Positions 1-64,000 of a DNA stretch of 64,000 nucleotides are shown here, piece by piece. Numbering within the stretch: position 1 is the stretch's first letter; each line of letters begins with the position of its first letter. Source of the DNA: Pseudomonas cavernae (GTDB taxonomy: Bacteria; Pseudomonadota; Gammaproteobacteria; Pseudomonadales; Pseudomonadaceae); contig NZ_CP032419.1 of NCBI RefSeq assembly GCF_003595175.1, forward strand, positions 3,968,001 to 4,032,000, given 5' to 3'. A program made the translations under genes and the position numbers. The notes below the pieces were generated by a model. The model did not search any database and was not told where the DNA came from. It was given only the letters and a program-made list of their open reading frames with translations.

Positions 1-209
1 CGCCGAACCTGGTTTCGACCCTGAATATCGGCGCCTTCAACCTGGGCAATGCCCTCGGCGCCTGGATCGGCGGCGTGGTCATCGCCGAAGGTTTCGGCCT
101 CAGCCGCGTGCCACTGGCCGCCGCGGTGCTCGCCGTGCTGGCGCTGATCGCCACCCTGCTCAGCTTCACCACCCGCAAGGCCGAGCCGCAACTGGCCCTG
201 ACTGAATAA
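1..209 (+). CDS. MFS transporter, C-terminal end (partial)
   Basis: The reading frame is open from base 3 to a TAA at 207-209 and gives 68 residues of a protein whose start lies before the window. The visible part has two hydrophobic segments separated by a glycine-rich stretch (LGNALGAWIGGVVIAEG), then a short polar tail. This is typical of the last two helices of AraJ/YdhP-type major facilitator drug or sugar efflux permeases. It ends 21 bases before xenB on the same strand. The order MFS then xenB is what I recall for P. aeruginosa. The substrate cannot be inferred. Confidence 0.75.
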   Translation, partial: PNLVSTLNIGAFNLGNALGAWIGGVVIAEGFGLSRVPLAAAVLAVLALIATLLSFTTRKAEPQLALTE

Positions 210-230
210 CCCCCGATGGAGGATCTCCCC

Positions 231-1280
231 ATGCCGACGCTTTTCGACCCGATCCAGATCGGCGAGCTGCAACTCGCCAACCGCATCATCATGGCGCCGC
301 TGACCCGCTGCCGCGCCGACGCAGGCCGCGTGCCCAACGCCCTGATGGCCGAGTACTACGCCCAGCGCGCCTCGGCCGGACTGATCCTCAGCGAAGCCAC
401 CTCGGTGACGCCGATGGGCGTCGGCTATCCCAACACCCCGGGCATCTGGTCCGACGCCCAGGTGCGCGGCTGGAGCAACGTCACCAAGGCCGTGCACGCC
501 AATGGCGGCAAGATCATGCTGCAGCTGTGGCACGTCGGCCGCATTTCCGACCCCAGCTATCTGGACGGCGAACTGCCGGTCGCACCCAGCGCCATCGCCG
601 CCAAGGGCCATGTCAGCCTGGTGCGCCCACTGCGCGACTACGTGACGCCGCGCGCGCTGCACACCGAGGAGCTCGCCGACATAGTCGAGGCCTACCGCGC
701 GGGTGCCGAGAACGCCAAGGCCGCCGGCTTCGACGGGGTGGAGATCCACGGCGCCAACGGCTACCTGCTCGACCAGTTCCTGCAGGACAGCACCAACCAG
801 CGCGACGACCAGTACGGCGGCTCGATCGAGAACCGCGCACGGCTGCTGCTGGAAGTCACCGATGCGGTGGTTTCGGTGTGGGGCGCCGGCCGCGTCGGCG
901 TGCACCTGGCACCGCGCGCCGACTCCCATGACATGGGCGACTCCGACCGCGCCGCGACCTTCGGCTATGTCGCTCGCGAGCTGGGCAAGCGTGGCATCGC
1001 CTTCATCTGCGCGCGGGAGAAACTCGACCACGACAGCCTCGGCGCCGAGCTGAAGGCGGCCTTTGGCGGCATCTATATCGCCAACGAGCGCTTCACCAAG
1101 GAGGCCGCCAACGACCTGCTGGCCGACGGCCAGGCCGACGCCGTGGCATTCGGCGTGCCCTTTATCGCCAACCCCGATCTGCCGGCCCGCTTCGCCCAGG
1201 ATGCCGCGCTTAACCCAGCACAGCCGGAGACCTTCTACGCCTCAGGCCCGGTCGGCTATATCGACTACCCGCGCCTGTGA
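231..1280 (+). CDS. xenB: Old-yellow-enzyme family alkene/nitro reductase XenB
   Basis: An FMN-dependent NAD(P)H oxidoreductase of 349 residues, the usual XenB length. XenB-type enzymes reduce nitrate esters, nitroaromatics and activated alkenes in the cytoplasm. Visible family motifs are the N-terminal LFDPIQIGELQLANRIIMAPLTR, EYYAQRASAGLILSE, the flavin-site LQLWHVGR, EIHGANGYLLDQFLQ with the His/Asn pair that binds substrate, and YGGSIENRARLLLEV. The in-frame ATG at 216 is less likely as the start, because GGAGGA at 218-223 sits 7 bases before the ATG at 231. A strong terminator follows at once, so it is the last gene of its transcript. In-vivo substrate is inferred from the family only. 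Confidence 0.92.
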   Translation: MPTLFDPIQIGELQLANRIIMAPLTRCRADAGRVPNALMAEYYAQRASAGLILSEATSVTPMGVGYPNTPGIWSDAQVRGWSNVTKAVHANGGKIMLQLWHVGRISDPSYLDGELPVAPSAIAAKGHVSLVRPLRDYVTPRALHTEELADIVEAYRAGAENAKAAGFDGVEIHGANGYLLDQFLQDSTNQRDDQYGGSIENRARLLLEVTDAVVSVWGAGRVGVHLAPRADSHDMGDSDRAATFGYVARELGKRGIAFICAREKLDHDSLGAELKAAFGGIYIANERFTKEAANDLLADGQADAVAFGVPFIANPDLPARFAQDAALNPAQPETFYASGPVGYIDYPRL

Positions 1281-1294
1281 TCCACCCTGGAATG

Positions 1295-1327
1295 AAAAAA
1301 GCCCCGCAATTGCGGGGCTTCTGCTTT
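1295..1327 (+). terminator. Rho-independent terminator after xenB
   Basis: A perfect 9-bp palindromic stem GCCCCGCAA/TTGCGGGGC at 1301-1318 is preceded by an A run and followed by TTCTGCTTT. It closes xenB transcription. Confidence 0.8.
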
Positions 1328-1328
1328 C

Positions 1329-1407
1329 GTAGGATGGGTTGAGCACAGCGATACCCATCAACAAGGCCACGATGGGTATCGACGCTGCGCGCCTCAACCC
1401 ATCCTAC
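1329..1407. repeat. GTAGG-type palindromic repeat, copy 1
   Basis: Nested inverted repeats: outer arms GTAGGATGGGTTGAG (1329-1343) and CTCAACCCATCCTAC (1393-1407), inner arms GATACCCATC (1350-1359) and GATGGGTATC (1371-1380). It sits between convergent genes. The right arm supplies the TAG stop of the minus-strand gene ending at 1404. A relative with the same right half lies at 45441-45537. It could form a bidirectional stem-loop in RNA. Confidence 0.8.
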
Positions 1408-2243
1408 GGCCGCGCGCTGAGCTGTTGCTGGAGGTTCTGCATCTGCGCCTGCAGCGCGCTGATGTTGCGCGTGGTCTGGGCACGGAAGGCGTCAAACTCG
1501 GCGGTGTTGGTGCTCGGCGCCGGGCGGTTGTCCTGCTCGCTCCTGAGCACCAGCAGGTCCTGTTCCAGACGGTCAATGGCGGCGTTGGGATTGCCCTGCT
1601 TCTGCAGCGCCGCGATCTCGCCGTCGAGCGCCTTCAGCTGGGCGGCCAGTTTACCCTGCTCGCCCTGCGCGCTCTTCAGCGCACTCTGCTCGTTGGCCAG
1701 GCTCTGCAGCTTGGCGTCCAGCTTGCCGGCGACCTCCTGCTGGGCCTTGAGATCGCCGCTCAGCTGCTCGAAACGCTTGCCGCTGCCACCTTGCTGGCTG
1801 GTCAGGCTCTGCATCTGGCGGTTCAGCTCGGCCAGTTTGCCGCCCAGTTGTTTGACCTGCAGGCGCAGGGCTTCGCTGCCGGTGGTGACATTCGACTCGG
1901 TGGCCACCACCTTGCCGGAAATGTCCTGGATGCGCCCGGCCGCTTCTTCGCTGATGCGCGCGAAGCTCTCCTGGGTGGCGACCAGTTGCTGGCTCATCAA
2001 CTCGATCTGCTGATGACTCCACCAGCCCAGCCCGCCGAGGGCGATCACCAAGGCGCCGACCAGCGCCCACAGCGGCCCGGTGCTGGCGCTTTTGACCACT
2101 GCGGGCGCGGCCCGGCCGCTGTGGCGGGCATCGGCGGCGTAGTCATGCTCATGCAGCCCGGCCTTGCCGGCGAAACTGTGGTCGCGCGCGTCGGTGGTCA
2201 GGCTGGGCAAGCTATCCAGTTCGTCGAGGGTATCGTTACGCAT
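1404..2243 (-). CDS. Single-pass membrane protein with long periplasmic coiled coil
   Basis: A 279-residue protein with no recognised enzymatic domain. Residues 1-55 are polar, residues about 57-75 form one transmembrane segment, and residues from about 78 to the end are a Gln/Ala/Leu-rich region with heptad-like spacing, predicted to be a long coiled coil. The positive charge before the helix (around R44 and K51) suggests a cytoplasmic N terminus and a periplasmic coiled coil. Similar proteins in pseudomonads are often annotated as hypothetical or ATPase-like, but I see no Walker motif. Its TAG stop lies in the arm of the GTAGG repeat, so the very C terminus may have been reset by that repeat. 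Function unknown. Confidence 0.8.
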   Translation of the reverse strand: MRNDTLDELDSLPSLTTDARDHSFAGKAGLHEHDYAADARHSGRAAPAVVKSASTGPLWALVGALVIALGGLGWWSHQQIELMSQQLVATQESFARISEEAAGRIQDISGKVVATESNVTTGSEALRLQVKQLGGKLAELNRQMQSLTSQQGGSGKRFEQLSGDLKAQQEVAGKLDAKLQSLANEQSALKSAQGEQGKLAAQLKALDGEIAALQKQGNPNAAIDRLEQDLLVLRSEQDNRPAPSTNTAEFDAFRAQTTRNISALQAQMQNLQQQLSARP

Positions 2244-2417
2244 GGGTAAACCTTCAGGAAAAATGCAAGAAGCGCGAGATGCCGTGCAGTATACCGCGTC
2301 GCGCCAGCCCCTTCAGCGCCGCGCCACGCCAGTGCGCCACGCACCGCCACGCACCGCCACAGAGCGCTACAAGGCAGTCGACCGCCGCCAGGCCGCGAAG
2401 TTTCGCGTCAGGTGAAC

Positions 2418-2433
2418 TGGTACAGCATTTGCT
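2418..2433 (+). promoter_or_regulatory. Sigma-54 (RpoN) -24/-12 promoter
   Basis: TGGTAC, five bases, then TTGCT: GG at 2419-2420 and GC at 2431-2432 are separated by exactly 10 bases, as the RpoN consensus requires, with only one departure from TGGCAC-N5-TTGCW. Transcription would start near 2444, in front of the small gene at 2608-2871. No activator site was identified upstream. Confidence 0.65.
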
Positions 2434-2545
2434 AATTCCACTCCAGGGCGTCTAGGGAACGCCTTGCCAGGGAGGCCAGTCATGCGCATCGCACCGCACG
2501 ACGGGTCGGCTTCACCGGGTCATGGGGGCTGTGGGCCTGGTGACC

Positions 2546-2574
2546 TTCGAGCGCTTCGGGACGAAGCACTCGAA
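2546..2574 (+). other. Stem-loop in the leader of the sigma-54 transcript
   Basis: TTCGAGCGCTTCG (2546-2558) pairs with CGAAGCACTCGAA (2562-2574) with one mismatch, around the three-base loop GGA. It lies between the sigma-54 promoter and the likely start codon at 2608. A GGA in a hairpin loop is the core of RsmA/CsrA sites, so a post-transcriptional role is possible. That role is inference only. Confidence 0.5.
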
Positions 2575-2607
2575 GCCTTCTTTCATGCCTGTGGGGGGAT
2601 TGCGCGA

Positions 2608-2871
2608 ATGGAACTGACCAAGGCTGTACTCGACTGTATGCAGGTCCTGCGCCGCCGCTTGCGCGCGGAGCAGGCCGTGGATATCCGCCTGAGCCAACCC
2701 GGCGCGGTGCTGAGCATGCTGAGCGCCTGCGCCGACTCGCCGGTCGAGGAGACCCGCGAGCTGGGCGAGCGCCTTAGCGAACTCAGCGGCATCCGTCTGG
2801 CGCCACCGGCATTGAGCGAAGCCGAACTGATCGAGAAGTACAGCCGCTACGCCGGCCCGCTGCGCGGCTGA
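2608..2871 (+). CDS. Small conserved-type hypothetical protein
   Basis: An 87-residue acidic, leucine-rich, probably all-helical cytoplasmic protein starting MELTKAVLDCM. There is no signal peptide or membrane segment and I recognise no family. The start at 2608 is chosen because codon use becomes typical of this genome there (third-position G/C), with GGGGGGA about nine bases upstream. An upstream in-frame ATG at 2482 also has a good GGAGG (2471-2475). However, codons between 2482 and 2607 are atypical (several GGG, CGA, TGT, TCA), and that stretch contains a strong hairpin, so I read it as leader. It has its own sigma-54 promoter at 2418-2433 and ends before a palindromic repeat. Function unknown. 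Confidence 0.6.
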   Translation: MELTKAVLDCMQVLRRRLRAEQAVDIRLSQPGAVLSMLSACADSPVEETRELGERLSELSGIRLAPPALSEAELIEKYSRYAGPLRG

Positions 2872-2876
2872 GCGTC

Positions 2877-2943
2877 GTAGGGGGGATGGCGCTTTTTCCA
2901 GCCACCGGCTTGGTGGAAAACGCTGCGCGGTTTTCCACCCTAC
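2877..2943. repeat. GTAGG-type palindromic repeat, copy 2
   Basis: Starts with GTAGG and ends with CCTAC. An inner perfect inverted repeat GGTGGAAAAC (2912-2921) / GTTTTCCACC (2930-2939) surrounds GCTGCGCG. It lies between two convergent genes and could terminate both transcripts. It belongs to the same loose family as 1329-1407 and 45441-45537 but has different inner arms. Confidence 0.7.
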
Positions 2944-2956
2944 GCATACCCAGGCA

Positions 2957-3946
2957 TCAGCCGTGCTGCGCGCGCCACCAGGTGCAGAACTCGTCCAGCG
3001 CGGTCCACAGGCTGGCCTGCGGGTCGTAGTCCAGATACTGGCGGGCGCGGCTGATGTCGAGGGAAAAGTCCTTGGCCATCACCGCCACGCCGAGGCGAAA
3101 CAGCGCCGGCTCCGGCTGCCCCGGCAACAGCTTGCACAGCGTCTCGTTGAGCGTCGCCGCGCCATAGGCCAGGCCAAAGGGCAGATGGCGGGTGACCGGC
3201 GGCAGCTCGAGCTGGCGCAGCACGTAATTGACCACGTCCCAGAACGGCACCGGCGCACCGTTGCTGATGTTGTAGACCTTGCCGAGCGCCGGCCCGGCCG
3301 CCAGCAGGCTGCTGAACAGCGCATCGTTGAGGTTGTGGATGCTGGTGAAATCGACCTTGTTCAGGCCGTTGCCGATGATCGACAGGCGGCCCTTGCGGTG
3401 CATGCCGATCAGCCGCGGGAAGATGCTGGTGTCGCCGGCGCCGGTGACGAAGCGCGGGCGCAGGGCGATGACCTCGAGGCCGAACTCCGCGGCGCCGAAC
3501 ACCTTCTGCTCGGCCAGGTACTTGGTCGCCCCGTAGTGATCGACGAACTTCTTCGGCACCTGCTCCTCGGTGAGACCGACATGCGCCTGACCGTCGAAAT
3601 ACACCGACGGCGACGACAGGTGCACCAGGCGCCGCACGCCCTGCTTGAGGCAGGCCTCGACGACGTTCTCGGTGACCGCCACGTTGGCCTGGTAGAAGTG
3701 CTGGTACTTGCCCCACACGCCGACCGCCCCGGCGCAATGCACCACCGCCTCGACGTCCTGGCACAGGCGCTGGACCAGCGCCGGATCGGACAAGTCGCCC
3801 TGGACGAACTCGGCGCCGCGCTTGAGCAGATGTTCGACGCCTTCCGCGCGGCGACCGTTGACCCGCACCGTCAGCCCCTGTTCCAGGGCGAAACGGGCGA
3901 AGCGCCCTCCGATGAAGCCACTCGCGCCGGTTACCAGAATCTTCAT
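2957..3946 (-). CDS. NAD-dependent epimerase/dehydratase (extended SDR, 3-beta-HSD-like)
   Basis: A 329-residue extended short-chain dehydrogenase. TGASGFIG at residues 6-13 is the NAD(P)-binding glycine motif. HCAGAVGVWG near 70-79, SSPSVYF near 111-117 and YGATK (Tyr138, Lys142) give the catalytic Ser/Tyr/Lys set. The C-terminal part matches the substrate lobe of 3-beta-hydroxysteroid dehydrogenase or OleD-like members. The start codon follows an A/G-rich sequence (reverse complement AAGGAACCCTGC). It is a single gene converging on the small gene ending at 2871. The substrate (sterol-like, beta-hydroxy acid or sugar nucleotide) cannot be told from the sequence. Confidence 0.8.
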   Translation of the reverse strand: MKILVTGASGFIGGRFARFALEQGLTVRVNGRRAEGVEHLLKRGAEFVQGDLSDPALVQRLCQDVEAVVHCAGAVGVWGKYQHFYQANVAVTENVVEACLKQGVRRLVHLSSPSVYFDGQAHVGLTEEQVPKKFVDHYGATKYLAEQKVFGAAEFGLEVIALRPRFVTGAGDTSIFPRLIGMHRKGRLSIIGNGLNKVDFTSIHNLNDALFSSLLAAGPALGKVYNISNGAPVPFWDVVNYVLRQLELPPVTRHLPFGLAYGAATLNETLCKLLPGQPEPALFRLGVAVMAKDFSLDISRARQYLDYDPQASLWTALDEFCTWWRAQHG

Positions 3947-4097
3947 GCAGGGTTCCTTGCCGTTGTTGTGCCTGCGACTCTAGCAGCGTGCCCCGATCGG
4001 CGCCCTGACGTCACGAGCCAAGCCGCTGTCCCGCGGCGCCAGGCTATGGTTGTGCAGCGGCACCGGCGATTCGACTTCGCCCACCTCCTGCCGTTGA
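3947..4097. other. Left part of the 3947-4285 intergenic region
   Basis: The gap between the divergent genes at 3946 and 4286 is 339 bp. The right half is occupied by the palindromic element at 4098-4259. The left half carries the upstream region of the minus-strand dehydrogenase. I find no convincing open frame, and no promoter with good -35 and -10 boxes on either strand. Confidence 0.4.
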
Positions 4098-4259
4098 CTA
4101 ATGGCCTGTACGGTTAGTTGGTTACCTCAAGTCCGGATGGCTGAGGTTCTGAGGCAAGGCGCTGCGAGCCATAGCAGGGCTATGGCGAGGAGCAGCAACG
4201 CAGTATCAGGGCCTCAGACGCCGAAATTGACTAATTGAACTAACCACACAGGCCACTAG
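4098..4259. repeat. MITE-like palindromic element 1, flanked by CTAA/CTAG
   Basis: Terminal inverted repeats TGGCCTGT (4102-4109) and ACAGGCCA (4248-4255), extended imperfectly inward through CGGTTAGT / ACTAACC. The flanks are CTAA (4098-4101) and CTAG (4256-4259). The centre is a perfect 8-bp stem GCCATAGC/GCTATGGC with loop AGG (4168-4186). It has the same architecture as the elements at 11248, 21309 and 44589, but a different core. No coding capacity. It lies about 27 bases before the start of the 4286 gene and so may influence its leader. Confidence 0.7.
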
Positions 4260-4285
4260 CCCCACCTTCCAGCCAGGGATTCGCC

Positions 4286-5341
4286 ATGCGCACACAGTGG
4301 ATGATTTACGGCGCCAACGGCTACACCGGCAGCCTGATCGCCCGTGAAGCCGCCCGCCAAGGGCTCCGGCCGATTCTCGCCGGGCGCAACGTCGACGCCG
4401 TGGAAGCCATCGCCAGCGAGTTGCAGCTGCACGCGCGGGTCTTCGATCTGCGCGATGCCGGCGCCAGCCGTAGCGCGCTCGAGGATGTCGCTCTGGTCGT
4501 CCACTGCGCCGGGCCCTTCTCCGCCACCAGCGCGCCGATGATCGCCGCCTGCCTGGCCAGCGGCAGCCACTACGTCGACATCACCGGCGAGATCGCCGTG
4601 TTCGAGCAGGCCCAGGCCCAACATGCCGCGGCGCAGGCCGCCGGCGTGGTGCTGTGCTCGGGGGTCGGCTTCGACGTGATCCCCACCGACTGCCTGGCCG
4701 CCTGTCTCAAGCAGGCGCTGCCGGACGCCAGCCATCTGGCCCTCGGTTTCGACACCGCCAGCGGCCTGTCGCCGGGCACCGCCAAGACCTCGGTGGAAGG
4801 CCTCAAGTTCGGCGGTCAGGTGCGCGAGGCCGGGCGCCTGCGCGGCGTGCCGCTGGGCTTCAAGCGCCGCGCCATCGACTTCGGTCATGGGGTGAAAAGC
4901 GCGGTGACCATCCCCTGGGGCGATGTCGCCACCGCCTACTACTCCACCGCCATCCCGAATATCGAGGTCTACCTGCCGGCGCCCGCCGCGCTGGCGATCG
5001 GCATGCGCCTGATTGATCCGCTGCGCGGCCTGCTCGGCCGGCCCGGGGTGCAGGACTGGCTGAAGGCCCAGGTCGACCGGCGCATCGCCGGGCCGGATGC
5101 CACCGCCCGCGCGCGGCAGCCGAGCTGGGTGTGGGGCGAGGCGCGCAACGCCGCCGGCCAGGTCAGGACCGCGCGGGTGAAAACCGCCAACGGCTACCAG
5201 GTCACCGTGCACGGCGCACTGCTGGCGGCGCGGCAGCTGCTCGAATACGGCGGGCCGGGCGGCTATTTCACCCCGTCGCAGCTGTTCGGCGCCCGCTGCG
5301 TGGAGCAGCTGCCCGGCTCCGGGCGCATCGAGCTCAGCTGA
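4286..5341 (+). CDS. Saccharopine dehydrogenase-family NAD(P)-binding protein
   Basis: A 351-residue protein whose N terminus holds a Rossmann fold: WMIYGANGYTGSLIA has the GxxGxxG nucleotide motif at residues 9-15, followed by LAGRN for the adenosine ribose. HCAGPFS near 75-81 and GSHYVDITGE near 94-103 are typical of the saccharopine dehydrogenase-like/trans-acting enoyl reductase family. Members act as NAD(P)-dependent oxidoreductases on varied carbonyl or enoyl substrates. Few are true saccharopine dehydrogenases, so the reaction is unassigned. Its last 8 bases overlap convergently the end of argP. It has no same-strand partner. Confidence 0.8.
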   Translation: MRTQWMIYGANGYTGSLIAREAARQGLRPILAGRNVDAVEAIASELQLHARVFDLRDAGASRSALEDVALVVHCAGPFSATSAPMIAACLASGSHYVDITGEIAVFEQAQAQHAAAQAAGVVLCSGVGFDVIPTDCLAACLKQALPDASHLALGFDTASGLSPGTAKTSVEGLKFGGQVREAGRLRGVPLGFKRRAIDFGHGVKSAVTIPWGDVATAYYSTAIPNIEVYLPAPAALAIGMRLIDPLRGLLGRPGVQDWLKAQVDRRIAGPDATARARQPSWVWGEARNAAGQVRTARVKTANGYQVTVHGALLAARQLLEYGGPGGYFTPSQLFGARCVEQLPGSGRIELS

Positions 5342-6227
5342 ACGGCACCAGCCAGCGCCCGGCGGCGCGCGTCAGCTGGCGGGTGAGCTCGGTCAGCAGC
5401 TCGCCGCCGTTGCGCCAGTGGTGCCAATACAGCGGCACGTCGATGGGCCGCCCCGGCAGCAGTTCGACCAGTTCGCCACGGGCCAGCTCGCCCTGCACCT
5501 GCTGCTCCGGCACCAGGCCCCAGCCGAGGCCGCCGGCGGTCAGGCGCACGAAACCTTCTGAGGACGGGCACAGGTGGTGAAGGAAACCACCCTCGACGCC
5601 CAGCGCCACCAGGTAGCGGTGCTGCAGCAGGTCGTCCGGGCCGAAGACAATCGCCGGCACCTGGGCCAAGGCCGCGGCGCTCACCCCGGTGGGGAAGTGC
5701 CGGGCGATAAAGGCCGGGCTGGCCAGCGCGCGGTAGCGCATGGCACCCAGCGCCACACTGCGCGCGCCGGCCACCGGCTTGGCGCTGGCGCACACGCAGC
5801 CGGCCACCTCGCCGGCGCGCATGCGCTTGAGGCCGACATCCTGATCCTCCACCACCAGGTCCAGCAGCACCCGATGACTGGCGCAGAAGTCGCCGACCGC
5901 CGCCGCCCACCAGGTCGCCAGGCTGTCGGCGTTGAGGGCGATGCGCAGGCGCTCCGGCAGGCCGCCCTCGTCCAGCGCCGGCACCTGGCCCTGCAGGTCG
6001 CGCTCGAGCAGGCGCACCTGCTGCACGTGGTTGAGCAGGCGGCGGCCGATCTCGGTCGGCGCCGGCGGCGTCACCCGCATCAGCACCGGCTGACCGACCC
6101 GCGCCTCGAGCAGCTTGATCCGCTGCGACACCGCCGACTGCGACAGGCCCAGCACTTGGGCGGCCCGCTCGAAGCCGGCCTGTTCGATCACCGCGGCGAG
6201 GGCGGCGAGCAGCTTGTAGTCGAACAT
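5334..6227 (-). CDS. argP: LysR-family regulator ArgP (IciA)
   Basis: A 297-residue LysR-type transcription factor. The N-terminal winged helix-turn-helix covers about residues 3-62, with AAQVLGLSQSAVSQRIKLLE as recognition region, and a periplasmic-binding-like effector domain follows. The family member ArgP senses lysine/arginine and activates a LysE-type exporter. That exporter gene lies divergently 101 bases away at 6329, which supports the assignment. The stop codon overlaps the convergent gene ending at 5341 by 8 bases. Confidence 0.88.
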   Translation of the reverse strand: MFDYKLLAALAAVIEQAGFERAAQVLGLSQSAVSQRIKLLEARVGQPVLMRVTPPAPTEIGRRLLNHVQQVRLLERDLQGQVPALDEGGLPERLRIALNADSLATWWAAAVGDFCASHRVLLDLVVEDQDVGLKRMRAGEVAGCVCASAKPVAGARSVALGAMRYRALASPAFIARHFPTGVSAAALAQVPAIVFGPDDLLQHRYLVALGVEGGFLHHLCPSSEGFVRLTAGGLGWGLVPEQQVQGELARGELVELLPGRPIDVPLYWHHWRNGGELLTELTRQLTRAAGRWLVPFS

Positions 6228-6328
6228 CAGTTCTCCTAATGATCCATCAGCATGATTGGTTTTCCTTATACAGCCGAGCGCCGCAGACTGACCAGCACTC
6301 CCTCCCCGAACACAACGGAATCCCCGCC
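6228..6328. promoter_or_regulatory. Divergent argP / LysE-exporter control region
   Basis: 101 bases between the two start codons, A/T-rich for this genome around 6230-6275 (TGATTGGTTTTCCTTATACAGC). LysR regulators bind such divergent regions next to their own gene. I cannot place the exact operator. Confidence 0.5.
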
Positions 6329-6931
6329 ATGTGGCAGAGCTATCTCAACGGTTTGCTGGTCGCCATCGGCCTGATCATGGCCATCGGCGCCCAGAACGCC
6401 TTCGTCCTCGCCCAGAGCCTGCGCCGCGAGCATCACCTGCCGGTGGCGGCGCTGTGCGTGCTGTGCGATGCCGTGCTGGTGGCCGCCGGGGTGTTCGGCC
6501 TGGCCACGCTGCTGACCCAGAGCCCGCTGCTGCTCGGCATCGCCCGCTGGGGCGGCGCGGCCTTCCTGCTCTGGTACGGGGTCAAGGCGCTGCGCCGCGC
6601 GCTGAATCCACAGGCGCTGCAGGAAGCCGCCGATGCCGGCCCGCGCTCGCGGCGCGCGGTGCTGCTGACCGCCCTGGCGGTGACCCTGCTGAATCCGCAT
6701 GTGTACCTCGACACCGTGCTGCTGATCGGCTCGCTCGGCGCCCAGCAAACGGTGCCCGGCGCCTATGTGATGGGCGCCGCCAGTGCCTCGCTGCTGTGGT
6801 TCTTCAGCCTCGCCCTCGGCGCCGCCTGGCTGGCGCCGCTGCTGGCGCGACCGACGACCTGGCGCCTGCTGGACTTCGGCGTGGCGCTGATGATGTTCGT
6901 GGTCGCCGCCCAACTACTCAGCGGCCTGTAA
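6329..6931 (+). CDS. LysE/ArgO-family amino-acid exporter
   Basis: A 200-residue inner-membrane exporter of basic amino acids with five to six transmembrane helices. The family hallmark GAQNAFVLAQSLRREH follows the first helix, and LNPHVYLDTVLL marks the conserved NPH motif of the middle helix. The start at 6329 (MWQSYLNGLL) is preferred over an in-frame ATG at 6239, because that would add a polar 30-residue extension before the first helix and overlap the divergent promoter. It is paired divergently with argP, as argO is in enterobacteria, so induction by excess lysine or arginine is expected. Confidence 0.88.
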   Translation: MWQSYLNGLLVAIGLIMAIGAQNAFVLAQSLRREHHLPVAALCVLCDAVLVAAGVFGLATLLTQSPLLLGIARWGGAAFLLWYGVKALRRALNPQALQEAADAGPRSRRAVLLTALAVTLLNPHVYLDTVLLIGSLGAQQTVPGAYVMGAASASLLWFFSLALGAAWLAPLLARPTTWRLLDFGVALMMFVVAAQLLSGL

Positions 6932-7006
6932 CTCGGCCGAGCCGGCGCCGAAGCTCTGGAACCGGCTTTTCCACACAGTTGCTGCGTGGTTATGCCCCCG
7001 GTCGGG

Positions 7007-7015
7007 TGCTATGAT
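7007..7015 (+). promoter_or_regulatory. Extended -10 promoter candidate for sodB
   Basis: TGCTATGAT is an extended -10 (TGn followed by TATGAT), about 135 bases before the sodB ATG. No good -35 box is visible at normal spacing, which fits an extended -10 promoter. The leader from about 7022 to 7150 has no recognised riboswitch. Confidence 0.4.
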
Positions 7016-7150
7016 CCAAGGCCCACGGCGCAAAGAGTACAAACTCCCGCCGTTCCTCTGGCCGCCCGTGAACGGCCTTGCTGCATGCCGGTCGAGATGC
7101 TTCAACCCCGACCGACAGCATCGCACCCTGACCTGAGTAGGAGATTGATC

Positions 7151-7732
7151 ATGGCTTTTGAATTGCCGCCGCTGCCGTACGAAAAGAACGCCCTCGAGCC
7201 GCACATTTCTGCCGAAACCCTGGAATACCACCACGGCAAACACCACAACGCCTATGTGGTGAACCTGAACAACCTGGTGCCGGGCACCGAGTTCGAAGGC
7301 AAGAGCCTGGAAGACATCATCAAGACTTCCTCCGGCGGCATCTTCAACAACGCCGCGCAGATCTGGAACCACACCTTCTACTGGCACTGCATGAAGCCGA
7401 ACGGCGGCGGCCAGCCGACCGGCGCCCTGGCTGACGCGATCAACGCGGCCTTCGGTTCCTTCGACAAGTTCAAGGAAGAGTTCAGCAAGACTTCCATCGG
7501 CACCTTCGGCTCCGGCTGGGGCTGGCTGGTGAAGAAGGCCGACGGCTCCCTGGCCCTGGCCAGCACCATCGGCGCCGGCTGCCCGCTGACCAGCGGCGAC
7601 ACCCCGCTGCTGACCTGCGACGTGTGGGAACACGCCTACTACATCGACTACCGCAACCTGCGTCCGAAGTACGTCGAGGCGTTCTGGAACCTGGTCAACT
7701 GGGATTTCGTGGCGAAAAACTTCGCCGCCTGA
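7151..7732 (+). CDS. sodB: Iron superoxide dismutase SodB
   Basis: A 193-residue cytoplasmic superoxide dismutase that disproportionates superoxide to oxygen and hydrogen peroxide. All four metal ligands are at the E. coli SodB positions: His27 (in YHHGKHH), His74, Asp157 and His161 (DVWEHAYY). [14 protein letters not shown] and GSGWGWL are Fe-type family signatures. The start at 7151 follows AGTAGGAGATTGATC. The gene stands alone between an extended -10 candidate and a strong terminator. The order exporter-sodB-bifA is as I recall in P. aeruginosa. Confidence 0.96.
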
Positions 7733-7751
7733 TCCCCGGCCCCAGGCCAAG

Positions 7752-7778
7752 AAAAAACCCGCATTCCGCGGGTTTTTT
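7752..7778. terminator. Bidirectional terminator between sodB and the minus-strand gene
   Basis: AAAAAACCCGC (7752-7762) pairs with GCGGGTTTTTT (7768-7778) around ATTCC. The A run on one side and the T run on the other make it functional for both converging transcripts. Confidence 0.85.
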
Positions 7779-7783
7779 CGTTT

Positions 7784-8422
7784 CTACAGCAGCTGTTCCG
7801 GCGGCATCGGCAGATGCAACTGCGTCGCCTGCTGCACCGCGCGGCTGAGCAACTGATCGGCCGCCACCGGCCCGAGGTATTCGCACAGGCCGATATACAG
7901 CAGGTTGAGCAGCACCCGCAGGTGCTCGAGGGTCAGCGCCGTGAGGTCGAGCGAGCCGCCCTGCTCCAGCCAGCCGCGCAGGCGCAGTTCGGCATCCAGC
8001 TGCATGCCACTCAGATTGCCGGCGGCGAAGCGGCGCAGACGCGGCACCAGGTCCGCCTCGAGCAGCTCTAAGAGAATTCGGCTCAAGGCATCGAAGGTCT
8101 GCCGCGCCCGCGCATCCGGCCCGGATACCTCGACCGCCGTCCGCCCGGCACTCTGGCGCCAGGCCTCCAGGCGCGGCGCAGGGTCCGGCAGCAGTTGCGC
8201 CGGCGAGCTGGTCAAGGCGCCGACCAACTCGCGGTAAAGTTTGGCGCGCTCGAGCTTGCGGCCGCTACGACTGGCCACTTCGGCGAGGAACTCGTTGAGG
8301 GCGAAGGGCGGCTTGTCGGCGTACTTGGCCTCCAATAGCGACAATAGCGGCCACAGCTCGTCTTCGGAGAAATGCCCGACCAGACCGGTATAGATCGCGC
8401 GCCGCCTTGTGCTCAGACTCAT
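7784..8422 (-). CDS. Hypothetical helical protein downstream of the amt remnant
   Basis: A 212-residue soluble, leucine-rich, probably all-helical protein (MSLSTRRRAIYTGLVGHFSEDELWPLL...) without signal peptide, membrane span or recognised motif. Its ATG begins one base after the stop of the degraded ammonium transporter, so both were probably one transcript. With the transporter gone, it may now be read from the same nitrogen-type promoter at 8979-8994 through the remnant. Codon use is normal and the frame is intact, so it is likely still functional. Function unknown. Confidence 0.7.
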   Translation of the reverse strand: MSLSTRRRAIYTGLVGHFSEDELWPLLSLLEAKYADKPPFALNEFLAEVASRSGRKLERAKLYRELVGALTSSPAQLLPDPAPRLEAWRQSAGRTAVEVSGPDARARQTFDALSRILLELLEADLVPRLRRFAAGNLSGMQLDAELRLRGWLEQGGSLDLTALTLEHLRVLLNLLYIGLCEYLGPVAADQLLSRAVQQATQLHLPMPPEQLL

Positions 8423-8423
8423 C

Positions 8424-8944
8424 TCAAGCCCTCCGTGTCAGTTCGTGGCGATCGTAGGTGAGCGCCTGGTTGAACTCCGGATAGCCGACTTCGGCATGCT
8501 CGGCATAATCCAGGCCGCGCTGCTCGTCCTGGGTGGAGGTGCGCAGGCCGACGGTCTTGGCCAGCAGCAGATACAGCATCAGCGCCATCGGGAAGGCCCA
8601 GGCGAAGGCCGCCGCCGAGCCGAGCGCCTGGACGCCGATGCGATCCCAGTTGAACGGGTCGGCGGCGAAGAACAGTCCGGCCGCCAGGGTGCCCCACACG
8701 CCACAGAAGCCGTGCACCGGCACCGCGCCGACCACGTCGTCGAGGGCCAGCGATCGAGCAAGCGCGAACCGAGCACCACGATGAAGCCGGCGATCAGCCC
8801 GGTGAACAGGGCGAAACCGGCCTGCATGAAGAACACCAGGGCGCTGGCGAGTACCACCCAGGCGGTATTCAGCGCCTCGTCGGTGGCCGCCTCCGCCAGG
8901 GGTGCCAGCACCGACGCCGCGAGAAACAACCAGAGTCTGTTAAT
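8424..8944 (-). pseudogene. Degraded ammonium transporter (Amt family)
   Basis: Remains of an Amt/AmtB channel. The N-terminal piece encodes a signal peptide and first helix (TDEALNTAWVVLASALVFFM), joined in frame directly to a late-helix sequence (FTGLIAGFIVVLGSRLLD). Roughly 230-250 residues of the pore are therefore missing. Near 8753 one base is lost, shifting to the frame that encodes DDVVGAVPVHGFCGVWGTL and the cytoplasmic tail down to the TGA at 8424. The expected start, eight bases after GGAGGGG, reads ATT instead of ATG (8942-8944); a TTG at 8927-8929 is the only nearby alternative. With three independent lesions it is a pseudogene unless this is sequence error. Confidence 0.85.
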
Positions 8945-8978
8945 CCTCGTCCCCTCCCAAGGTCGGGGCCAGGGCCTT

Positions 8979-8994
8979 CGCCACGCTTATGCCA
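8979..8994 (-). promoter_or_regulatory. Sigma-54 promoter candidate for the amt remnant
   Basis: On the minus strand: TGGCAT, five bases, TGGCG, with GG (8992-8993) and GC (8980-8981) separated by exactly 10 bases. The predicted start of transcription lies near 8969, about 25 bases before the ancestral amt start. Sigma-54 control is usual for amt genes. Confidence 0.5.
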
Positions 8995-9032
8995 ACGAAA
9001 ATCCCGCGCGTGGTGCTCAAGAGCGGGCCATT

Positions 9033-9049
9033 CGCACCGATACAGTGCA
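9033..9049 (-). promoter_or_regulatory. NtrC-type binding site candidate
   Basis: The minus strand reads TGCAC-TGTATCG-GTGCG, which matches the NtrC dyad TGCAC-N7-GTGCA at all but the last base. It is centred about 72 bases upstream of the predicted sigma-54 start for the amt remnant. Confidence 0.5.
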
Positions 9050-9115
9050 TAAGGCGAGGGGCGAGCGGGTGCGCCGCGTTCGCGGTTCACGCAGGCGTAG
9101 GAAGCTCCTGGCCCT

Positions 9116-9144
9116 TTGACGGCAACCGGCAGTTTGCCAATACT
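9116..9144 (+). promoter_or_regulatory. Sigma-70 promoter of bifA
   Basis: TTGACG (9116-9121), 17 bases, AATACT (9139-9144), with an expected start near 9151. It lies 43 bases before the TTG start of bifA and argues against any start codon upstream of it. Confidence 0.6.
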
Positions 9145-9187
9145 CACCGCGGTCGGACGCCGACGGTATCGAACAAGGAATAGGCAT

Positions 9188-11251
9188 TTGAAGCTGGAAC
9201 ACCGACACAGCTTGTCACTGAAGTTGCTCCGGGTAGTGCTGCTGTCTGCATTGGTCGTCGGCGTGGTGCTGAGCTGCGGGCAGATCATGTTCGACGCCTA
9301 CAAGACCCGGCAGGCGGTCGCCAATGATGCCCAGCGCATCCTCGACATGTTCCGCGATCCCTCGACCCAGGCGGTCTACAGCCTCGATCGGGAAATGGGC
9401 ATGCAGGTGATCGAAGGGCTGTTCCAGAACCAGGCGGTGCGTTTCGCCGCCATCGGCCACCCCAACGAACCGATGCTGGCGGAAAAGTCCCGCGACCTGA
9501 CCCCGCTGTCGACCCGCTGGCTGACCGACCCGATCCTCGGCCAGGAACAGAGCTTCACCACCCAACTGGTTGGCCGCGGCCCCTACAGCGAGTATTACGG
9601 CGACCTGACCATCACCCTCGACACCGCGCCCTACGGCGAGAACTTCGTCACCAGCTCGGTGGTCATCTTCATTTCCGGGGTGCTGCGCGCCCTGGCCATG
9701 GGCCTGGTGCTCTATCTGGTCTACCACTGGCTGCTGACCCGGCCGCTGTCGAAGATCATCGAGCACCTCAGCAGCATCAACCCGGACCGCCCCAGCGAGC
9801 ACAAGCTGCCGATGCTCAAGGGCCACGAACGCAACGAACTGGGGCTGTGGATCAACACCGCCAATCAGTTGCTCGCCTCCATCGAACGCAACACCCACCT
9901 GCGCCGCGAGGCCGAGAACAGCCTGCTGCGCATGTCGCAGTACGACTTCCTCACCGGCCTGCCGAACCGCCAGCAGCTGCAGCAGCAGCTCGACCAGATC
10001 CTCGCCGACGCCGGCCGCCTGCAACGCCGGGTCGCGGTGCTGTGCGTCGGCCTCGACGACTTCAAAGGCATCAACGAACAGTTCAGCTACCAGACCGGCG
10101 ACCAGCTGCTGCTCGCCCTTTCCGACCGCCTGCGCGGTCACAGCGGCCGCCTCGGCGCCCTGGCGCGCCTGGGCGGCGACCAGTTCGCCCTGGTCCAGGC
10201 CGACATCGAACAACCCTACGAAGCCGCCGAATTGGCCCAGAGCGTGCTCGACAACCTGGAAGCGGCCTTCAGTCTCGACCAGCAGGAAGTGCGCCTGCGC
10301 GCCACCATCGGCATCACCCTGTTCCCCGAGGACGGCGACAGCACCGAGAAGCTGCTGCAGAAAGCCGAGCAGACCATGACCCTGGCCAAGAGCCGCTCGC
10401 GCAACCGCTACCAGTTCTACATCGCCAGCGTCGACAGCGAGATGCGCCGCCGCCGCGAGCTGGAAAAAGACCTGCGCGACGCCCTGGCGCTGGGCCAGCT
10501 GCACCTGGTCTACCAGCCGCAGGTGGACTACCGCGACCACCGCGTGGTCGGCGTCGAGGCGCTGCTGCGCTGGCAGCACCCGCAGCACGGCTTCGTGCCG
10601 CCGGACCTGTTCATCCCGCTGGCCGAACAGAACGGCAGCATCATCCCGATCGGCGAATGGATTCTCGACCAGAGCTGCCGGCAGCTGCGCGAATGGCATG
10701 ACCAGGGTTTCAGCGAGCTGCGCATGGCGGTCAACCTGTCCACCGTGCAGCTGCACCACGCCGAGCTGCCACGGGTGGTCAACAACCTGATGCAGGTCTA
10801 CCGCCTGCCGCCGCGCAGCCTGGAGCTGGAAGTCACCGAAACCGGCCTGATGGACGACATCACCACCGCCGCTCAGCACCTGCTCAGCCTACGCCGCTCC
10901 GGCGCGCTGATCGCCATCGACGACTTCGGCACCGGCTATTCCTCGCTGAGCTACCTGAAGAGCCTGCCGCTGGACAAGATCAAGATCGACAAGAGCTTCG
11001 TCCAGGACCTGCTCGACGACGAAGACGACGCCACCATCGTTCGCGCCATCATCCAGCTGGGCAAGAGCCTGGGCATGCAGGTGATCGCCGAAGGGGTGGA
11101 AACCGCCGAGCAGGAGGCCTATATCATCGCCCAGGGCTGCAACGAGGGTCAGGGCTACCTGTATAGCAAACCGCTGCCGGCGCGCGACCTGACCCTGTTC
11201 CTCAAGCAGGCCCGGCGCCTGAGCCACGCCGGCAATCCCCTTCCGCTCTAA
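9188..11251 (+). CDS. bifA: c-di-GMP phosphodiesterase BifA (degenerate GGDEF plus EAL)
   Basis: An inner-membrane enzyme that hydrolyses cyclic di-GMP and so promotes swarming and biofilm dispersal. The chosen start is TTG at 9188, eight bases after AAGGA. It gives 687 residues, the known P. aeruginosa BifA length, and begins LKLEHRHSLSLKLL. Two membrane helices (about 12-32 and 175-197) flank a periplasmic sensor region. The GGDEF domain has GGDQF at 329-333, the degenerate form characteristic of BifA, so no cyclase activity is expected. The EAL domain has EALLR at 457-461 and the catalytic DDFGTGYSSLSYL loop. It lies next to sodB as in P. aeruginosa. Its TAA stop forms part of the flank of a palindromic element. 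Confidence 0.93.
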   Translation: MKLEHRHSLSLKLLRVVLLSALVVGVVLSCGQIMFDAYKTRQAVANDAQRILDMFRDPSTQAVYSLDREMGMQVIEGLFQNQAVRFAAIGHPNEPMLAEKSRDLTPLSTRWLTDPILGQEQSFTTQLVGRGPYSEYYGDLTITLDTAPYGENFVTSSVVIFISGVLRALAMGLVLYLVYHWLLTRPLSKIIEHLSSINPDRPSEHKLPMLKGHERNELGLWINTANQLLASIERNTHLRREAENSLLRMSQYDFLTGLPNRQQLQQQLDQILADAGRLQRRVAVLCVGLDDFKGINEQFSYQTGDQLLLALSDRLRGHSGRLGALARLGGDQFALVQADIEQPYEAAELAQSVLDNLEAAFSLDQQEVRLRATIGITLFPEDGDSTEKLLQKAEQTMTLAKSRSRNRYQFYIASVDSEMRRRRELEKDLRDALALGQLHLVYQPQVDYRDHRVVGVEALLRWQHPQHGFVPPDLFIPLAEQNGSIIPIGEWILDQSCRQLREWHDQGFSELRMAVNLSTVQLHHAELPRVVNNLMQVYRLPPRSLELEVTETGLMDDITTAAQHLLSLRRSGALIAIDDFGTGYSSLSYLKSLPLDKIKIDKSFVQDLLDDEDDATIVRAIIQLGKSLGMQVIAEGVETAEQEAYIIAQGCNEGQGYLYSKPLPARDLTLFLKQARRLSHAGNPLPL

Positions 11252-11394
11252 GAACCTGTTCACGATCTGCTGCGCGTCGGCCATACGGCGTTGAAATCGG
11301 GCTCAGAATGCTCATTTACAGCTTGTAAACTGCGCTTCTTCGTCCAATTTCGCCTTGTCTGGCTCTAGCTCGCGAGATCGTGAACAGGTTCTAA
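11248..11394. repeat. MITE-like palindromic element 2, flanked by CTAA
   Basis: Perfect 17-bp terminal inverted repeats GAACCTGTTCACGATCT (11252-11268) and AGATCGTGAACAGGTTC (11375-11391). Both ends carry CTAA (11248-11251 and 11391-11394); the left TAA is the bifA stop codon. The centre (11307-11338) has AATGCTCATTTACA, a short loop, then TGTAAACTGCGCTT, shared with elements 3 and 4. About 140 bp, no coding capacity. Confidence 0.8.
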
Positions 11395-11398
11395 CGGC

Positions 11399-12292
11399 TT
11401 ACCAGGCCAGACCGAGCAACCAGGCGCTGCCGGCCGCCCCCGCCAGGCACAGCACGGCCGCCCCGGCCGCCTGCCAATGGAACTGGCGGGCCAGATCGTC
11501 CTCGCCGTAACTCGACAGGATGAACGGCTGCGCCTCGCGCGGCCGCGCCAGATGGTCCTGCTGCGGCTGCAGGCTGACCTGGCGGTGGCGCTCCTCGGCC
11601 TCCAGGCGTGCGGCCAGGCGCACGCGGTTCCATTCCGGGTCGTCCAGGCGGCCATTCCGGTCGCTGTCGAAGCGCTGCAGCAAGCCGTCGAAGTCGCCCT
11701 TCCACTCGCGGATCACCTGGCCCTGGGCCGTCGCCAGATCCAGGCCCTGGCGCCCACCACCGGACGTACGGAACTCGCCGATGGCGTACAGCGGCTCGCC
11801 GGCATGCAGGCGTTCCTCGGTATAACGGTACTCCGCGCCACTGGCCAACCAGCCAAACAGACCGCGCGGCGCCACACCCCGGGGGTGGCGCAGGCTGCCC
11901 CGCCACCGCTCGCGAGTGGCCGGCCGCACCTCGGCACCCTGCGGATCGATCAGACAGCTGCCGGAGGCGTCGCGCAGGCGCAGCCAGCCCTCGCTGCAGC
12001 CACGCTCCACCACGCGCCAGCTTCTGCGCTTGCCGTCGCTGCTGTACTCCTCGATCTTGAAGCGCCACCACAGGCACGGCTTGCCGGTCAGCGGCGCGAC
12101 GATGAGCGCCTCGGGAAGCGCCTCGAGCAGGCCGTAGAACTCGGCATAGCCCTGGGCGGCCGAGCGGATCTTCGAGGTCGGAGTATCCAGCAGATGACGC
12201 GCCTGGGCCAGGCGCCGCAGGCACCACCAGGCGCCAGCCAGGGTCGCACCGCCACTGCATGCCAGGCCGACGACCAGGCCCTGAATATCCAC
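11399..12292 (-). CDS. GIDE-domain membrane protein with an EF-hand loop
   Basis: A 297-residue membrane protein of the GIDE/MUL1 (BAM-domain) family. Helices at about 5-25 and 272-295 enclose a large domain with PCLWWRFKIEEYSSDGKRRSW near 72-92, typical of GIDE sequences. There is no RING finger, so ubiquitin-ligase activity is not implied. Residues 209-220 (DSDRNGRLDDPE) fit the 12-residue EF-hand calcium loop with acidic or Asn residues at positions 1, 3, 5, 9 and 12. The start is GTG at 12292, four bases after the LemA-family gene, so the two are one operon. The likely role is envelope membrane organisation together with LemA; the details are unknown. Confidence 0.75.
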   Translation of the reverse strand: MDIQGLVVGLACSGGATLAGAWWCLRRLAQARHLLDTPTSKIRSAAQGYAEFYGLLEALPEALIVAPLTGKPCLWWRFKIEEYSSDGKRRSWRVVERGCSEGWLRLRDASGSCLIDPQGAEVRPATRERWRGSLRHPRGVAPRGLFGWLASGAEYRYTEERLHAGEPLYAIGEFRTSGGGRQGLDLATAQGQVIREWKGDFDGLLQRFDSDRNGRLDDPEWNRVRLAARLEAEERHRQVSLQPQQDHLARPREAQPFILSSYGEDDLARQFHWQAAGAAVLCLAGAAGSAWLLGLAW

Positions 12293-12296
12293 GGGC

Positions 12297-12869
12297 TCAG
12301 CCGAACAGTTGCTTGAGGTCGACGTCGGCCTTTTCCGCCGCGCTGAACTCCAGCAGCTCGGCGGACCGGAAGCCGAACCCGCGGGCGATCAGCACGTCGG
12401 GGAACTGCTCGATGCGCACGTTGTTGAGGTTAACCGCCTCGTTGTACAGCTCGCGGCGATCGGCGATGCCGTTCTCCAGGCCGCTGATGCGCTGCTGGAG
12501 GAACTGGAAGCTCTCGTTGGCCTTCAGCTCCGGATAGTTTTCCGCCAGCGCGAACAGCTGCCCGAGGCCGGCGCGCAGGCCGCTTTCCGCCTGGCCGAGG
12601 GCCCCCAGATCGTGCTTCTCGCGGGCACTGGCCACGGCGTTGCGGGCGGCGATCACCTGCTCCAGGGTGGTGCGCTCGTGCTGCATGTACTGCTTGCAGG
12701 TTTCCACCAGTTTGGGCAGCTCGTCATGGCGCTGCTTGAGCAACACCTCGATGTTCGCCCACGCCTTGCCGACCCCGTGCTTCAGACGCACCAGGGCGTT
12801 GTAGAGGATCACTGCGTACGCGGCGACCAGGACGACCAACACCACAACCACCACACCGCTCACGCTCAT
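12297..12869 (-). CDS. LemA family membrane protein
   Basis: A 190-residue protein with one N-terminal membrane helix (about residues 4-24) and a long helical-bundle domain. LemA hallmarks are LYNALVRLKHGVGKAWANIE, LLKQRHDELPKLVE and ELYNEAVNLNNVRIEQFP. LemA proteins are widespread, function poorly known, and are often paired with GIDE-domain or TPM-domain partners. This one is followed four bases later by a GIDE gene. It is divergent from icmP across a 215-base gap. Confidence 0.88.
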   Translation of the reverse strand: MSVSGVVVVVLVVLVAAYAVILYNALVRLKHGVGKAWANIEVLLKQRHDELPKLVETCKQYMQHERTTLEQVIAARNAVASAREKHDLGALGQAESGLRAGLGQLFALAENYPELKANESFQFLQQRISGLENGIADRRELYNEAVNLNNVRIEQFPDVLIARGFGFRSAELLEFSAAEKADVDLKQLFG

Positions 12870-13000
12870 GCTTGCTGCTCCATAACGACTGCTCCATCGG
12901 CTTGCGACTCATTGACTAAGCGGAGTCTAAAGGCATTGTGGCCGTTCGGCGCAGGTCCTCGCCCGCCTCATCTGCGCCGAGAGAACGCTGGCCCTTTGCA

Positions 13001-13019
13001 CAAAATGAAAATCTTTCGC
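13001..13019. promoter_or_regulatory. Candidate Fur box upstream of icmP
   Basis: The 19 bases from CAAAATGAAAATC onward match the Fur consensus GATAATGATAATCATTATC at 13 of 19 positions, including the central AATGA and AATC. It is 66 bases before the icmP start. Iron-repressed expression of the icmP gene set is the expected consequence. Confidence 0.5.
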
Positions 13020-13084
13020 ATTATGTCGCGGTTTTGCATGTGCACCGCGCAGCCTCCTCATCACACGACGCAAAGGACCTCGCC

Positions 13085-14419
13085 ATGATTCGTATGCCCC
13101 TGGCTTCCGCCAGCCTGTTGGCCATTGCCATTTCGCTCGCCGGTTGTGGCGATGACAAAGCCCCGGCCACCCAGGCCGCCGCACCAGCCGCCCCGGCTGC
13201 CAGCGCGCCTGCCGCCAGCACCGGCAAAGTCGACGAAGCGGCCGCCAAGGCCGTGGTCGCCCATTACGCCGAGCTCGGCTACGCGGTGTTCAACGATGCC
13301 GCCAGCACCGGCAAGGCCCTGCAGGCTGCGGTCGATGCCCTGCTCGCCAGCCCCAGCGCCGACACCCTGAAAGCCGCCCGCGATGCCTGGCTGGCCGCCC
13401 GCGTACCCTACATGCAGACCGAGGTGTTCCGCTTCGGCAACGGCGTGGTCGACGACTGGGAAGGCCAGCTCAACGCCTGGCCGCTGGACGAAGGCCTGAT
13501 CGACTACGTCGCCGACGGCAGCGCCGAAGCCCAGGGCAACCCGGCCGCCAAGGCCAACATCATCGCCAACAGCGAGATCCAGGTCGGCGAAGACAAGATC
13601 GACGTCAAGGACCTCAGCGGCGAGAAACTCGCCGAGCTGAACGAACTGGGCGGCTCCGAAGCCAACGTCGCCACCGGCTACCACGCCATCGAATTCCTCC
13701 TCTGGGGCCAGGACCTGCATGGCACCGGCGCTGGCGCCGGCGAGCGCCCGGCCAGCGACTACCTGGTCGGCGAAGGCGCCACCGGCGGCCATAACGACCG
13801 CCGCCGCGCCTACCTGAAGGCCGCCACCGACCTGCTGGTCAAGGACCTGGAGTGGATGGTCGGCCAATGGAAGCCGGGCGTTGCCGACAACTACCGCGCC
13901 AAGCTGGAAGCCGAATCGGCGGACAGCGGCCTGCGCAAGATGCTGTTCGGCATGGGCAGCCTGTCCCTCGGCGAGCTGGCCGGCGAGCGCATGAAAGTCG
14001 CCCTGGAAGCCAACTCCACCGAAGACGAGCACGACTGCTTCAGCGACAACACCCACAACTCGCACTTCTTCGATGGCAAGGGCATCCGCAACGTCTACCT
14101 CGGCGAATACAAGCGCGTCGACGGCAGCACCCTGAGCGGCCCGAGCCTGTCCTCGCTGGTGGCCAAAGCCGCGCCGGCCACCGACGACACCCTCAAGGCC
14201 GACTTCGCCGACACCGAGAAGAAGCTGCAGGCCCTGGTCGACAGCGCCAACAACGGTCAGCACTTCGACCAGCTGATCGCCGCCGACAACAGCGCCGGCC
14301 AGCCGCTGATCCGCGACGCCATCGCCGCCCTGGTCAAGCAGACCACTGGCATCGAGCAGGCCGCCGGCGCCCTCGGCATCAGCGACCTGAAGCCGGACAC
14401 CGCCGATCACCAGTTCTGA
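13085..14419 (+). CDS. icmP: Imelysin-family lipoprotein IcmP
   Basis: A 444-residue M75/imelysin-family lipoprotein. SLAGC with Cys21 is the lipobox, followed by an Ala/Pro-rich linker and the helical imelysin domain. The family motif GxHxxE is intact at residues 198-203 (GYHAIE). In P. aeruginosa this protein was named insulin-cleaving metalloproteinase. The family is now usually linked to periplasmic iron handling (EfeO-like). The start at 13085 is chosen because it begins the signal peptide and follows AAAGGACCTCGCC. A candidate Fur box lies upstream and three more iron- or redox-related genes follow. Confidence 0.9.
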   Translation: MIRMPLASASLLAIAISLAGCGDDKAPATQAAAPAAPAASAPAASTGKVDEAAAKAVVAHYAELGYAVFNDAASTGKALQAAVDALLASPSADTLKAARDAWLAARVPYMQTEVFRFGNGVVDDWEGQLNAWPLDEGLIDYVADGSAEAQGNPAAKANIIANSEIQVGEDKIDVKDLSGEKLAELNELGGSEANVATGYHAIEFLLWGQDLHGTGAGAGERPASDYLVGEGATGGHNDRRRAYLKAATDLLVKDLEWMVGQWKPGVADNYRAKLEAESADSGLRKMLFGMGSLSLGELAGERMKVALEANSTEDEHDCFSDNTHNSHFFDGKGIRNVYLGEYKRVDGSTLSGPSLSSLVAKAAPATDDTLKADFADTEKKLQALVDSANNGQHFDQLIAADNSAGQPLIRDAIAALVKQTTGIEQAAGALGISDLKPDTADHQF

Positions 14420-14437
14420 TCGCCTAGCAGTACCGAA

Positions 14438-14467
14438 ACGGATGCGGCGCCTGCCGCATCCGTTTTT
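14438..14467 (+). terminator. Rho-independent terminator after icmP
   Basis: ACGGATGCGGC pairs with GCCGCATCCGT around a four-base loop, followed by a T run. It separates icmP from the next three genes, which may therefore depend on read-through or a promoter within 14468-14565. Confidence 0.8.
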
Positions 14468-14565
14468 TTATGCCCACCACCCAGGCCAAACGCTAATTCC
14501 TCTTATTTGAGCGAACGCGGCCTGTTAAGCTAGCCCGCCGCCCGCCCCTGCCAGGACTGCTGTCG

Positions 14566-15984
14566 ATGCCCGCCCTGCTCCGCCGTCTTTCGCCGCTGCT
14601 GCTGACCTTGAGTCTGGCGGCCTGCGACCAGGCGCCGCGCTTTAGCCAGGCCGAGCCCGGCGAAGCGCTGTCGGCCGGCAGCGTCAGCGTCAGACCAGCC
14701 GGCCAGCACAGCTTTTCCCAACCCTCGGCGAATCTCTCCGCCGAGCGCCGGCTGGACTTCAGCGTCGGCGACAGTTTCTTCCAAAACCCCTGGGTGATCG
14801 CCCCCTCCACAACCACCGCGCGTGACGGTCTCGGTCCGCTGTTCAACAGCAACGCCTGCGAGAACTGCCACATCAATGACGGCCGCGGCCATCCGCCGGC
14901 CGCCGGCGCCCGCAATGCGGTGTCGATGCTGGTGCGTCTATCGATCCCCGCCGCCGGCGCCGAACAGGCGCAACTGCTCGAACGCCTCGGCGTGGTGCCC
15001 GAGCCGGTGTACGGCGGCCAGTTGCAGGACATGGCCAATCCCGGCATCACCCCCGAAGGCAAGGTGCGCGTGGAGTACCGCTCGCAACTGGTCAACTTCA
15101 GCGACGGCGCCATGGTCAAGCTGCGCCGGCCGCTCCTGCGCATCAGCCGACTCGGCTATGGCCCGCTGCATCCGCAGACGCAGTTCTCCGCCCGCGTCGC
15201 CCCGCCGATGATCGGCCTCGGCCTGCTCGAAGCCATTCCCGAGGCCGCGATCCTGGCCAACGCCGAGGCGCAACGCCGGCAGAACAACGGCATCGCCGGC
15301 CAGCCCAACTGGGTCTGGGACGATGCCCAGCAAAAGACCGTGCTCGGGCGCTTCGGCTGGAAGGCCGGACAGCCGAGCCTCAATCAGCAGAACGCCCACG
15401 CCTTTGCCGGCGACCTCGGCCTGACCAGCAGCCTGCAACCACAGGACAACTGCACGGCGGCGCAGACCGCTTGCCGCCAGGCGGCCCATGGCGGCACCCC
15501 GGAAGTCAGCGACAACATCCAGCGCCTGGTGCTGTTCTACACCCGCAACCTCGGCGTGCCGGCCCGCCGCGATGTCGGCTCGGCCCAGGTGCTGCAGGGC
15601 AAGGGCCTGTTCCATCAGGCCGGCTGCCAGCAATGCCATACCCCGCAATTCACCACCGGCGCCGATGCCGCCGAACCGGAACTGGCCAACCAGGTGATTC
15701 GCCCCTACAGCGACCTGCTGCTGCATGACATGGGCGAGGGCCTGGCCGACGGCCGCCCCGAGTTCCAGGCCAGTGGTCGCCAGTGGCGCACTCCGCCGCT
15801 GTGGGGCATCGGCCTGACCGAAACGGTCAGCGGCCACAGCCAGTTCCTGCATGACGGCCGCGCCCGCAACCTGTTGGAGGCCATCCTCTGGCACGGCGGC
15901 GAGGCCGAGGCGGCCAAGCAACAGGTGCTCACCTTCGATGCCGGCCAGCGTGACGCGCTGCTGGCTTTCCTGAATTCGCTTTAA
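14566..15984 (+). CDS. Di-heme oxidoreductase family lipoprotein (DUF1111)
   Basis: A 472-residue periplasmic c-type cytochrome of the di-heme oxidoreductase (DHOR, formerly thiol oxidoreductase) family. SLAAC with Cys20 is a lipobox. Heme motifs are CENCH at 98-102 and CQQCH at 354-358. GLGPLFNSNACENCHINDGRGHPP and RTPPLWGIGLTETVSGH...FLHDGRA are family signatures. It lies 11 bases before the second imelysin gene. DHOR and imelysin genes commonly occur together in pseudomonads, which suggests an electron-transfer step (for example changing iron redox state) in a periplasmic iron system. The actual substrate is not known. Confidence 0.85.
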   Translation: MPALLRRLSPLLLTLSLAACDQAPRFSQAEPGEALSAGSVSVRPAGQHSFSQPSANLSAERRLDFSVGDSFFQNPWVIAPSTTTARDGLGPLFNSNACENCHINDGRGHPPAAGARNAVSMLVRLSIPAAGAEQAQLLERLGVVPEPVYGGQLQDMANPGITPEGKVRVEYRSQLVNFSDGAMVKLRRPLLRISRLGYGPLHPQTQFSARVAPPMIGLGLLEAIPEAAILANAEAQRRQNNGIAGQPNWVWDDAQQKTVLGRFGWKAGQPSLNQQNAHAFAGDLGLTSSLQPQDNCTAAQTACRQAAHGGTPEVSDNIQRLVLFYTRNLGVPARRDVGSAQVLQGKGLFHQAGCQQCHTPQFTTGADAAEPELANQVIRPYSDLLLHDMGEGLADGRPEFQASGRQWRTPPLWGIGLTETVSGHSQFLHDGRARNLLEAILWHGGEAEAAKQQVLTFDAGQRDALLAFLNSL

Positions 15985-15995
15985 AGGAGCCGTGC

Positions 15996-17060
15996 ATGTT
16001 CCGCCCGAAACTCTTGTTCACCAGCCTCGCCGCCCTCGCCCTCGGCGCCTGCTCGCCGCAGGACCAGCACGCGCAGACTTCCGCCGCCCTGGCCCAGCAG
16101 GTGATCCTGCCGACCTACAGCCGCTGGGTCGAGGCCGACCGCCAACTGGCCAAGAGCGCCCTGGCGTTCTGCTCCGGCCAGACAGACCTGGAAAAAGCCC
16201 GCGCCGATTTCTACAGCGCACAGAAAGCCTGGGCCGAGCTGCAGCCGCTGCTGGTCGGCCCGTTGGCCGAAGGCAACCGCGCCTGGCAGGTGCAGTTCTG
16301 GCCGGACAAGAAGAACCTGGTCGGCCGCCAAGTCGAGCAACTGGTCAAGGCCCAGCCGCAGATCGATGCCGCCGCCCTGGCCAAGGCCAGCGTCGTGGTG
16401 CAGGGCTTGTCCGCCTACGAATACATCCTCTTCGACAGCCAGATCGACCTCGCCGACAGCGCACAGAAGGCCCGCTACTGCCCGCTGCTGGAGGCCATCG
16501 GCGCCCGCCAGCAGTCGCTGGCCGAAGAAATCCTCGCGCGCTGGAACAACAAGGACGGCATGCTCGAACAGCTGAGCAAGTTCCCCAACCCGCGCTACGC
16601 CGATTCCCACGAGGCCATCGCCGAACTGCTGCGGGTGCAGGTCACCGCCCTCGACACCCTGAAGAAGAAGCTCGGCACCCCGCTCGGCCGCCTGAGCAAG
16701 GGCATCCCCCAGCCGCTGCAGGCCGAGGCCTGGCGCAGTCAGGCCTCGCTGGCCAACCTCGGTGCCAGCCTGGCCAGCGCCGAAGCGCTGTGGCGCGGGG
16801 TCGACGATCACGGCCTGCGCGGCCTGCTCGGCAGCGAGCAGCAGGCCCTGGCCGAGCGCATCGACGCCGCCTACGCCGTGGCCCGGCAGAAGCTCGAGGC
16901 GCTGCAGCCGCCGCTCGACCAACTGCTCGCCAGCGAACAGGGGCGCCAGCAGCTGAACGACTTCTACGACAGCCTCAACAGCGTGCATCGCCTGCAGGAA
17001 AGCGACCTCGCCAAGGCGCTGGGCGTGCAGCTGGGCTTCAACGCCAACGATGGCGACTGA
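15996..17060 (+). CDS. Second imelysin-family lipoprotein
   Basis: A 354-residue lipoprotein with LGAC lipobox and an imelysin-type helical domain. At the position of the GxHxxE motif it reads GLSAYE (residues 137-142): the His is replaced by Ser while the Glu is kept, so metal binding may differ from IcmP. The start follows AAAGGAGCCGTGC. It is tightly packed between the di-heme gene (11 bases) and the DUF1513 gene (12 bases), so the three form one operon. Confidence 0.85.
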   Translation: MFRPKLLFTSLAALALGACSPQDQHAQTSAALAQQVILPTYSRWVEADRQLAKSALAFCSGQTDLEKARADFYSAQKAWAELQPLLVGPLAEGNRAWQVQFWPDKKNLVGRQVEQLVKAQPQIDAAALAKASVVVQGLSAYEYILFDSQIDLADSAQKARYCPLLEAIGARQQSLAEEILARWNNKDGMLEQLSKFPNPRYADSHEAIAELLRVQVTALDTLKKKLGTPLGRLSKGIPQPLQAEAWRSQASLANLGASLASAEALWRGVDDHGLRGLLGSEQQALAERIDAAYAVARQKLEALQPPLDQLLASEQGRQQLNDFYDSLNSVHRLQESDLAKALGVQLGFNANDGD

Positions 17061-17072
17061 GGAGGCCCGAAC

Positions 17073-18167
17073 ATGCTGCGCCGTCATGTCCTGAGCCTCG
17101 GCAGCGCCCTGCTGGGCGCCCTCAGCCTCGGTGGCTGGACCCTCAGCCGCCGCAGCCAGAGCCCGCTGCTGCTGTCCGCCCGCGACGATGCCGATGGCCG
17201 CCACTATGCGGTCGGCTACCGCCTGGACGGCAGCCAGGTGTTCGCCACGCCGGTGGCGCAGCGTTGCCATGACATAGTCGAGCACCCGCAGCAGCCGCTC
17301 GCCCTGTTCGTCGCCCGCCGCCCGGGCACCGCGAGCTACCTGATCGACCTGCGCGACGGCCGTCTGCTGCAGACCCTGGAATCCCAGCCAGACCGGCACT
17401 TCTATGGCCATGCGGTGTTCCATCGCGGTGGCGAATGGCTGTACGCCACCGAGAACGACACCCGCGACCCGGGCCGCGGCCTGCTCGGCGTCTACCGCTT
17501 CGAAGGCGGCCAGCTGCAACACAGCGGCGAACTCCCCACCCACGGCCTCGGCCCGCATCAGGTCAGCTGGCTGCCAGACGGTGAGACCCTGGTGGTGGCC
17601 AACGGCGGCATCCGCACCGAGGCGGAGAGCCGGGTGGAGATGAACCTCGACGCCATGCAGCCGAGCCTGGTGCTGATGCACCGCGATGGCCGCCTGCTGT
17701 CCAAGGAAACCCTAGCGCAGCCGATGAACAGCATCCGCCACCTGGCGGTCGCTGCCGACGGCACCCTGGTCGCCGGCCAGCAGTTCATGGGCGAGGCCCA
17801 CGAGCACGCCGACCTGCTGGCGATCAAGCGCCCCGGCCAAGCGCTGCAGCCCTTCCCGCTGGCCGAGCCCCAGCGCCTGGCGATGCACCAGTACACCGCC
17901 AGCGTGGCGATCCACGACCAGCTGCGCCTGGTCGCCCTGACCGCGCCGCGCGGCAACCGCTTCTTCATCTGGGACCTGGACAGCGGCGCCGTGCGTCTGG
18001 ACGCACCGCTGCCCGACTGCGCCGGGGTCGGCGCCGTGGCGGACGGTTTCGTGGTCACCTCCGGCCAAGGCCGCTGCCGCCTGTACGACTGCCGCGGCGA
18101 GCGCATCGCCATGCAGCCGCTGGAGCTGCCGGCCGGGCTATGGGACAACCACCTGCACCTCGCCTGA
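17073..18167 (+). CDS. DUF1513 domain protein, probable Tat-exported beta-propeller
   Basis: A 364-residue exported protein. The N terminus MLRRHVLSLGSALLGALSL has a twin-arginine-like RRHVLSL motif before the hydrophobic stretch. The mature part has repeated blade-like segments (GHAVFHRGGEWLYATEND, GLGPHQVSWLPDGETLVVANGG) as expected for a seven-bladed propeller. It is the last gene of the di-heme/imelysin operon, and this four-family combination is a recurrent periplasmic module. Function unknown; an iron-linked role is inferred from context. Confidence 0.82.
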   Translation: MLRRHVLSLGSALLGALSLGGWTLSRRSQSPLLLSARDDADGRHYAVGYRLDGSQVFATPVAQRCHDIVEHPQQPLALFVARRPGTASYLIDLRDGRLLQTLESQPDRHFYGHAVFHRGGEWLYATENDTRDPGRGLLGVYRFEGGQLQHSGELPTHGLGPHQVSWLPDGETLVVANGGIRTEAESRVEMNLDAMQPSLVLMHRDGRLLSKETLAQPMNSIRHLAVAADGTLVAGQQFMGEAHEHADLLAIKRPGQALQPFPLAEPQRLAMHQYTASVAIHDQLRLVALTAPRGNRFFIWDLDSGAVRLDAPLPDCAGVGAVADGFVVTSGQGRCRLYDCRGERIAMQPLELPAGLWDNHLHLA

Positions 18168-18171
18168 AGCT

Positions 18172-18200
18172 CTGAAAGCCCTGCGCTACGGAGCTTTCAG
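18172..18200 (+). terminator. Weak terminator-like hairpin after the DUF1513 gene
   Basis: CTGAAAGC (18172-18179) pairs with GCTTTCAG (18193-18200). No T run follows, so termination is uncertain. Confidence 0.4.
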
Positions 18201-18302
18201 GCGCGCCCGCGCCGTAAACAATCCGACCGCCGGCGCTCAAGCGGCGACGCCCCCGGCCGATCCATGGGGACTCGAATCCGCTTGCCCCCGAGGTGCATGA
18301 CC

Positions 18303-19934
18303 ATGTCCCTGAAAAACTCCCTGCGCGCCCAGATTCTCGCGCTCCTTGGCGGCAGCCTGCTGCTGATCCTGCTCACCGCGCTGGCCTGTTTCTCCTTCCT
18401 GTCCGGCGGCATCCAGTCCTATCGCGGCCTGCTGGAAGGACCGATACAGGCCTCCGGCCTGGTGGACGCAGCCAACCTCGAATTCAAGGGCCAGGTGCAA
18501 GAATGGAAGAACCTGCTGCTGCGCGGCTCCGACCCCAGCGCCCAAGACAAATACTGGGCGCAGTTCGAGGCCCAGGAACGCAAAGTGCAGGACATCCTCG
18601 GCAAGCTGGTCGCCGAAGCCGGCGAACACAACGATCCGGCGCTGAAAGGCCAGGTCGAACGCCTGCGCACTGAGCACCAGCGTCTGGGCGCCGCCTACCG
18701 CCAGGGCCGCCAGGCCTTCATCGCCGCGGATGCCGATCCGGCCGCCGGTGATGCGGCGGTCAAGGGCATCGACCGCGCCGCCAGCGAGCAGATGAGCACG
18801 CTGGTCGCCGAGCTGCACCAGCGCAGCGCCGAGCAGTCTGCCGCCATCAGTGCCAGCGCCGACCGCACCCTCACCTGGGGCTTGATTGTGATATTGGCCG
18901 CCAGCCTATTGATCGGCCTGTTCAGCCTGTGGCTGGTCAACCGGCAGTTGATCACGCCGATCCGCGACCTGATCGAGCATATCGCCCGTCTCAGCCAGGG
19001 CAATTTCGGCCAGCACGTCGACAGCCACCGCCGCGACGAACTGGGGCGCCTGGCCGTGGCCGCCAATACCCTGCGCGACTTCCTCGCCGACACCTTCAGC
19101 CGCCTGCAACACAGCACCGGCGAGCTGGACAGCGCCAGCGGCGAGCTCAATGCCATCGCCACCCTGATGGCCCAGGGCACCCGCGAGCAATTTTCGCGCA
19201 CCGACCAAGTCGCCACGGCGATGCACGAGATGTCCGCCACCGCCCAGGAAGTCGCGCGGCATGCCGCCGAGGCGGCACGCGCCGCCGACGACGCCGACCA
19301 CTCGGCACAACAGGGCGAGCAGGTCATGCAGGCTACGATCCACACCATCACCGGCATGCGCAGCGAGATCGCCAACACCGCCGAGGTGATCCGCCGCCTG
19401 GAAAGCGACAGCGGGCGCATCGGCAAGGTTCTGGAAGTGATCCGCGGCATCGCCGAGCAGACCAACCTGCTGGCCCTCAACGCCGCCATCGAGGCCGCCC
19501 GTGCCGGCGAGCAGGGGCGCGGCTTCGCCGTGGTCGCCGACGAGGTGCGCACCCTGGCCCAACGCACCGCCGAATCCACCGCCGAGATCCACCAGATCAT
19601 CGACACCGTGCAAACCGGCGCGCTCAATGCCGTGCGCGCCATCGAGAACGGCCAGAGCCGCAGTGAACAGGGCGTGACCCAGGTGACCGAGGCCGGCGCC
19701 ATGCTCCAGCGCATCACCGCCGCGGTGGAGGCCATTCGCGACATGAACCGGCAGATCGCCACCGCCGCCGAGGAACAGACCTCGGTGGCCGAGGACATCT
19801 CGCGCAACCTCACCGAGATCACCGCTATCGCCACCAGCAATGAAGAACAGGTGCGGCGCACCCAGCACTCCAGCCAGGAACTGCACGGTCTCTCCGGCCA
19901 ACTGACCAGCGTGACCCAGTGCCTCAGCGCCTGA
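18303..19934 (+). CDS. Methyl-accepting chemotaxis protein
   Basis: A 543-residue chemoreceptor. The first membrane helix is at about 10-32. A helical periplasmic sensor of about 155 residues follows, then a second helix at about 190-215, a HAMP domain (NRQLITPIRDLIEHIARLSQGNF), and the conserved signalling hairpin with the EQTNLLALNAAIEAARAGE tip. The start at 18303 is eight bases after GAGGTG; the ATG at 18297 is too close to it. The helical sensor has no recognised ligand motif. It stands alone between the iron-type operon and the efflux pair. Confidence 0.92.
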   Translation: MSLKNSLRAQILALLGGSLLLILLTALACFSFLSGGIQSYRGLLEGPIQASGLVDAANLEFKGQVQEWKNLLLRGSDPSAQDKYWAQFEAQERKVQDILGKLVAEAGEHNDPALKGQVERLRTEHQRLGAAYRQGRQAFIAADADPAAGDAAVKGIDRAASEQMSTLVAELHQRSAEQSAAISASADRTLTWGLIVILAASLLIGLFSLWLVNRQLITPIRDLIEHIARLSQGNFGQHVDSHRRDELGRLAVAANTLRDFLADTFSRLQHSTGELDSASGELNAIATLMAQGTREQFSRTDQVATAMHEMSATAQEVARHAAEAARAADDADHSAQQGEQVMQATIHTITGMRSEIANTAEVIRRLESDSGRIGKVLEVIRGIAEQTNLLALNAAIEAARAGEQGRGFAVVADEVRTLAQRTAESTAEIHQIIDTVQTGALNAVRAIENGQSRSEQGVTQVTEAGAMLQRITAAVEAIRDMNRQIATAAEEQTSVAEDISRNLTEITAIATSNEEQVRRTQHSSQELHGLSGQLTSVTQCLSA

Positions 19935-20166
19935 CTCCGCTAGCCGGAACGGCACAGGAGGCGCCATTAATGCCGGCACTCCGCTATCAATCGCGGATTT
20001 AAAAGCGCAGCATCTGCGGTGAAGTTCGCCGAATCACAGGTGTATCCCGGCGCCAGACCGGCGGGCAACTTTTTGCCATGCCTCGCCTTTGACTTGCCAG
20101 GCCTCTGGGACTAAGGTGCATGCCCGCCTATTCCCAGGCCCTCATTACCCGCCAAGGAACCGGAAT

Positions 20167-21312
20167 ATGTTGCTCCGCCGCATGCTCACCATGCTGGGGG
20201 TTGTGCTCGTCGTGGTGCTGCTCCTGGCCAGCTACAAAGCCTTCTCGATCCGCGAACAGATCAAGCAATTCTCCGCGCCCCAGCCACCGATCAGCGTCTC
20301 GGCGGCGATTGCCGAGCAGCGCCAGTGGCAGGAACGCCTGCCGGCCATCGGTACGCTCAAGGCCTCGCAGGGCGTCGACCTCACCGTCGAAGTCACCGGC
20401 ACCGTGCGTGATGTGCTGTTCCGCTCCGGCGAGCATGTCGCCGCTCACCAGCCGCTGATCCAGATGGACGGCGCGGTCGAGCAGGCCTCGCTGGAATCCG
20501 CCGAAGCCGAGCTGAACCTCGCCCGCGTCGAATTCGAGCGTGGCCGCAGCCTGATCAGCCGGCAGATGATCTCCAAGAGCGATTTCGACCGCCTCGCCTC
20601 GCAGCTGCAGCAAAACAGCGGCCGGGTCGCACAGCTCAAGGCGCTGCTCGGCAAGAAGCGCATCCTCGCGCCGTTCGCCGGCACCATCGGTATCCGCCAG
20701 ATCGACGTGGGCGACTACCTCGCCTCGGGCACCACCATCGCCACCCTGCAGGATCTCTCGACCCTGTACGTCGACTTCTTCCTGCCCGAGCAGGCGGTGC
20801 CCAAGTTGCAGGTCGGCCAGCGCGTACAGCTCGGCGTCGCGGCCTTCCCGGGCGAGGCGTTCATGGGCGAGCTCGCCGCGATCAACCCGAAGGTCGACGA
20901 GAACACCCGCAACGTGCAGGTCCGCGCGACCCTGCCCAACCCGGGCGAGAAGCTGTTGCCGGGCATGTTCGCCAACCTCACCGTGCTGCTGCCGAACAGC
21001 GCAGCACGCGTGGTGGTGCCGGAAACCGCGGTGACCTTCTCGCTGTACGGCAACTCGATCTACGTCGTCGAGGCGGAGAAGAACGACGACGGCAGCGCCA
21101 AGCACGACGACCAGGGCCAGCCGCGCCTGGTGGCCAAGCGCGTGTTCGTCGAGACCGGTGAGCGCCGCGACGGTGAGGTGGTGGTGCTCAAGGGCCTGAC
21201 CGCCGGCCAACAGGTGGTCACCACCGGCCAGCTCAAGCTGGATAACGGCGCGCACGTCAGCATCGTCGCCGAGCCCGCCGCCCGCACCACCAGCCAGGCC
21301 AGCGGCCGCTAA
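20167..21312 (+). CDS. mexV: RND efflux periplasmic adaptor, MexV-like
   Basis: A 381-residue membrane-fusion protein anchored by an uncleaved helix (about residues 6-25), linking an inner-membrane RND pump to an outer-membrane channel. GTLKASQGVDLTVEVTGTV and VRDVLFRSGEHV begin the barrel-sandwich (lipoyl) domain. A helical hairpin spans about 105-155, then comes APFAGTIGIRQIDVGDYL. The start at 20167 follows AAGGAACCGGAAT. The gene order after an icmP/DUF1513 set matches mexVW as I recall it. The TAA stop forms the flank of a palindromic element that separates it from the pump gene. Confidence 0.85.
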   Translation: MLLRRMLTMLGVVLVVVLLLASYKAFSIREQIKQFSAPQPPISVSAAIAEQRQWQERLPAIGTLKASQGVDLTVEVTGTVRDVLFRSGEHVAAHQPLIQMDGAVEQASLESAEAELNLARVEFERGRSLISRQMISKSDFDRLASQLQQNSGRVAQLKALLGKKRILAPFAGTIGIRQIDVGDYLASGTTIATLQDLSTLYVDFFLPEQAVPKLQVGQRVQLGVAAFPGEAFMGELAAINPKVDENTRNVQVRATLPNPGEKLLPGMFANLTVLLPNSAARVVVPETAVTFSLYGNSIYVVEAEKNDDGSAKHDDQGQPRLVAKRVFVETGERRDGEVVVLKGLTAGQQVVTTGQLKLDNGAHVSIVAEPAARTTSQASGR

Positions 21313-21456
21313 CAGGCCGTTGAAAAATGTAGGCGAGGCAGCCGAGACAAGGCAAAAACGGCCGAAAAAGCGCAGTTTACGTGTTGTAAATGAGCATTTT
21401 GAGGCTGTTTTTAACGCCGGATCGGCAACGTAGGTAATTTTTCAACGGCCTGCTAA
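21309..21456. repeat. MITE-like palindromic element 3, inside the mexVW operon
   Basis: Perfect 16-bp terminal inverted repeats CAGGCCGTTGAAAAAT (21313-21328) and ATTTTTCAACGGCCTG (21437-21452), flanked by the exact direct repeat CTAA(C) at 21309-21313 and 21453-21457. The left TAA is the mexV stop. The central part (21369-21398) carries AGCGCAGTTTAC, a short loop, then TGTAAATGAGCATT, the reverse complement of the core in elements 2 and 4. It fills the 170-base gap between adaptor and pump genes. Confidence 0.85.
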
Positions 21457-21482
21457 CCCGGGTGCTGGAAAAGGAATCATCC

Positions 21483-24400
21483 ATGGCTTTTACCGATCCG
21501 TTCATCCGTCGCCCGGTGCTGGCGACGGTGGTCAGCCTGCTGATCGTCCTACTCGGCATCCAGGCCTTCAACAGCCTGGTGATCCGCCAGTACCCGCAGA
21601 TGGAAAACGCCCTGATCACGGTGACCACCGCCTACCCCGGGGCCAACGCCGAGACCATCCAGGGCTACATCACCCAGCCGCTGCAGCAGAGCCTGGCGAG
21701 CGCCGAAGGCGTCGACTACATGACCTCAGTCAGTCGGCAGAACTTCTCGGTGATCTCGCTCTATGCGCGCGTCGGCGCCGACTCCGATCGCCTGTTCACC
21801 GAGCTGCTGGCCAAGACCAACGAGGTCAAGAGCCAGCTGCCGCAGGAAGCCGAAGACCCAGTGCTGGAGAAGCAGGCCGCCGACGCCTCGGCGCTGATGT
21901 ACATCAGCTTCCACAGCAAGGAGCTGAACTACCAGCAGATCACCGACTACCTGACCCGCGTGGTGCAGCCCAAACTGGCGACCCTGCCAGGCATCGCTGA
22001 GGCAGAGGTCCAGGGGGCGCGGAAGTTCGCCATGCGCCTGTGGCTCGACCCGGTGCGCATGGCCGCCCACAGCATCACCGCCGGCGACGTGCGCGAGGCG
22101 GTGCAGAAGTACAACTTCCTCTCCGCCGCCGGTGAAGTGAAGGGCGAACTGGTGGTCAGCAGCGTCAACGCCAGCACCGATCTGAAGAGCCCCGAGGCCT
22201 TCGCCGCGATCCCGCTGAAGACCGAGGGCGACCGTCGCGTGCGCATCGGCGACGTGGCGCGGGTAGAGATGGGCGCGGAGAACTACGACGCGGTCAGCTC
22301 GTTCAACAGCATCCCGTCGGTGTACATCGCCATCAAGGGCACGCCGACCTCCAACCCGCTGGACGTGATCAAGGAAGTGCGCGCCAAGCTGCCGTCGGTC
22401 GAGCGCGAGCTGCCGCCGGCGCTGAAGATGTCGATCGCTTACGACGGCACGCTGTTCATTCAGGAATCGATCAACGAGGTGATCAAGACCCTCGCCGAAG
22501 CGGTGCTGATCGTCATCGTCGTGGTGTTCCTGTTCCTCGGCGCGTTCCGCTCGGTGCTGATCCCGGTGGTGACCATCCCGCTGTCGATGATCGGCGTGCT
22601 GTTCTTCATGCAGCTGATGGGCTACTCGATCAACCTGCTGACCCTGCTGGCCATGGTCCTGGCCATCGGCCTGGTTGTGGACGACGCGATCGTCGTGGTG
22701 GAGAACATCCACCGCCACATCGAGGAGGGCAAGAAGCCATTCGACGCCGCCCTGCTCGGCGCCCGCGAGATCGCCACGCCGGTGATCGCGATGACCATCA
22801 CCCTGGCCGCGGTGTACGCACCGATCGGCTTCCTCGAAGGCCTGACCGGCGCGCTGTTCCGCGAGTTCGCCCTCACCCTGGCCGGCGCGGTGATCATCTC
22901 CGGCATCGTCGCCCTGACCCTGTCGCCGATGATGTGCTCGCAGTTGCTGCGCCACGAAGAAAACCCCAGCGGCCTGGCGTACCGCCTCGACCTGCTGTTC
23001 GAGCGCCTCAAGCAGCGCTACCGTAGCGCCCTGCACCGCACCCTGGACACCCGCCCGGTGGTCTACGTGTTCGCCCTGATCATCCTGGCACTGATCCCGG
23101 TGTTGCTGATGTTCACCCAGCGCGAGCTGGCGCCGGACGAGGACCAGGCCTTCCTGTTCATCATGTCCAACGCACCGCAGACCGCCAACCTGGATTACCT
23201 GAACCGCTACACCGACCAGTACCAGAAGGTCTTCAGCGAGTTTCCCGAGTACGACTCGGCGTTCCAGATCAACGGATTCAACGGTGTGCAGTCGGGCATC
23301 GGCGGACTGATGCTCAAGCCCTGGGGTGAGCGCGAGCGCAGCCAGAAGGAGCTGATGCACGCCTTCCAGCAGCGCGCCAACCAGATCCCCGGCCTGCAGG
23401 TGTTCGTCTTCAGCCTGCCGTCGCTGCCAGGCACCGGCGAAGGCCTGCCGTTCCAGTTCGTGGTCACCAGCTCCGGCGACTACGCCTCGCTGCTGCAGGT
23501 CGCCGAGCGGATCAAACAGCGCGCCCAGGCGACCAACAAGTTCGCCGTGCTCGACCTCGACCTGGCCTTCGACAAGCCGGAAATCGTCGTCGACATCGAC
23601 CGCGACAAGGCCGCGCAGATCGGCGTGTCGATGGACGAGCTGGGCACCACCCTGGCCACCCTGCTCGGCGAAGGCGAGATCAACCGCTTCACCGTGGACG
23701 GCCGCAGCTACAAGGTGATCGCCCAGGTCGATCGCGCCTACCGCAACAGCCCGACCCGTCTGGACAACTACTTCGTGCGCAGCGAAAGCGGCGCGATGTT
23801 GCCGCTGTCGACGCTGATCACCGTGCGCGAACAGGCGCGGCCGCGCCAGCTCAACCAGTTCCAGCAGCTCAACTCGGCGATCATCTCCGGCTTCCCGATG
23901 GTCAGTCAGGGCGAGGCGCTAGCCACCGTGCAGCAGATCGCCCGCGAGGAAGCACCGAGCGGCTACACCTTCGACTACGCCGGCGCCTCGCGGCAGTTCG
24001 TCAACGAAGGCAACGCGCTGTACGTGACCTTCGCCCTGGCCCTGGCGGTAATCTTCCTGGTCCTTGCCGCACAGTTCGAGAGCTTCCGCGACCCGCTGGT
24101 GATCCTGGTCACCGTGCCGCTGTCGATCTGCGGGGCGTTGATTCCGCTGTTCCTCGGCTGGTCGAGCATGAACATCTACACCCAGGTCGGCCTGGTCACG
24201 CTGATCGGCCTGATCAGCAAGCACGGTATTCTCATCGTCGAGTTCGCCAACCAGCTGCGTCGCCAGGGCCGCGGCATGCGCGAGGCGATCGAGGAAGCCG
24301 CGGCGATCCGCCTACGCCCGGTGCTGATGACGACCGCGGCGATGGTCTTCGGCATGGTGCCGCTGATCTTCGCCACCGGTGCCGGCGCGGTGAGTCGCTT

Positions 24401-24551
24401 CGACATCGGCCTGGTGATCGCCACCGGCATGTCGGTGGGCACCCTGTTCACCCTGTTCGTGCTGCCCTGCGTGTACGTGCTGCTGGCCCACCCGGACCGC
24501 GCGCCAGCCACCGCGGCGCCGCCCGCCGCGCTAGCGAGCGATCAGCTCTGA
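21483..24551 (+). CDS. mexW: RND multidrug efflux pump, MexW-like
   Basis: A 1022-residue inner-membrane proton antiporter of the HAE-1/RND family that exports drugs together with its adaptor and an outer-membrane channel. The start MAFTDPFIRRPVLATVVSLL is typical; AAGGAA lies about 7 bases upstream. Asp400-Asp401 in GLVVDDAIVVVENI are the proton-relay pair of helix 4. LVLAAQFESFRDPLVIL and the C-terminal GLISKHGILIVEFANQL are family signatures. No outer-membrane channel gene follows, as in mexVW, so an unlinked OprM-type channel is presumably used. Confidence 0.9.
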   Translation: MAFTDPFIRRPVLATVVSLLIVLLGIQAFNSLVIRQYPQMENALITVTTAYPGANAETIQGYITQPLQQSLASAEGVDYMTSVSRQNFSVISLYARVGADSDRLFTELLAKTNEVKSQLPQEAEDPVLEKQAADASALMYISFHSKELNYQQITDYLTRVVQPKLATLPGIAEAEVQGARKFAMRLWLDPVRMAAHSITAGDVREAVQKYNFLSAAGEVKGELVVSSVNASTDLKSPEAFAAIPLKTEGDRRVRIGDVARVEMGAENYDAVSSFNSIPSVYIAIKGTPTSNPLDVIKEVRAKLPSVERELPPALKMSIAYDGTLFIQESINEVIKTLAEAVLIVIVVVFLFLGAFRSVLIPVVTIPLSMIGVLFFMQLMGYSINLLTLLAMVLAIGLVVDDAIVVVENIHRHIEEGKKPFDAALLGAREIATPVIAMTITLAAVYAPIGFLEGLTGALFREFALTLAGAVIISGIVALTLSPMMCSQLLRHEENPSGLAYRLDLLFERLKQRYRSALHRTLDTRPVVYVFALIILALIPVLLMFTQRELAPDEDQAFLFIMSNAPQTANLDYLNRYTDQYQKVFSEFPEYDSAFQINGFNGVQSGIGGLMLKPWGERERSQKELMHAFQQRANQIPGLQVFVFSLPSLPGTGEGLPFQFVVTSSGDYASLLQVAERIKQRAQATNKFAVLDLDLAFDKPEIVVDIDRDKAAQIGVSMDELGTTLATLLGEGEINRFTVDGRSYKVIAQVDRAYRNSPTRLDNYFVRSESGAMLPLSTLITVREQARPRQLNQFQQLNSAIISGFPMVSQGEALATVQQIAREEAPSGYTFDYAGASRQFVNEGNALYVTFALALAVIFLVLAAQFESFRDPLVILVTVPLSICGALIPLFLGWSSMNIYTQVGLVTLIGLISKHGILIVEFANQLRRQGRGMREAIEEAAAIRLRPVLMTTAAMVFGMVPLIFATGAGAVSRFDIGLVIATGMSVGTLFTLFVLPCVYVLLAHPDRAPATAAPPAALASDQL

Positions 24552-24554
24552 ACG

Positions 24555-24583
24555 AAAAAGCCCCGCATCTGCGGGGCTTTTTT
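24555..24583 (+). terminator. Rho-independent terminator after mexW
   Basis: AAAAAGCCCCGC pairs with GCGGGGCTTTTT around ATCT. The flanking A and T runs would let it also stop the converging transcript that ends at 24602. Confidence 0.88.
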
Positions 24584-24601
24584 GTACTGGCGCCAGCGGC
24601 T

Positions 24602-24829
24602 TCAGCCCTGGGAACGCAGTCCTTGCGAGAGGCCGAACATCAGCAGCAACAGATCGCCATCGGGCCGTGCCGATTTCAGACCCTGATGCTGCACGGGCAA
24701 CGGACAGTGGTCTTGCGCGGCCGGCGTGCCCAGCACCTGCGGACCCGGCTCATGCCAGGCGGCCGCCGCCAGAGAGGCCACACCGAGCGCACCGATCAGG
24801 AATAAACCTCGTGCGATTTCTAACTTCAT
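24602..24829 (-). CDS. Small exported protein at the end of the ColR-type operon
   Basis: A 75-residue protein. Residues 1-24 form a signal peptide or anchor (MKLEIARGLFLIGALGVASL then Ala-rich). The rest is short and polar, ending in a hydrophobic segment DLLLLMFGLSQGL. No family is recognised. Its ATG overlaps the TGA of the InaA-type kinase gene (ATGA, 24826-24829), so translation is coupled and it belongs to the methyltransferase-kinase operon. Too short for functional assignment; a periplasmic or membrane-associated accessory of LPS modification is a guess from context. Confidence 0.6.
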   Translation of the reverse strand: MKLEIARGLFLIGALGVASLAAAAWHEPGPQVLGTPAAQDHCPLPVQHQGLKSARPDGDLLLLMFGLSQGLRSQG

Positions 24830-25548
24830 GATTGCAACCCCTTGATAGCGCTGCCAAACGCTGTCTGGTAACCGTAGATCAGTTGTTGCCAGTCCGCCGC
24901 GTTCCACGACGAGTGGCGGCGCAGCTGCCGCAAGTCGTGCCGGGCCGCACGCCCGCGACTCAGGCGCCGCCGGCTTTTTTCCAGATCCAGCAGGGCGACC
25001 TCCACCTGCGGCTGCCCGCCCTCGCTTTCGCGTACCCGCACGAAGACATGCTTGGCGTACAGGCAACCGTGCTGCCAGCGCGCCCGGTGCAGGCGCGCCA
25101 GCAGCTCGCTCAGACGCTGCAGCAGGCGTTGATGCACGGCTTCGCCATGGCGCTCGCGGCCACCCGCGGCGTACCAGGCGTCGATGTCGACAAAGCCCTC
25201 CAGCGCCTCGGTCACCAGCAGGGCCCGCCAGTCGTGATCCGGCTCTTGCTGGGCGCCGCAATACACTAGATTCGGTACCGTCACCCCGAGCCGGCGGAAG
25301 GCCTTGAGGGCATCGCGCTCGCGCAGCACCGTCGGGCGGCCGAAGGGGTAGCGCAGGCTGCGGTAGAGGTGGCCGACCTGGCGCTTGGCATACAGCAAGC
25401 GGCCGTCGTCGGCGCGCAGCCGCATCACACCGCTTTCGCCGCCGCGGCGTTGATTGGGCGCCTCGACCCACTCGCCGCGTTGCTGCCACCAGAAGTCAAA
25501 ATGCCCAGATTGGATCCGCACCCGAGCCGACTGCAATGCCATACCCAT
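24826..25548 (-). CDS. inaA: InaA/WapQ-type lipopolysaccharide kinase
   Basis: A 240-residue protein of the InaA / LPS core heptose kinase family, with a eukaryotic-like kinase fold. ADDGRLLYAKRQ carries the ATP-binding Lys, LLARLHRARWQHGCLYAKHVFV is the catalytic loop region with the HG.L..KH pattern, and VALLDLEKSRRR supplies the metal-binding Asp. The start ATG at 25548 is preferred; a second ATG at 25542 is possible. It begins four bases after the methyltransferase stop. In P. fluorescens the equivalent methyltransferase/wapQ operon is controlled by ColRS and maintains outer-membrane integrity. The neighbouring colRS genes here fit that. Confidence 0.82.
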   Translation of the reverse strand: MGMALQSARVRIQSGHFDFWWQQRGEWVEAPNQRRGGESGVMRLRADDGRLLYAKRQVGHLYRSLRYPFGRPTVLRERDALKAFRRLGVTVPNLVYCGAQQEPDHDWRALLVTEALEGFVDIDAWYAAGGRERHGEAVHQRLLQRLSELLARLHRARWQHGCLYAKHVFVRVRESEGGQPQVEVALLDLEKSRRRLSRGRAARHDLRQLRRHSSWNAADWQQLIYGYQTAFGSAIKGLQS

Positions 25549-25551
25549 CAA

Positions 25552-26232
25552 TCAGCCCTTGCGCAAGACGTACACACGCCACATGGCGTACAACGGCAGG
25601 AAGTCGAAATGCTCCTGGACGCGGAAGCCGGCCTGACGAAACTCGGCCTCGACCGTGGCCGCCGGGATCACGAAACGGTTCTGGTAATCCGTCGACCCGC
25701 TTCTGGCCGCGCGCCGGCGCTCCAGGCGCGTCCGCCGCCAGGCCTTGAAGTTGCCGTCGACCCACAACGACAGGATCAGGCTGTCACGCGACACCCGCGC
25801 GCACTCACGCAGCAGCTTCTGCCGGTGCTCGGCGTCGCCGATGTGGTGCAGCAGGCGCATGCAGAAGATGCTGTCCACCGAGTTGTCTGGCAGCTCGATG
25901 GCGAAGGCCGAGGTCTGCAGCGGTTTGACGCGGCTCACCACTTCCGCCGGCTGGGCGGCACAGGCCACCCGCAACATGTCGGCCGAGTTGTCCGCGCCGA
26001 TGATCACGCGGTTGGGCTTTTCCGCCAGCAGCGGCCAGAACCGCCCGGCGCCGCAGGGTAGATCGAGCACCAGCCCCGGCTCGCCGGCCAGAGCCAGGGC
26101 ACGCCGGGCCAGCTGTTCGTCACGCCGATGGGACATCCGCCGCCAGAAACCATCCTGATGCTTGCGCAGATATTCCTGGGCATGCTCCTGATCGTACTTG
26201 TCGGAGAATTCGAGCTTGATTGGCTGGGACAT
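25552..26232 (-). CDS. Class I SAM-dependent methyltransferase
   Basis: A 226-residue methyltransferase. Motif I is GLVLDLPCGAGRF near residues 53-65. The acidic residue after strand 2 is in VIIGADNS, and DSIFCMRLLHHIGD is the motif IV region. The substrate is unknown. It is the first gene of a three-gene operon with the LPS kinase and a small exported protein, has GGAGGGCC before its ATG, and is preceded by a ColR-box candidate at 26299-26314. This matches the ColRS-controlled methyltransferase/wapQ operon known from P. fluorescens. Confidence 0.85.
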   Translation of the reverse strand: MSQPIKLEFSDKYDQEHAQEYLRKHQDGFWRRMSHRRDEQLARRALALAGEPGLVLDLPCGAGRFWPLLAEKPNRVIIGADNSADMLRVACAAQPAEVVSRVKPLQTSAFAIELPDNSVDSIFCMRLLHHIGDAEHRQKLLRECARVSRDSLILSLWVDGNFKAWRRTRLERRRAARSGSTDYQNRFVIPAATVEAEFRQAGFRVQEHFDFLPLYAMWRVYVLRKG

Positions 26233-26298
26233 GAGGCCCTCCTGAGGACTATTCGCACCACCCTAGCCCTCGGCCTATCAACAACCGGTCAACCCAAG

Positions 26299-26314
26299 GT
26301 GAAAATTTCGTCAA
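26299..26314 (-). promoter_or_regulatory. ColR-box candidate before the methyltransferase operon
   Basis: The minus strand reads TTGACGAAATTTTCAC, against the P. putida ColR consensus as I recall it, YYNASNNYTTTTTCAC (two mismatches). It ends 66 bases before the methyltransferase ATG. It shares TTTGACG.A.TTTTCACC with the site at 28431-28446. Confidence 0.55.
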
Positions 26315-26410
26315 AGCCCGCGTTTCCGATAACGGCACGCGGAACAGCTACGGGGCTCTGACCCTGCAGGCGCCGAGTGGTTCGCCTGGCGCGCTCACCG
26401 AAGGTTGCAG

Positions 26411-27682
26411 TTATCCCACCAGCTCGACCCGGAAGCGGCAGCCGCTCGGCTCCACTGCCGCCAGCTGCACCGTCCAGCCCTGGCTCTCGCAGATCCTCTG
26501 CACCAGCGACAGGCCCAGCCCCAGGCCATCGCCGCGCTGCTCGCCGCCACGCACGAACGGCTGGAACACCGCCTCGCGCTGGCTCTCGGGGATGCCGACG
26601 CCGGTATCCTCGATGACGAAGCCGTTGCTCAGCAGGCCCAGGCTGATCCGCCCGTGATCGGTGTAGTGCCAGGCATTACGCAACAGGTTGCCCATCACCG
26701 TGCGCAGCAGGGTCGGGTTGAATTTGCCCTGCAGCGCTTCGCCGTGCTGGTAGTCCAGCTGCAGGCCTTTGCTCTCGATCGGCTCGCGCCACTGTTCGAC
26801 CAGTTCGTCGGCGATGCTGCCGAGGCTGATTTCCGGCAGCGAGTCGGCATCGTCCTGCTGCGCGCGTGCCAGGGTGAGGAAGGTCTGCACCAGTTCGCGC
26901 ATTTCCTGGGTAGCCCGGGCGATGCGCTCCACCTGGGCACGGGCACGCGGGTCGAGGGTCGAGTTTTCCAGCAACAGTTCGCAGGAGCTGGCCAGCACCA
27001 TCAAGGGTGTGCGCAGTTCATGGCTGACATCGCTGGTGAACAGCCGCTCGCGCGTCAGGGCGTGGCGCAACAGGCCGAGGGTGGTATCGAAGGCGGCCGC
27101 CAGTTGGCCGACCTCGTCCTCGGCATAGTCCGGCTCCAAGGGCGGCGCCAAGGCCAGCAGCTGATCGCGATGCCGCACCTGGCGCGACAGCCGCACCACC
27201 GGCTCGATCACCTTGCGCGCCAGCAGCCAGCCGAGCACCAACGCCAGCGCGATGCTGAGCAGGAAGCCGACGAGCACCACGGCGAACAGCACCCGCTCGC
27301 GCTTCTCAAACTCGCTCTGATCCTGCAGCAGCACATAGCGGCGCCCGTCGACCACACGCACGAAGCCGTGATACGACAGCTCGCCGCGGAACACCTCGTG
27401 GAAGCCCGGGCCAAGGCCCTTGAGGTCGTCGGGCAGGCCGAAGCCGTACTGGCCGCCGGTGAAATAGAACAACTGCTCCGGCTCCGGACGCTGACGCCAG
27501 TCGTCCATGGTCTCCATCCGCAGCAGGCGGTCGAGATCACCGCCCAACTCGCGGGAAATCAGGCGCTCCTCGACCACGTGCACCGCCTCGACGATGCCCA
27601 GAGCGAAGGTGCCCGCCACCAGCGTGCTCATCAGCACGAAGGCGATGACGATGCGCCGCGACAGGCTGTGCTTAAACTCCAT
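26411..27682 (-). CDS. colS: Sensor histidine kinase ColS
   Basis: A 423-residue membrane kinase. Helices at about 11-31 and 132-155 enclose a periplasmic sensor of about 100 residues; HAMP follows. His221 in SHELRTPL is the phosphorylated residue. NLLRNAWHYTDHG (N box), DTGVGIPES (G1) and GDGLGLGLSLVQR (G2) complete the ATPase domain. ColS is reported to respond to excess zinc, iron and related metals through acidic periplasmic residues; the sensor here is Glu/Asp-rich. It overlaps the end of colR by 11 bases, so both are co-translated. Confidence 0.9.
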   Translation of the reverse strand: MEFKHSLSRRIVIAFVLMSTLVAGTFALGIVEAVHVVEERLISRELGGDLDRLLRMETMDDWRQRPEPEQLFYFTGGQYGFGLPDDLKGLGPGFHEVFRGELSYHGFVRVVDGRRYVLLQDQSEFEKRERVLFAVVLVGFLLSIALALVLGWLLARKVIEPVVRLSRQVRHRDQLLALAPPLEPDYAEDEVGQLAAAFDTTLGLLRHALTRERLFTSDVSHELRTPLMVLASSCELLLENSTLDPRARAQVERIARATQEMRELVQTFLTLARAQQDDADSLPEISLGSIADELVEQWREPIESKGLQLDYQHGEALQGKFNPTLLRTVMGNLLRNAWHYTDHGRISLGLLSNGFVIEDTGVGIPESQREAVFQPFVRGGEQRGDGLGLGLSLVQRICESQGWTVQLAAVEPSGCRFRVELVG

Positions 27683-28355
27683 CGTCGACCTCGGCCAAGC
27701 GGTAACCGACGCCGTGCACGGTATGCAGCAGCGGGCTGGCGAACGGCTTGTCGATCACCTGGCGCAGCTGGTGAATATGGCTGCGCAGGCTGTCGCTGTC
27801 CGGGCAGTCGTCGCCCCACAGCGCCTCCTCCAGCACTTCCCGACGCAGCACGTGCGGGCTTTTCTGCATCAGCACGGCGAGCAGCTTGAGGCCCACCGGA
27901 TTGAGCTTGAGCGTGCGCCCGCCGCGGCTGACCTGCAGGGTATCCAAGTCGTAGCTGAGATCGCCCACCTGCAGGCTGCGCCGCCCGCCGCCCTGGCTGC
28001 GGCGCAGCACCGCCTCGATGCGCGCCGCCAGCTCGGACAGCGCGAAGGGCTTGAGCAGATAATCGTCGGCGCCGGCACGGAAGCCCTGCAGGCGGTCGTC
28101 CAGTTGGTCGCGGGCGGTCAGCATGATCACCGGGGTGTCGCGCCGGGCATCCTCGCGCAGGCGCCTGCACAGGGTGTAGCCGTCCAGGCCGGGGAGCATG
28201 ATGTCGAGGACGATCAGGTCGTAATGCTCGCTGGCCGCCAGGTGCAGGCCCGTCAGGCCGTCCTGAGCGCAATCCACGCCGTAGCCCTTGATTCCCAGGT
28301 AATCGGCCATGTTGGCCAGGATGTCGCGATTGTCTTCGACCAGCAGAATGCGCAT
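27672..28355 (-). CDS. colR: Response regulator ColR
   Basis: A 227-residue OmpR-family regulator. The receiver domain has the acidic pair near residues 8-11 (EDNRD), phospho-acceptor Asp51 (IVLDIMLPGLDGY) and Lys in the LKPFA loop. The C-terminal winged helix covers about 130-222 (LNPVGLKLLAVLMQKSPHVL...LRSHIHQLR). It is transcribed away from the LTA-synthase-like gene across a 163-base gap that contains a ColR-box candidate. The genes on both sides of colRS are envelope-modifying enzymes, the expected regulon. Confidence 0.9.
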   Translation of the reverse strand: MRILLVEDNRDILANMADYLGIKGYGVDCAQDGLTGLHLAASEHYDLIVLDIMLPGLDGYTLCRRLREDARRDTPVIMLTARDQLDDRLQGFRAGADDYLLKPFALSELAARIEAVLRRSQGGGRRSLQVGDLSYDLDTLQVSRGGRTLKLNPVGLKLLAVLMQKSPHVLRREVLEEALWGDDCPDSDSLRSHIHQLRQVIDKPFASPLLHTVHGVGYRLAEVDDGV

Positions 28356-28430
28356 TGCCTATTCCTCATCGGCGCGTGTCGGCGCCGTCTGCAGCAAACG
28401 ATAACCCGAAGACTCCCGCTTGCCGCGCCT

Positions 28431-28446
28431 TTGACGGATTTTTCAC
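28431..28446 (+). promoter_or_regulatory. ColR-box candidate before the LTA-synthase-like gene
   Basis: TTGACGGATTTTTCAC matches the recalled P. putida ColR consensus YYNASNNYTTTTTCAC at all but one position. It ends 72 bases before the ATG at 28519 and 75 bases upstream of colR on the other strand, so it could also control colRS itself. Confidence 0.6.
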
Positions 28447-28518
28447 CCGCGATTCACGCCGCCATTACGGCGTCCTGCCCAGACTGCCGGCCATCGTTCC
28501 CCCTGCTGGATGGTCCCC

Positions 28519-30468
28519 ATGCCGCTGCTGCGCACCGCTCCCCTCCGCTATCTGCTTGTGCTGTTATCGACCTGGCTGGCCGTATTCCTGCTGACCCGTG
28601 GCGTACTGCTGGGCAGTCACCTGCACGAGGCGGCGGGCGGCTTCCTGCACGTGTTCGCCATCGGCCTGCTGTATGACCTCGGTTTCCTCGCCTACGCCGC
28701 CCTGCCGCTCGGCCTGTATCTGCTGCTGTGCCCTCCGGCGCTGTGGTGCCGCCCTGGGCACCGGTTGTTCCTGCACATCGTGCTGGCCGTCAGCCTGTTC
28801 CTGATGCTGTTCACCGCCGTGGCGGAATGGCTGTTCTGGGGCGAGTTCGGCGTGCGCTTCAACTTCATCGCCGTCGATTACCTGGTGTACTCCGACGAGG
28901 TGCTGCACAACCTGCTGGAGTCCTACCCCATCGGCCGCCTGCTGGCCAGTCTGGCGCTGGTCACCGCTGCGCTGCTGCTGGTCCTGCACAAGCCGCTCAA
29001 GGCTGCGCTGGCCGCGCCCCTGCCGGCGTTGCGCGGACGGCTGGCAGGTGGCCTGGCCCTGGCCGTGTTGGCCGGCCTCAGCGGCCTGCTGCTCGATCAG
29101 GACCAGCCGCGCGGCCTGGGCGGCAATGCCTACCAGCACGAACTGGCGAGCAATGGCCCGTACCAGTTCTTCGCCGCCTTTCGCAACAACGAGCTGGACT
29201 ACCCGCAGTTCTACCGCAGCCTGCCGCCCGCCGTGGTGGCCCAGCAGTTGCGCCACGAACTGAGCGAGCCGAACGCACGCTTCGTCGCGGCCGACCCGCT
29301 GGACATCCGCCGGCAGATCGACAACCCCGGCACCCCGCGCCGGCCCAACATCGTCCTGGTGACCATCGAAAGCCTCAGCGCCAAGTACCTGGGCAGCAAC
29401 GGCGACCCGCGCCAGCTGACCCCGAACCTCGACGCGCTGCGCCAGCACAGCCTCTACTTCAACAACTTCTATGCCACCGGCACGCGCACCGACCGCGGCC
29501 TGGAAGCCATCACCCTGTCGGTACCGCCCACCCCCGGCCGCTCCATCGTCAAGCGCATCGGTCGCGAGAGCGGCTTCGCCAGCCTCGGCCAGCAGCTCGA
29601 CGCGCAGGGCTACGACAGCGTGTTCGTCTATGGCGGGCGCGGCTACTTCGACAACATGAACGCCTTCTTCAGCGGCAACGGCTACCGGGTGGTCGACCAG
29701 AGCAGCGTCGCCGAGGCCGACATCCACTTCAAGAACGCCTGGGGCATGGCCGACGAGGATCTGTACAACCAGACCCTCAAGCTCGCCGATGCCGACTACG
29801 CCCGCGGCAAGCCGTTCCTGCTGCAGCTGATGACCACCTCCAATCACCGCCCCTACAGCTACCCAGATGGACGCATCGATATCGCCTCCGGCGCCGGCCG
29901 CGAAGGCGCGGTGAAGTACACCGACTGGGCCATCGGCCAGTTCCTCGCCGCCGCGCGGCACAAGCCCTGGTTCGACAACACCCTGTTCGTCTTCGTCGCC
30001 GACCACTGCGCCGGCAGCGCCGGCATGGAAGACCTGCCGGTGGCCAACTACCAGATTCCGCTGTTCGTCTACGCGCCGAAACTGGTGCAGGCCGGTGAGA
30101 ACGACCGCCTGGCCAGCCAGATCGACCTCGCCCCGACCCTGCTCGGCCTGCTCAACCTGGACTACCAGTCGACCTTCTTCGGCCGCAACCTGCTGCAGGC
30201 GAGCAGCGCGCCGCCGCGCGTACTGCTCGGCAACTACCAGCACCTGGGCCTGTTCGACGGCCACGACCTGGCCATCCTCAGCCCGCGCCGGGCCATCCGC
30301 CGGCATGACGACGCCCTCGGCGCCAGCCGCGAAGCGCCGGCCGCCAGCGACGACCCGCTGGTGGTGCGTGACATCGCCTACTACCAGGCCGCCAGTTACG
30401 CCCTCCACCATCACCTGCTGGCCTGGCAAGCCCCGACACCCGCCGCCACCGCGCTGAGCCAGCGCTGA
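28519..30468 (+). CDS. LTA-synthase/sulfatase-family membrane transferase
   Basis: A 649-residue protein with about five N-terminal membrane helices (to about residue 190) and a periplasmic alkaline-phosphatase-fold domain. NIVLVTIESLSAKYLG carries the metal-binding Glu, TGTRTDRGLEAI the nucleophilic Thr (about 322-324), and FVFVADHCAG the Asp-His metal ligands. In Gram-negatives this family transfers phosphoglycerol or phosphoethanolamine to glycans or lipids. The start at 28519 is preferred because GGATGG precedes it; ATG 28510 is also in frame. It is followed by a PAP2 phosphatase and preceded by a ColR-box candidate, suggesting LPS or lipid head-group modification under ColRS. Confidence 0.8.
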   Translation: MPLLRTAPLRYLLVLLSTWLAVFLLTRGVLLGSHLHEAAGGFLHVFAIGLLYDLGFLAYAALPLGLYLLLCPPALWCRPGHRLFLHIVLAVSLFLMLFTAVAEWLFWGEFGVRFNFIAVDYLVYSDEVLHNLLESYPIGRLLASLALVTAALLLVLHKPLKAALAAPLPALRGRLAGGLALAVLAGLSGLLLDQDQPRGLGGNAYQHELASNGPYQFFAAFRNNELDYPQFYRSLPPAVVAQQLRHELSEPNARFVAADPLDIRRQIDNPGTPRRPNIVLVTIESLSAKYLGSNGDPRQLTPNLDALRQHSLYFNNFYATGTRTDRGLEAITLSVPPTPGRSIVKRIGRESGFASLGQQLDAQGYDSVFVYGGRGYFDNMNAFFSGNGYRVVDQSSVAEADIHFKNAWGMADEDLYNQTLKLADADYARGKPFLLQLMTTSNHRPYSYPDGRIDIASGAGREGAVKYTDWAIGQFLAAARHKPWFDNTLFVFVADHCAGSAGMEDLPVANYQIPLFVYAPKLVQAGENDRLASQIDLAPTLLGLLNLDYQSTFFGRNLLQASSAPPRVLLGNYQHLGLFDGHDLAILSPRRAIRRHDDALGASREAPAASDDPLVVRDIAYYQAASYALHHHLLAWQAPTPAATALSQR

Positions 30469-30473
30469 CCCGT

Positions 30474-30507
30474 CCAGCCCCGGCTCCGTGCCGGGGCTGG
30501 CGTTTTT
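30474..30507 (+). terminator. Hairpin between the transferase and PAP2 genes
   Basis: CCAGCCCCGGC pairs with GCCGGGGCTGG around TCCGT, followed by CGTTTTT. It may terminate or attenuate transcription before the PAP2 gene, which starts 18 bases later. Confidence 0.65.
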
Positions 30508-30524
30508 CCCAACCGGACTCCGCC

Positions 30525-31253
30525 ATGCCATCGACCGCTGCTTCGCGCCCCCTCAACCTCTGGCTGAGCCTCTGCCTGCCGCTGGCGTTGATCGCCCTGC
30601 TGCTGCTCGTCGAGCCGACACGCCTGGACTTCGCCCTCGCCCAGTTGTTCTACAGCCCCGGGCAAGGTTTCATCGGCCGCCACAGTGCCTTTCTCGAAGA
30701 CGTGCTGCATGACCGCGCCAAGCAGGCGGTGATCCTCTTCGGCGTGCTGGCCATCGTCGGGCTGCTGATCAGCTGCGCCTATAAACCCTGGACCCACCTG
30801 CGCCGGCCACTGGCTTACCTGGTGCTGGCGATGGCGCTGTCCACCGCCATAGTCACCCCGCTGAAGGCCCTGACCGCGGTGCACTGCCCCTGGAGCCTGA
30901 GCGACTTCGGCGGCACGGAAACCTACACCCCACTGCTGGCCGAGCGCGCACCGACCCTGCATCCGGGCCGCTGCTGGCCGGGCGGGCATGCCAGCAGTGG
31001 CTTCACCTTCTTCGCCCTGTTCTTCCTGCTGCGCGACCGCCGCCCGCGCCTGGCCCGCGTGGCGCTGCTCGGCACCCTGGCGTTGGGCAGCCTGTTTTCC
31101 CTGGCGCGCATGATGCAGGGCGCGCACTTCCTCTCGCACAATGTCTGGACGGCCTTGCTCGACTGGCTGATCTGCCTGGGCGCCTATCGGATGCTGCTGT
31201 ATCGGCCGGCTGCAGAGGAGCGCAGTACCGCAGAGCTGTCGGCGAGCGCCTAG
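30525..31253 (+). CDS. PAP2-family membrane phosphatase
   Basis: A 242-residue integral membrane phosphatase with five to six helices. The PAP2 motif 2 is PGGHASSGF (His155), and the motif 3 region is RMMQGAHFLSHNVWT with Arg195 and His201. Members remove phosphate from lipid A, undecaprenyl diphosphate or phosphatidylglycerophosphate. Pairing with an LTA-synthase-like transferase suggests recycling or modifying a lipid head group in the inner membrane. The exact lipid cannot be told from the sequence. Confidence 0.8.
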   Translation: MPSTAASRPLNLWLSLCLPLALIALLLLVEPTRLDFALAQLFYSPGQGFIGRHSAFLEDVLHDRAKQAVILFGVLAIVGLLISCAYKPWTHLRRPLAYLVLAMALSTAIVTPLKALTAVHCPWSLSDFGGTETYTPLLAERAPTLHPGRCWPGGHASSGFTFFALFFLLRDRRPRLARVALLGTLALGSLFSLARMMQGAHFLSHNVWTALLDWLICLGAYRMLLYRPAAEERSTAELSASA

Positions 31254-31371
31254 GGCCTACTCGCGCCGCAGTACGCCGGCGCGGTTTCGCGCGGGCACCC
31301 ACGGCGGGCTGCTGGCTGCGCTCCTGAGGCCGCCCTAGCAGGCCAATCCCCATCCGCAACTCCACGCCCAT

Positions 31372-31396
31372 AAAAAAGCCCCGCACAAGGCGGGGC
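31372..31396 (-). terminator. Rho-independent terminator after groEL
   Basis: On the minus strand GCCCCGC (31396-31390) pairs with GCGGGGC (31384-31378) around CTTGT, followed by TTTTTT (31377-31372). Confidence 0.85.
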
Positions 31397-31425
31397 TTCC
31401 AGGTACAGCTCGGGTGCCGGTAGGC

Positions 31426-33075
<1,650 letters not shown>

Positions 33076-33112
33076 TCAATTCTTGTCTGGGTAACAGAAA
33101 CTTGTTCGACTC

Positions 33113-33406
33113 TCAGCCTTCGATGACGGCGAGGATTTCGCTCTCGCTCATCACCAGCAGGTCTTCGCCATCGACCTTGACGGTGTTGCTGCCCGAATAC
33201 GGACCAAACACCACTTTGTCGCCCACTTTCACTGCCAGCGCGCGGACTTCACCGCTGTCCAGCAGCTTGCCGGTACCCACGGCGACGATTTCGCCACGGT
33301 TCGGCTTCTCGGCAGCCGAGCCCGGCAGCACGATACCGCCAGCGGTTTTCGATTCTTCTTCGCTGCGACGAATGACGACACGGTCATGCAGAGGACGAAG
33401 CTTCAT
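33113..33406 (-). CDS. groES: Co-chaperonin GroES
   Basis: A 97-residue co-chaperonin that caps Gro[37 protein letters not shown] includes the mobile loop around GGIVL. First gene of groESL, with AGGAGAGATCGAC before the ATG. The leader of about 140 bases contains a perfect 7-bp hairpin (ACTGTCG/CGACAGT, 33515-33532) just downstream of the heat-shock promoter. Confidence 0.98.
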
Positions 33407-33550
33407 TGTCGATCTCTCCTAATTGAGTGGTTTCCATCGCCGATGCGCGCACCGGCTGGTTGGCAAATTCCGGCGTTGCCGGGTGCGACCCGCAGAGCGG
33501 GCCGCAGAAGACTGACTGTCGTAGCCGACAGTGACCTTGCGGTGACAGCT

Positions 33551-33578
33551 AGATAGGGGCGCCCGCCGGCATTTCAAG
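33551..33578 (-). promoter_or_regulatory. Sigma-32 heat-shock promoter of groESL
   Basis: On the minus strand CTTGAAA (33578-33572), 12 to 13 bases, then CCCCTATCT (33559-33551), close to the consensus CTTGAAA-N11-16-CCCCATNT. It lies 145 bases before groES. Confidence 0.75.
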
Positions 33579-33601
33579 GGGGCTGCGGAAAAAACTTTGC
33601 A

Positions 33602-34054
33602 TCAGCGGTCGCGATGCTCGTATTCGCCCTCGATGACGTTCGCCTGGCTGCGCCCGGAACGGGCCTGCAGGTCATCGGCGAAGGCCCGCCGACGCAGGGC
33701 CTGTTCCTGGACACGCCGGCGCAACTTGGCCACCAGCAGGCGGCGCACCGGCGGCAGCAGGCAGACCAGGCCGACGACGTCGCTGATAAAGCCCGGCAGC
33801 AACAGCAAGCCACCACCGACGGCGATCAGCAGCCCTTCGAGCATTTCTTCCTCGGGCAGCTCGCCACGCGCCAAGCGCTCGCGGGCGCGCCAGGCCGTGG
33901 CTAGCCCAGCCACCCGCAACAGCACGCCGCCGAGCACGGCCGTGCCGATGAGCAGCAGCAGGGTCGGCAACACGCCGATGGCACTGCCAACCTTGATCAA
34001 CACCGCCAACTCGATCAGCGGAAACAACAGCAATAACCAAACAAACGCGCGCAT
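33602..34054 (-). CDS. fxsA: FxsA family membrane protein
   Basis: A 150-residue inner-membrane protein with three or four helices (FVWLLLLFPLIELAVLIKVG first) and a basic, polar C-terminal tail. FxsA was named for suppressing F-exclusion of phage T7 in E. coli; its normal role is unknown. The start at 34054 is chosen because AAAGGA lies seven bases upstream and the protein then begins at the first helix. Its stop lies about 25 bases upstream of the groESL promoter, an arrangement recalled from other pseudomonads. Confidence 0.85.
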   Translation of the reverse strand: MRAFVWLLLLFPLIELAVLIKVGSAIGVLPTLLLLIGTAVLGGVLLRVAGLATAWRARERLARGELPEEEMLEGLLIAVGGGLLLLPGFISDVVGLVCLLPPVRRLLVAKLRRRVQEQALRRRAFADDLQARSGRSQANVIEGEYEHRDR

Positions 34055-34117
34055 GAACATGTCCTTTGCGGTCAATGACAACCGATAAAGGCTAGATGGC
34101 GGTCAGCGCCGGCAAAT

Positions 34118-34849
34118 TCAAGCTTCGCTCGCTTCCCGCTGTGGCCACACCTCGGCGCGAGCCAGCTGGACCAAGGCCTGGCGCACCGCGCCGGGGTTGT
34201 TACAGGATGTTGGGAACGCCAGCCAATGCAGCGCCTGGCCGATGCGCAGGTGGAAACCTTCGCTGTCGATCCCGGCCAATTCCGCTGCCGGCGCGGCGGG
34301 CAGCCCGGCCAGTTCGACATAATGGGCGATGGCCGCGACATGGTCCTGGTTCATGTGCTCGACCATGCCCAGCTCCGCCGCACCGGCGAAGGGATTGGCC
34401 AAGGTCATCTCGTTGAGCCAGTGAATCGCGCCGAATCCACCGATATAGCGCGCCCGCACCGGCTGCAGGCACCAGAAGTCGAAATCATGGGTGCGGTGAT
34501 AGTCACGGGCCTGAGGGAAATAGCGGTAGTAGCGCTCGGCCGCCGCCGCGATCGCCACCTCCCCGGTCAGTTGCCGGGCCTCGGCCAGCAGGGTCAGGCG
34601 TCCGACCGCCTGCACGTCCTCGGCGCCGCGTTCACCGACCAGTAGCGAGCACTTGGGATCTTTTTGCAAATTATGCGTGTGCTGGGCGATGCGGCTGATC
34701 AGGATCAACGGCCAGCCCTGTGCATCCAGGCAATAGGGCACCACCGATCCGAACGGGAATCCGGGCATGGCCTTGGACTGGGTGGAGAGCACCCCGCGGT
34801 ATTCCTTGAGTAGCAATTCTCGGGCATGCTTGCCGGCTTTCACGCTCAC
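34118..34849 (-). CDS. HugZ-like heme oxygenase/PNPOx-fold protein with DUF2470 domain
   Basis: A 243-residue cytoplasmic protein. Residues about 8-150 have the split-barrel fold of pyridoxamine-phosphate-oxidase-like proteins (LLKEYRGVLSTQSKAMPGFPFGSVVPY, SRIAQHTHNLQKDPKCSLLV). The C-terminal part is a DUF2470 domain (MVEHMNQDHVAAIAHY). This combination is found in HugZ heme-degrading enzymes and in proteins named heme utilisation protein. The start is GTG at 34849 with GAGGAG seven bases upstream. The heme role is inferred; a flavoprotein role is the alternative. Confidence 0.8.
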   Translation of the reverse strand: MSVKAGKHARELLLKEYRGVLSTQSKAMPGFPFGSVVPYCLDAQGWPLILISRIAQHTHNLQKDPKCSLLVGERGAEDVQAVGRLTLLAEARQLTGEVAIAAAAERYYRYFPQARDYHRTHDFDFWCLQPVRARYIGGFGAIHWLNEMTLANPFAGAAELGMVEHMNQDHVAAIAHYVELAGLPAAPAAELAGIDSEGFHLRIGQALHWLAFPTSCNNPGAVRQALVQLARAEVWPQREASEA

Positions 34850-34956
34850 CTAGTGACTCCTCGCAGAGAATTCGTCAGAAACGGACAGGCACCGGGCATT
34901 GCTGCCCAGAGCGCCCGCGGGGTTAACCATAGCTACATCCTTGAGGGGATTCTCGC

Positions 34957-35715
34957 ATGCAACTGCAAGACAAAGTGATCGTCATCACCGGCGGCGGCCA
35001 GGGCCTGGGTCGCGCCATGGCCGAATACCTGGCGGCCAAAGGCGCCAAGCTGGCGCTGGTCGACCTCAACCAAGAGCGCCTCGACGAGGCCGTCGCCGCC
35101 TGCAAGGCTGCCGGTGCTGACGCCCGCGCCTATATCTGCAACGTCGCCAATGAAGAGCAGGTGATCCACACCGTCAGCCAGATCGCCGAGCACTTCGGCG
35201 CCATCAATGGCCTGGTGAACAACGCCGGGATCATCCGCGACGGTCTGACCATCAAGGTCAAGGACGGCGAGCTGAGCAAGATGTCGCTGGCCCAGTGGCA
35301 ATCGGTGATCGACGTCAACCTGACCGGCGTGTTCCTCTGCACCCGCGAAGTGGCGGCGAAGATGATCGAACTGAAGAACCAAGGCGCGATCATCAACATC
35401 TCCTCGATCTCCCGCGCCGGCAACATGGGCCAGGCCAACTACTCCGCGGCCAAGGCCGGCGTCGCCGCCGACACCGTGGTGTGGGCCAAGGAGCTGGCGC
35501 GCTACGGCATCCGCGTGGCGGGCGTGGCTCCGGGCTTCATCGAGACCGAAATCCTCGCTGCCATGAAGCCGGAAGCACTGGACAAGATGACCGCCGGCAT
35601 CCCGCTGCGCCGCCTGGGCAAGCCGCAGGAAATCGCCCACTCGGTGGCCTACATCCTCGAGAACGACTACTACACCGGTCGTGTTCTCGAGCTTGACGGC
35701 GGCCTGCGCCTGTAA
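34957..35715 (+). CDS. Short-chain dehydrogenase/reductase, FabG-like
   Basis: A 252-residue classical [13 protein letters not shown] (11-20) binds the cofactor, NNAG is at 88-91, and the catalytic set is in NISSISR (Ser149/150), Tyr162 and Lys166 (NYSAAKAG). The C terminus [12 protein letters not shown] is standard. The sequence resembles 3-oxoacyl-ACP reductases, but the gene lies outside any fatty-acid operon and stands alone between a divergent HugZ-like gene and a bidirectional terminator. The substrate is not assignable. Confidence 0.88.
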
Positions 35716-35731
35716 ACGCGCCCCACCCCAA

Positions 35732-35763
35732 CCAAAAAGCCCTGCCTGCGCAGGGCTTTTTGG
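35732..35763. terminator. Bidirectional terminator between the SDR and DUF481 genes
   Basis: CCAAAAAGCCCTGC pairs with GCAGGGCTTTTTGG around a four-base loop. The perfect symmetry of A and T runs suits the two converging genes; the DUF481 stop is three bases away. Confidence 0.88.
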
Positions 35764-35765
35764 TT

Positions 35766-36806
35766 TTACCAGCCGACGCCGAAACCGACGCTGTAGCGGG
35801 TCTCGTCGAGGTCGCTCTCGGCGCCGCTGACCATTTCCTTCTCCGCCTTGATGTTCAGCGAGGCCCAGTCGGTGACCTTGTAGCGCAGCCCGGCCTCGGC
35901 ATCCAGGGCATAGTCGGCGACGCCGCTGAGCGGCTTGCCCACCTCGCCGTTGCTGAACAGCTCCACCGACTTACCGATCAGGTAGCGGTTGTAGTCCCAC
36001 TTCGCCCCCAGGGCGTAGAAATTTTCCTCGCGGCCGTCGGCGAATTCGTAATCACTGCGGTTGACCAGCGCGGCCACGGAGAAGGCGCCCAGCTCATCGT
36101 CCCAGAACTGGTAACCCGGACCGGTACCGACCGAACGCTGGCGCACCAGGTCTTCCACCTGATCGCGCTTGTAGGCCAGCCGTCCCTGCCAGAACCAGTG
36201 CTCATCGAGGAAGCGGTCGAGGGCGTATTCGGCCGACCAGTTGTCGGTGGTCACCTCGTCGTCCTGGACCTCGCGGTTGTATTCGCCCTCGGCGTTGTGC
36301 CGCCAACGGCCGTGGCGCGCCTTAGTCTTGAAGTCGACGTCGTAGTCGTCGGTGTCGGTATCGGCCCGTTTGTAGTCCATGGCCAGGTCGATATTGCCCT
36401 TCCAGTTGAAGTCCTCGACCAGCGGTTTGGGCTTCATGATCTGTTCGATGCTGGCCAGCTCGACGGTTTTCGGCGTCTCGCCGTTGGCCAGGATGACCTT
36501 GCCCGGCTCGGCCTTGTGCAGGGCTTTGGCCCGCTCGCCGTGGTATTCGTCCTGCTTGACCAGCAATTGCTGATCGCTTTCCAGGGTCGCGACCTTTTTC
36601 CAGTCGAGGATGATGTTGCCGCCGTAATCGGTTGCCAACACCAGCTTGCCGCCGTCGAAGACCTTGATCTTGCCGGTCAGACGGTCACCGTTCTTCAGCC
36701 ACACGGTATCCGCCAGCAGCGGTGCCGAGGCGCCGGCCAGGGCCAGACACAGCAGGGCTTGCGGTAACAGCGTTCGGGGAAAAGACGATGGTTTTTTGCA
36801 CAACAT
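35766..36806 (-). CDS. DUF481 (YdiY-type) outer-membrane beta-barrel protein
   Basis: A 346-residue exported protein. A signal peptide ends near ALAGASAPLLA (about residue 32), then comes a KNGDRLTGKI motif and an SH3-like region, and from about residue 135 alternating strands (NIDLAMDYKRADTDTDDYDVDFKTKARHG is typical) ending in an aromatic Trp. This is the DUF481 family of putative barrel proteins, some induced by salt. No partner genes. A GCCGGGC/GCCCGGC hairpin (36838-36862) lies just upstream of the start in the 270-base gap to the next gene, and I see no clear promoter there. Confidence 0.8.
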   Translation of the reverse strand: MLCKKPSSFPRTLLPQALLCLALAGASAPLLADTVWLKNGDRLTGKIKVFDGGKLVLATDYGGNIILDWKKVATLESDQQLLVKQDEYHGERAKALHKAEPGKVILANGETPKTVELASIEQIMKPKPLVEDFNWKGNIDLAMDYKRADTDTDDYDVDFKTKARHGRWRHNAEGEYNREVQDDEVTTDNWSAEYALDRFLDEHWFWQGRLAYKRDQVEDLVRQRSVGTGPGYQFWDDELGAFSVAALVNRSDYEFADGREENFYALGAKWDYNRYLIGKSVELFSNGEVGKPLSGVADYALDAEAGLRYKVTDWASLNIKAEKEMVSGAESDLDETRYSVGFGVGW

Positions 36807-37076
36807 AGGCGGACCGGAACTGCTCTGCTTCGAGAAAGCCGGGCATTATCCGCAAGCCCGGCGTATGGGCAAGAACTGACCGGCACATCTCCCATGAGTT
36901 CAACCCATGCGACCAGCGTGCCCCGATGCAACTTGGCACAGCGACGGCTGTCGATGGTTCTAGTTAGGGCTGGCATACTGCTTGTGCAGGAGCTGCGAGC
37001 CGCCACTCGACAGTAGGACCGCCCCCGCTGCCATGAGGGTCGGAACAGCGCAGATACCAGCAAACGAGGTCGCCCC

Positions 37077-37436
37077 ATGGCAGCACGCACAGCGGACACC
37101 CCGCCCGCGGACAGCGCCGCAGCCCGCCGCGCGGCGCTGTATCTAACTCTGCAGCAGGTACCGAGCGGCAAGGTCGTCAGCTACGGCGAACTGGCCGCGA
37201 TGGCGGGCTTCGGCCGCGCCGCGCGCTGGGTGGGCCGCACCCTCAGTCAGCTGCCCGCCGACACCCGCCTGCCCTGGCACCGGGTGATCGCCGCCGGCGG
37301 TCGCTTGAGTTTGCCCCTGGGCAGCCCCTCAGGCGACGAGCAGCGCGCCCGTCTGCGTGAAGAAGGGGTGACAATCCATAACGAACGGGTGGACATGCGT
37401 CGGCATGGGTGGCGCCCAATGGAGGTCAACGGTTAG
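37077..37436 (+). CDS. Alkyltransferase-like protein (ATL, MGMT family)
   Basis: A 119-residue protein with the DNA-binding domain of O6-alkylguanine-DNA alkyltransferases. GKVVSYGELAAMAGFGRAARWVGRTL is the helix-turn-helix and arginine-finger region. The active-site motif PCHRV reads PWHRV (66-70): the acceptor cysteine is Trp67, so it cannot repair DNA itself. ATL proteins bind alkylated guanines and hand them to nucleotide excision repair. It lies 43 bases before ampG on the same strand, perhaps cotranscribed without functional link. Confidence 0.88.
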   Translation: MAARTADTPPADSAAARRAALYLTLQQVPSGKVVSYGELAAMAGFGRAARWVGRTLSQLPADTRLPWHRVIAAGGRLSLPLGSPSGDEQRARLREEGVTIHNERVDMRRHGWRPMEVNG

Positions 37437-37479
37437 AGTGCGCCCTTTGTTTCGCGAACCCCAGGCAGATACACCCTCA

Positions 37480-39027
37480 ATGCCCAGCAAAACCTGGCGC
37501 GCCGCTCTCGCCGCCTACGCCAGCCCCGCCACTTTGGCCCTGTTACTCCTGGGGTTTGCCGCGGGCCTACCCTACATGTTGGTGTTCTCCACCCTCTCGG
37601 TGTGGCTGCGCGAAGCCGGTGTGGCCCGCGAAACCATCGGTTTCGCCAGCCTGATCGGCCTGGCCTACGCCTTCAAATGGGTCTGGTCGCCGCTCCTCGA
37701 CCAATGGCGCCTGCCGCTGCTCGGCAAGCTCGGGCGTCGCCGCTCCTGGCTGGTATTGGCGCAGGCGCTGGTGGCCATCGGCTTGACCGGCATGGCCCTG
37801 TGCGATCCGCAACAGCATCTGTCCTGGTTGATCGCCCTAGCCGTGCTGGTGGCTTTCGCCTCGGCCACCCAGGACATCGCGGTGGACGCCTACCGTCTGG
37901 AAATCGCCGACGACACCCGCCAGGCCGCGCTGGCCGCCAGCTATATGGCCGGCTATCGGGTCGCCGCCCTCCTGGCCACTGCCGGCGCGCTGTATTTCGC
38001 CGAGTGGTTCGGCTCCACCGGCCACAGCTACAACGCCTCGGCCTGGAGCGGCACCTACCTGGTGTTTGCCCTGCTGATGGTGCCGGCGCTGATCACCAGT
38101 CTGTGGATGCGCGAACCGCCGGTGGCCCTGCGCACCCAACTGGCCGCGGCACGCTACGGCCTGGCCCATCAACTGGCGTCGGTGCTGGTCCTGATCGTGC
38201 TGCTGATCTCGGTGCCGGCGCTGTTCACCCAGTTGTACAACACCGACTTCCATAGCGTGCTGTTCGAGGGTGTCAGCCTGCTCGAGCTGCTCAAGGAAGA
38301 CCGCGCCTTCCTGCGCGCCCTGCTGTACCTGATCCTCACCAGCCTGTGCCTGTCGTCCATGGGCCGCCGCGGCTTGGCGCCGGTGCTCACCCCGGTCAAC
38401 GACTTCGTCCTGCGCTATCGCTGGCAGGCGCTGCTGCTGCTCGGCCTGATTGCCACCTACCGGCTGTCCGACACGGTGATGGGGGTGATGGCCAACGTCT
38501 TCTATATTGACCAGGGCTTCACCAAGGAGCAGATCGCCAGCGTCAGCAAGCTGTTCGGGCTGGTCATGACCCTGCTCGGCGCCGGCCTCGGCGGCCTGCT
38601 GATCGTGCGTTTCGGCATCATGCCGATCCTGTTCATCGGCGGCGTCGCCTCGGCGGCGACCAACCTGCTGTTCCTCATGCTGGCCGACATGGGGCCGCAT
38701 CTGCAGATGCTGGTGCTGACCATTTCCTGCGACAACTTCAGCGCCGGCCTGGCCACCGCTGCCTTCGTCGCCTACCTGTCGAGCCTGACCAACCTGAAGT
38801 TCTCCGCCACCCAGTACGCCCTGCTCAGCTCGATCATGCTGCTGCTGCCGCGCCTGATTGGCGGTTACTCCGGGGTGATGGTGGAAAAGTTCGGTTATGC
38901 CGAGTTCTTCCTGATCACCGCGCTGCTCGGAGTGCCGACACTGATCATGATCCTCTGGCAGTGGCGCCAACCGTCGGCGCCACAGGCCAACCATGTGGCA
39001 GCCAGTCCGCAGAGCGAGCAGTCATAA
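37480..39027 (+). CDS. ampG: Muropeptide permease AmpG
   Basis: A 515-residue major-facilitator-type inner-membrane permease with about 12-14 helices. It imports anhydro-muropeptides (GlcNAc-anhMurNAc peptides) for cell-wall recycling and thereby controls AmpR/ampC induction. PATLALLLLGFAAGLPYMLVFSTLSVWLRE and FKWVWSPLLDQWRLPLLGKLGRRRSWL are AmpG signatures, as is LSSLTNLKFSATQYALLSS. A long loop after helix 6 is also typical. The start at 37480 is the first ATG fitting the family N terminus; the ribosome site is weak. A terminator follows at once. Confidence 0.9.
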   Translation: MPSKTWRAALAAYASPATLALLLLGFAAGLPYMLVFSTLSVWLREAGVARETIGFASLIGLAYAFKWVWSPLLDQWRLPLLGKLGRRRSWLVLAQALVAIGLTGMALCDPQQHLSWLIALAVLVAFASATQDIAVDAYRLEIADDTRQAALAASYMAGYRVAALLATAGALYFAEWFGSTGHSYNASAWSGTYLVFALLMVPALITSLWMREPPVALRTQLAAARYGLAHQLASVLVLIVLLISVPALFTQLYNTDFHSVLFEGVSLLELLKEDRAFLRALLYLILTSLCLSSMGRRGLAPVLTPVNDFVLRYRWQALLLLGLIATYRLSDTVMGVMANVFYIDQGFTKEQIASVSKLFGLVMTLLGAGLGGLLIVRFGIMPILFIGGVASAATNLLFLMLADMGPHLQMLVLTISCDNFSAGLATAAFVAYLSSLTNLKFSATQYALLSSIMLLLPRLIGGYSGVMVEKFGYAEFFLITALLGVPTLIMILWQWRQPSAPQANHVAASPQSEQS

Positions 39028-39054
39028 AAAAGCCGGACTCGAAGTCCGGCTTTT
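39026..39054. terminator. Bidirectional terminator between ampG and the mscS-type gene
   Basis: AAAAAAGCCGGACT pairs with AGTCCGGCTTTT around CGA, lying between two convergent genes. Confidence 0.85.
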
Positions 39055-39070
39055 CTTGAGCGCCTGACAC

Positions 39071-39910
39071 TTACTGCGCCGGCTCCTGAATCATCCGCAC
39101 CATGCGCTGCGGAAAGGGGATCGCGATCCCCGCCGCGCTCAAGCGGTCGCGCGCCTGCTCGTTGAACATGAACATCACGTTCCAATAGTCGGCGGTCTTC
39201 ACCCAGACCCGCAACGACATGGTGATCGCGCTCTCGCCCAAGGTGGCCACTACCGCCTCGGGGACCGGGTCGCGCAGCACGCGCGGATCCTCGGCCAGCT
39301 CCAGCAGCACTTCGCGGGCACGCTGCAAGTTGGCGTCATAGTTCACGCCGATGTCGAACACCACCTTGCGCGTGGCCTGGCGGTTGTAGTTGGTGATGAT
39401 GCCGTTGGACAGGTTGCCGTTGGGCACGATCACCGTCTTGTTGTCGCCGGTGCGCAACACGGTGTGGAAGATCTGGATGCTGTCGACGGTGCCGCTCACG
39501 CCCTGCGCCTCGATCCAGTCGCCGAGGCGAAACGGCCGGAACAGCAGGATCAGCACGCCGCCGGCGAAGTTCGCCAGGCTGCCCTGCAGGGCCAGGCCGA
39601 TGGCCAGGCCGGCGGCGCCGATGGCGGCGATGAAGGACGTGGTCTCGATGCCGATCATCGACGCCACGCTGACCAGCAACAGCACCTTGAGCGCGACATT
39701 GGCCAGCGAGGAGACGAAGCCCTGCAGGGCCTGATCGGCACTGCGCAGAAGCAGCAGCTTGCCGAGCCTGGCGGTGAGCTTGTTGACCAGCCACCAGCCG
39801 ATCAGCAGGGTGAGCAGCGCCAGGGTGACCCGGCTGCCATATTCGAGAACCAGTGGCCACCAGGTCTCCGAGACCTTGACCAGCCGATCGACTTCCGCAC
39901 TTACATCCAT
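39071..39910 (-). CDS. mscS: Small-conductance mechanosensitive channel (MscS family)
   Basis: A 279-residue MscS-type channel, close to the E. coli MscS length. Three membrane helices occupy about residues 25-45, 65-90 and 95-125. The pore helix AAIGAAGLAIGLALQGSLANFAGGVLIL has the Gly/Ala packing pattern. The cytoplasmic beta and alpha/beta vestibule follows (FRPFRLGDWIEAQGVSGTVDSIQ). The channel opens on membrane stretch to release solutes during osmotic downshock. GAGGAGGACGTT precedes the ATG. No partner genes. Confidence 0.9.
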   Translation of the reverse strand: MDVSAEVDRLVKVSETWWPLVLEYGSRVTLALLTLLIGWWLVNKLTARLGKLLLLRSADQALQGFVSSLANVALKVLLLVSVASMIGIETTSFIAAIGAAGLAIGLALQGSLANFAGGVLILLFRPFRLGDWIEAQGVSGTVDSIQIFHTVLRTGDNKTVIVPNGNLSNGIITNYNRQATRKVVFDIGVNYDANLQRAREVLLELAEDPRVLRDPVPEAVVATLGESAITMSLRVWVKTADYWNVMFMFNEQARDRLSAAGIAIPFPQRMVRMIQEPAQ

Positions 39911-40021
39911 AACGTCCTCCTCGATACCGATTGGCCGCGAATCAGGCCATAAAAACCGGTATTGCGGAAGCTGCGACGTCGGCAAGCGGCGAAGGTTCCC
40001 GAAAACGCTGGCGTAATGCGA

Positions 40022-40501
40022 TCAGTCGCGGAAGTTGTTGTACTGCAGCGGCATGCCGAAATCCTTGGCCCGCAGGCTGGCGATGGCCTCTTGCAAGTCG
40101 TCGCGCTTCTTGCCGGTGATCCGCACCTGCTCGCCCTGGATGGCGGCCTGGACCTTGAGCTTGCTGTCCTTGATATGGGCGACGATCTTCTTCGCCAGCT
40201 CCTTATCGATGCCTTCGCGCAGCGCCACTTCCTGCTTGACCACCTTGCCGGACGGGTAGGCGTCCTTGAACTCCAGGCACTGCACGTCGATCTTGCGCTT
40301 TACCAGGCTGAGCTTGAGAATCTCGACCATCTGCTCCAGCTGGAAGTCCGCGTCGGCGGTCAGGTTGACGGTCAGATCCTTGAGTTCGAAGCTGCCTTTG
40401 CCGCGCAGGTCGTAACGACGCTCCAGTTCCTTGATGGCGTTGTCCACGGCGTTGGTGACTTCGTGTTTGTCCAGTTCGGACACCACGTCGAACGAGGGCA
40501 T
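40022..40501 (-). CDS. yajQ: YajQ family nucleotide-binding protein
   Basis: A 159-residue cytoplasmic protein with two ferredoxin-like domains. [27 protein letters not shown] and the C-terminal [14 protein letters not shown] are near-invariant in the family. YajQ-type proteins bind nucleotides; the Xanthomonas homologue and P. aeruginosa PA4395 are reported c-di-GMP effectors that work with a LysR partner. The start at 40501 is the family start. It lies between an mscS gene and a divergent response regulator. Confidence 0.92.
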
Positions 40502-40649
40502 GGTAGTTCTCCAGATAGACGGCGCGACCGGCATCACGGCCGGAGCGCACCAGGCTTGACGGTAAAAATGCGCGCTCATTATAAAGCTGTAAGCAGCAAA
40601 TAACGGCCAGAACTCCGGCATCCCCACCCTTTTTCTTGCGAGCCTGCCA

Positions 40650-42531
<1,882 letters not shown>

Positions 42532-42576
42532 TGGCGCGCTACCCTGCCGACTCCGTCTGCCGTGATCTTTTCCGCC

Positions 42577-44592
42577 ATGTCCCTGCGCCAGCGCCTCGAA
42601 GACCTGCCGGTTGGCCAGAAACTGCTGTCCGCCGTACTGGTACTGCTCGCCACCGTGTTGCTGGTGGCCAACCTCAGTTTCATCAGCGCCGCCTACTGGA
42701 TCTCCCAGGAGAACATGGCCCCGCAGGCGCTGCACACCCTCGGCCGCCTGATCGCCAACCCGGCGCTGAGCCGGGTGGCGCTGAGCTCGCCGGCCGCCGC
42801 CGAAGAGCTGCTGCACCGCCTCGACGGCTACGCGCCGTTGCGCGCGGCGGCGCTCTACGACGGCCAGGGCAACGTGCTCGGTCAGCTGCAGCAAGGCGGT
42901 GAGCCGCTGTACTTGCCGCTGCACCTGGAGAAGATTGCCAGCTGGCGCATCGGCGAGTTCCGCGCCACCCAACTGATCGAGCTGCCGCAGGAAGGGCAAA
43001 GCCCCGGCCATCTGCTGCTGGTCGCCTCCAGCGAACTGCCTAGCGCCTTCTACACCGGCACCCTCACCGCCAGCCTGGTGATCCTCGCCCTCAGCGTTCT
43101 GCTCTGGCTGCTGGTGGCGCAGCAGATCCGCCGCCTGGTGACCCGGCCGATCCTCGAACTCGAAGCGCTGTCGCGCCAGGTCACCCGCGAGGAGAACTAC
43201 GCCCTGCGCGCCCGCCGCGGCAACCGCGACGAGATCGGTCACCTGGCCGACTCCTTCAACACCATGCTGACCCGCATCGAGGCCCGCGAACAGCAGCTCA
43301 AGCGTGCCCGCGATGAGGCCCAGGCGGCCTTCGACCAGGCCCAGAGCCTGGCCGAGGAAACCCGCCACTCCAACCGCAAGCTGGAACTGGAAGTGCAGGT
43401 GCGCAGCAAGATCGAGAAGAAGCTCACCGGCTTCCAGAACTATCTGAACGGCATCATCGACTCCATGCCCTCGGCGCTGATCGCTCTCGACGAGGAGCTC
43501 TACGTCACCCAGTGGAACCAGGAAGCCAGCGCCCTCTCCGGCACCCAGCTGGACGAGGCGCTGAACCAGCCGGTGTTCCTCGCCTTCCCGTCGCTGAAGT
43601 TCTACCTCAACCAGCTTAAGCGCACGGCGGAGCAGCATAAGGTCGAGAAGATCGAGCGGGTGACCTGGAGCAAGGACGGCGAGCCGCGCCACTATGCGCT
43701 GACCTTCTACCCGCTGATGGGCGGCAGCCTGCGCGGCGTGGTGATCCGCATCGACGACATCACCCAGCGCCTGTCCATGGAGGAAATGATGGTGCAGTCG
43801 GAGAAGATGCTCTCGGTCGGTGGCCTGGCGGCTGGCATGGCGCACGAGATCAACAACCCCCTCGGCGCCATTCTGCATAACGTGCAGAACATTCGCCGGC
43901 GCCTGTCGCCGGAGCTGGAGAAGAACCTCGAGCAGGCCGCCAACGCCGGCGTCGACCTGGCCCAGGTCAACTGCTACCTGAAGAGCCGCGAGGTACCGCA
44001 ACTGCTCGATGGCATCCAGCAGGCCGGGTCGCGGGCGGCGAAAATCGTCACCCACATGCTCAGCTTCAGCCGCCGCAGCGACCGTCAGCTGGCGCCTTGC
44101 GAACTGCCGGCGCTACTCGATCAGGCGGTGGACATCGCCGGCAACGATTTCGACCTCACCGAAGGCTTCGACTTCAAGGGCCTGAGCATCGTCCGCGACT
44201 TCGACCCGCGGCTCGGCGCGGTGCCGGCCACCGCCAACGAGCTGGAACAGGTGCTGCTCAACCTGCTGAAAAACGCCGCCCAGGCCATCCACCTGCGCGA
44301 GAACGACAGCGAGCCGGGGCGCATCAGCCTGCGCACCCGCCTGAACCCGCCGTGGGCAGAAATCCAGGTGGAAGACAACGGCATCGGCATGTCGGAGCGG
44401 GTGCGCAAGCGCATCTTCGAGCCGTTCTTCACCACCAAGGAAGTCGGCCAGGGCACCGGCCTCGGCCTGTCCGTGTCCTACTTCATCATCACCAACAACC
44501 ACAAAGGGCAGATGGAGGTGCAGTCGCAACTCGGCCAGGGCACCTGCTTCACCCTGCGCCTGCCACTGGCGGCCAGCACGCCCGGAACCTGA
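42577..44592 (+). CDS. Membrane sensor histidine kinase (HAMP-PAS-HisKA-HATPase)
   Basis: A 671-residue kinase. Helices at about 16-38 and 165-190 flank a periplasmic sensor. HAMP, a coiled coil of about 60 residues and a PAS domain ([25 protein letters not shown]) follow. His423 in [12 protein letters not shown] is the phosphorylated residue, with [20 protein letters not shown] and [10 protein letters not shown] for ATP binding. This HisKA type (HEINNPLG) is typical of NtrB/DctB-like sensors. The start at 42577 is tentative; a GTG at 42562 is also in frame, and neither has a good ribosome site. Its TGA is part of the flank of a palindromic element. The likely partner is the response regulator two genes upstream. 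Confidence 0.85.
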
Positions 44593-44859
44593 GAAGGTGT
44601 TTTCAACTTGGCTGTGGGCTTCGCGCGTGATGCTGCGTTAAAAATGGCTTCGGGAAGCAGCTTTGCTGCTGACGCGCTTTAGCGCGGCCCGAAGGGCGAG
44701 TGAAACGAGCAATGCTCATTTACACCTCGTAAACTCCGCTTCCTCAGCCATTTTGACTCGCTATGCTCGCCCTAAGGGCCAGCCTCCGGCTGTTACTTCG
44801 CTTCGCAGCGTTTTACCTTGCCTGACCTTCGCTCGCCTAATTTGAAAACACCTTCTGAG
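44589..44859. repeat. MITE-like palindromic element 4, flanked by CTGAG
   Basis: Terminal inverted repeats AAGGTGTTTTCAA (44594-44606) and TTGAAAACACCTT (44842-44854) are flanked by the direct repeat CTGAG (44589-44593 and 44855-44859). The left TGA is the kinase stop codon. It is longer (261 bp) than the others, with extra internal palindromes (for example AGCGCG, GAAGGGCGAG). The core at 44711-44742 has AATGCTCATTTACA followed by GTAAACTCCGCTTC, shared with elements 2 and 3. It ends 14 bases before the next start codon. Confidence 0.8.
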
Positions 44860-44868
44860 AACACAGCC

Positions 44869-45444
44869 ATGGGTTACCGACTGACGAAGATCTACACCCG
44901 CACCGGCGATGCCGGCGAAACCGGCCTTGGCGACGGGCGCCGGGTGCCCAAGGACCACCCGCGGGTGGAAGCGATCGGCGAGGTGGACATGCTCAACAGC
45001 CAACTCGGCCTGCTGCTCGCCGCGCTGGCCGAGCAGGAGGTCATGTGGCCAGGGCTGAGCGAGCTGAGCGAGGTGCTGGCGCCCTGTCAGCACCGCCTGT
45101 TCGACCTCGGCGGCGAGCTGGCGATGCCGGTCTATCAGGTCCTCGACCAGGCCGAGGTGCAGCGCCTGGAAATCGCCATCGATGGCTGGAATGCGGAAGT
45201 CGGGCCGCTGGAGAACTTCATCCTGCCCGGCGGTTCGCTGCTGGTGGCGCAGGCGCATGTCTGCCGCAGCCAGGCACGCACGACCGAGCGCCGCTGCCAG
45301 CAGCTCAATGCGCTGGAGCCGCTGGGCGGCGTCGGCCTCGCCTATCTCAACCGCCTGTCCGACCTGCTGTTCGTCGCCGCACGGCTGATCGCCAAGCGCA
45401 TGCAGATCCACGAAGTGCTCTGGCAGGCGGCGCCGAAGCCGTAG
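44869..45444 (+). CDS. ATP:cob(I)alamin adenosyltransferase (PduO type)
   Basis: A 191-residue enzyme making adenosylcobalamin from cob(I)alamin and ATP. The N terminus MGYRLTKIYTRTGDAGETGLGDGRRVPKD is the PduO-type ATP-binding motif. DMLNSQLGLLLAAL, ENFILPGGSLLVAQAHVCRSQARTTERR and YLNRLSDLLFVAAR are the conserved helices with the active-site Arg. The ribosome site (GAGAA at 44857) lies in the end of palindromic element 4, so expression may depend on it. The TAG stop is supplied by the GTAGG repeat. Confidence 0.92.
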   Translation: MGYRLTKIYTRTGDAGETGLGDGRRVPKDHPRVEAIGEVDMLNSQLGLLLAALAEQEVMWPGLSELSEVLAPCQHRLFDLGGELAMPVYQVLDQAEVQRLEIAIDGWNAEVGPLENFILPGGSLLVAQAHVCRSQARTTERRCQQLNALEPLGGVGLAYLNRLSDLLFVAARLIAKRMQIHEVLWQAAPKP

Positions 45445-45537
45445 GTTGGGTTAGGCGCACGGCGCAGCCGCATCGGTCGGCACTGGGTCGATTGCGCCGT
45501 AGACTCGATGGGTATCGCCTCGCTCAGTCCATCCTAC
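45441..45537. repeat. GTAGG-type palindromic repeat, copy 3
   Basis: Starts GTAGGTTGGGTTAGGCG and ends CGCTCAGTCCATCCTAC, imperfectly complementary. The right half shares GATGGGTATCG and CCATCCTAC with copy 1. It lies exactly between convergent genes: the left GTAGG contains the TAG stop of the adenosyltransferase (45442-45444), and the right CCTAC encodes the TAG stop of the Nudix gene (45534-45536). Confidence 0.8.
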
Positions 45538-46475
45538 GCCGGCCAGAACGCGCGGACGCCCGCCACCCCTTGCGCGCCGGCCTGCCAGGCGCGCGCGCTG
45601 TCGGCCGCGCCGACCCCGCCGAGGAGGAACACCGGCTGGTTGAAGCCGGCGATCAGCTCGCCTGCCGCCTCCCAACCCAGCGGCGTCGCCTCGGGGTGGG
45701 TCTGCGTGGCCTGCACCGGCGACAGGGTGACGAAATCCACCCCCATGCGCGCCGCCAGCTGCAGTTCCTCGGCGTTGTGGCAGGAGGCGGCCAGCCAGCG
45801 CTCCTGGGGGAATGGCCGGCCATGCGGCGCATACTTGCGCAACTGCTCGGCGGTCAGATGCCAGCCGGCGGCGGGGAAATCCCCCAACCACTCCAGCGGC
45901 CCCTTGAGCATCAGCTGCGCCTTGCCGGCACAGAGGCCCACGGCGTCCACCGCCAGATCGCGGTACTCCGGGCTGTACATGTTCGGCGCGCGCAGCTGGA
46001 CCAGCTTGATACCGCCGGCCAGCGCGCGCTGCAGGCCCTGCAGCAGCGCCTTAGGCTCGAGGTCGTCGGGAGTGATCAGATACTGCGCCGGCAAGCGGGC
46101 GGCGCAAACGATCGGTCGGTTGGCCGCCGGGAACTGGTAATTACCCAACTGCCGCGGACTGACCCAGGCCAGCGGCTGGCCCTCGGCGCCATGCGCTTCG
46201 CCGTTGAAGGCGGAAACCTCCCAGACATCCAGCAGCACGTGTTTATCCGGATAGTCGTGCTGCACTTGGATCAGCGGCCGCGCCACCGTGACCTGGATAC
46301 CCAGCTCTTCGGCCAGCTCGCGACCGAGCGCCGCCGCCACCGTTTCGCTGTCCTCGACCTTGCCGCCCGGGAACTCCCACAAGCCCCCCTGGTGCTTGCC
46401 GTCCGGGCGTCGGGCCAGCAGGATACGACCCGCGGCATCGCGGATCACCGCGGCCGCCACATGGATGCGTTTCAC
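45534..46475 (-). CDS. Nudix hydrolase fused to a ThiE/TenI-like domain
   Basis: A 313-residue two-domain protein. Residues 1-130 are a MutT-type Nudix hydrolase with a complete Nudix box starting GGKVEDSE and ending RELAEELGI, expected to sanitise oxidised nucleotides such as 8-oxo-dGTP. Residues about 131-313 resemble thiamine-phosphate synthase or TenI (GGIKLVQLRAPNM, GWHLTAEQL, GVDFVTLSPVQATQTHP, LLGGVG). This fusion is common in pseudomonads. Whether the second domain is catalytic is unclear. It lies three bases after the GST gene in the same operon. Its stop codon is provided by the GTAGG repeat. Confidence 0.9.
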   Translation of the reverse strand: MKRIHVAAAVIRDAAGRILLARRPDGKHQGGLWEFPGGKVEDSETVAAALGRELAEELGIQVTVARPLIQVQHDYPDKHVLLDVWEVSAFNGEAHGAEGQPLAWVSPRQLGNYQFPAANRPIVCAARLPAQYLITPDDLEPKALLQGLQRALAGGIKLVQLRAPNMYSPEYRDLAVDAVGLCAGKAQLMLKGPLEWLGDFPAAGWHLTAEQLRKYAPHGRPFPQERWLAASCHNAEELQLAARMGVDFVTLSPVQATQTHPEATPLGWEAAGELIAGFNQPVFLLGGVGAADSARAWQAGAQGVAGVRAFWPA

Positions 46476-46478
46476 CTT

Positions 46479-47105
46479 TCAGCGTTCCTCTTGTGCGGCC
46501 TTGAGCCAGCGCTGAAAGGCCGGCCACTGGTAAATAGTCTCGACATAGGCCGCCGCCTCCGCCGGCAGGGCGACCCGGTAACAACGCAGGCGGCAGGCCA
46601 CCGGCGCGTAGAAGGCATCGGCCAGGCTGACGTGGCCGAACAGGTAGGGACCGTCCTGGCCGAAGGCGCGGCGGCACTCGGCCCACAACGCGCAGATGCG
46701 CTGGATATCCACCTGCACCTCGGCTGGCAATGGTTCCAATGCCTGGTCACGCTTGAGGTCCATCGGCAGATGGCTGCGCAGGGCGACGAAACCACTGTGC
46801 ATCTCCGCGCATACCGCGCGGGCGATGGCACGGGCGTACTGCCCCCGCGGCCACAGATGGGCCTCGGGGAAACGCTCGGCGAGGTATTCGCCGATCGCCA
46901 GGGAATCCCAGATCGGCCCTTCCTCGGTCTTCAGCAGCGGCACCTTGCCATTCGGCGAATGCTGGAGAATCTGCGCGCGGGTATCGGCGCGGTTGAGGTG
47001 AATCAATCGCTCGCTATAGGGCACGCCGGCCAGCTCCAACGCCAGGGCGCCGCGCAGCGACCAGGATGAATAGGTTTTATCGCCAATCACCAGTTCGAGG
47101 CTCAT
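46479..47105 (-). CDS. Glutathione S-transferase family protein
   Basis: A 208-residue cytosolic GST-fold protein. The N-terminal thioredoxin-like domain has the active-site region IGDKTYSSWSLRGALAL with Ser residues, and PNGKVPLLKTEEGPIWDSLAIGEYLAERFP is the glutathione-binding block. The helical C-terminal domain covers about 85-205. The substrate is unknown. It begins after the argJ terminator and runs directly into the Nudix gene. Confidence 0.88.
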   Translation of the reverse strand: MSLELVIGDKTYSSWSLRGALALELAGVPYSERLIHLNRADTRAQILQHSPNGKVPLLKTEEGPIWDSLAIGEYLAERFPEAHLWPRGQYARAIARAVCAEMHSGFVALRSHLPMDLKRDQALEPLPAEVQVDIQRICALWAECRRAFGQDGPYLFGHVSLADAFYAPVACRLRCYRVALPAEAAAYVETIYQWPAFQRWLKAAQEER

Positions 47106-47144
47106 CTGCTAACTCCTGTAGTGCACGAGGTATGGGCTCGGGGT

Positions 47145-47170
47145 TAAAAAAGGGCGCCGTAGCGCCCTCG
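47145..47170 (-). terminator. Rho-independent terminator after argJ
   Basis: On the minus strand GGGCGC (47167-47162) pairs with GCGCCC (47157-47152) around TACG, followed by six T. Confidence 0.8.
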
Positions 47171-47209
47171 ATTATTAACCTAAACGACGCCGCGCGTCCG
47201 GCGCGCCGA

Positions 47210-48427
47210 TCAGGTGCGGTACTCGGCGTTGATCTTCACGTATTCGTGGGACAGGTCGGTGGTCCAAATCGTCTCGCTGCAGGTGCCGCGGCCCAATTCG
47301 ATGCGGATGCCAATCTCTGCCTCGGCCATCACCTTGGCGCCCTGCTCCTCGGTGTAGCTGGTCGCGCGGCAGCCCTGGCTGGCGATGCAGACGTCGCTGA
47401 GGAACACGTCGATCTTGCTCACGTCCAACTGCGCCACGCCGGCGCGGCCAACTGCGGCGAGGATGCGCCCCCAGTTCGGGTCGGAGGCGAACAGCGCGGT
47501 CTTGATCAGCGGCGAGTGGGCCACCGCATAGCCGACGTCCAGGCACTCCTGATGGGTGGCGCCGCCGTTGACCTGCACGGTGACGAACTTGGTGGCGCCC
47601 TCGCCGTCGCGGACGATGGCCTGGGCCACTTCCATGCACACCTCGAACACCGCCTGCTTCAGCGCGGCGAACAGCGCGCCGCTGGCCTGGGTGATTTCCG
47701 GCAACGGCGCCTGGCCGGTGGCGATCAGCATGCAGCAGTCGTTGGTCGAGGTATCGCCGTCGATGGTGATGCGGTTGAACGACTTGTTCGCCGCGTCGCG
47801 CAGCAGATCCTGCAGCACGCCCTGGGCCACTTTGGCATCGGTAGCGATATAGCCGAGCATGGTCGCCATGTTCGGCTTGATCATCCCGGCGCCCTTGCTG
47901 ATGCCGGTGACAGTGACAGTCACGCCCTCATGGACGAACTGGCGACTGGCCCCCTTGGGCAGGGTATCGGTGGTCATGATGCCGACGGCGGCGGCGGCCC
48001 AGTTGTCGACGGCCAGATCATCCAGCGCGGCCTGCAGGGCACTCTCGATCTTCTCCACCGGCAGCGGCTCGCCGATCACGCCGGTGGAGAACGGCAGCAC
48101 GGCGCTCGCGTCCACCCCGGCCATCGCGGCCAAGCTGGCGCAAGTGCGGCTGGCCGCGGCCAGGCCCGGCTCGCCAGTGCCGGCGTTGGCGTTACCGGTG
48201 TTGGTCAGCAGGTAGCGCACCGGCCCCAGCACGCGCTTCTTGGCCAGAATCACCGGCGCCGCGCAGAACGCATTGAGGGTGAATACGCCCGCCACGCTGG
48301 AGCCCTCGGCGCAGCGCATCACCACCACATCCTTGCGCCCAGGGCGCTTGATGCCGGCCGAGGCGATGCCGAGTTCAAAACCGGGAACCGGGTACAGGGT
48401 AGGCAGGGGACCGAGACCAACAGCCAT
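47210..48427 (-). CDS. argJ: Bifunctional ornithine acetyltransferase/N-acetylglutamate synthase ArgJ
   Basis: A 405-residue arginine-biosynthesis enzyme that moves the acetyl group from N-acetylornithine to glutamate (and can use acetyl-CoA). The precursor cleaves itself between Ala188 and Thr189 in [16 protein letters not shown], the exposed Thr being the nucleophile. [13 protein letters not shown] and [14 protein letters not shown] are family motifs. AAGGAGCG precedes the ATG. It follows secA after 112 bases, separated by a terminator, so it is probably expressed independently. Single copy in this window. Confidence 0.96.
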
Positions 48428-48485
48428 GGAGTGCGCTCCTTGTTGTACGCAGTGGGCAACCGTGCAATACGGTCGCAGTCGAGGC

Positions 48486-48519
48486 AAAAACGCCGCGAAC
48501 GGCTGGGCCGGTCGCGGCG
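48486..48519 (-). terminator. Rho-independent terminator after secA
   Basis: On the minus strand CGCCGCGA (48519-48512) pairs with TCGCGGCG (48498-48491), followed by TTTTT (48490-48486). Confidence 0.75.
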
Positions 48520-48539
48520 CGATTACAGGCGAGTAGGGG

Positions 48540-51275
<2,736 letters not shown>

Positions 51276-51589
51276 ATCGACAGGATCTTCCACACTATGG
51301 ATGGAGGGCGGCCCCGTGAGTCGCCCGCGCAGCCTCATGGCTGCATGCGAAGCGGGCATTCTACCCGGAAACGTTGGCGAGGAAAGTAGCGTTATTTCAA
51401 GGGGCCAGCAGCCGCTCTAGCCCCAACAATCCGACCCGGCAGTCAATCCGCCCAGGGCCGCAGTGCACACTTTACGCCCCAAGAGCGCCCAGCGGCCGAC
51501 CGAGCAACGATACTGCAGCAACCAGCGCGGAACCTGAGGGCCTCGCTGATTCTGCTACCATCAGCTCCTTGCCCCCAGAGCACTTCGCC
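51276..51589. other. Divergent intergenic region between secA and the DUF721 gene
   Basis: 314 bases without a supported gene. The minus strand contains TAGAAT (51363-51358), a possible secA -10 element without a good -35. The plus strand has CTACCAT at 51555-51561 as a weak -10 candidate for the DUF721 gene. No open frame with normal codon use is seen. The M23-family peptidase gene that I recall between these genes in other pseudomonads is absent. Confidence 0.4.
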
Positions 51590-52045
51590 ATGGCCTTTCG
51601 CCCCCTGCCAGCCCGGCCACCTGCCTCCTTGCTGCGCGAGGCGAAGCCATTACAGGCACTGTTCAACCAAGCCGAACGCCTGACGCATCTGCAGCATTTG
51701 CTCGACAGCCAGTTACAGCCAGCGGCCCGCGAACATTGCCACATCGCCTCCTGGCGCGAAGGCTGCCTGCTATTGATCGTCACCGATGGCCACTGGGCCA
51801 CGCGCCTGCGCTACCAGCAGCGCCGCCTGCAACGCCAGCTGCAGGGCTTCGATGAGTTCGCCAACCTGACGAAGATCCTCATCAAGGTTCAACCGCCAAG
51901 CGGTAATTCGCGCGGCAACGGGCGCAGCATCAACCTTTCGGTCAATGCCGCGGAAGCCATTCAGGCGACCGCCGACGGCATCAGCGACCCCAAACTGCGC
52001 GCCGCCCTTGAACGACTGGCCAGTCGCGGCAAATCAGACGACTGA
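51590..52045 (+). CDS. DUF721 family protein
   Basis: A 151-residue small basic protein. PLQALFNQAERLTHLQHLLDSQL and LLIVTDGHWATRLRYQQRRLQRQL are typical of DUF721, a family of putative RNA- or DNA-binding proteins often encoded near secA or dnaN/recF. The start at 51590 follows the family; upstream in-frame codons to 51374 lie in non-coding sequence. It converges on lpxC. Function unknown. Confidence 0.82.
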   Translation: MAFRPLPARPPASLLREAKPLQALFNQAERLTHLQHLLDSQLQPAAREHCHIASWREGCLLLIVTDGHWATRLRYQQRRLQRQLQGFDEFANLTKILIKVQPPSGNSRGNGRSINLSVNAAEAIQATADGISDPKLRAALERLASRGKSDD

Positions 52046-52066
52046 GCGCAATGCAATCTCCGCCAT

Positions 52067-52090
52067 AAAAAAGGCCACCCTAGGGTGGCC
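52067..52090 (-). terminator. Rho-independent terminator after lpxC
   Basis: Perfect palindrome GGCCACCC-TA-GGGTGGCC (52073-52090), followed on the minus strand by a run of T (52072-52067). Confidence 0.85.
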
Positions 52091-52121
52091 TCGTAAATAC
52101 AGCTAAGAGAGAGGGTCTTGC

Positions 52122-53077
<956 letters not shown>

Positions 53078-53145
53078 GGCCGGCGATGATAGCAGAACCG
53101 GCCTTTGCTGAACACTAATCACCCCAATACTCCTGATACATTCCA

Positions 53146-54327
53146 TCAATCAGCCTGACGACGCAGGAAGGCCGGGATATCCAGGTAATCGAGATCGTCC
53201 TGGGTATTCAGCTTGGCTGCGGTCGCGGCACCGGCATGGCTCTGGCGCTGCACGGTCGGACGCTCATAGTCCTTGTAATTGACCGATGGCTGCTCCGGAC
53301 GAGCGGCAACAGGCGCACTGATGGCCGCCGACTGCACGGTGTTGTCGACGACTTTCACCGGTTTCTCGATCTTCGCGCCCAGACCAGTGGCAACCACGGT
53401 GACGTGCAGTTCATCGCGCATATCCGGGTCGATCACAGTGCCCACCTTGACGGTGGCCTGCTCGGAAGCGAACTGCTCGATGATGTTACCGACATCGGAG
53501 TACTCGCCCAGGGACAGGTCCGGACCGGCGGTGATGTTGACCAGGATGCCACGCGCGCCCTGCAGGTTGACGTCTTCCAGCAGTGGGTTGCGGATGGCCG
53601 CCTCGGTCGCTTCACGGGCGCGGTTAGGGCCACTGGCGCAGCCGGTGCCCATCATCGCCATACCCATTTCGCTCATCACAGTCTTCACGTCGGCGAAGTC
53701 GACGTTGATCATGCCGGGACGCTTGATGATGTCGGAAATACCACGCACGGCACCGGCCAGCACATCATCAGCCTTGGCGAATGCAGCCAGCAGGCTGGCA
53801 TCCTTCCCGAGAATGGTCAGCAGTTTTTCGTTGGGAATGGTGATCAGCGAGTCGACGCTGTTGGTCAGCGCGCGGATGCCTTCCTCGGCGATCAGCATGC
53901 GCTTGCGGCCTTCGAACGGGAACGGCCGAGTCACCACCGCCACGGTGAGGATACCCATTTCCTTGGCCACTTCGGCGATGATCGGCGCCGCACCGGTACC
54001 GGTGCCGCCACCCATGCCTGTGGTGATGAAGACCATGTCGGTGCCCTGCAGCACTTCGGCGATGCGCTCGCGATCTTCCATCGCGGCTTGGCGACCGACT
54101 TCCGGGTTGGCGCCGGCACCCAAGCCCTTGGTCACGCCAGTGCCGAGTTGCAGCACGGTGCGCGCGCCGACGTTCTTCAAGGCCTGAGCATCGGTGTTGG
54201 CGCAGATAAACTCGACGCCTTCGATGTTGCTTTTAGTCATGTGGTTGACGGCATTACCGCCGCCGCCGCCCACGCCGATTACTTTGATAACTGCACTTTG
54301 CGGGATGTTGTCTACGAGCTCGAACAT
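53146..54327 (-). CDS. ftsZ: Cell division GTPase FtsZ
   Basis: A 393-residue tubulin-like GTPase that forms the division ring. The GTP signature GGGTGTG is at residues 106-112, and VIGVGGGGGNAVNHM opens the nucleotide domain. The C-terminal peptide LDYLDIPAFLRRQAD binds FtsA and ZipA. It lies 56 bases after ftsA and 112 before lpxC in the same direction, the standard end of the division and cell-wall cluster. Confidence 0.99.
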   Translation of the reverse strand: MFELVDNIPQSAVIKVIGVGGGGGNAVNHMTKSNIEGVEFICANTDAQALKNVGARTVLQLGTGVTKGLGAGANPEVGRQAAMEDRERIAEVLQGTDMVFITTGMGGGTGTGAAPIIAEVAKEMGILTVAVVTRPFPFEGRKRMLIAEEGIRALTNSVDSLITIPNEKLLTILGKDASLLAAFAKADDVLAGAVRGISDIIKRPGMINVDFADVKTVMSEMGMAMMGTGCASGPNRAREATEAAIRNPLLEDVNLQGARGILVNITAGPDLSLGEYSDVGNIIEQFASEQATVKVGTVIDPDMRDELHVTVVATGLGAKIEKPVKVVDNTVQSAAISAPVAARPEQPSVNYKDYERPTVQRQSHAGAATAAKLNTQDDLDYLDIPAFLRRQAD

Positions 54328-54383
54328 TTTCCCCTCTCCTTTGCTTTCTAGTTGTAACGCCTACTGCTTACCGCCGTGGAACA

Positions 54384-55631
54384 TCAGAAATTGCCCTGGA
54401 CCCAGCGCTTGAGCCGCTCCAGTACAGGTGTCTTGGGTTCGTCGTTGTAACTGCCGATGCTGGACATGGCGATGCCGTCGGACTGCTTCTGCAGCCCGTA
54501 GAGCAATAGGCCCACGCCCGTGGAATAGATGGGATTGCGTACCACGTCGGTCAATCCTTTGACTCCGTGCGGTACGCCCAGGCGTACCGGCATATGAAAG
54601 ATTTCTTCGGCCAGTTCGACAGCGCCTTCCATCTTGGCGGTGCCACCGGTGAGGACGATCCCGGCCGGAATCAGATCCTCGTAACCGCTGCGGCGCAGTT
54701 CGGCCTGGATCAAGGTGAACAGCTCGTCGTAGCGCGGCTCGACCACCTCGGCCAAGGCCTGGCGCGACAGCTCGCGCGGCGGCCGGTCGCCGACGCTGGG
54801 GACCTTGATGGTCTCGCCGGGGCCGGCCAGTTTGGCTAGCGCGCAAGCATATCGAATCTTGATCTCCTCGGCATACTGGGTCGGCGTACGCAGGGCCATG
54901 GCGATGTCGTTGGTCACCTGATCGCCGGCGATCGGGATCACCGCGGTGTGACGGATCGCCCCCTCGGTGAAGATCGCCATGTCGGTGGTGCCGCCGCCGA
55001 TGTCGACCAGGCACACGCCCAGTTCCTTCTCGTCCTCGGTCAATACTGAGTAGGCCGAGGCCAATTGCTCGAGAATGATGTCGTCGACTTCCAGGCCGCA
55101 GCGGCGCACGCATTTCTCGATGTTCTGCGAGGCATTCACCGCACAGGTGACCACATGCACCTTGGCCTCCAGGCGCACGCCGGACATGCCCATGGGCTCG
55201 CGCACGCCTTCCTGGTTGTCGATCACATAGTCCTGCGGCAGGGTGTGCAGCACTCGCTGATCGGCCGGGATGGCCACGGCCTGGGCGGCGTCGAGGACCC
55301 GTTCGATATCCGCCGGGCTGACTTCGCGGTCGCGGATGGCGACGATGCCGTGGGAGTTGAGGCTGCGAATGTGGTTGCCGGCGACGCCGACGAACGCCGA
55401 GTGGATACGGCAGCCAGCCATCATCTGCGCTTCTTCTACCGCACGCTGGATCGACTGCACGGTCGACTCGATGTTGACCACCACGCCTTTTTTCAAGCCA
55501 CGCGACGGATGCGTACCGATGCCGACGATTTCCAGCTGACCGTCTGTCGCAACCTCCCCCACCAGCGCCACCACCTTGGAGGTGCCGATATCGAGGCCGA
55601 CGATCATCTTGCCGCTCTGCACGTTTGCCAT
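54384..55631 (-). CDS. ftsA: Cell division protein FtsA
   Basis: A 415-residue actin-like ATPase that tethers FtsZ to the membrane. IVGLDIGTSKVVALVGE is phosphate-1, CLVDIGGGTTDMAIF phosphate-2 and IVLTGGTAKMEGAVELAEEIF the adenosine motif. The C-terminal amphipathic helix PVLERLKRWVQGNF is the membrane anchor. It follows ftsQ after 19 bases. Confidence 0.98.
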   Translation of the reverse strand: MANVQSGKMIVGLDIGTSKVVALVGEVATDGQLEIVGIGTHPSRGLKKGVVVNIESTVQSIQRAVEEAQMMAGCRIHSAFVGVAGNHIRSLNSHGIVAIRDREVSPADIERVLDAAQAVAIPADQRVLHTLPQDYVIDNQEGVREPMGMSGVRLEAKVHVVTCAVNASQNIEKCVRRCGLEVDDIILEQLASAYSVLTEDEKELGVCLVDIGGGTTDMAIFTEGAIRHTAVIPIAGDQVTNDIAMALRTPTQYAEEIKIRYACALAKLAGPGETIKVPSVGDRPPRELSRQALAEVVEPRYDELFTLIQAELRRSGYEDLIPAGIVLTGGTAKMEGAVELAEEIFHMPVRLGVPHGVKGLTDVVRNPIYSTGVGLLLYGLQKQSDGIAMSSIGSYNDEPKTPVLERLKRWVQGNF

Positions 55632-55650
55632 GTTTGCTGCTTCTCCTAAT

Positions 55651-56526
55651 TCACTTCAGGGCGACGGTCTTGTCCGCCGCCGGCACGCTCGGCTCACGCC
55701 ACGTCACGGCGAGGCCGTTGGCGTAACGCAGGTCGACGCGCGCGATATTCGCGATCTGTTCTTTCAGGGTTTTGCCGTAGATGGCGATGAAACGGCGCAT
55801 CTTCTCCAGCTGATGGTCGCGTCCGAGCAGCAGCTCGAGGCCTTGCCCGCTGCTGTTGACATTGGCGGTGAGGAACCAGCTGCCACGGTCGCGCAACTCC
55901 AGGCGGACGATCGAGAAGCCCAGCGGCCGCAGCATCTGGCTGAGCACCTGGTACTGCTGCATCACCTGCTCCTGGGCGCGCTGCGGGCCGACCAGCTGTG
56001 GCAGGTTTTCGTAATGGCTCAGCTCGCGCGGGGTGAACGCCTGCCCCTGGTTGTTGAGCAGCGCCTCGTCGCCCCAGCGCGCCACCGGCAGCTGCTCTTC
56101 CAGGCGGATCGACACCTGGTCCGGCCATACCCGCCGCACTTCGGCGTGGGCGATCCAGGGCATCTGCTCCAGTTCGGCGCGCATGCCGGCCAGGTCGACG
56201 CTGAAGAAGCTCGCCGTGACGAACGGCGCGATGCGTTGCTGCACGGCCTGCTGATTGATGTAGCTGAGCCCGCCCTTGACGCTGATCTTGCTGATCGGCC
56301 GGTCGGCATAGGGCAGCAGACGCTGGGCCAATTGATAGGTGGCGAAGCCCAGGGCCAGCAACAGCAGCGGCCAGAACAGGGCCTTGAGGAAGCCTAAATT
56401 CGGCTTGGGCATGCGCGTGGCCAGCGGCTCCTTGGCCACCATCCGGCTGGCACCCCGCTGCGCCGGCTTGCGCGACGGAACGCGGCCGGAGAGCGGTTGC
56501 GGCTGGCGGAGAGTGGCGCCGTACAT
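55651..56526 (-). CDS. ftsQ: Cell division protein FtsQ
   Basis: A 291-residue bitopic protein. The cytoplasmic tail covers 1-48 (basic), the membrane helix about 48-68 ([19 protein letters not shown]), followed by the periplasmic POTRA domain ([20 protein letters not shown]) and the beta domain that binds FtsL and FtsB. It begins four bases after ddlB. Start at the ATG giving MYGATLRQP; other downstream ATGs (for example MVAKEPL) are possible. Confidence 0.95.
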
Positions 56527-56530
56527 GGTC

Positions 56531-58924
<2,394 letters not shown>

Positions 58925-58932
<8 letters not shown>

Positions 58933-59995
58933 GGGCCACCTCCAGGCAGATATCGACCACCGTGTGGGTGGCATCGGGCTTGGACAGGCGCCGCGCGGTG
59001 CGCGCCATGCTCATGAGTCGTTCGGGTTGCATCAAAACCTCAGTCAGGTACGCGGCCAGATCGTCGGCATCGGTGGTCGCTTGCGGCAACAGGAGGGCGG
59101 CGCCCTCCTCGGCCAGGTATTGGGCGTTACGGGTCTGGTGATCGTCGATCGCATGCGGCAGCGGCACCAGGAAGGACGGCAGACCGGCGGCCGCCAGCTC
59201 GCTGACTGTCAGCGCGCCGGCACGGCACACCACCAGGTCGGCCCAGGCGTAGGCGCCGGCCATGTCCTGGATGAAGGGCACCACGTGGGCTTTGACGCCG
59301 GCATCGGCGTAGCGTTCGGTGGTGATCGCCTCGTGCTGCTTACCGGTCTGATGCACCACTTCCGGGCGCAACTCGAGGGTCACTTGCGCCAGCGCGGCCG
59401 GCAGCAACTTGTTCAGCGGTTCGGCGCCGAGGCTACCGCCGAGCACCAGCAGGCGCGGACGCCGACCATCGAGGGCTTCGCGCGGGGTCTCGAGGAACAG
59501 TTCTTCACGCACCGGGTTGCCGGTGGTGCGGCGCTTCTTCGAATGTTTGAAGGTGTTCGGGAAGGCTTCGCAAATGCGGCTGGCGAACAGCGCCAGACTG
59601 CGGTTGGCGGTGCCGGCCACGGCATTCTGCTCGTGGATGATCAGCGGCACGCCGGCCAACTTGGCCGCCAGTCCGCCCGGGCCGGTGACATAGCCGCCCA
59701 GGCCAAGCACACAGACCGGCTGCAACTGGCGGACGATCTTGCGCGCCTGCAGCAGCGCCTTGAGCAGCTGGAACGGGGCCTTGAACAGCGACAGCAGACT
59801 CTTGCCACGCAGGCCGCTGACATTGATCAGGTGCAGTGGCAAGCCGGCCTGTGGCACCAGTTCATTTTCGATGCCGCGCGGGGTGCCCAGCCAGTGCACC
59901 TGGTAGCCGCGGGCTTGGAATTCGCGGGCGCAGGCCAGCGCCGGGAACACGTGGCCACCGGTGCCGCCGGCCATGATCAGAACGTTAGCGGCCAT
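58925..59995 (-). CDS. murG: UDP-GlcNAc undecaprenol-pyrophosphoryl-MurNAc-pentapeptide transferase MurG
   Basis: A 356-residue peripheral membrane glycosyltransferase that makes lipid II from lipid [17 protein letters not shown] is the first glycine loop. [33 protein letters not shown] and [11 protein letters not shown] are acceptor and donor loops; [18 protein letters not shown] binds UDP. It overlaps ftsW by 11 bases and murC by 8. Confidence 0.97.
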
Positions 59996-61238
59996 GTTTC
60001 GGCTCCTCCAGGACAAACGGCGGCGGAGCCTGCTCCTCGGCAAAATCCTCTTCGCGGAATTCGACTTCCTCGCTACCCAACAGGGTGCGGCGCTCCCACT
60101 CGATACGCAGCAGCAGGCCGAGGCAGACGCAGCAGATCACCAGCGAACTGCCGCCGTAGCTCAGGAATGGCAGGGTCAGGCCCTTGGTCGGCAGCAGGCC
60201 GACGTTCACCCCGATGTTGATCAGGAACTGGCCGATCCACAGGAACGCCAGACCGTAGGCTACATAGGCGGCGAAGAACTGCCCGGCCTTCTCCGCCCAC
60301 AAGCCGATGTACAGGGCACGCACGGTGACGAACACGAACAGCGCGACGGTCAGCAGCGAACCGATCAGGCCGAGCTCCTCGGCGAGCACCGAGAAGACGA
60401 AATCGGTGTGCGCCTCCGGCAGGTAGAACTGCTTCTGCACGCTGTTGCCGAGACCGACGCCGAGCCACTCGCCGCGGCCGAAGGCGATCAGCGCCTGGGA
60501 CAGCTGGTAGCCGGAACCGAACTGATCGGCCCAGGGATCGGTGAAACTGGTCAGGCGCGCCATCCGGTACGGCTGCGCCTGCACCAGCACGAATACCGCA
60601 CCGGCCGCCAGCGCCACCATCAGGCCGAAGCGGAACAGGCCGACGCCGCCGAGGAACAGCATGGCCGCCGCCGCGCCCATCATCACCACGGTGGCACCGA
60701 AGTCCGGCTCCATCAGCAGCAGGCCGGCCATCGGCAACAGTACGATGAACGGCTTGAAGAAACCCATCCAGCTCTCGCGCACCTCTTCCTGACGACGGAC
60801 CAGGTAGCCGGCGAGGAAGATCACCACGAACATCTTGGCCAGCTCGGACGGCTGGACGTTGAACATGCCGAAGCCGATCCAGCGCATCGAGCCGTTCACC
60901 TCACGGCCGATGCCCGGCACCAGCACCAGCACCAGCAGGGCGAAGGCACCGAGCAACAGCTTCCAGCTCATGTTCTGCCAGAACGCCATCGGGATCAGTA
61001 TGGTCAGGCCGCCGGCCACCACGCCGATGGCGATATAGATGAGGTGGCGAATCATGTGGTACAGCGGATTACCGGCCTGCGCCGCCGCCACTTCAGAGGA
61101 CGCCGAGGTGATCATCACCAACCCGAGGCCGAGCAGCGCCAGGCAACCGGCCAGCAGTGGGAAGTCGACGTCGATGCCGCGCCGACTGAACAGCGGCGAC
61201 GGGTAGGGACGGAACATGCCGGGCAGCGTGGGCAGCAT
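59985..61238 (-). CDS. ftsW: Septal peptidoglycan polymerase FtsW
   Basis: A 417-residue SEDS-family glycosyltransferase with about ten membrane helices that polymerises lipid II at the septum with FtsI. Conserved blocks include GGLTILIPMAFWQNMSWKLL, MFNVQPSELAKMFVVIFLAGYLVRRQ, QAQPYRMARLTSFTDPWADQFGSGYQLSQALIAFGRGEWLG and LPTKGLTLPFLSYGGSSLV, with the catalytic Asp in the large loop. The start ATG overlaps the murD stop by one base (TGATG). An internal ATG seven codons in is possible. Confidence 0.95.
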   Translation of the reverse strand: MLPTLPGMFRPYPSPLFSRRGIDVDFPLLAGCLALLGLGLVMITSASSEVAAAQAGNPLYHMIRHLIYIAIGVVAGGLTILIPMAFWQNMSWKLLLGAFALLVLVLVPGIGREVNGSMRWIGFGMFNVQPSELAKMFVVIFLAGYLVRRQEEVRESWMGFFKPFIVLLPMAGLLLMEPDFGATVVMMGAAAAMLFLGGVGLFRFGLMVALAAGAVFVLVQAQPYRMARLTSFTDPWADQFGSGYQLSQALIAFGRGEWLGVGLGNSVQKQFYLPEAHTDFVFSVLAEELGLIGSLLTVALFVFVTVRALYIGLWAEKAGQFFAAYVAYGLAFLWIGQFLINIGVNVGLLPTKGLTLPFLSYGGSSLVICCVCLGLLLRIEWERRTLLGSEEVEFREEDFAEEQAPPPFVLEEPKHGR

Positions 61239-62584
61239 CAGTCGAGCGCCTCCACCGCATGGGCGAACAGGCGTCCGCGCTCTTCGAAGTTCTTGAACAT
61301 GTCCAGGCTGGCGCAGGCCGGCGACAACAGCACGGCGTCGCCCGCCTCGGCCAGTTCGGCGCAGCGCGCCACCGCCTCGTCGAGGCTGGACACTCGCACC
61401 AGCGGTGCGGCGTCGCCCAGCGCGGCGGCGATCAGTTCGGCATCGCGGCCGAGCAGCACCACGGCGCGGCAGAATTTCTGCACCGGCGCGCGCAGGGCGG
61501 AGAAATCCGCACCCTTGCCGTCGCCACCGGCGATCAGCACCAGCTTGCCGGCGATATCCGCACCCAGACCGTCGATGGCGGCCAGGGCGGCGCCGACGTT
61601 GGTGGCCTTGGAGTCGTCGTAGTAATTCACGCCATCACGCTCGCGCACCCACTGGCAACGGTGCGCCAGACCGGCGAAGTCCTTCAGCGCCTGCAACATT
61701 GGCGCGAACGGCAGGCCGGCAGCATGGCCGAGCGCCAGCGCGGCCAGGGCGTTGGACTGGTTGTGCGCACCGCGGATTTTCAGCTCGCTCACCGGCAGCA
61801 GCTTGTCGAACTGGAAGGCCAGGTACTTCACGCCCCCTTCTTCGAGCAAGCCAAAGCGCTTGAAGTCGGGCTTGCCAAGGCCGAAGGTCCAGCACGGCAC
61901 GCCGTCGCCGATCAACGGCCGCGATAGGGCGTCGTCACGGTTCACCACCACTTGGCGGGCGCCACGGAAGATCCGGTGTTTGGCCAGGTGATAGGCCGGT
62001 AGGCCGCTGTAACGGTCCATGTGGTCTTCGCTGATGTTCAGGCAGGTAGCCACTTCGGCGTTGAGTTGATCGGTGGTTTCCAGCTGGAAGCTGGACAGCT
62101 CGAGGACATACAGCTCGACGTCGTCGGCCAGCAGATCGAGCGCCGGGGTGCCGAGGTTGCCGCCGACCGCCACGCGCTTTCCGGCCGCCGCGGCCATCTC
62201 GCCGACCAGGGTGGTGACGGTGCTCTTGGCATTGGAGCCGGTGATCGCCACGATCGGCGCGCGGGCATGGCGAGCGAACAGCTCGATGTCGCCGGACAGC
62301 CTGACCCCGCGCGCCGCGGCCTGCTGCAGCGCCGGGGTGGCCAGGGCCAGGCCAGGGCTGACGTACAGCTCGTCGGCACGGCACAGGAAGTCAACATCGA
62401 GCTCGCCGCAACGCACTTCGACCTGCGGGTAGTCGCGCTGCAGGCTGACCAGCTCCGGCGGATTCGCGCGTGTATCGGCCACGGCAAAGCGCACGCCCTG
62501 ACGCGCCAAGAAGCGCACCAGGGACATGCCGCTCTTGCCGAGGCCGACAACGATGCGGAATTGGTCGGAAGCGATCAGGGTCAC
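61238..62584 (-). CDS. murD: UDP-N-acetylmuramoyl-L-alanine-D-glutamate ligase MurD
   Basis: A 448-residue Mur ligase adding D-Glu. RIVVGLGKSGMSLVRFLARQG binds the UDP substrate. ITGSNAKSTVTTLVGEM is the P-loop (the usual GTNGKT replaced by GSNAKS, as in other Pseudomonas MurD). NISEDHMDRY and YYDDSKATNVGAALAAI are further conserved motifs. The start is GTG at 62584. It lies five bases after mraY. Confidence 0.96.
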   Translation of the reverse strand: MTLIASDQFRIVVGLGKSGMSLVRFLARQGVRFAVADTRANPPELVSLQRDYPQVEVRCGELDVDFLCRADELYVSPGLALATPALQQAAARGVRLSGDIELFARHARAPIVAITGSNAKSTVTTLVGEMAAAAGKRVAVGGNLGTPALDLLADDVELYVLELSSFQLETTDQLNAEVATCLNISEDHMDRYSGLPAYHLAKHRIFRGARQVVVNRDDALSRPLIGDGVPCWTFGLGKPDFKRFGLLEEGGVKYLAFQFDKLLPVSELKIRGAHNQSNALAALALGHAAGLPFAPMLQALKDFAGLAHRCQWVRERDGVNYYDDSKATNVGAALAAIDGLGADIAGKLVLIAGGDGKGADFSALRAPVQKFCRAVVLLGRDAELIAAALGDAAPLVRVSSLDEAVARCAELAEAGDAVLLSPACASLDMFKNFEERGRLFAHAVEALD

Positions 62585-62589
62585 GTCTA

Positions 62590-63672
62590 TTACCTCAGTT
62601 TCAGGGTGGCCAGGCCGATCAGCACCAGAATCACGGTGATGATCCAGAAGCGCACGATCACGCGCGGCTCCGGCCAGCCTTTCAGTTCAAAGTGGTGATG
62701 GATCGGCGCCATGCGGAACACGCGCTTGCCGGTCAGCTTGAAGGAGGCGACCTGGATCACCACCGACAGGGTTTCCATGACGAACACGCCGCCCATGATG
62801 AACAGCACGATCTCCTGGCGGACGATCACGGCGATGGTGCCGAGCGCGGCGCCGAGCGCCAGGGCACCGACGTCGCCCATGAACACCTGGGCCGGGTAGG
62901 TGTTGAACCACAGGAAGCCGAGGCCGGCACCGACCAGCGCGGCGCAGAAAATGATCAGCTCGCCGGCGCCCGGCACGTAGGGAATCAGCAGGTACTCGGC
63001 AAATTTGATGTTGCCGGAGAGGTAGCAGAAGATCCCCAGCGCGCCGCCGACCATCACCGTCGGCATGATCGCCAGACCGTCGAGGCCGTCGGTGAGGTTC
63101 ACCGCGTTGCTCGAACCGACGATGACGAAGTAGCTCAGCACCACGAAGCCGATGCCCAGCGGGATGCTCACATCCTTGAGCATCGGCACGATCAGGGTGG
63201 TTTCCACCGGGGTCTGCGCGGTCACGAACAAGAAGATCGCCGCCCCCAGGCCGAACACCGACTGCCAGAAATATTTCCAGCGGCTCGGCAGGCCGCGCGA
63301 GTTCTTCTCGATCACCTTGCGGTAGTCGTCGACCCAGCCGATACCGCCGAACAGCAGGGTGACCAGCAGCACCACCCAGACATAGCGGTTGGACAGGTCG
63401 GCCCACAGCAGGGTGCTGATGGCGATGGCGGAGAGGATCAGCGCGCCGCCCATGGTCGGCGTGCCAGACTTCGACAGATGCGATTGCGGGCCGTCGTTAC
63501 GCACCGCTTGGCCGATCTGGCGGATCTGCAGGGTGCGGATCATCCACGGCCCGAGCCACAGCGACAGCGCCAGGGCGGTCAGCACGCCGAGGATGCCGCG
63601 CAGGGTCAGGTACTGGAAGACCCCGAAGCCCTTGTAGAACTGTTGCAGATACTCCGCCAGCAGCAGCAGCAT
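62590..63672 (-). CDS. mraY: Phospho-N-acetylmuramoyl-pentapeptide transferase MraY
   Basis: A 360-residue integral membrane enzyme with ten helices that makes lipid I on undecaprenyl phosphate. Active-site motifs are [13 protein letters not shown] (Asp pair), [14 protein letters not shown] and [43 protein letters not shown] is the family C terminus. Its ATG follows the murF stop with no gap. Confidence 0.97.
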
Positions 63673-64000
63673 TTAGTGACTCTCCTCGGCGGTTGCGCGC
63701 CCATCATCGGCAAGCAGTGCAGCGACGACTTTGTCCATCGCCGCGCTGCGCGAACCCTTAATTAGAATGGTGGTGTCGCCTTGTTCGGCGCGAAGCGCTG
63801 CGATCAGGCTGGCTTGATCGGGGAAATGACGGCCATTGGCGCCGAACGCCTTGACCGCATGGGCCATCAACGGACCCACGGCATACAGTGCTGCGACCTT
63901 GCCGAGGGCATAGGCACCGACATCGCGGTGGCCTTGTTCGGCCCACTCGCCCAGCTCACCGATATCACCCAGAACCAGAACGGTGCGCCCGGAAAACGCG
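63673..64000 (-). CDS. murF: MurF ligase, C-terminal part (truncated by the window)
   Basis: The C-terminal 108 residues of UDP-MurNAc-tripeptide-D-Ala-D-Ala ligase; the frame is open to the window edge. LVLGDIGELGEWAEQGHRDVGAYA and the terminal domain DTTILIKGSRSAAMDKVVAAL are typical of MurF. The stop TAA directly abuts mraY. The catalytic P-loop lies outside the window. Confidence 0.93.
   Translation of the reverse strand, partial: AFSGRTVLVLGDIGELGEWAEQGHRDVGAYALGKVAALYAVGPLMAHAVKAFGANGRHFPDQASLIAALRAEQGDTTILIKGSRSAAMDKVVAALLADDGRATAEESH

Follow-up and report, generated by a model that had tools for sequence, protein, structure and literature searches.

The window, that is, the whole 64,000-nucleotide stretch of Pseudomonas cavernae DNA that was analysed, contains four palindromic elements, and when we read the sequence all four were found at the places given by the first-pass annotation. 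Elements 2, 3 and 4 share a common core, AATGCTCATTTACA-loop-GTAAAC, and the left flank of each is a stop codon, the ORFs ending at 11251, 21312 and 44592, as had been noted; that annotation named the three genes bifA, mexV and a histidine kinase gene. No ORF of 150 aa or longer is contained in elements 2-4, which are composed as follows.

11249..11251, plus strand: left duplication TAA of element 2, the stop codon of ORF 9116-11251 (from reading and the ORF list)
11252..11391, plus strand: element 2, 140 bp, type A ends GAACCTGTTCACGATCT, the same ends (17 bp) as an IS5-family IS in L416
11307..11337, plus strand: core hairpin of element 2, AATGCTCATTTACA-loop-GTAAACTGCGCTT
11392-11394: right duplication TAA of element 2
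21309..21312, plus strand: left duplication CTAA of element 3, holding the stop codon TAA of ORF 20089-21312
21313..21452, minus strand: element 3, 140 bp, type B ends CAGGCCGTTGAAAAA (sequence read)
21368..21398, minus strand: core hairpin of element 3
21453-21456: right duplication CTAA of element 3
44590..44592, plus strand: left duplication TGA of element 4, the stop codon of ORF 42562-44592
44593..44855, plus strand: element 4, 263 bp, ends GAAGGTGTTTTCAA
44654..44710, plus strand: extra module of element 4, left of the core (approximate bounds, by eye against 140-bp copies)
44711..44741, plus strand: core hairpin of element 4
44755..44814, plus strand: extra module of element 4, right of the core (approximate bounds, by eye)
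44856-44858: right duplication TGA of element 4

Element 4 thus consists of the standard unit with two modules added inside it, and modules like its left one (44654-44710) are carried by the loci L181, L199, L220 and L232. Element 3 has a 99% identical copy at G000:C1:806128-806275. The flanking repeats first proposed had to be redrawn in part: TAA at element 2 and TGA at element 4 are 3-bp TNA duplications within CTNAG, and a 4-bp duplication is present only at element 3 (CTAA). The termini, said to differ completely, do differ between elements 2 and 3, but a (C/G)CTGT motif near the end is common to types A, B and D. Element 1 had been placed in the same family; it lacks the core, and we assigned it to another family. 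Its bounds lie at about 4102-4255 with flanks unlike each other (CTAA and CTAG), and one relative, L034, was found within 707 kb of this genome.

When the genome was searched with the exact core, 77 copies were obtained against 0 for a reversed control, which confirms that the core is shared far above chance, and a model search gave 147 matches. Elements 2-4 belong to a superfamily of MITEs for which 149 or more places were counted in this genome. The basic unit is 140 bp and has no transposase gene, and many copies are near-identical to each other. Terminal inverted repeats are present, with 12-16 of 16 end positions pairing in most of the 77 copies, although a few module-bearing copies were misbounded in this end-matching.

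The ends of these elements recur in autonomous insertion sequences. Type A ends are those of the 849-bp IS5-family IS in L416, with 17 identical bp and the same 3-bp TNA duplication. Type-A-like ends together with TNA duplications were seen in five of the six loci with ends examined (L416, L417, L415, L386 and L387), and L415, L416 and L417 hold IS5-family ISs of about 845 bp on named plasmids, which have the same ends and target rule as type A but each carry a transposase gene. The type A end pattern used as a query returned mostly MITEs and coding sequence, and L367 led to the transposase. An IS5-like IS, L348, has type B ends with CTAA on both sides. Type D ends match those of the three full IS1182 copies in the host, IS1182 being autonomous and about 1.67 kb long, and the type D element in L014 has the duplication CCGT, not YTAR. 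Transposases with matching termini were therefore found for types A, B and D. No full partner IS for types A and B was found in the host genome, and no partner IS was found for type C ends or for the ends of element 4.

The first-pass annotation also described a family that takes on new termini and keeps its core. The core is indeed kept as the ends change, but frequent end swaps within this genome are not borne out. In a comparison of 154 copies, from which module-bearing copies and those with an apical loop of other length were left out, the seven local type B interiors reached their best values, 0.92-0.94, with type B of other species and 0.86-0.89 with local type A, and the interiors group partly by end type across species. 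When the core alone was sought in 60 IS loci (L297-L356), one match was found, in L332, outside its IS.

Identical TNA is present on both sides of 53 of the 77 copies and identical YTAR on both sides of five (58/77 together), with element bounds that were picked by a score favouring duplications. TNA is also the target duplicated by the IS1031 group. In a second set, with bounds picked in the same way and after seven of 72 copies without clear ends were dropped, identical TNA was found in 36 of 65. Copies with the core and no flanking CTNA had been named beforehand as evidence against a mobile family, and 19 of the 77 indeed have neither TNA nor YTAR in identical form on both sides; we read these as decay or misjudged bounds. 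The same element at the same site in divergent species, which would have spoken for a fixed structure, was not seen: the element was absent at 20 of 20 orthologous gaps in other species (nine at the site of element 3, all preserving its two neighbours, and 11 at that of element 2, three of them with both neighbours). No clean empty allele was among these gaps. The terminal repeats, the target duplications and the ISs with matching ends, and indirectly this absence, make the mobility of the non-autonomous family well supported at the sequence level. A viral origin was considered and rejected (eight stretches in IMG/VR; element 2 without a match in phages). Outside this genome the hairpin is found in Gamma-, Beta- and Zetaproteobacteria, in Desulfobulbaceae and in Alistipes bins, Salinicola being one of the many-copy hosts, and across several classes and the Bacteroidota bins it stands with other ends and stems.

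Among the 139 copies with usable bounds, 77 start within 1 bp of a stop codon, and no copy falls within a called gene. The bias noted earlier is found in both sets (41/74 in the first, where three of 77 copies with unsure bounds were dropped, and 36/65 in the second). The reason offered for it, that stops are hit since the target is rare in genes, is not supported: 608 of 835 CTNAG sites examined are in genes, 160 are intergenic and 67 are at stops. The expected share of stops among gene-sparing CTNAG sites is 29.5%, and within the gaps that were hit 23.1 copies would be expected at stops compared with 40 of 73 observed. The stop excess thus goes beyond the target motif, suggesting that tolerance alone may not explain it. 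TNA (TAA, TGA, TTA, TCA) always reads as a stop on one of the two strands, and insertion there therefore rebuilds a stop. The copies at stops also show an orientation bias, 56/77 as against 11 to 13 elsewhere (the latter counted in the first set only, on those 24 of 33 copies that a gene end faces), and the strand that folds better mostly runs antisense to the gene. When asymmetry of the target was considered as the cause of this bias, the duplications were 25 forward and 10 reverse at stops and 8 and 11 elsewhere (counted only on the 54 of 74 first-set copies that have identical TNA), and this explanation was set aside.

The core hairpin is imperfect and unequal between the two strands; it contains internal loops as well as a bulged base that is conserved. 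It is kept in 71 of 72 copies picked without requiring the exact core. Loop positions are 96-100% constant and the next pair outward switches (A-T in 44 and C-G in 18 of 71). Stem covariation was 0.265 compared with 0.111 in shuffles, around nearly invariant internal loops, a value inflated because the copies are related; adjacent stem positions often change jointly. A1 left out 11 of 77 copies, and A2 comprised 109 rows, three of them weak opposite-strand matches. The strand opposite the AATGCTCATTTACA core is the more stable one in 64/64 own copies and, in a second count, in 93/105. When all 47 pairs are counted on the core strand, G.U exceeds A.C (190 and 142), and the order reverses only when two conserved wobble columns are removed (70 G.U vs 142 A.C). 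An RNA role of the core strand was set aside, with fold energies against it and wobble counts mixed. Among 102 core-bearing matches in other genomes, about 9 have the inner loop interrupted by an insert on its CTSC side. By eye, the inner stem is bordered by an A-tract and a T-tract. A short frame in the core, ATG-CTC-ATT-TAC..TAA, also seen by eye, is probably a by-product of the stem.

It had also been proposed that the elements replace native terminators. A simple scan of 8000-24000 for intrinsic terminators (scored as a GC-rich stem-loop with a run of T behind it) was blank at elements 2 and 3 and gave this proposal no support, and a terminator as the main role was set aside. Rfam 15 gave no match at any element (the window at the gathering score and seven loci at E 0.1). 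In the literature outside subscription journals, no description of this family was found by core, end letters or topic; the titles listed for core-letter matches were unrelated to bacterial repeats, and a Xanthomonas oryzae primer contains a type A end (PMC4853030). One of the most similar known systems is MITEPsy1 of Pseudomonas syringae, 100 nt long with six copies in that strain and with transposition observed; it is likewise small, gene-less and moved by an IS5-family element, ISPsy2, with near-identical ends, and it duplicates 4-bp CTAG or YTAA, like type B and the YTAR rule here (PMC3189936). It differs in its end sequence, GGAAGGTCTGAAAAAGCC, in a comparison made without the MITEPsy1 interior, and stop-codon bias goes unmentioned in the excerpts of that article (PMC3189936). 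ERIC and QMITE2 are similarly long, imperfect, intergenic palindromes (PMC10969869, PMC5896051). QMITE2, set beside our family by description and not by letters, is described as lying mainly in 3' untranslated regions and as having relatives in distant bacteria (PMC5896051). Regarding ERIC, element 2 had no match in 20,395 E. coli records at E 1e-5. REP/REPIN sequences, which are moved by RAYT, are palindromes of 20-40 bp with a GTAG or CGTC tag (PMC3733652), and our family differs from them in its 140-bp units, its terminal repeats and its TNA duplications.

Based on these observations, we consider it probable that the elements are MITEs moved in trans by IS5 and IS1182 transposases and that they pile up at stops by tolerance. 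The transposases of both groups would move the 140-bp units through shared terminal repeats, the IS5-type enzyme presumably inserting at TNA. Insertion at a gene's own stop would duplicate the stop and leave the protein intact, and such insertions would be kept while intragenic ones are lost. More tentatively, the interior may be an older module that persists when the ends are exchanged because its fold is the object of structure-specific recognition, more likely on the strand opposite the core. Taken further, the interior could be an old independent hairpin module, kept by such recognition and re-equipped over its history with ends from several groups of DDE transposons. It would have spread through Pseudomonadota, Desulfobulbaceae and Bacteroidota and would pile up on stop codons because insertion at TNA, always a stop on one strand, does no harm there; its nearly invariant mismatches would form, on the strand opposite the core, G.A pairs and a bulged A. 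This is a serious candidate that falls short of being probable, and the full wobble count and the inner-loop inserts make it less likely.

It is possible, if rather doubtful, that these are ordinary IS-dependent MITEs with a functionless interior, made uniform by recent bursts, horizontal transfer and arm-to-arm copying. The many near-identical copies and the partial grouping by end type agree with this, as do the joint changes at adjacent stem positions, which arm copying would give; loops that stay constant while the next outward pair switches do not, nor does the recurrence of the same hairpin, with different ends and stems, in Bacteroidota bins and across several classes. The stop excess above the target expectation, the orientation bias confined to stops and the strong hairpins could instead point to a host-useful structured RNA or 3'-end signal (terminator, RNA stability or processing), spread by transposition and selected for its place after the stop. 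We regard this as unlikely given the blank terminator scan at elements 2 and 3, the lack of an Rfam match at an element, the mostly antisense position of the better-folding strand at stops and the absence of the element at orthologous gaps. That the hairpin is the substrate of a single-strand enzyme (a Y1 transposase or an integron-type recombinase), the terminal repeats being of secondary importance, seems very improbable: an imperfect hairpin, unequal between strands and carrying internal loops and a conserved bulge, would suit such an enzyme, but the terminal repeats, the TNA/YTAR duplications and the exact matches to DDE-type ISs already explain mobility.

A MITE is usually regarded as what deletion has left of a single IS within a single clade. 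In the family of elements 2-4, the ends found on one folded interior belong to three or more transposase groups, and this interior recurs well outside a single class; the question that follows is what selects it. The fact that the TNA target of the family always reads as a stop on one strand offers a simple and testable reason for a harmless pile-up at gene ends, and the orientation bias seen only at stops provides a handle on the action of the hairpin in a transcript.

Direct reading of the window showed terminal inverted repeats and a common core hairpin in three of the four palindromic elements, delimited as follows.

11252-11391: element 2, duplication TAA
21313-21452: element 3, duplication CTAA
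44593-44855: element 4, duplication TGA

In all three, the left copy of the duplication contains the stop at which the upstream ORF ends. The first-pass annotation had described four MITE-like palindromes and a core common to elements 2, 3 and 4; direct reading confirmed this core, and showed no core and unequal flanks in element 1 (4098-4259). Element 1 belongs to another palindromic family, whose ends are TGGCCTGTACGGTTAGTT, and has one relative in 707 kb of the host genome (locus L034, 6289-6413), which is interrupted by half of an element with type A ends, one of the classes of MITE terminal repeats. Elsewhere in the window, Rfam matched a Pseudomon-groES RNA (33439-33552, minus strand, 96.1 bits).

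The core occurred 77 times in the 4.95-Mb host contig, and the reversed control 0 times. All 77 copies were taken with their flanks, 66 of them, mostly 140 bp long, were aligned (A1), and a covariance model (R1) was built from this alignment. When 150 of the 2755 first-look candidates were scored, R1 matched at least 147 places in the host at E<=1e-3, among them 75 of the 77 core copies. With the two cores that R1 missed, the host genome therefore contains at least 149 places, a few of which are partial matches. The majority of host copies have type A ends (GARCCTGTNTNNGATCT); types B (CAGGCYGTTGAAAAA), C (GGYTYTGTACGAAAA), D (CAGGCYGTGTGAAAA) and further end types were also seen. Identical TNA was found on both sides in 53 of the 77 copies of this first set (identical YTAR in 5) and in 36 of the 65 copies with clear ends among a second set of 72 further copies, counts favoured by the duplication-rewarding score with which copy bounds were chosen. 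Because of inserted modules, 31 of these 65 copies exceed 150 bp. The modules are optional and occupy fixed element positions at many loci and in several species, as at 44654-44710 and 44755-44814 of the window; examples are GACTCGCTACGCTCGCCCTGCGGGCC.. to the right of the core and GCGCGAGTC.. adjoining it. At loci L010, L022, L029 and L073, elements directly abut the end of another element, with CTNAG common to both.

We searched 95 genomes, host included, with IS1182 and IS5_4 models, and ends were sought in 60 fetched loci. Three IS1182-family genes exceeded the model cut-off in the host, and their ends (CAGGCTGTGTGAAAA) agree with those of the L014 type D element. The IS1182 locus L312 carries type D ends between two copies of CTAG, with a one-base deviation at the left, and L348 shows type B ends and duplication, with CAGGCTGTTGAAA..TTTCAACAGCCTG between two copies of CTAA. 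A search of 144 genomes with the type A end pattern led to L367, where the end adjoins a fragment of an IS5-like transposase that another insertion has disrupted. The 54-residue transposase piece from this lead had matches, many of them weak, in 32 of 194 genomes, the host not among them, and in 1215 plasmid records. Type-A-like ends with a TNA duplication were present in five of the six IS loci whose ends were inspected, L388 being the exception. In a Xanthomonas campestris CN08 plasmid (L416), GAACCTGTTCACGATCT..AGATCGTGAACAGGTTC spans 849 bp and is flanked by TAA on both sides, and the 17-bp ends and the duplication are identical to those of element 2. Based on the host model search and the transposase-piece search, the host contains no full partner of type A or type B. 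The transposases with matching termini that the first-pass annotation called for are thus IS5-like for types A and B (L416, L348) and IS1182 for type D. Its proposal of a mobile, non-autonomous family agrees with the terminal repeats, the duplications and these partners, and both this nature and the IS5 and IS1182 partners are well supported.

Some loci showed other arrangements. In relatives, type A ends lie 213 bp (L382:1501) and 509 bp (L368, near 1500) apart around interiors that show no core, and these interiors are other passengers of type A ends. A type A variant with different subterminal loops (GATCTTCTGGATTAGAG) was observed in the relatives' loci L362, L379 and L380. L074 carries a coreless palindrome (~3188-3346, ends CAGGCTGTGTAAAAACG) some 0.8 kb past an IS1182 copy.

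An ancient fixed structure was checked at orthologous sites, and the element was present in 0 of 20 gaps for elements 2 and 3, all 20 being too diverged to display a clean empty target. The gap of element 3 lacked it in 9 other species, all of which retain the two neighbours, and the gap of element 2 lacked it in 11 species, 3 of which retain them; the gap in L283 contains a few type-B-like bases. A copy of element 3 elsewhere is 99% identical over 148 bp.

With genes predicted by a codon model, 41 of the 74 first-set copies with sure bounds started no more than 1 bp from a stop codon, as did 36 of the 65 second-set copies, and none in either group lay inside called genes. Stops account for 12.7% of TNA and 29.5% of CTNAG among gene-sparing sites. 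The stop-codon bias is real: 77 of 139 copies lie at stops against the 29.5% expectation (P 2e-10), and within the gaps hit 40 of 73 were seen versus 23.1 expected. The excess proposed earlier was thereby confirmed, while its proposed cause, rarity of the target inside genes, was rejected because 608 of 835 CTNAG sites are in genes. In our reading, the bias would be explained, at least in part, by TNA (TAA, TGA, TTA or TCA) always reading as a stop on one of the two strands: a 3-bp duplication of a gene's stop would leave the protein intact. Targeting may contribute as well. The core strand was the gene strand in 56 of the 77 copies at stops (31 to 10 in the first set, 25 to 11 in the second; P 8e-5), and away from stops the first set gave 11 to 13.

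A1 contains 64 distinct rows and 47 pairs. Pairing holds in 94.1% of its cells, both sides change in 25 pairs, and the covariation score is 0.265, compared with 85.3%, 14.5 and 0.111 in shuffles and covariation of at most 0.095 in slid versions. This covariation is inflated by the relatedness of the copies, and arm-to-arm copying could account for it in place of selection. The hairpin is retained in 71 of 72 copies that were not selected for the exact core, with 96-100% conservation per position except at S (C 51, G 20). Moving outward, the first pair (A-T 44, C-G 18) is formed in 64 of 71, the second in 45 and the third in 38; for these last two, many are copies that carry modules. On the strand opposite the core, the fixed mismatches are GA/GA, which corresponds to T52, C53, T89 and C90, all invariant across the 66 A1 rows, and GSAG/UGA. 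Sheared G.A pairs are known from RNA motifs, and these mismatches could form such pairs. The opposite strand also has the lower fold energy in 64 of 64 host and 93 of 105 other copies; for the inner hairpin the figures are 44 of 44 and 88 of 93. However, alignment A2 speaks against an opposite-strand fold: over all pairs on the core strand, G.U outnumbers A.C (190 to 142), and the count turns (70 to 142) only without two conserved wobble columns. Likewise against it, a strict pattern located TC/TC on both sides in 76 of 102 core-bearing A2 rows, while about 9 rows have the CTSC side split by an insert. The fold may form in RNA or as a DNA hairpin; Rfam gave no match at the elements tested.

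The extended core was found in 13 of 56 relatives, host apart, and a scan of 84,980 species gave at least 120 stretches. Names among the listed matches are Pseudomonas, Stutzerimonas, Halopseudomonas, Thiopseudomonas, Halomonas, Vreelandella, Salinicola, Chromohalobacter, Motiliproteus, Cycloclasticus and Methylococcaceae; Nitrosomonas, Mariprofundales, Desulfobulbaceae, Alistipes and Bacteroidaceae are also listed, the distant genomes being mostly metagenome bins. A 27-base pattern was present in 18 of 19 re-searched genomes, in 11 of them more than once, with 0 control matches in each. Its counts were 43 in bin SZAS, 37 in strain MFB021, 28 in Salinicola, 9 in Halomonas, 8 in Vreelandella, 7 in Cycloclasticus, 4 in Mariprofundales, and 4, 1, 3 and 1 in four Alistipes/Bacteroidaceae bins. 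Plasmids of Halomonas sp. PA16-9 (81% over 20-120) and Pseudomonas veronii (77% over 23-122) match the interior of element 2 only. Across species, interiors are partly sorted by end type, and the end changes are therefore old. The constancy of the hairpin across such distances is the most interesting question raised by this MITE family.
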